Assembly (NCBI GenBank): GCA_030636965.1
Contig: DAOVVW010000004.1
Span: 1-12,732, forward strand
Reading direction: 5' to 3'
Source: Pseudomonadota bacterium
GTDB taxonomy: Bacteria; BMS3Abin14
DNA length: 12,732 nt
Part shown: piece by piece, positions 1 through 12,732 of the stretch
Layout: the number at the start of each line of letters is the position of its first letter
Numbering within the stretch: position 1 is the stretch's first letter
Made by a program: the position numbers and the translations under genes
Notes under the pieces: generated by a model
Told to the model about the DNA's origin: nothing
Database searches by the model: none
Seen by the model: only the letters and a program-made list of their open reading frames with translations

Positions 1-255
1 CTCAACAGCGGGACATACTTCCAGAGTATGTATTCGGCTGCAGCCTGGGCCGACGTAGAGATGGGACTTATCAAGTCATTCGTCTTCGGGCTCCTCGTTG
101 TGTGGATTTGTACGGCAAAAGGGTTTTTCCTGCACAGGGAAAGAGCCGGCGGCTTCGGCGCGGAAGGTGTGAGCAGGACAACGACCAATGCGGTGGTAAT
201 GGCGTCAGTTACGATCCTCGTGTGGGATTATCTGATCAGCGCTATGATGTTATAA
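1..255 (+). CDS. mlaE: MlaE-type ABC permease, 3' end only (5' end lies outside the window)
   Basis: The reading frame is open from base 1 and ends at TAA 253-255, giving the last 84 residues of a membrane protein. It would be the inner-membrane permease of the Mla phospholipid transporter. Two hydrophobic segments are visible, around residues 27-46 and 63-83, joined by a polar loop (HRERAGGFGAEGVSRTTT) typical of the C-terminal end of MlaE/YrbE permeases, where a GA.GV..A.T.AVV pattern precedes the last helix. The assignment is strengthened by the downstream order mlaF, mlaD, mlaA, mlaC. The first ATG in the window (28) is internal and not the real start. The N-terminal part cannot be judged. 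Confidence 0.92.
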   Translation, partial: LNSGTYFQSMYSAAAWADVEMGLIKSFVFGLLVVWICTAKGFFLHRERAGGFGAEGVSRTTTNAVVMASVTILVWDYLISAMML

Positions 256-257
256 AC

Positions 258-327
258 AAAGTTGTTAGTTGTTAGTGGTTGGTTGTTGGTTAATGACTAT
301 CAACTAAAAACTTGCAACTAACAACTG
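258..327. repeat. Palindromic 7-bp-period repeat between mlaE and mlaF
   Basis: From 261 the sequence reads as five tandem heptads: GTTGTTA, GTTGTTA, GTGGTTG, GTTGTTG, GTTAATG. From 296 it continues as heptads of the opposite strand: ACTATCA, ACTAAAA, ACTTGCA, ACTAACA. The two arms can pair imperfectly as a long hairpin. It lies inside the presumed mla transcript. The same word family recurs at the right edge of the window (12671-12732). Confidence 0.8.
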
Positions 328-359
328 GTACCAAACCTGGAAAGGTAAAACACCGAAAT

Positions 360-1160
360 ATGAGTGCCACTGAAAAAGTAAAAGTTGTCGAATTAATAAA
401 TGTAGACAAGGCTTTCGGGGACCAGATCGTCCTGGAACACGTTAACCTCCCCATTTATGAGGGAACCACCACCGTCATTGTTGGGCCGAGCGGGACTGGT
501 AAAAGTGTGACGCTCAAGCTGATGATGGGTCTGATGAGACCGGACAGCGGACAGGTAATAGCCTTTGGTCAGAACATCTCCAATATCAGCACCAAGGAGC
601 TGAGAAGTATAAGGATGAATTTCGGCGTCCTGTTCCAGAATGTCGCACTATTTGATTCCATGAATATTTTCGACAATATTGCCCTACCCCTCCGTGAGCG
701 AACCGACGCAACTGAAGAAGAGATACGCCGCAATGTCCAGGAGAAACTTGAGATGATGGGTCTGGCCGGATCCGATGATAAGTTTCCGGCACAGCTCTCC
801 GGAGGTATGTTGAAAAGGGCCGGACTGGCTCGGGCCCTCGTCCTGAATCCCAGGATCGTCTTTTTCGATGAACCAACGACCGGCCTGGATTCAAACAAAT
901 CCGCGGAGATTTACAGGCTGTTTCACCAGACCCAGAGAGAACTCAATTACTCCGCCGTGATAGTTAGCCACGATGTACCGAAGATCTTCAAACTCTCAGA
1001 CTATGTCGTCCTGCTTTCCGAGAAAAAACTTCACGGGTGTGTCTCACCCGAGGACTTCCAGCTGTCGGACAACCCGGCTATAAGACTTTATGTGGAAAAG
1101 AATATCGGACCGATCTATTCCAGCTTAAGAGAGGAGGCGGGTTTTTATGAAACGTTTTAA
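360..1160 (+). CDS. mlaF: MlaF, ATP-binding subunit of the Mla phospholipid ABC transporter
   Basis: This 266-residue ATPase powers phospholipid transport with MlaE at the inner membrane. Motifs in order: Walker A GPSGTGKS (residues 42-49), Q-loop glutamine at 93 in VLFQN, ABC signature LSGGM (146-150), Walker B IVFFDEP (from 166) with the catalytic Glu, D-loop GLD, and switch His 204 in IVSHD. The MGLMRPDSG stretch and the SGGMLKRAGLARAL signature are characteristic of the MlaF family. I chose ATG 360, preceded by GGAAAGG at 339-345 (somewhat distant). A longer frame from TTG 312 would start inside the repeat tract and is rejected. The last 14 bases overlap mlaD, which suggests coupled translation. 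Confidence 0.96.
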   Translation: MSATEKVKVVELINVDKAFGDQIVLEHVNLPIYEGTTTVIVGPSGTGKSVTLKLMMGLMRPDSGQVIAFGQNISNISTKELRSIRMNFGVLFQNVALFDSMNIFDNIALPLRERTDATEEEIRRNVQEKLEMMGLAGSDDKFPAQLSGGMLKRAGLARALVLNPRIVFFDEPTTGLDSNKSAEIYRLFHQTQRELNYSAVIVSHDVPKIFKLSDYVVLLSEKKLHGCVSPEDFQLSDNPAIRLYVEKNIGPIYSSLREEAGFYETF

Positions 1161-1593
1161 TATTGAAATCGCCGTAGGCATCTTCATGGTTGTAGGTTTT
1201 CTGTGTTTTACATGGATCTCGATCAAACTTGGAGATGTAAACCTTTTCGGGAAGGACACATATCCCCTGGAAGCACGCTTTAACTCAGTATCAGGGCTCA
1301 AGGAGGGAGCCACTATTGAGATAGCAGGTGTACGGATAGGCAAAGTATCCTCCATCAATCTGGACAGTGAGGATTACGAAGCCGTCTTGCAACTGGACAT
1401 CGACAAGGGAATAAGGCTCCAGGAAGACAGTATTGCCTCCATCAGAACCGCAGGTATTATCGGGGACAGGTTTGTGAACATCTCACCCGGAGGGCTTGAC
1501 GAATTCATCGAGCCCGGCGGTGAACTGGAGGAGACTGAATCAGCCATCAATCTTGAGGAATTGGTAAGCAAATATATATTTGAGGCTGAATAA
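1147..1593 (+). CDS. mlaD: MlaD, MCE-domain substrate-binding subunit of the Mla transporter
   Basis: The 148-residue protein has one N-terminal membrane anchor (about residues 8-26) and one MCE domain (about 38-115). The diagnostic stretch is EGATIEIAGVRIGKV near residue 54, followed by GIIGDRFVNISPGG. MlaD forms a hexameric ring on the MlaFE complex and passes lipid between MlaC and the inner membrane. It is shorter than the E. coli protein (about 183 residues), with little sequence after the MCE domain beyond the short segment LEELVSKYIF. The start ATG 1147 lies 9 bases after a strong GAGGAGG site (1131-1137) inside the end of mlaF. Confidence 0.95.
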   Translation: MKRFNIEIAVGIFMVVGFLCFTWISIKLGDVNLFGKDTYPLEARFNSVSGLKEGATIEIAGVRIGKVSSINLDSEDYEAVLQLDIDKGIRLQEDSIASIRTAGIIGDRFVNISPGGLDEFIEPGGELEETESAINLEELVSKYIFEAE

Positions 1594-1594
1594 A

Positions 1595-2398
1595 ATGCAT
1601 AAACATCGTTTTTTCACTGTGATCACTGGTATCTTTCTCGCTCTGGCCTTTGTACTGGTCGTTGTTCAGCCAACGCCGTTATGGGCCCAGGAGACTGACA
1701 CGACCGTGTCCGGAGATGCTGCCTCCCGGGAAAACAAAGATGATTTTGACGACGATTTCGATGACTTCGACGATGAAGACGAAGAATTCGTGACTATTTC
1801 TGATCCCCTCGAACCCATAAACAGAGGGTTCTTCTGGTTCAATGACAAACTGTACTTCTACCTGATAAAGCCTGTTACAAGGGTCTACAGAGTAGTCCCG
1901 GAGAAGGCCCGGGTCTCAGTGTCCAACTTTTTTTCTAATGTCTTCACTCCCATCAGGTTCGCGAACGCACTGGTACAGCTCAAGTTCAGGGATGCAGGGA
2001 CAGAACTGGGCAGGTTGCTTATAAACTCTACAATAGGCATAGGTGGACTTTTCGATCCGGCAAAAAATATTTACGGGATCAGGAAAAAAAGCGAGGATTT
2101 CGGTCAGACCCTCGGCCACTACGGAATCGGTCAGGGTTTCTATCTGGTCCTGCCCATTTTTGGGCCCTCCAGCCTTCGAGACGGACTCGGCGACGCGGTT
2201 GATGCCTACTATCTCAACCCAATATATACTCTTGACCTGAAAGACCGGGATAAATATACACTTTGGGCTCTTGACCAGATTAACGCCCTTTCTCTTGATA
2301 GGGATACCTACGAGGCCATCAAAAGAGAATCCCTCGACCCGTATGTCTTCGTCAGAGATGCCTATTCACAGAATCGCGCAGGCAAAGTCAGAAAGTAG
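1595..2398 (+). CDS. mlaA: MlaA/VacJ-family outer-membrane phospholipid transport protein
   Basis: This 267-residue protein belongs to the MlaA (VacJ) family, which removes misplaced phospholipid from the outer leaflet of the outer membrane and hands it to MlaC. The conserved core starts at DPLEPINR (70-77) and includes NFFSNVFTPIRFANA, GTELGRLLINSTIGIGGLFDPA and EDFGQTLGHYGIGQGFYLVLPIFGPS (each shown in part). A signal peptide is clear (cleavage probably after LWA, residue 31). It has no lipobox cysteine, so unlike E. coli MlaA it looks non-lipidated. Residues 49-64 are an Asp/Glu tract interrupted only by Phe. The gene follows mlaD by one base. ATG 1595 is preferred over TTG 1580, because it puts the signal peptide at the N-terminus and has GAGG 9 bases upstream. 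Confidence 0.95.
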   Translation: MHKHRFFTVITGIFLALAFVLVVVQPTPLWAQETDTTVSGDAASRENKDDFDDDFDDFDDEDEEFVTISDPLEPINRGFFWFNDKLYFYLIKPVTRVYRVVPEKARVSVSNFFSNVFTPIRFANALVQLKFRDAGTELGRLLINSTIGIGGLFDPAKNIYGIRKKSEDFGQTLGHYGIGQGFYLVLPIFGPSSLRDGLGDAVDAYYLNPIYTLDLKDRDKYTLWALDQINALSLDRDTYEAIKRESLDPYVFVRDAYSQNRAGKVRK

Positions 2399-2482
2399 TC
2401 TGAAATAACTTGACCCTTGCAGTCAGTATTGTTAAGTTTATCATTATGTGCCCAACTAACAAAGACTGAAGGGAAGGCAAAT

Positions 2483-3091
2483 ATGAAGAAAATTACCTCA
2501 ACCATTGTTGGTATCCTGTTAATACTGGGATTGAATGCACCGATCCATGCCGCAGCTCCTACTGATCAGCTAAAAAAATCCCTCGATGGGGTTATTGATG
2601 TACTCAGGGAGCAGGGTCTGGACAGGGAGGTCAGGCGAGAGAAAATCCGTGTCCTCTTCAGAGAGAGGTTCGATTTCAAGGTAATGTCCCGAAGAGTGCT
2701 CGCCAGGAACTGGAAGGAAGCCACACCCGACATACAGGACAGATTCGTAATTCTCTTTGCCGATCTTCTCGAGGCGACCTATATAGGCAGGATAGAGGAG
2801 TACTCCGATGAAAGGGTGGATTACATTAAGGAGCGAATAAAGGAAAAACGAGCTATTATTAATACTATGATTGTGACCAAGAGCGTTGAGATACCCATCA
2901 ATTACAAACTAACCCTAACCGGCGACAAGTGGCTCGTTTACGATGTGGTCATCGAAGAAGTCAGCCTGGTCAGGAGTTTCAGGAGCAGCTACTCTGAGAT
3001 AGTAAAAAAAGAAGGCTTTGAGGGGCTCCTTGCGAAAATGGAGGACAAGGCAGAAGAATTGAAGTCCACCGATGGAAAAAAGAAAAAGTGA
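2483..3091 (+). CDS. mlaC: MlaC, periplasmic phospholipid shuttle
   Basis: The 202-residue protein carries a signal peptide (cleavage probably after IHA, residue 23). The remainder matches the MlaC/Ttg2D family: an amphipathic helical N-terminal part, then RERFDFKVMSRRVLARNWKE (from about residue 60), QDRFVILFADLLEATYIGRI and a following beta-rich region (INYKLTLTGDKWLVYDVVIE) that ends in the family pattern VSLVRSFRSSYSEIVKKEG. MlaC ferries phospholipid between MlaA and MlaD. The chosen ATG is 5 bases after GGGAAGG (2471-2477) and places the signal peptide at the N-terminus; a longer open frame from 2417 adds an unlikely preface. An 84-base gap separates it from mlaA, but the operon direction is kept. 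The C-terminus is Lys-rich. Confidence 0.93.
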   Translation: MKKITSTIVGILLILGLNAPIHAAAPTDQLKKSLDGVIDVLREQGLDREVRREKIRVLFRERFDFKVMSRRVLARNWKEATPDIQDRFVILFADLLEATYIGRIEEYSDERVDYIKERIKEKRAIINTMIVTKSVEIPINYKLTLTGDKWLVYDVVIEEVSLVRSFRSSYSEIVKKEGFEGLLAKMEDKAEELKSTDGKKKK

Positions 3092-3095
3092 ACTT

Positions 3096-3584
3096 ATGAC
3101 AGAAAATCCGTGTTCCGTTGACAGCTGTGTATCCTTTCTATGTGAAAAATCTAAAAAGAAGGGCGCTTCCTTTGCTTTTCTGGGGAACCACGAACTGCTA
3201 AAGCTCTCCTCATATTTAGGTTGCAGGCATCTGGAAATCGGTGAAATTATCTGGGAGGAAGGAGACCCCTGCGACTTTATGGCCTTTGTCGTTTCGGGAC
3301 GTCTCAAGATCAAGAAAGAGACTGAATTTGAGGGCAAGCAGGCCGTTGTCGGAATTTACGGAAGTGGGGCGATCGCAGGGGAGCTTTGCCTCCTGGATGG
3401 AAGCCCAAGGGCTATTTCCGCCGAGGCGATGGACCCTGTGGACCTCCTTACTCTGGACCGAATGAACTTCGAAATGCTCATTGGCCGGGAACCCGACCTG
3501 GGTGCCAGGCTTCTGAAGGGGATGCTTCTTACTGTTTCAACGAGGCTGAAACAATCCTTTTCCCGTCTAACGACATTCTTCTGA
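3096..3584 (+). CDS. Single-domain cyclic-nucleotide-binding (CRP-like sensor) protein, no DNA-binding domain
   Basis: The 162-residue protein contains one cNMP-binding domain spanning about residues 27-140. The phosphate-binding cassette is visible as GELCLLDGSPRA, with Gly95-Glu96 and Arg105 at the positions that contact the ribose and phosphate in CRP/PKA domains, so ligand binding is plausible. No helix-turn-helix, kinase or channel domain follows; the C-terminus is a single helix. Four Cys lie in or just before the domain (residues 6, 11, 16 and 43). It starts 4 bases after the mlaC stop (an alternative ATG at 3072 would overlap mlaC), so it is probably cotranscribed with the Mla genes. 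Its role there is unknown; modulating envelope lipid transport is inference only. Confidence 0.85.
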   Translation: MTENPCSVDSCVSFLCEKSKKKGASFAFLGNHELLKLSSYLGCRHLEIGEIIWEEGDPCDFMAFVVSGRLKIKKETEFEGKQAVVGIYGSGAIAGELCLLDGSPRAISAEAMDPVDLLTLDRMNFEMLIGREPDLGARLLKGMLLTVSTRLKQSFSRLTTFF

Positions 3585-3620
3585 TCCAGCTGTTTTCACT
3601 CCACCCCATAAATATTTATC

Positions 3621-3629
3621 TGATACAAT
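3621..3629 (+). promoter_or_regulatory. Possible extended -10 promoter element for the NRDE gene
   Basis: TGATACAAT contains TG one base before TACAAT (5 of 6 to the sigma70 -10 box). No convincing -35 box is seen at 16-18 bases upstream. Transcription would start about 3 bases before ATG 3639, which fits the absence of a ribosome-binding site. This is a pattern match only. Confidence 0.3.
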
Positions 3630-3638
3630 GAAGTATCT

Positions 3639-4418
3639 ATGTGTACACTTGCCTTCGCCTTCAGATCATTCGAAAATTATCCACTGATTTTTCTCGGCAA
3701 CCGGGATGAGTTCTACGACCGCCCCACAACACCGGCCGTCTTCTGGAAGGATGCCCATAGTCTCCTGGCGGGCAGGGATATGAAGTATGGCGGGACCTGG
3801 CTTGGTCTGACGAGGAGGGGCAGGTTCGCTACGATAACCAACTACCGAGACCTGAAAAGCCACAGAGAACACTTGCTATCCAGAGGCATCATGACATCGG
3901 AATATCTGTTGGGAAAGAACGATCCGGTGGATTACCTGAAAGAGGTGGACAGTCAGAAGGACAGTTATAACTGCTTCAATCTTCTTGTCGGCGACATTAA
4001 CAGGCTGTATTACTACTCCAACAGATCCGGTGAAACACAGAACCTTGAACCTGGGATCTACGGCCTTTCCAACCACCTTCTCAACACCCCATGGCCAAAA
4101 GTTAACAGGATAAAAGAACTCTTGAACGGCCATATGGCCGAATTCAGTACACCCTCCACCGAGACCCTGTTCGAGATACTCGCCAACAGCGAAAGAACTG
4201 AGGACGATCAGCTTCCAGATACCGGCATAGGACTTGACTGGGAACGGGTGTTGTCCAGCATCTTTATAACAAGTCCCACCTATGGAACCCGTAATAGCAC
4301 GGTACTGATAATAGACGACAAGAACAAAGTAACGTTTGCGGAGAAATTCTTCAGGTCAGCGAACGATGAGGGTACTGAGGTAAAGTTCGAGTTTACATTA
4401 GAACCTGTAGCTGAGTAA
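3639..4418 (+). CDS. NRDE / TANGO2-family protein
   Basis: The 259-residue protein begins MCTLAF, with the near-invariant Cys2, and contains the family-naming NRDE motif at residues 21-24, GGTWLG (51-56) and ATITNYR (64-70). The family resembles N-terminal-nucleophile hydrolases, with Cys2 exposed after Met removal. Eukaryotic TANGO2 has been linked to heme trafficking and lipid metabolism; the bacterial reaction is not settled. The length is normal and the frame intact. No Shine-Dalgarno site is seen before ATG 3639, but an extended -10-like TG-A-TACAAT lies at 3621-3629, close enough to suggest a nearly leaderless transcript. It is convergent with the next gene. Confidence 0.92.
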   Translation: MCTLAFAFRSFENYPLIFLGNRDEFYDRPTTPAVFWKDAHSLLAGRDMKYGGTWLGLTRRGRFATITNYRDLKSHREHLLSRGIMTSEYLLGKNDPVDYLKEVDSQKDSYNCFNLLVGDINRLYYYSNRSGETQNLEPGIYGLSNHLLNTPWPKVNRIKELLNGHMAEFSTPSTETLFEILANSERTEDDQLPDTGIGLDWERVLSSIFITSPTYGTRNSTVLIIDDKNKVTFAEKFFRSANDEGTEVKFEFTLEPVAE

Positions 4419-4454
4419 TCTCAGAGCAATCCCGGTCACTGCTTTATGGGAAAC

Positions 4455-5156
4455 CTACCTTGACGGGCCAGAGAGAAGACCATCGATGAAAGCCCGTATC
4501 AATGCACTCTCCCCTTCTTCGATAGCACTGAATTCAACGCCCGCGCCCAGAGTCCCTTCCTCATCAATATAACCGACCCAACGTACTTTCGCCTGCGTAT
4601 TTATGGGTTCATCAGCACCGGGAAGCGTAAACTCCAGTTCCTGCTCCTCCCCAATCTCGGGGACTATGTCCATAGCTATGAATGCACCCGTCTGGGAAAG
4701 ATTGTGGATAAATGCTGATACATCAATGTCCTTGCCGCTGACATCGCACTGAAGCTTTGTGGGCACCCTTCTGAAATACCTCTTTCTGATCCCCAGATGC
4801 TCTTCAACGGTTGCAATAAGGACATTTTTGTTAATAGGTTTGTATATGAATCCGTCACATCCAGCCTCAATACACCTCTCCTTGCTCCCGAGTTTGCTGT
4901 CCATGGTAACTATGATGATCGGAATGTCCATCGTCTCGGGATCGCTCTTGAGTATGCGGCAGACTTCATCACCGTTGATATCCGGCATGAACATGTCCAG
5001 GAGAATCAGATCAGGTTTTGTTTTCCGAACGGACTCAAGGGCTTCGTTTCCTGATTTTGCTGTGCTAATGGAAAATGACTTCCTTTTCAGGATCGTTCTT
5101 TCCAGGTGAAGGAAGAGCTCAACATCATCGACGAGCAGGAGTTTCTTAACTTCCAA
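4455..5156 (-). CDS. Response regulator with receiver and PilZ (c-di-GMP-binding) domains
   Basis: The 233-residue protein joins an N-terminal receiver (about 4-122) to a C-terminal PilZ domain (about 124-225). The receiver has the acidic pair Asp10-Asp11, phospho-acceptor Asp54 in LILLDMFMP, Thr84 and Lys106 in YKP, so it looks active. The PilZ part shows both c-di-GMP motifs: RYFRR (the RxxxR motif, Arg126-Arg130) and NLSQTG (N-x-S-x-x-G, 152-157). It could integrate phosphorylation and c-di-GMP signals, typically for motility or surface functions. No partner kinase is in the window. The start is a TTG at 5156, chosen because GAGGAGG lies 6 bases before it; the longer frame from TTG 5174 would run through that site. 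Confidence 0.92.
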   Translation of the reverse strand: MEVKKLLLVDDVELFLHLERTILKRKSFSISTAKSGNEALESVRKTKPDLILLDMFMPDINGDEVCRILKSDPETMDIPIIIVTMDSKLGSKERCIEAGCDGFIYKPINKNVLIATVEEHLGIRKRYFRRVPTKLQCDVSGKDIDVSAFIHNLSQTGAFIAMDIVPEIGEEQELEFTLPGADEPINTQAKVRWVGYIDEEGTLGAGVEFSAIEEGESALIRAFIDGLLSGPSR

Positions 5157-5162
5157 TCCTAT

Positions 5163-5169
5163 CCTCCTC
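5163..5169 (-). promoter_or_regulatory. Ribosome-binding site fixing a TTG start
   Basis: On the minus strand GAGGAGG is followed by a 6-base spacer (ATAGGA) and TTG at 5156-5154. This is the strongest Shine-Dalgarno match in the region and decides the start of the receiver-PilZ gene in the absence of any ATG or GTG nearby. Confidence 0.75.
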
Positions 5170-5220
5170 AGCAAAGCCCTGAAAACAAAAGATCAGTGAA
5201 GCCCAACGAAATCGGTTGTC

Positions 5221-5250
5221 ATTTTAGTCATATTTTGCGGCTTGTGTCAA
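5221..5250 (-). promoter_or_regulatory. Sigma70-type promoter for the receiver-PilZ gene
   Basis: On the minus strand a perfect -35 box TTGACA (5250-5245) is followed after 18 bases by TAAAAT (5226-5221, 5 of 6). Transcription would start near 5214, leaving a leader of about 58 bases before the TTG start at 5156. The position directly upstream of the gene supports it. Confidence 0.6.
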
Positions 5251-5259
5251 GATACAATT

Positions 5260-5283
5260 TTGTGACTCAGTGAAAAGTCACAA
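5260..5283 (-). terminator. Weak hairpin after the C_GCAxxG_C_C gene
   Basis: TTGTGACT (5260-5267) pairs with AGTCACAA (5276-5283) around an 8-base loop, one base past the stop codon of the upstream minus-strand gene. The stem is perfect, but the following minus-strand bases (AATTGTATC) are only weakly U-rich, so termination is uncertain. Confidence 0.35.
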
Positions 5284-5284
5284 C

Positions 5285-5719
5285 TTAGAGAATATCCTCA
5301 AGAATGGCTACAGTATCTTCCAACAGCCCCTCGCAGACTGTTTCCATGAGGTTCTTTTCGACAGCCTCTTCAAACCCCGATGGCGTGCTGATATCGCAGC
5401 CCAGCAGTTCCCGGCATACTATCGAGCCGTTCTTCTCAGAGAACCTTTCCGCTAATATCCTCACAAAATTGTAGGTCTGCTCCTTATCGTCCTGCTTTTC
5501 TTCATCGGTCATCCCGTATCGCATACCCAGGACAAGGAATGCACCTGTAACAGCTCCGCAGACGTCCCCCATTCTGCCCATCCCGGCTCCCAAACCGCAT
5601 GCGATTTTCAGTGCGGTTTCATTATTTAAATCAAGTTCTTCAGCATAGGCTGCTAATACGGATTGTGCGCAGTTAAACCCCCCGCGATATCTATCCAGTG
5701 CCAGATCCTTCTTGCTCAT
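5285..5719 (-). CDS. C_GCAxxG_C_C family protein (putative redox protein)
   Basis: The 144-residue protein belongs to the family named for its Cys pattern. Seen here: GFNCAQSVL (Cys17), ACGLGAGMGRMGDVCGAVTG (Cys41 and Cys54, the GCAxxG-like core), CRELLGC (Cys102, Cys108) and Cys129. Such proteins are common in anaerobes and presumed to be redox-active or metal-binding; no reaction is established. The start ATG 5719 follows AAGGGGGAC closely. The frame stays open upstream to 5860, but that part runs through a hairpin repeat element and is not coding. It is flanked by a promoter-bearing gap downstream and the repeat element upstream; no operon partner is evident. Confidence 0.92.
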   Translation of the reverse strand: MSKKDLALDRYRGGFNCAQSVLAAYAEELDLNNETALKIACGLGAGMGRMGDVCGAVTGAFLVLGMRYGMTDEEKQDDKEQTYNFVRILAERFSEKNGSIVCRELLGCDISTPSGFEEAVEKNLMETVCEGLLEDTVAILEDIL

Positions 5720-5757
5720 ATGTCCCCCTTTACTATTTGGTAATGACAACTGAAAAG

Positions 5758-5915
5758 GTTGATGACTTCGCAAAAAGTCATCAACGCGCCCATTGGGGGG
5801 CGCCCAAATCAATAACTTGCACCGCAAGTTGTTGATTTGTGAGGAAAGTGAAAATGACACTTTTCGCTTTCCGCGGAGTAAAAAGCCAAGAATGGACTTT
5901 TTACGACCATATCAA
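5758..5915. repeat. MITE-like element of five tandem hairpins with imperfect terminal inverted repeats
   Basis: Five stems follow each other almost without spacers. (1) 5758-5768 with 5775-5785, 11 bp perfect. (2) GCGCCC 5786-5791 with GGGCGC 5798-5803. (3) 5806-5820 with 5824-5838, 15 bp with one G-T. (4) 5843-5854 with 5861-5872, 12 bp with one G-T. (5) 5878-5887 with 5894-5904, one bulge. The outermost 21 bases at each end (5759-5779 and 5895-5915) match as inverted repeats at 16 of 21 positions by my alignment. No ORF or transposase is inside. It begins 39 bases upstream of one gene start and ends 3 bases from the acylphosphatase stop. No clear target-site duplication was seen. Confidence 0.7.
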
Positions 5916-5918
5916 TAA

Positions 5919-6206
5919 CTAGAACCCGAAATCGATATCAAAGGTAACGTATTCGCCGGAGGACTCTTTGAAAGCGACGTCTACGTGATCGACGACCGAA
6001 GCAGAAGGGCCGATGTGGGTCCACTTGACCAACAGATCGAGGATATCCCTGGGTCCTTCCGCAATTATCTCAACGGTACCGTCCATGAGATTCCTGACCA
6101 GCCCGACAAGATCAAGTCCCAGAGCCTCTATCCTTGTGCTTTCCCTGAAGGTAACCCCGTGGACCCTTCCGTGAACTATCATGTGTACTCTTTCGTTGTG
6201 GTGCAT
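5919..6206 (-). CDS. acyP: Acylphosphatase
   Basis: The 95-residue protein matches the small acylphosphatase fold, which hydrolyses acyl phosphates such as acetyl phosphate or carbamoyl phosphate. The substrate-binding loop reads GRVHGVTFRE (from residue 13), with catalytic Arg21; the usual consensus is GRVQGVGFR, so Gln-to-His and Gly-to-Thr are departures. The second signature, GLVRNLMDGTVEIIAEG, carries catalytic Asn39. Length is typical. ATG 6206 is chosen with GGGAGA just upstream; an earlier TTG at 6239 falls inside a TTGAAC repeat. Its stop lies 3 bases from the hairpin element. Confidence 0.93.
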   Translation of the reverse strand: MHHNERVHMIVHGRVHGVTFRESTRIEALGLDLVGLVRNLMDGTVEIIAEGPRDILDLLVKWTHIGPSASVVDHVDVAFKESSGEYVTFDIDFGF

Positions 6207-6226
6207 TTCGTCTCCCTGTGTATCTT

Positions 6227-6272
6227 GTTCAACGTTCAACCACGCTTATGCGTGGAGAGTCCCAAGTTCCAA
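6227..6272. repeat. Short heptad pairs and a hairpin upstream of acyP
   Basis: Two tandem copies of GTTCAAC (6227-6240) abut a perfect 6-bp hairpin CCACGC-TTAT-GCGTGG (6240-6255). Two further degenerate heptads GTCCCAA and GTTCCAA lie at 6259-6272. It overlaps the 5' leader of the acylphosphatase gene. Confidence 0.5.
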
Positions 6273-6280
6273 GATTTTTC

Positions 6281-6582
6281 ACCACAGAGGTCACAGAGAG
6301 CATAGAGGAAAACCTTGGCTTGGGTTTTAATCAAACTAACTAACAACTTCATAAGATCCAATCTCAAATCTCATTATCGGAATTTCTAATATTCTAAGTA
6401 AATCCCTCCTCCTGGATGGGGGAGGTTAGGAGGGGGTGGCAGCATATCACCCTCCCCTTAAGTCCCCTCCCATCAAGGGAGGGGTGAAAATAAATAATCC
6501 AGTGTCTAATGTACTAATTTCCAATGCTCTAATGATTTAACCCAACAATTTCTTTCTCTGTGCTCTCTGTGACCTCTGTGGT
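6281..6582. repeat. Nested inverted-repeat composite filling the acyP-PPC gap
   Basis: This describes most of the 390-base gene-free stretch 6207-6596. The outer arms, 6281-6302 and 6561-6582, are a perfect 22-base inverted repeat made of 9-bp-period CACAGAG words. At the centre sits a second inverted repeat: GC-rich arms of CCTCC/GGAGG words at 6404-6438 and 6448-6486, with a 9-base loop. Between outer and inner arms are AT-rich, roughly 7-bp-spaced words such as TCTAAT and CCAAT on both sides. No ORF, promoter or RNA gene is recognisable inside it. Confidence 0.75.
6404..6486. repeat. GC-rich imperfect palindrome
   Basis: Left arm 6404-6438 (CCCTCCTCCTGG at its start, AGGAGGGGGTG at its end) pairs with right arm 6448-6486 (CACCCTCCCC at its start, GGGAGGGGTG at its end) across the 9-base loop 6439-6447. 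Pairing is long but interrupted. The purine/pyrimidine strand bias and G-runs could also allow non-B or quadruplex-like structures. It lies at the centre of the larger nested composite. Confidence 0.7.
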
Positions 6583-6596
6583 TCAAGCCCAAAGCC

Positions 6597-7064
6597 TTAC
6601 TCTGTGTCCTCTGTGACTCTGTGGTGAACACCTTTAAAGATGGGTAGTTCCAACCCATTTTCATCCGGTATGCGCTTCACGTCAAGACCCGTCACCTCCA
6701 CCAGAAGGATTTCCAGGATGAGAAATGCTTCCGAGTTACCCCTGATACACCCAACTATTGCATCAGAACCCCTACCCGCCGCCGTGTGCATGTGGATCGA
6801 AGGACCAGATCCTCCCTCGAGTATTGAACCCATACCTACGAGCTCATGGGGCATATTGATCTTTGAAAAGACCGGTTTTGGGGGAAGCTTGTTCTCCTCA
6901 GGCCCCACAACGAGATCACCACTGCCCAAAGCTCCAAACATCTGGAACCACCCGGAGGTGATCTTCTCCTTCCTGCAGAAGTCAGTCAGAGTCTCCCTTA
7001 CATCTTCACCGTGATCGAGTTTTATGTAGTAGATCCTTCCGGGTTTTCCCTGTGTGTACTGCAT
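6597..7064 (-). CDS. PPC/DUF296 domain protein
   Basis: The 155-residue protein is a stand-alone PPC (plant and prokaryote conserved, DUF296) domain; in plants this domain is fused to AT-hooks, while the bacterial role is unclear. Seen: GRIYYIKLDHGEDV near the N-terminus, WFQMFGALGSGDLVV, PHELVGMGSI and PSIHMHTAAGR. His91 and His93 of the last motif, together with His73, suggest the metal site found in bacterial members. ATG 7064 is preceded by AAAGGGG. An earlier TTG at 7091 lies in a heptad repeat and is rejected. The last ten codons and the stop come from a CACAGAG-type repeat, so the C-terminal tail HHRVTEDTE is probably repeat-derived. Confidence 0.88.
   Translation of the reverse strand: MQYTQGKPGRIYYIKLDHGEDVRETLTDFCRKEKITSGWFQMFGALGSGDLVVGPEENKLPPKPVFSKINMPHELVGMGSILEGGSGPSIHMHTAAGRGSDAIVGCIRGNSEAFLILEILLVEVTGLDVKRIPDENGLELPIFKGVHHRVTEDTE
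6600..6626. repeat. CACAGAG-type repeat overlapping the 3' end of the PPC gene
   Basis: CTCTGTG occurs three times at 8-9 bp spacing in this stretch, the same word family as the composite arms at 6281-6302 and 6561-6582. Read on the minus strand it encodes the end of the PPC protein. Confidence 0.65.
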
Positions 7065-7085
7065 TTCGGCCCCTTTCGGGAATGT

Positions 7086-7182
7086 GTTCAACGTTTAACG
7101 TTCAATGTTCAATGTTTAAAGCGGGGAGCATTTATCTACATCTTCAATGTTAACATTGAACGTTGAACCTTGAACATTAAAC
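7086..7182. repeat. Palindromic 7-bp-period repeat between trmO and the PPC gene
   Basis: Left arm heptads from 7086: GTTCAAC, GTTTAAC, GTTCAAT, GTTCAAT, GTTTAAA. A 22-base unrelated centre (7121-7142) follows, then right-arm heptads from 7143: TTCAATG, TTAACAT, TGAACGT, TGAACCT, TGAACAT. The arms are reverse complements of the same word family. This occupies almost the whole gap upstream of the PPC gene. Confidence 0.85.
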
Positions 7183-7194
7183 CGGTCTGACGCA

Positions 7195-7605
7195 CTAGTC
7201 ATCAAGCCGATGAATATGCGGTCTTATATCCAAAACTGGTGTTCCATCTATTGCATCCACTCCCTGGACGCGAAAACGCAACCCGTCCACCCCAAGGAGC
7301 TTTGCGGCATAAACAGTTAGCGGATTGGGCCGGACCGGACTTCGGGTCGCGAAAACCCCCGAGAGGGGCCTGTTCGGGTCGCGCTTCGGCCTCACCTTCA
7401 GAAGGTCCCTCCTGGCCTCGTGAAACCAGCAGATCACCTGCAGCATTTCCAGTTCCTCCATCCCCTCCACGGCATCAGCAAATTCAGGAAGTATATCAAC
7501 CACAACTTCTATGCCCTCTTCCCTGCCCTGCCTTGGAGCCCGCTCCCTTGTTTTCACTGATGAACGTATATAACCTATAGGAATCAGGTCGTAGGTTTCG
7601 GTCAT
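7195..7605 (-). CDS. trmO: TrmO (TsaA family) tRNA t6A37 N6-methyltransferase
   Basis: The 136-residue protein covers the whole TsaA/YaeB beta-barrel domain: IPIGYIRSSVKTR near the N-terminus, RQGREEGIEVVVDI, MLQVICWFHEARRDLLKVRP, GVFATRSPVRPNPLTVYAAKLL and VDAIDGTPVLDIRPHI, all family hallmarks. E. coli TrmO uses S-adenosylmethionine to convert t6A37 to m6t6A37 in a threonine tRNA, but has an extra C-terminal domain that is absent here. ATG 7605 overlaps the mtaB stop as ATGA, so translation is probably coupled. The open frame continues upstream to 7701 in the mtaB shadow, but the homology begins at the chosen start. Confidence 0.92.
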   Translation of the reverse strand: MTETYDLIPIGYIRSSVKTRERAPRQGREEGIEVVVDILPEFADAVEGMEELEMLQVICWFHEARRDLLKVRPKRDPNRPLSGVFATRSPVRPNPLTVYAAKLLGVDGLRFRVQGVDAIDGTPVLDIRPHIHRLDD

Positions 7606-8957
7606 CGGCCATGTTCTCCTGGAATGGGCTTCCCTGTATCTTTTGCACGATCGCCGGATAATATTTTCCCCGACAATATCTCTCCCACTCTTTTTTCGCA
7701 CTTCACTCTCACAAGATGCCCCGGTACAGTACCGTCCTCGTCAAGAACGACCCTAACATAGTTATCGGCAAGAGCCGGCATTCCCGAAGAGCTCACAGAA
7801 CCTGGTTCAGGGACAACTATCAGTTCCTCGCCCACCAGAGAATCCATGAAAGCAGCCAGGTTCCCCCGCCCACGTTTTCTCAATCGCGCAGCCCTTTCCT
7901 TTTTTACAGTGTGTGGAACATCGTCCTTCATGCTGGCAGCTTTTGTTCCGGGCCTGGATGAAAACGGAAATACGTGCAGAAAGGGTATCTCCATACTGGT
8001 TATGACCTCCTCGGTTTTGGCGAAATCCTCATCAGTCTCAGTCGGAAAACCGCAGATAACGTCACATCCAATGCCGATGCCCGGAACCACACTCCTGGCC
8101 CTGTTAACAGCATCGATAAAGTCCGCACATTTGTAGGGCCGGTCCATGAGCCCAAGGATCCTGTCGCTACCGCTCTGAAGGGGAATGTGGAGGTGCCTGC
8201 ATATTCTGCCGCCGGAGCCGGCAATAAGATCGAGCATAGCATCCGTTATTTCCAGAGGCTCCAGTGAGCTCAACCTGACCCTTCCGGAGATATTCTGCTT
8301 CAGAAAATCATTCAGAAGCACCTCCAGGGTCCCGGTGGGAGTGAGATCTTTTCCGAAAAGCCCCAGATGAATGCCTGTAAGCACTACTTCCTCCACTCCG
8401 TTTTCCAGATGATTTTTTATATTCTTCAAAACCTTTTCAGGCGCAAGGCTCCTGCTGGAGCCCCTGACGCTTGGAACGACACAGTAGCTGCAGGCAAAAT
8501 CACATCCATCCTGGATTTTCAGAAATCCCCTGTCCCTCCCCTCTATGGCAACAGCGGGCACATCTGGCCAATCCACCCAGTCCTCTCCGCTCAAGATGCC
8601 CAGAGTTGACACCAGCTTTCCCTTCTCCTCCATGTCCAGAACAAGGTCTATCTCAGCCATCTCGGAAAGGCTCCTGGACGCACCCTTGGACATGCATCCG
8701 GTTACAATAAGAAACGAATCAGGGTTTTCCCTCTTGATCCTGCGAATTTCCTTCCTGCACTGGGCTTCTGTGGGGCCAGTAACCATGCAGGTGTTGACGA
8801 TCACCATCCCGGCACCCTCAGGACCCGCTGAGACCATACCGCTATTGGCCAGTGCTGCGGCCATTGCTGCGGAATCGTACTGATTACTCTTACAGCCCAG
8901 GGTCACAAAAGCATAACTGTCCCGTGGGATAGCGTATTTCAAGTTCTGCCTGTTCAT
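7602..8957 (-). CDS. mtaB: MtaB, tRNA t6A37 methylthiotransferase (radical SAM)
   Basis: The 451-residue enzyme adds a methylthio group to t6A37 of tRNAs, giving ms2t6A. The N-terminal UPF0004 domain holds a [4Fe-4S] site at Cys22 (TLGCKSNQYDS), Cys57 (NTCMVT) and Cys88 (VTGCMSKG). The radical SAM motif is CDFACSYC (Cys152, Cys156, Cys159), followed by VPSVRG. A C-terminal TRAM-like part (about 385-440) is present. The LGCKxNQYDS form points to MtaB rather than MiaB (i6A) or RimO (ribosomal protein S12). The start ATG 8957 has no clear Shine-Dalgarno site. It overlaps trmO by 4 bases; both act on t6A37. Confidence 0.94.
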   Translation of the reverse strand: MNRQNLKYAIPRDSYAFVTLGCKSNQYDSAAMAAALANSGMVSAGPEGAGMVIVNTCMVTGPTEAQCRKEIRRIKRENPDSFLIVTGCMSKGASRSLSEMAEIDLVLDMEEKGKLVSTLGILSGEDWVDWPDVPAVAIEGRDRGFLKIQDGCDFACSYCVVPSVRGSSRSLAPEKVLKNIKNHLENGVEEVVLTGIHLGLFGKDLTPTGTLEVLLNDFLKQNISGRVRLSSLEPLEITDAMLDLIAGSGGRICRHLHIPLQSGSDRILGLMDRPYKCADFIDAVNRARSVVPGIGIGCDVICGFPTETDEDFAKTEEVITSMEIPFLHVFPFSSRPGTKAASMKDDVPHTVKKERAARLRKRGRGNLAAFMDSLVGEELIVVPEPGSVSSSGMPALADNYVRVVLDEDGTVPGHLVRVKCEKRVGEILSGKILSGDRAKDTGKPIPGEHGR

Positions 8958-8980
8958 GGGATTTACTTATATTGAATGGG

Positions 8981-9019
8981 GGTAAAAAGCAACAGCCTGA
9001 ACATTCGTTCAGGCTGTTG
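8981..9019 (-). terminator. Intrinsic terminator of the sigma/anti-sigma/Spy-like operon
   Basis: A perfect 13-bp stem, 8990-9002 with 9007-9019, closes a 4-base loop (core word CAGCCTGAAC). On the minus strand it is followed by CTTTTTACC. It lies downstream of the Spy-like gene and upstream of mtaB, so it should separate the two transcripts. Confidence 0.85.
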
Positions 9020-9126
9020 GTCCAAGGTCCAAAGTCCAACGTCCAACGTCGAAACTAAGACATTGGAACATATATGACCTTGTCTATGTGGTTAATCACG
9101 TTGGACATTGGTCGTTGGTCGTTGGA
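9019..9126. repeat. Palindromic 7-bp-period repeat (GTCCAA words)
   Basis: Left-arm heptads from 9019: GGTCCAA, GGTCCAA, AGTCCAA, CGTCCAA, CGTCGAA. Right-arm heptads from 9099: CGTTGGA, CATTGGT, CGTTGGT, CGTTGGA. The centre (about 9054-9098) is unrelated AT-rich sequence. It lies between the Spy-like stop and the terminator. Confidence 0.85.
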
Positions 9127-9135
9127 CAGAGTCTA

Positions 9136-9669
9136 TCATCTACCCCTAGCTCCCCCGGACGGACCACCATGCTCCATACCGCCCCTTCTGGATCTCATGA
9201 CTCTTTCCCTGATCTCCTTCTGGAACTTCACCTGAAAGAGTAGATACCGGGCCGTATCCTCGGGTGAAAGGATTTTCCTTACATCCTGCAGGTGTTCCTC
9301 TTCGCTCCTGAAAGTTCTACGGCGGTTTTTGACAAGCTCCTCAAGAGCGCTATCAATAACTTCAGGGGCCGGATTCGGTTTGTTCAATTCAGCGCTCACC
9401 ATCCTTATAATACGCCTGTTATCCGCCTCAATCTCCTGCCTCTGACGGTCCGATCGTCTCATAGCCGGGAAGAGTTTAGCAGTCTTATCTTCATCCAGAT
9501 CCAGTTCTTCTGTAAGGCGCCAGGCCCTCACGGCTTCAACCTTCTTTCTGACACGCCCGATATCCTCCTCCCCGGGAACTCTGCGGCCATCGTCAGCCAA
9601 AGCAGTCGTACCGGAGAAAACCAGGATCAAAGAGAGTATTAGAAAAACGGTTTTTCCTGTCTTCATCAT
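9136..9669 (-). CDS. Spy/CpxP-like periplasmic protein (putative envelope-stress or metal-responsive chaperone)
   Basis: The 177-residue protein has a clear signal peptide (cleavage probably after TALA, residue 25) and an almost fully alpha-helical, highly charged body. It contains LTEELDLDEDKTAKLFPAM (about 52-70), resembling the LTxxQ-type repeats of the Spy/CpxP/ZraP group, and a long amphipathic helix RRSDRQRQEIEADNRRIIRM. The tail is Gly/Arg-rich with two His and two Met (from about residue 158). I infer a periplasmic sensor or chaperone; exact family membership is less certain than the fold. It starts 14 bases after the anti-sigma stop with AAGGAAGGTGAG ahead of tandem ATG codons, and ends the operon. 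Confidence 0.75.
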   Translation of the reverse strand: MMKTGKTVFLILSLILVFSGTTALADDGRRVPGEEDIGRVRKKVEAVRAWRLTEELDLDEDKTAKLFPAMRRSDRQRQEIEADNRRIIRMVSAELNKPNPAPEVIDSALEELVKNRRRTFRSEEEHLQDVRKILSPEDTARYLLFQVKFQKEIRERVMRSRRGGMEHGGPSGGARGR

Positions 9670-9683
9670 CTCACCTTCCTTTA

Positions 9684-10289
9684 TCAGCTCCTCTGGGGAA
9701 TTGAGCCAAGTTCTTCCTCGAATAGCAATAGAGCATCCGCGTCCATATCCATATACTCGATACCCCCGAACAGAAATGCGCCGGTGATCTCCATGAGATC
9801 ATCTTCAGTCAGTTCTACTTCAAATTCCAGAGCATCGCTCACATCGGAGATTTTATAGTCGCTTTCCGTCAGGATATTCGTTTCGAAACCCATGGCTACC
9901 GATATCAGAGGTACATTGTCATCTGGCTTTTGAACCAGAACAGGTTCTGTCTTCGGAAGCAGGAACACAAGGAGGGCTGCCGCAGCAAGGGAAGCCGCAG
10001 CAAGACCGACCTTCCAGTTCAGTTCAATGGCCGGAAGCCTGAAACGTGCCCTGGAGACGGTTTTTTCCTCCCTGATGTCTCTTGTCACCTTACCGGGCAA
10101 TCCATCGAAGAACCCTGCCTTCGGCTCAGGTACTTCCAGGGCGGCAAGGCGGCTCAGAACCCTGTATTCCTCAGCACAGAAGCTGCAGGTCTCAAGGTGT
10201 TCTCTGAGTCGGCCTGCTTCTTCTCCCCTCAGATTGCCGGCAAGAAGGTCCGGCAGTTGCTGGGTAATATCAGTTCTATTACAGGTCAT
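9684..10289 (-). CDS. Membrane-anchored zinc-finger anti-sigma factor (ZAS family)
   Basis: The 201-residue protein has an N-terminal zinc-binding anti-sigma domain: Cys3 and the HxxxCxxC motif HLETCSFC (His31, Cys35, Cys38). One membrane helix (about 93-111) follows, then a roughly 90-residue acidic periplasmic domain (LTEDDLMEI, MDMDADALLLFEEEL). It probably holds the neighbouring ECF sigma factor at the membrane and releases it on a redox or envelope signal. Its ATG overlaps the sigma stop as TAATG, as expected for a pair made in fixed ratio. The periplasmic domain is not one I recognise. Confidence 0.88.
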   Translation of the reverse strand: MTCNRTDITQQLPDLLAGNLRGEEAGRLREHLETCSFCAEEYRVLSRLAALEVPEPKAGFFDGLPGKVTRDIREEKTVSRARFRLPAIELNWKVGLAAASLAAAALLVFLLPKTEPVLVQKPDDNVPLISVAMGFETNILTESDYKISDVSDALEFEVELTEDDLMEITGAFLFGGIEYMDMDADALLLFEEELGSIPQRS

Positions 10290-10828
10290 TACTCGTCACC
10301 CCTGATACTCTCTTTGAGCTTCTTTACGCCCTGATGGTAGCTTGCCTTTGCAGCGCCTACGGAACATCCCATTATCCCGGCTACCTCGTTGAAAGAATAT
10401 TCCTCATGAACCCTCAGGACCACTGCCTCACGCTGCCTTTCCGGGAGGGTTTGTACGGCCTCGGCCAACTTCTTTCTCTCCTCCTTCTGCACCATCATTG
10501 AAAATGTCTTTTCCTGGGCAGGTGGATCCAATCCGTCCAGCGTCTGATGTTTTCTTCTGCCTTCGTCTCGCACATGGTTGCGAAACGTGTTAAGGGCGAT
10601 CCTGAAAAGCCAGGTGCGAAAAAGAGAGTCACCCCTGAAGTTCCCGAGGGAGAAGTACGCTTTAACAAACGCCTTCTGAGTGATTTCGGCTGCATCATCG
10701 TGGTTTTCGCACAGCCTGTAGATGTAATTGTAAAGTTTTCTCTGATGCGCCCGAACAAGGTCCTCAAATGCCCCCTCATCACCCTTTTTGGCCCTTTTGG
10801 TGAGCTCACGCTCTTTCTCCCATTCCAT
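10289..10828 (-). CDS. ECF-type RNA polymerase sigma factor (RpoE-like)
   Basis: The 179-residue protein has sigma region 2 (about 20-87: FEDLVRAHQRKLYNYIYRLC, DAAEITQKAFVKAY, FRTWLFRIALN) and region 4 (about 120-174: LPERQREAVVLRVHEEYSFNEVA, then SVGAAKASYHQGVKKLKE), separated by a short linker with no region 3, the definition of the ECF group. It directs transcription of a stress regulon and is likely controlled by the adjacent anti-sigma factor. ATG 10828 is preceded by AGGAAG (10845-10840) at 11 bases. The ECF subgroup cannot be fixed by eye. Confidence 0.95.
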   Translation of the reverse strand: MEWEKERELTKRAKKGDEGAFEDLVRAHQRKLYNYIYRLCENHDDAAEITQKAFVKAYFSLGNFRGDSLFRTWLFRIALNTFRNHVRDEGRRKHQTLDGLDPPAQEKTFSMMVQKEERKKLAEAVQTLPERQREAVVLRVHEEYSFNEVAGIMGCSVGAAKASYHQGVKKLKESIRGDE

Positions 10829-10850
10829 AAGTTATTGTTCTTCCTGATAT

Positions 10851-10877
10851 TTAGACACCGCGTATAAAGAAAGGTTT
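10851..10877 (-). promoter_or_regulatory. Possible autoregulatory ECF promoter
   Basis: On the minus strand AAACC (10877-10873) and GTCTAA (10856-10851) are separated by 16 bases, resembling AAC / GTC-type boxes used by many ECF sigma factors. The start would lie near 10845, very close to the ribosome-binding site. The -35 part sits in the heptad repeat, so chance is possible. Confidence 0.35.
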
Positions 10878-10938
10878 AAAGTTTAAAGTTGAAAGTTGAA
10901 TGTTCAATACTAGAAACTAGAAACCAGAAACTAGAGAC
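10873..10938. repeat. 7-bp-period repeat tract between mnmA and the sigma gene
   Basis: Two different heptad families adjoin. From 10873: GGTTTAA, AGTTTAA, AGTTGAA, AGTTGAA, TGTTCAA. From 10909: ACTAGAA, ACTAGAA, ACCAGAA, ACTAGAG. Unlike the other tracts, the second half is not simply the complement of the first. Confidence 0.8.
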
Positions 10939-10943
10939 TTTTC

Positions 10944-12032
10944 CTAAACAATCCACCCACCCCCGATAACATAATCCCCGTCATACAGAACCGCCGCCTG
11001 ACCCGGTGCTACTCCGTGCTGCGGTTCATCGAAGACAACGTCTATTGCTGTATCATCTTTTACAGTTACGGTGGCCAACGCAGGATTGTGCCGGTGTCTT
11101 ATCTGTACAGCGGATGTGAACCGGGATGTGGGAGGAATTCCCTCGATCCAGTTGACACCTTCAGCCGCAAAACCGGGGGAGGCGGCCTCATCCCTGGTTC
11201 CCACGACTATAGTTTTGTTTTCAGGCTCAATTCTAACGATGTAGTAGGGTTCCTTGCCCGGTACGCCCAATCCTCGTCGCTGTCCCACCGTGTAGAAACA
11301 GACACCTTCATGGGTTCCCACATTGTTTCCGGATGTATCCAAGATGGGACCTGGCTCGATACTGCCATCTGAGGCGCTTCGTATAAAATCCCGCATCCCA
11401 CCTTCAGATATAAAACATATTTCCTGGCTGTCAGGCTTCTCGTGGACAGGGAGACCCAGTTCTGACGCCAAACCGCGCACCTCTTCCTTTTTAAGCTCTC
11501 CCAGAGGGAAGATAAGGTGCTTTAGAATCTCCTGATCTACTGGGAACAGAAAGTAGGACTGGTCCTTTGCAGGATCGTGCCCTCTTGCCAGGCGTCGCAT
11601 ACCATTCCCGGTTATACGAGCGTAGTGGCCTGTAGCAAGTAGATCCGCCCCCACGGCTCTGGCCTTTCTCATGAGATGCCTGAATTTGAGGTGTTCGTTG
11701 CACAGAATACAGGGATTCGGTGTTTTCCCCGCAAGATAAGTATCGGTAAAGGGCAACACGACCTCCTCCATGAACTGTTCCCGCAGATCCATACTGTAAT
11801 GCTTGATCCCCAGCTTTGCGCAGACGGCACGGGCATCTGCAAGATCCTGTGTACTGCAGCATCTGTTATCTGAACCCGCCACATCATCGGGCCACAGCAG
11901 CATGGTAACACCAACTACCCGGTAGCCCTGGCTCACCAGAAGCGCCGCTGCCGCCGAGGAATCAACTCCGCCGCTCATGGCGGTTATTACTAGTTTTTGT
12001 TTCTTACTCAATCTCTGCTCCAGTTTATCCAT
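10944..12032 (-). CDS. mnmA: MnmA, tRNA-specific 2-thiouridylase
   Basis: The 362-residue enzyme makes 2-thiouridine at U34 of Lys, Glu and Gln tRNAs, using ATP and sulfur delivered from a cysteine desulfurase. The N-terminal PP-loop is SGGVDSS (20-26). Catalytic cysteines align with E. coli Cys102 and Cys199: Cys111 in NPCILCNEHLKF and Cys206 in DSQEICFI. ATGHYA, KDQSYFL and VGQRRGLGVPG are further family signatures. An extra Cys108 replaces the usual Asp of NPDxxCN. Length is normal. No Shine-Dalgarno site is seen; instead a 5-bp hairpin CGGCC/GGCCG (12033-12049) abuts ATG 12032. The scaffold gene upstream ends in its own terminator. Confidence 0.97.
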   Translation of the reverse strand: MDKLEQRLSKKQKLVITAMSGGVDSSAAAALLVSQGYRVVGVTMLLWPDDVAGSDNRCCSTQDLADARAVCAKLGIKHYSMDLREQFMEEVVLPFTDTYLAGKTPNPCILCNEHLKFRHLMRKARAVGADLLATGHYARITGNGMRRLARGHDPAKDQSYFLFPVDQEILKHLIFPLGELKKEEVRGLASELGLPVHEKPDSQEICFISEGGMRDFIRSASDGSIEPGPILDTSGNNVGTHEGVCFYTVGQRRGLGVPGKEPYYIVRIEPENKTIVVGTRDEAASPGFAAEGVNWIEGIPPTSRFTSAVQIRHRHNPALATVTVKDDTAIDVVFDEPQHGVAPGQAAVLYDGDYVIGGGWIV

Positions 12033-12049
12033 CGGCCAAAGATAGGCCG
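12033..12049 (-). promoter_or_regulatory. Small hairpin directly before the mnmA start codon
   Basis: CGGCC (12033-12037) and GGCCG (12045-12049) can pair across a 7-base loop immediately next to the start codon, where a ribosome-binding site would be expected. It could lower or control translation; this is a structural observation only. Confidence 0.35.
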
Positions 12050-12065
12050 GAAGTGATTATGTACC

Positions 12066-12130
12066 CAGAATACAGAAGTCAGAATACAGAAGCCAGAATT
12101 CTGACCACTGACTCCTGAATTCTGAATTCT
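12066..12130. repeat. Regular palindromic 7-bp-period repeat (CAGAAT/CTGAAT words)
   Basis: Five heptads CAGAATA, CAGAAGT, CAGAATA, CAGAAGC, CAGAATT are followed directly, without spacer, by four heptads of the opposite strand: CTGACCA, CTGACTC, CTGAATT, CTGAATT. The switch point is the palindrome CAGAATTCTG at 12094-12103. Every unit is exactly 7 bases. It lies in the gap between the scaffold gene's terminator and mnmA. Confidence 0.88.
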
Positions 12131-12132
12131 AT

Positions 12133-12157
12133 CTTCGCCAATTCCCATATGGCGAAG
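12133..12157. other. Second hairpin beside the scaffold-gene terminator
   Basis: CTTCGCCA (12133-12140) pairs perfectly with TGGCGAAG (12150-12157) around a 9-base loop. It shares the A8/T8 run (12158-12165) with the adjoining terminator hairpin, so the two stems sit on either side of one homopolymer tract. Confidence 0.65.
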
Positions 12158-12185
12158 AAAAAAAAGACCGCCCTAAAGACGGTCT
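12158..12185 (-). terminator. Intrinsic terminator downstream of the NifU/IscU scaffold gene
   Basis: On the minus strand AGACCG (12185-12180) pairs with CGGTCT (12170-12165) around a 9-base loop and is followed by a run of eight T. It lies 40 bases after the stop codon of the scaffold gene, in the right orientation. Confidence 0.85.
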
Positions 12186-12225
12186 GCAATGATCATCTAC
12201 ATCTTGTTAGCACCGGAGCACATTA

Positions 12226-12597
12226 TTATCCACCATGTTTCTCCCTGTAATCTTTAATGGCCGAGTGAAGCGCGTCTGCTGCAAGATTCGAGCAGTGCAT
12301 CTTCAGGGGGGGCAGGCCATCGAGGGCCTCCGCAACAGCCTTGTTGGTAACCTTCTCCGCCTCAGCAATGGTCTTGCCCATGACCATCTCAGTGACCATG
12401 CTGCTGGTGGCGATGGCCGAGCCGCAGCCGAAGGTCTGGAATTTAATGTCCTCGATAACATCCTCCTTGACCTTGATGAAGATCTTCATAATGTCGCCGC
12501 ACTGTGGGTTCCCCTCTTCGCCGATGCCGTCGGCATCCTCTATTTCGCCTACATTGCGGGGGTTTCTGAAGTGCTCCATTACCTTGTCGCTATACAT
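12226..12597 (-). CDS. Iron-sulfur cluster assembly scaffold (IscU / NifU N-terminal type)
   Basis: The 123-residue protein is a complete single-domain scaffold that assembles [2Fe-2S]/[4Fe-4S] clusters from sulfur supplied by a cysteine desulfurase. The three ligand cysteines are Cys33 (GNPQCGD), Cys58 (TFGCGSAIATSS) and Cys102 (PLKMHCSNLA). Asp35 after the first Cys is conserved. YSDKVMEHFRNPRNVGE at the N-terminus is typical of this group. The NifU C-terminal domain is absent, so nifU versus iscU cannot be decided. The start follows AAAGGAG at about 10 bases. A desulfurase gene is often adjacent and may lie beyond the right edge. The products iron-sulfur clusters and relayed sulfur are needed by MtaB and MnmA nearby. 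Confidence 0.94.
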   Translation of the reverse strand: MYSDKVMEHFRNPRNVGEIEDADGIGEEGNPQCGDIMKIFIKVKEDVIEDIKFQTFGCGSAIATSSMVTEMVMGKTIAEAEKVTNKAVAEALDGLPPLKMHCSNLAADALHSAIKDYREKHGG

Positions 12598-12630
12598 CTC
12601 TTTTTAGCTCCTTTAACCTTTTCGCTATCG

Positions 12631-12661
12631 GTACAAAATCATGAAAGAATCTTTTTTGTAC
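12631..12661. promoter_or_regulatory. Inverted repeat upstream of the scaffold gene (possible operator)
   Basis: GTACAAAA (12631-12638) and TTTTGTAC (12654-12661) form perfect 8-bp arms spaced by 15 bases, ending 34 bases before ATG 12597. Centre-to-centre spacing is 23 bases, about two helical turns, which suits a dimeric regulator. It does not match an IscR site by eye. It could equally be an RNA hairpin. Confidence 0.45.
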
Positions 12662-12670
12662 TCCGGATGA

Positions 12671-12732
12671 AGTTGCAAGTTGTTTGTGGTTAGTTGTTAG
12701 TCCTTCACATCAAATATAACCAACAACTATCA
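12671..12732. repeat. 7-bp-period repeat running off the right edge
   Basis: Heptads from 12671: AGTTGCA, AGTTGTT, TGTGGTT, AGTTGTT, AGTCCTT. The opposite-strand words CCAACAA and CTATCA begin the returning arm at 12720. Same word family as the tract between mlaE and mlaF. The right end is cut by the window. Confidence 0.75.

Follow-up and report, generated by a model that had tools for sequence, protein, structure and literature searches.

How can the period of a repeat stay constant while its letters change from one locus to the next? The question is raised by six intergenic tracts in contig DAOVVW010000004.1 of a Pseudomonadota bacterium, a stretch of 12,732 nucleotides that is called the window here and comprises all the DNA shown. 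A preliminary description had these tracts stepping by exactly seven bases with a different word at each locus, most of them turning round into the opposite strand halfway. Their arms are collected in Table 1, where N marks a free base.

Table 1. Heptameric arms in the window, with neighbouring features and hairpin z scores of the tracts.
Position	Strand	Arm	Neighbouring features	Hairpin z
259..292	+	left arm GTTGTTN, 4 units	between mlaE end (stop 253-255) and mlaF (ATG 360)	
296..326	-	right arm, complement of GTTGTTN, facing the left arm		-8.2 (258-327)
7086..7120	+	left arm GTTCAAN, 5 units	touches longest-ORF start of PCC-domain gene (6597-7091, -)	
7155..7182	-	right arm GTTCAAN, 4 units	just past trmO stop (7195-7701, -)	-6.8
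9020..9054	+	left arm GTCCAAN, 5 units, fifth degenerate	upstream of mtaB-type gene (7602-8957, -)	
9100..9127	-	right arm GTCCAAN, 4 units	just past stop of gene 9136-9669 (-)	-4.4
10874..10908	+	arm GTTNAAN, 5 units		
10911..10938	-	arm GTTTCTN, 4 units, facing the GTTNAAN arm	just past mnmA stop (10944-12032, -)	
12066..12099	+	left arm CAGAATN/CAGAAGN	upstream of mnmA	-6.5
12096..12130	-	right arm, complement of CAGAATN		
12671..12732	.	GTTGTTN arm (12678-12701) and start of facing partner, cut by contig end		only -0.8

The seven-base step held for all six tracts. The best 21-base self-match at lag 7 was 18/21 at 258-327 and 7086-7182, 19/21 at 9019-9126 and 10873-10938, 17/21 at 12066-12130 and 15/21 at 12671-12732. 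When each tract was compared with 1000 dinucleotide shuffles scored at any lag from 3 to 14, no shuffle reached the lag-7 value of the first five, and the last, truncated by the contig end, gave p 0.007; the 12066-12130 tract scores higher still at lag 14 (19/21). Tandem Repeats Finder reported period 7 in both arms of 258-327, 7086-7182, 9019-9126 and 12066-12130, in both halves of 10869-10940 and in 12678-12701, and an Rfam search of the window at gathering cut-offs returned no match to known RNA families. The halfway turn applies to four tracts (258-327, 7086-7182, 9019-9126 and 12066-12130), which consist of facing arms with the same word, and fails at 10869-10940, which is not its own complement: GTTNAAN units are followed by the complement of GTTTCTN, two different words facing inward. 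By eye, several tracts (uncounted) adjoin terminator-like hairpins; so, as read by eye only, does the 9020..9054 arm.

The excess of lag-7 autocorrelation that the preliminary description expected over shuffled intergenic DNA is found genome-wide. The sample (278,712 bases, with 32,850 more read as N) comprised 60 of the 311 contigs of the window's genome, picked by number (C1-40 and C101-120) and including the window's own. It contained 89 lag-7 tracts, tracts under 28 bp not being reportable by the detector, and 82 of these were intergenic according to a crude gene caller; contigs split beforehand into intergenic and coding pieces gave 80 and 5. Whole contigs had 40 tracts at lag 14, 7 at lag 15, 5 at lag 21, 3 at lag 8, 2 at lag 9 and none at lags 3-6, 10-13, 16-20 and 22, so that each lag from 3 to 22 other than 7 and its harmonics had 0 to 7. 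Ten shuffles of the intergenic pieces yielded 0.0 tracts at every lag examined, and two shuffles of the coding pieces a mean of 0.5 at lags 3, 9 and 21. Tracts occur in 8 of 24 convergent, 32 of 93 tandem and 7 of 22 divergent gaps, with no marked bias. An assembly artefact is unlikely, as 9 of the phylum's 11 other genomes carry lag-7 tracts in the stretches sampled; G002 and G003 had none in 20-kb samples, yet tracts are present in pattern-fetched loci of both (L266, L267), and these two and G009 are single-contig assemblies. Across 14 named distant loci lag 7 barely stands out (7 tracts, against 5 at lag 6 and 3 at lag 12). Tract densities in the sister genome G001 and in G005 are not unbiased because their contigs were chosen by matches, in G001 to window-genome contigs or through presence in match lists, in G005 through the pattern matches lying in them.

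The constant period and the changing word were described correctly, the signal extends through the genome, and alignment does not unite the tracts in a single dispersed family, so that neither of the outcomes named beforehand as refuting was seen; the idea that words are locus-specific has to be given up. About a dozen words recur under one grammar in the window's genome, the main ones being GTTCAAN, GTTGTTN, GTTTCTN, GTTCCAN and GTCCAAN, and the families are shared among loci, each tabulated word accounting for 5 to 32 tracts in a fifth of the genome (similar words overlap). Changes within the units gather at one or two phases. A word-free test of phase concentration gave 49 against 21.8 (sd 3.7) in the window's genome, 41 against 15.6 in G001, 16 against 6.8 in G005 and 11 against 4.1 in G004, G006 and G008 together. 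Pairwise divergence among four-unit arms of the window's genome was 0.00 at phases 4-6 of GTTTCTN and of GTCCAAN and at phases 1, 2 and 6 of GTTGTTN, a conservation that is partly imposed because word tables and arm lists admit at most one mismatch per unit in the six fixed letters, a limit from which the word-free test is free. The free phase differed in 0.38-0.71 of comparisons (eight word-by-genome sets), and several words have two variable phases rather than one.

Unit number is also patterned. Among runs of at least three units, four was the commonest number in 7 of 10 word-by-genome sets from the window's genome and G001, the exceptions being a tie of three and four for GTTCAAN in the window's genome and three as the commonest number in its GTTCCAN and in GTTGTTN of G001. 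Runs of 2/3/4/5 units in the window's genome number 16/2/10/1 for GTTTCTN and 24/6/18/1 for GTTGTTN, both with a dip at three and a peak at four; GTTCCAN falls steadily (35, 8, 5, 1). There is no four-unit peak in G005 and G010, where units range from 3 to 12 and from 3 to 4 with three commonest. Statistically, both this peak and the facing pairs are demonstrated in the window's genus only.

Neighbouring arms at most 120 bp apart in the window's genome and G001 (n=52) comprised 36 inward, 11 direct and 5 outward cases, counts that carry some freedom because words were written G-first after the tracts had been seen and GTTCAAC and GTTGAAC are mutual complements. Inward, direct and outward cases numbered 20/5/1 for neighbours with the same word, the inward ones having arms 22 to 70 bp apart, and 16/6/4 for neighbours with different words. 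An inverted same-word partner within 200 bp was present for 32 of 88 tracts in the window's genome (8 with random words), for 14 of 59 in G001 (6) and for 3 of 22 in G004, G006 and G008 (0); the corresponding direct partners were 7 (5), 8 (2) and 0 (3). In G005, 6 of 29 tracts had an inverted partner where random words gave 5 of 29, and neighbours in G005 and G010 (2 inward, 4 direct) are too few to judge facing pairs.

Comparison with relatives revealed turnover. At 14 orthologous sites, with words assigned by eye, the same word was intact at 2 and a remnant at 2, another word was present at 5 plus 1 weak case, and no tract at 4; two sites were left out of this count (L029:2136-2241, where the window-genome arm is below the cut-off, and L224:13690, an 8-base array). 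At the 9020-9127 site, for instance, both arms read GTTCCAN in G001. Such word switching is weak evidence that sites are retained, because 46 of 106 gaps of at least 80 bp in the window's genome carry tracts anyway, and the 6 other-word sites (one weak) among the 10 that did not retain the word represent no clear excess. A tract common to G004 and G011, with flanks 97% identical, has its free bases unchanged. For pattern matches in relatives, a reversed-pattern control gave 4+4 control against 3+2 true matches in G001 and 107+38 against none in G075, and is no pure null because the pattern, once reversed, matches GTTCCAN-family words read on the complementary strand.

Several processes could be responsible. 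Stem-loops could have been selected for their structure in RNA or single-stranded DNA (at the ends of transcripts, for the stability of mRNA, or as recombination sites read by structure). This would fit the four of six window tracts that fold far better than shuffles (z scores in Table 1), the loops of 22 bases in all four same-word GTTCCAN facing pairs of the G001 sample, and the uncounted terminator-like hairpins beside tracts. However, the sole different-word pair folded (10869-10940) has a z of only -1.8 although different-word neighbours are mostly inward, and at least 108 of 180 arms lie outside all 36 inward pairs, a count that misses weak partners and those with unlisted words. A structure, moreover, requires complementary arms and not four like units per arm, and covariation at the free bases, sought in same-word facing pairs, was replaced by a deficit: the share of matching free bases was 0.29 (21 of 73) in the real pairs and 0.37 after permutation of the partners (P(low) 0.024). 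The deficit was larger (0.30 against 0.46) in a version that chose the best register; the first result is relied upon because the choice of register may inflate the difference. Structural selection seems to us an unlikely explanation. Since partners match less at free bases, neither arm is a recent copy of the other, which also weighs against polymerase slippage with a preferred seven-base step and template-switch correction between facing arms. Slippage is a hypothesis cited for bacterial heptamers in the sections of PMC4692102 used here, where their over-representation among bacterial simple repeats is traced in print to 2007. It would account for long arrays that, among the matches listed, repeat a single free base (all G in G011:C58:4-107 and G005:C52:25019-25101, all T in G010:C21:30636-30711), and for the free bases of 10911-10938, which by eye look shifted by one unit relative to G001. 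Yet long arrays are not all homogeneous (L101:2500-2585 has 12 units with mixed free bases), free phases are mixed within arms, and both the four-unit peak, in place of a fall-off, and the restriction of change to one or two phases with the rest fixed make this local process, proposed in the preliminary description, a poor fit; we give it a minor chance.

Copying of ordinary dispersed MITE or REP families, the heptamers being an accident of the founding sequence, would explain why words recur at many loci, why dozens of sites in G009 and G011 closely match an arm pair of G004 (L224:8451-8531) over about 30 bp, and why GTTTCTN in the window's genome shares free bases in a unit-position-specific manner (p 0.004). 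It leaves period 7 and the one or two variable phases in a dozen words unexplained, and same-word arms have no common free-base pattern, identical patterns being no commoner than after column shuffles (eight sets, p 0.10-1.0); we consider such copying quite improbable. A single dispersed family or MITE was rejected in view of the dozen or so words, the independent free bases of same-word arms and the failure of whole-length alignment; among the 20 same-word pairs, moreover, most loops look different by eye. Iterative templated synthesis, in which a hexamer is copied with one untemplated base, re-anneals seven back for about four rounds and snaps back into the facing arm, predicts that every step receives its free base at birth, that fixed phases are alike, and that partners match in word and not in free base. 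The unchanged free bases shared by G004 and G011 fit birth-setting without proving it, but several words have two variable phases, and there is no candidate enzyme: 10 of 12 phylum genomes, including the window's genome and G001 (both drafts) and G005 (100% complete), yielded no member of the reverse-transcriptase family PF00078, and synthesis by such an enzyme was rejected on this ground. The scheme as a whole appears very doubtful. The lack of a common free-base pattern, the lack of covariation and the orthologous turnover together speak against slippage, against a single mobile repeat and against selection on hairpins alone.

The reading we favour, though only tentatively, is that the tracts are evenly spaced arrays of subsites for an oligomeric nucleic-acid-binding factor, carried by fast-turnover REPIN-like elements. 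It builds on what is observed, namely the period, the phase-restricted variation, the recurrence of words and the turnover at orthologous gaps, with unit number and polarity added in the window's genus. On this reading the tracts are the arms of small elements that lie between genes throughout the genome. A typical arm spans 28-31 bp, or about four heptamers, each of which has conserved positions and a single nearly free base (two in some words); families differ in word and share the period and, within the genus, unit number and polarity. Each arm would be read by a putative oligomeric factor, protein or ribonucleoprotein, whose contacts leave one base per step free, and paired arms would be ends or operators of short-lived elements gained and lost in permissive intergenic gaps, probably mobile or selfish, and not regulators of particular genes. 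REP and REPIN elements are likewise short, dispersed, intergenic facing pairs, and are mobilised by RAYT; they are not known to have a 7-base period. Counts of the RAYT family PF01797 show no correlation with tract density across eight phylum genomes (0 in G001 and one fragment in the window's genome, both drafts), which makes mobilisation by RAYT less likely here. The analysis turned up no factor that binds the arms and no enzyme that would mobilise them, neither a target-site duplication nor a clean empty site was demonstrated, and the fact that same-word arms are not recognisable copies counts against mobility unless the free base drifts fast.

Cyanobacterial STRR sequences, tandem heptamers with more than one word, had been named as the closest analogue. 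Closer ones are published. In the sections of PMC4692102 cited here, which also mention three STRR heptanucleotides in Calothrix, the GGGAATC or GGGANTN heptamers of Xanthomonas and GGGGA(C/T)T of Nostoc have variable positions, a majority of four units, 89% and 93% intergenic location and 70 and 75 convergent two-site cases; length and sequence differ from one to the other of the two related species. These systems and the window's genome have in common intergenic seven-base units, four units and convergent pairs. They differ in that the study treats a single G-rich word for each genome, its four units being related to G-quadruplexes, whereas the window's genome has about a dozen words; the main ones contain no GGG, so quadruplexes cannot explain the common architecture and were rejected for them. 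Geobacter metallireducens, as described in the part of PMC2700814 cited here, has GGGACCG x4 at 49 locations and four classes of 'global regulator binding sites', mostly paired on opposite strands and proposed as regulator sites. Classes 1 and 2, with a unit length of 8 or 9, and the pentameric class 4 differ from the seven-base step. Class 3, in which MTYCTGA is repeated in tandem about five times and paired across opposite strands, has one form that, compared by description, is the complement of CAGAATN in the facing arms of 12066-12130. Marine Beggiatoaceae have intergenic heptamers too, but a single word for that genome: TAACTGA, mostly in intergenic direct repeats of two to six units just upstream of start codons (169 direct sets, one indirect), and mixed with other heptamers in Microcystis (PMC4679880, in the passages cited here). 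Runs of three GGGANTN, TAACTGA or GGGACCG were absent from all sequences fetched. That one word-blind bacterial machinery makes or maintains facing arrays of about four seven-base steps, each step with its free base, and has the single-word Xanthomonas, Nostoc, Geobacter and Beggiatoaceae heptamers as its outputs, is a speculative extension to which we assign a low probability; the letters would be replaceable because such machinery reads or writes the step and not the word.

The tracts belong to a known kind of repeat, and the many-word version is what is new here. The excess of heptamers in bacteria has no accepted explanation, and in the publications as cited here individual cases are explained word by word, through quadruplexes, translation control or regulator sites. 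A genome in which about a dozen words follow a common rule (period, unit number, facing pairs) makes the rule separable from the word, and suggests that conservation bears on the rhythm more than on the letters. The question thereby becomes testable, through the common features of hosts that bear the rule and through proteins that bind the arms whatever the word.

The window is an entire contig (C101) of a 1.51-Mb draft genome (311 contigs; completeness 78%), and its gene content is ordinary: mla lipid-transport genes, trmO, an mtaB-type methylthiotransferase, an ECF sigma factor, mnmA, and a nifU/iscU-type scaffold. The seven-base step that a preliminary description ascribed to six tracts is present in all of them. 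In five the lag-7 value lies above all 1000 shuffles with any lag of 3–14 scored, and the tract at 12671–12732, cut short by the contig end, gives p 0.007. The genome-wide lag-7 excess over a shuffled control, proposed there as a check, was likewise found: 60 of the 311 contigs (278,712 non-N bases) contained 89 lag-7 tracts, about 319 per Mb, 82 of which are intergenic by a crude gene caller. In the same contigs, lags 8, 9, and 15 gave three, two, and seven tracts, the harmonics 14 and 21 gave 40 and five, and lags 3–6, 10–13, 16–20, and 22 gave none; shuffled intergenic DNA gave 0.0 tracts at every lag examined. About a third of this genome's gaps of at least 20 bp bear a tract (47/139), with no marked preference for gap type (tandem 32/93, divergent 7/22, convergent 8/24).

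Unit tables made word by word for this genome and its nearest relative, G001, revealed that most word families have one nearly free phase (N) and several almost invariant ones, some words having a second variable phase. In the window's genome the free phase reads A12 C63 G17 T29 in GTTCAAN (n = 121 units) and 13, 11, 13, and 12 in GTTCCAN (n = 49 units). Independently of any word, departures from a tract's own consensus cluster in the same phase above chance in all four samples (observed/chance 49/21.8 in the window's genome, 41/15.6 in G001, 16/6.8 in G005, and 11/4.1 in pooled G004, G006, and G008). Tract length is 28–38 bp in 80 of the 89 tracts, 28 bp being the detector's minimum, and among runs of at least three units four is the commonest number in seven of ten word-by-genome sets (GTTGTTN, GTTTCTN, and GTCCAAN in the window's genome; GTTCAAN, GTCCAAN, GTTCCAN, and GTTTCTN in G001). 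The exceptions are GTTCAAN, tied in the window's genome, and GTTCCAN there and GTTGTTN in G001, with three commonest. Runs of two, three, four, and five units in the window's genome number 16, 2, 10, and 1 for GTTTCTN and 24, 6, 18, and 1 for GTTGTTN; the respective anagram words average 1.65 and 2.0 four-unit runs. By eye, small changes link the words into a chain (GTTCAA, GTCCAA, GACCAA, GACCCA; and GTTCAA, GTTCCA, GTTTCA, GTTTCT).

Adjacent arms (runs of units of one word) at most 120 bp apart in these two genomes (n = 52) face inward in 36 cases, with 11 direct and five outward. Both arms have the same word in 20 of the 36 inward pairs (11% by chance). Four window tracts fold far better than shuffles, and the other two do not. 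At the free base, the match within same-word facing pairs is lower, not higher, than in permuted partners (21/73, 0.29 vs. 0.37; P(low) 0.024). As different-word neighbours (n = 26) comprise 16 inward, six direct, and four outward pairs, inward facing is thus kept despite word differences, and complementarity is not maintained at the free bases. In the G001 sample, the four facing pairs in which both arms read GTTCCAN (loci L197, L198, and L209) have AT-rich, weakly similar loops, all of 22 bases.

Were same-word arms plain copies, their free bases would be expected to agree. Identical free-base patterns did not exceed column shuffles in eight word-by-genome sets (p 0.10 to 1.0), and the single sign of sharing was unit-position agreement in GTTTCTN of the window's genome (p 0.004). 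Copying does seem, from sequence matches, to occur in the genus of G004, G009, and G011: one G004 arm pair has dozens of ~30-bp matches in the other two, many at 91–97%. The dispersed ~160-bp element at window 5754–5917, with many full and partial copies in G001, G005, and G010, mostly at 75–95% identity, differs from the heptamer arms in being an ordinary MITE-like repeat.

The comparison of orthologous gaps, also suggested in the preliminary description, gave a mixed outcome at 14 sites, with lag-7 scores rechecked and words read by eye: the word was intact at two and a remnant at two, another word stood at six (one weak), and four had no tract.

Fate of heptamer words at orthologous sites (L, fetched loci; L224 lies in G004)
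Outcome	Site	Compared genome	Remark
Word intact	window 10869–10940	G001	
Word intact	L224:19195	G011	
Remnant below cut-off	window 259–326		
Remnant below cut-off	L068:9972		
Different word	window 7086–7182	G001	gap also lacks trmO
Different word	window 9017–9128	G001	both arms GTTCCAN
Different word	L068:6423–6582		
Different word	L224:8451–8531	G011	facing pair in G004, by eye
Different word	L224:3919–4006	G009	facing pair in G004, by eye
Different word, weaker	L224:19195	G009	16/21
No tract	L015:4328		
No tract	L029:4547		
No tract	L068:9861		
No tract	L067:11086	G001	15/21 run of another word

Where the words differ at a site, they may have arrived independently instead of being exchanged in place, since 46 of 106 gaps of at least 80 bp in the window's genome hold a tract anyway (1/33 for shorter gaps). 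The trmO gene (window 7195–7701) is absent from the orthologous gap of G001 (L198; G001 is 71% complete), where a GTTCCAN arm stands instead. At L224 10068, compared with L252 (G004/G011), G011 has a ~155-bp insertion that lacks a 7-base period.

The compared genomes of the phylum (n = 12) all fall within one family. Sampled densities per Mb were 319 in the window's genome, 226 in G001, 81 in G005, 50 in G010, 192 in G004, G006, and G008 pooled, and 181 in G009 and G011 pooled (three tracts only); G007 had one tract in 11 kb, and no tract turned up in the 20 kb sampled from each of G002 and G003. In six genomes from other families the density was 93 per Mb, based on six tracts (five from G012; five called coding by the crude caller), and in 14 named distant loci it was 25 per Mb (seven tracts, five in one Omnitrophota record), against five tracts at lag 6 in these loci. 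Four exact tandem units of the GTYCARN pattern were present in 11 of the 12 phylum genomes vs. 17 of 374 others; its reversed-pattern control is not a pure null, as it fits the complement of the GTTCCAN family. In G075, from another family, that control (RACYTGN ×4, itself a heptamer word) has 107 + 38 matches, probably another word family. In named genomes of other phyla, the Omnitrophota record L121 contains, by eye, a facing pair of GTTNAC-type arms (18865–18948), and L124 (Pontiella) contains a long TTTCACG array of ~13 units (4452–4555).

Among the matches listed, G005, G010, and G011 contain long arrays, some with one repeated free base; this suggests that slippage does operate in these genomes, with a signature of another kind. 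In G005 and G010, where few pairs were available, neither facing pairs nor the four-unit peak was reproduced. Iterative synthesis, slippage, selected hairpins, and plain copying are rival readings, each of which accounts for some of the evidence but not for the rest; no reverse transcriptase (PF00078) was found in 10 of the 12 phylum genomes, and the occurrence of RAYT (PF01797) does not follow the tracts.

Heptamer repeats have been described before. In two xanthomonads, GGGAATC-type tracts number 186 and 183; most consist of four units, 89% and 93% lie between genes, convergent pairs number 70 and 75, and unit positions 1–4 and 6 are conserved (PMC4692102); the over-representation of heptamers among bacterial repeats and the polymerase-slippage idea are both cited therein. 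Geobacter metallireducens has four tandem GGGACCG at 49 places, and its sites are mostly paired; one class has the heptamer MTYCTGA, which in one of its forms is complementary to the window's CAGAATN (PMC2700814). TAACTGA repeats, and a range of repeating heptamers in Microcystis, are also described (PMC4679880). Runs of three GGGAATC-type, GGGACCG, or TAACTGA units were not found in the sequences examined here. Window 6400–6625, a CCCCTCC-rich inverted stretch with a TCTGTG unit run (periods 8 and 9), visually resembles G. metallireducens site classes 4 and 2; 6406–6533 has a match in G001, and the periodicity of 6544–6625 as a whole is not above shuffles.

Our searches, confined to an open-licence library, turned up no account of a single genome in which many heptamer words obey one shared rule of unit number, free base, and facing pairs; what is new is therefore a rule without a fixed word, valid without G-tracts. 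Families of different letters have the period and phase-restricted variation in common, and in the window's genus also unit number and polarity. Such sharing suggests that the seven-base step itself is being read or written. The reading we tentatively favour, itself somewhat doubtful, is that the arms would be arrays of subsites read by a putative oligomeric factor and carried within short-lived elements.
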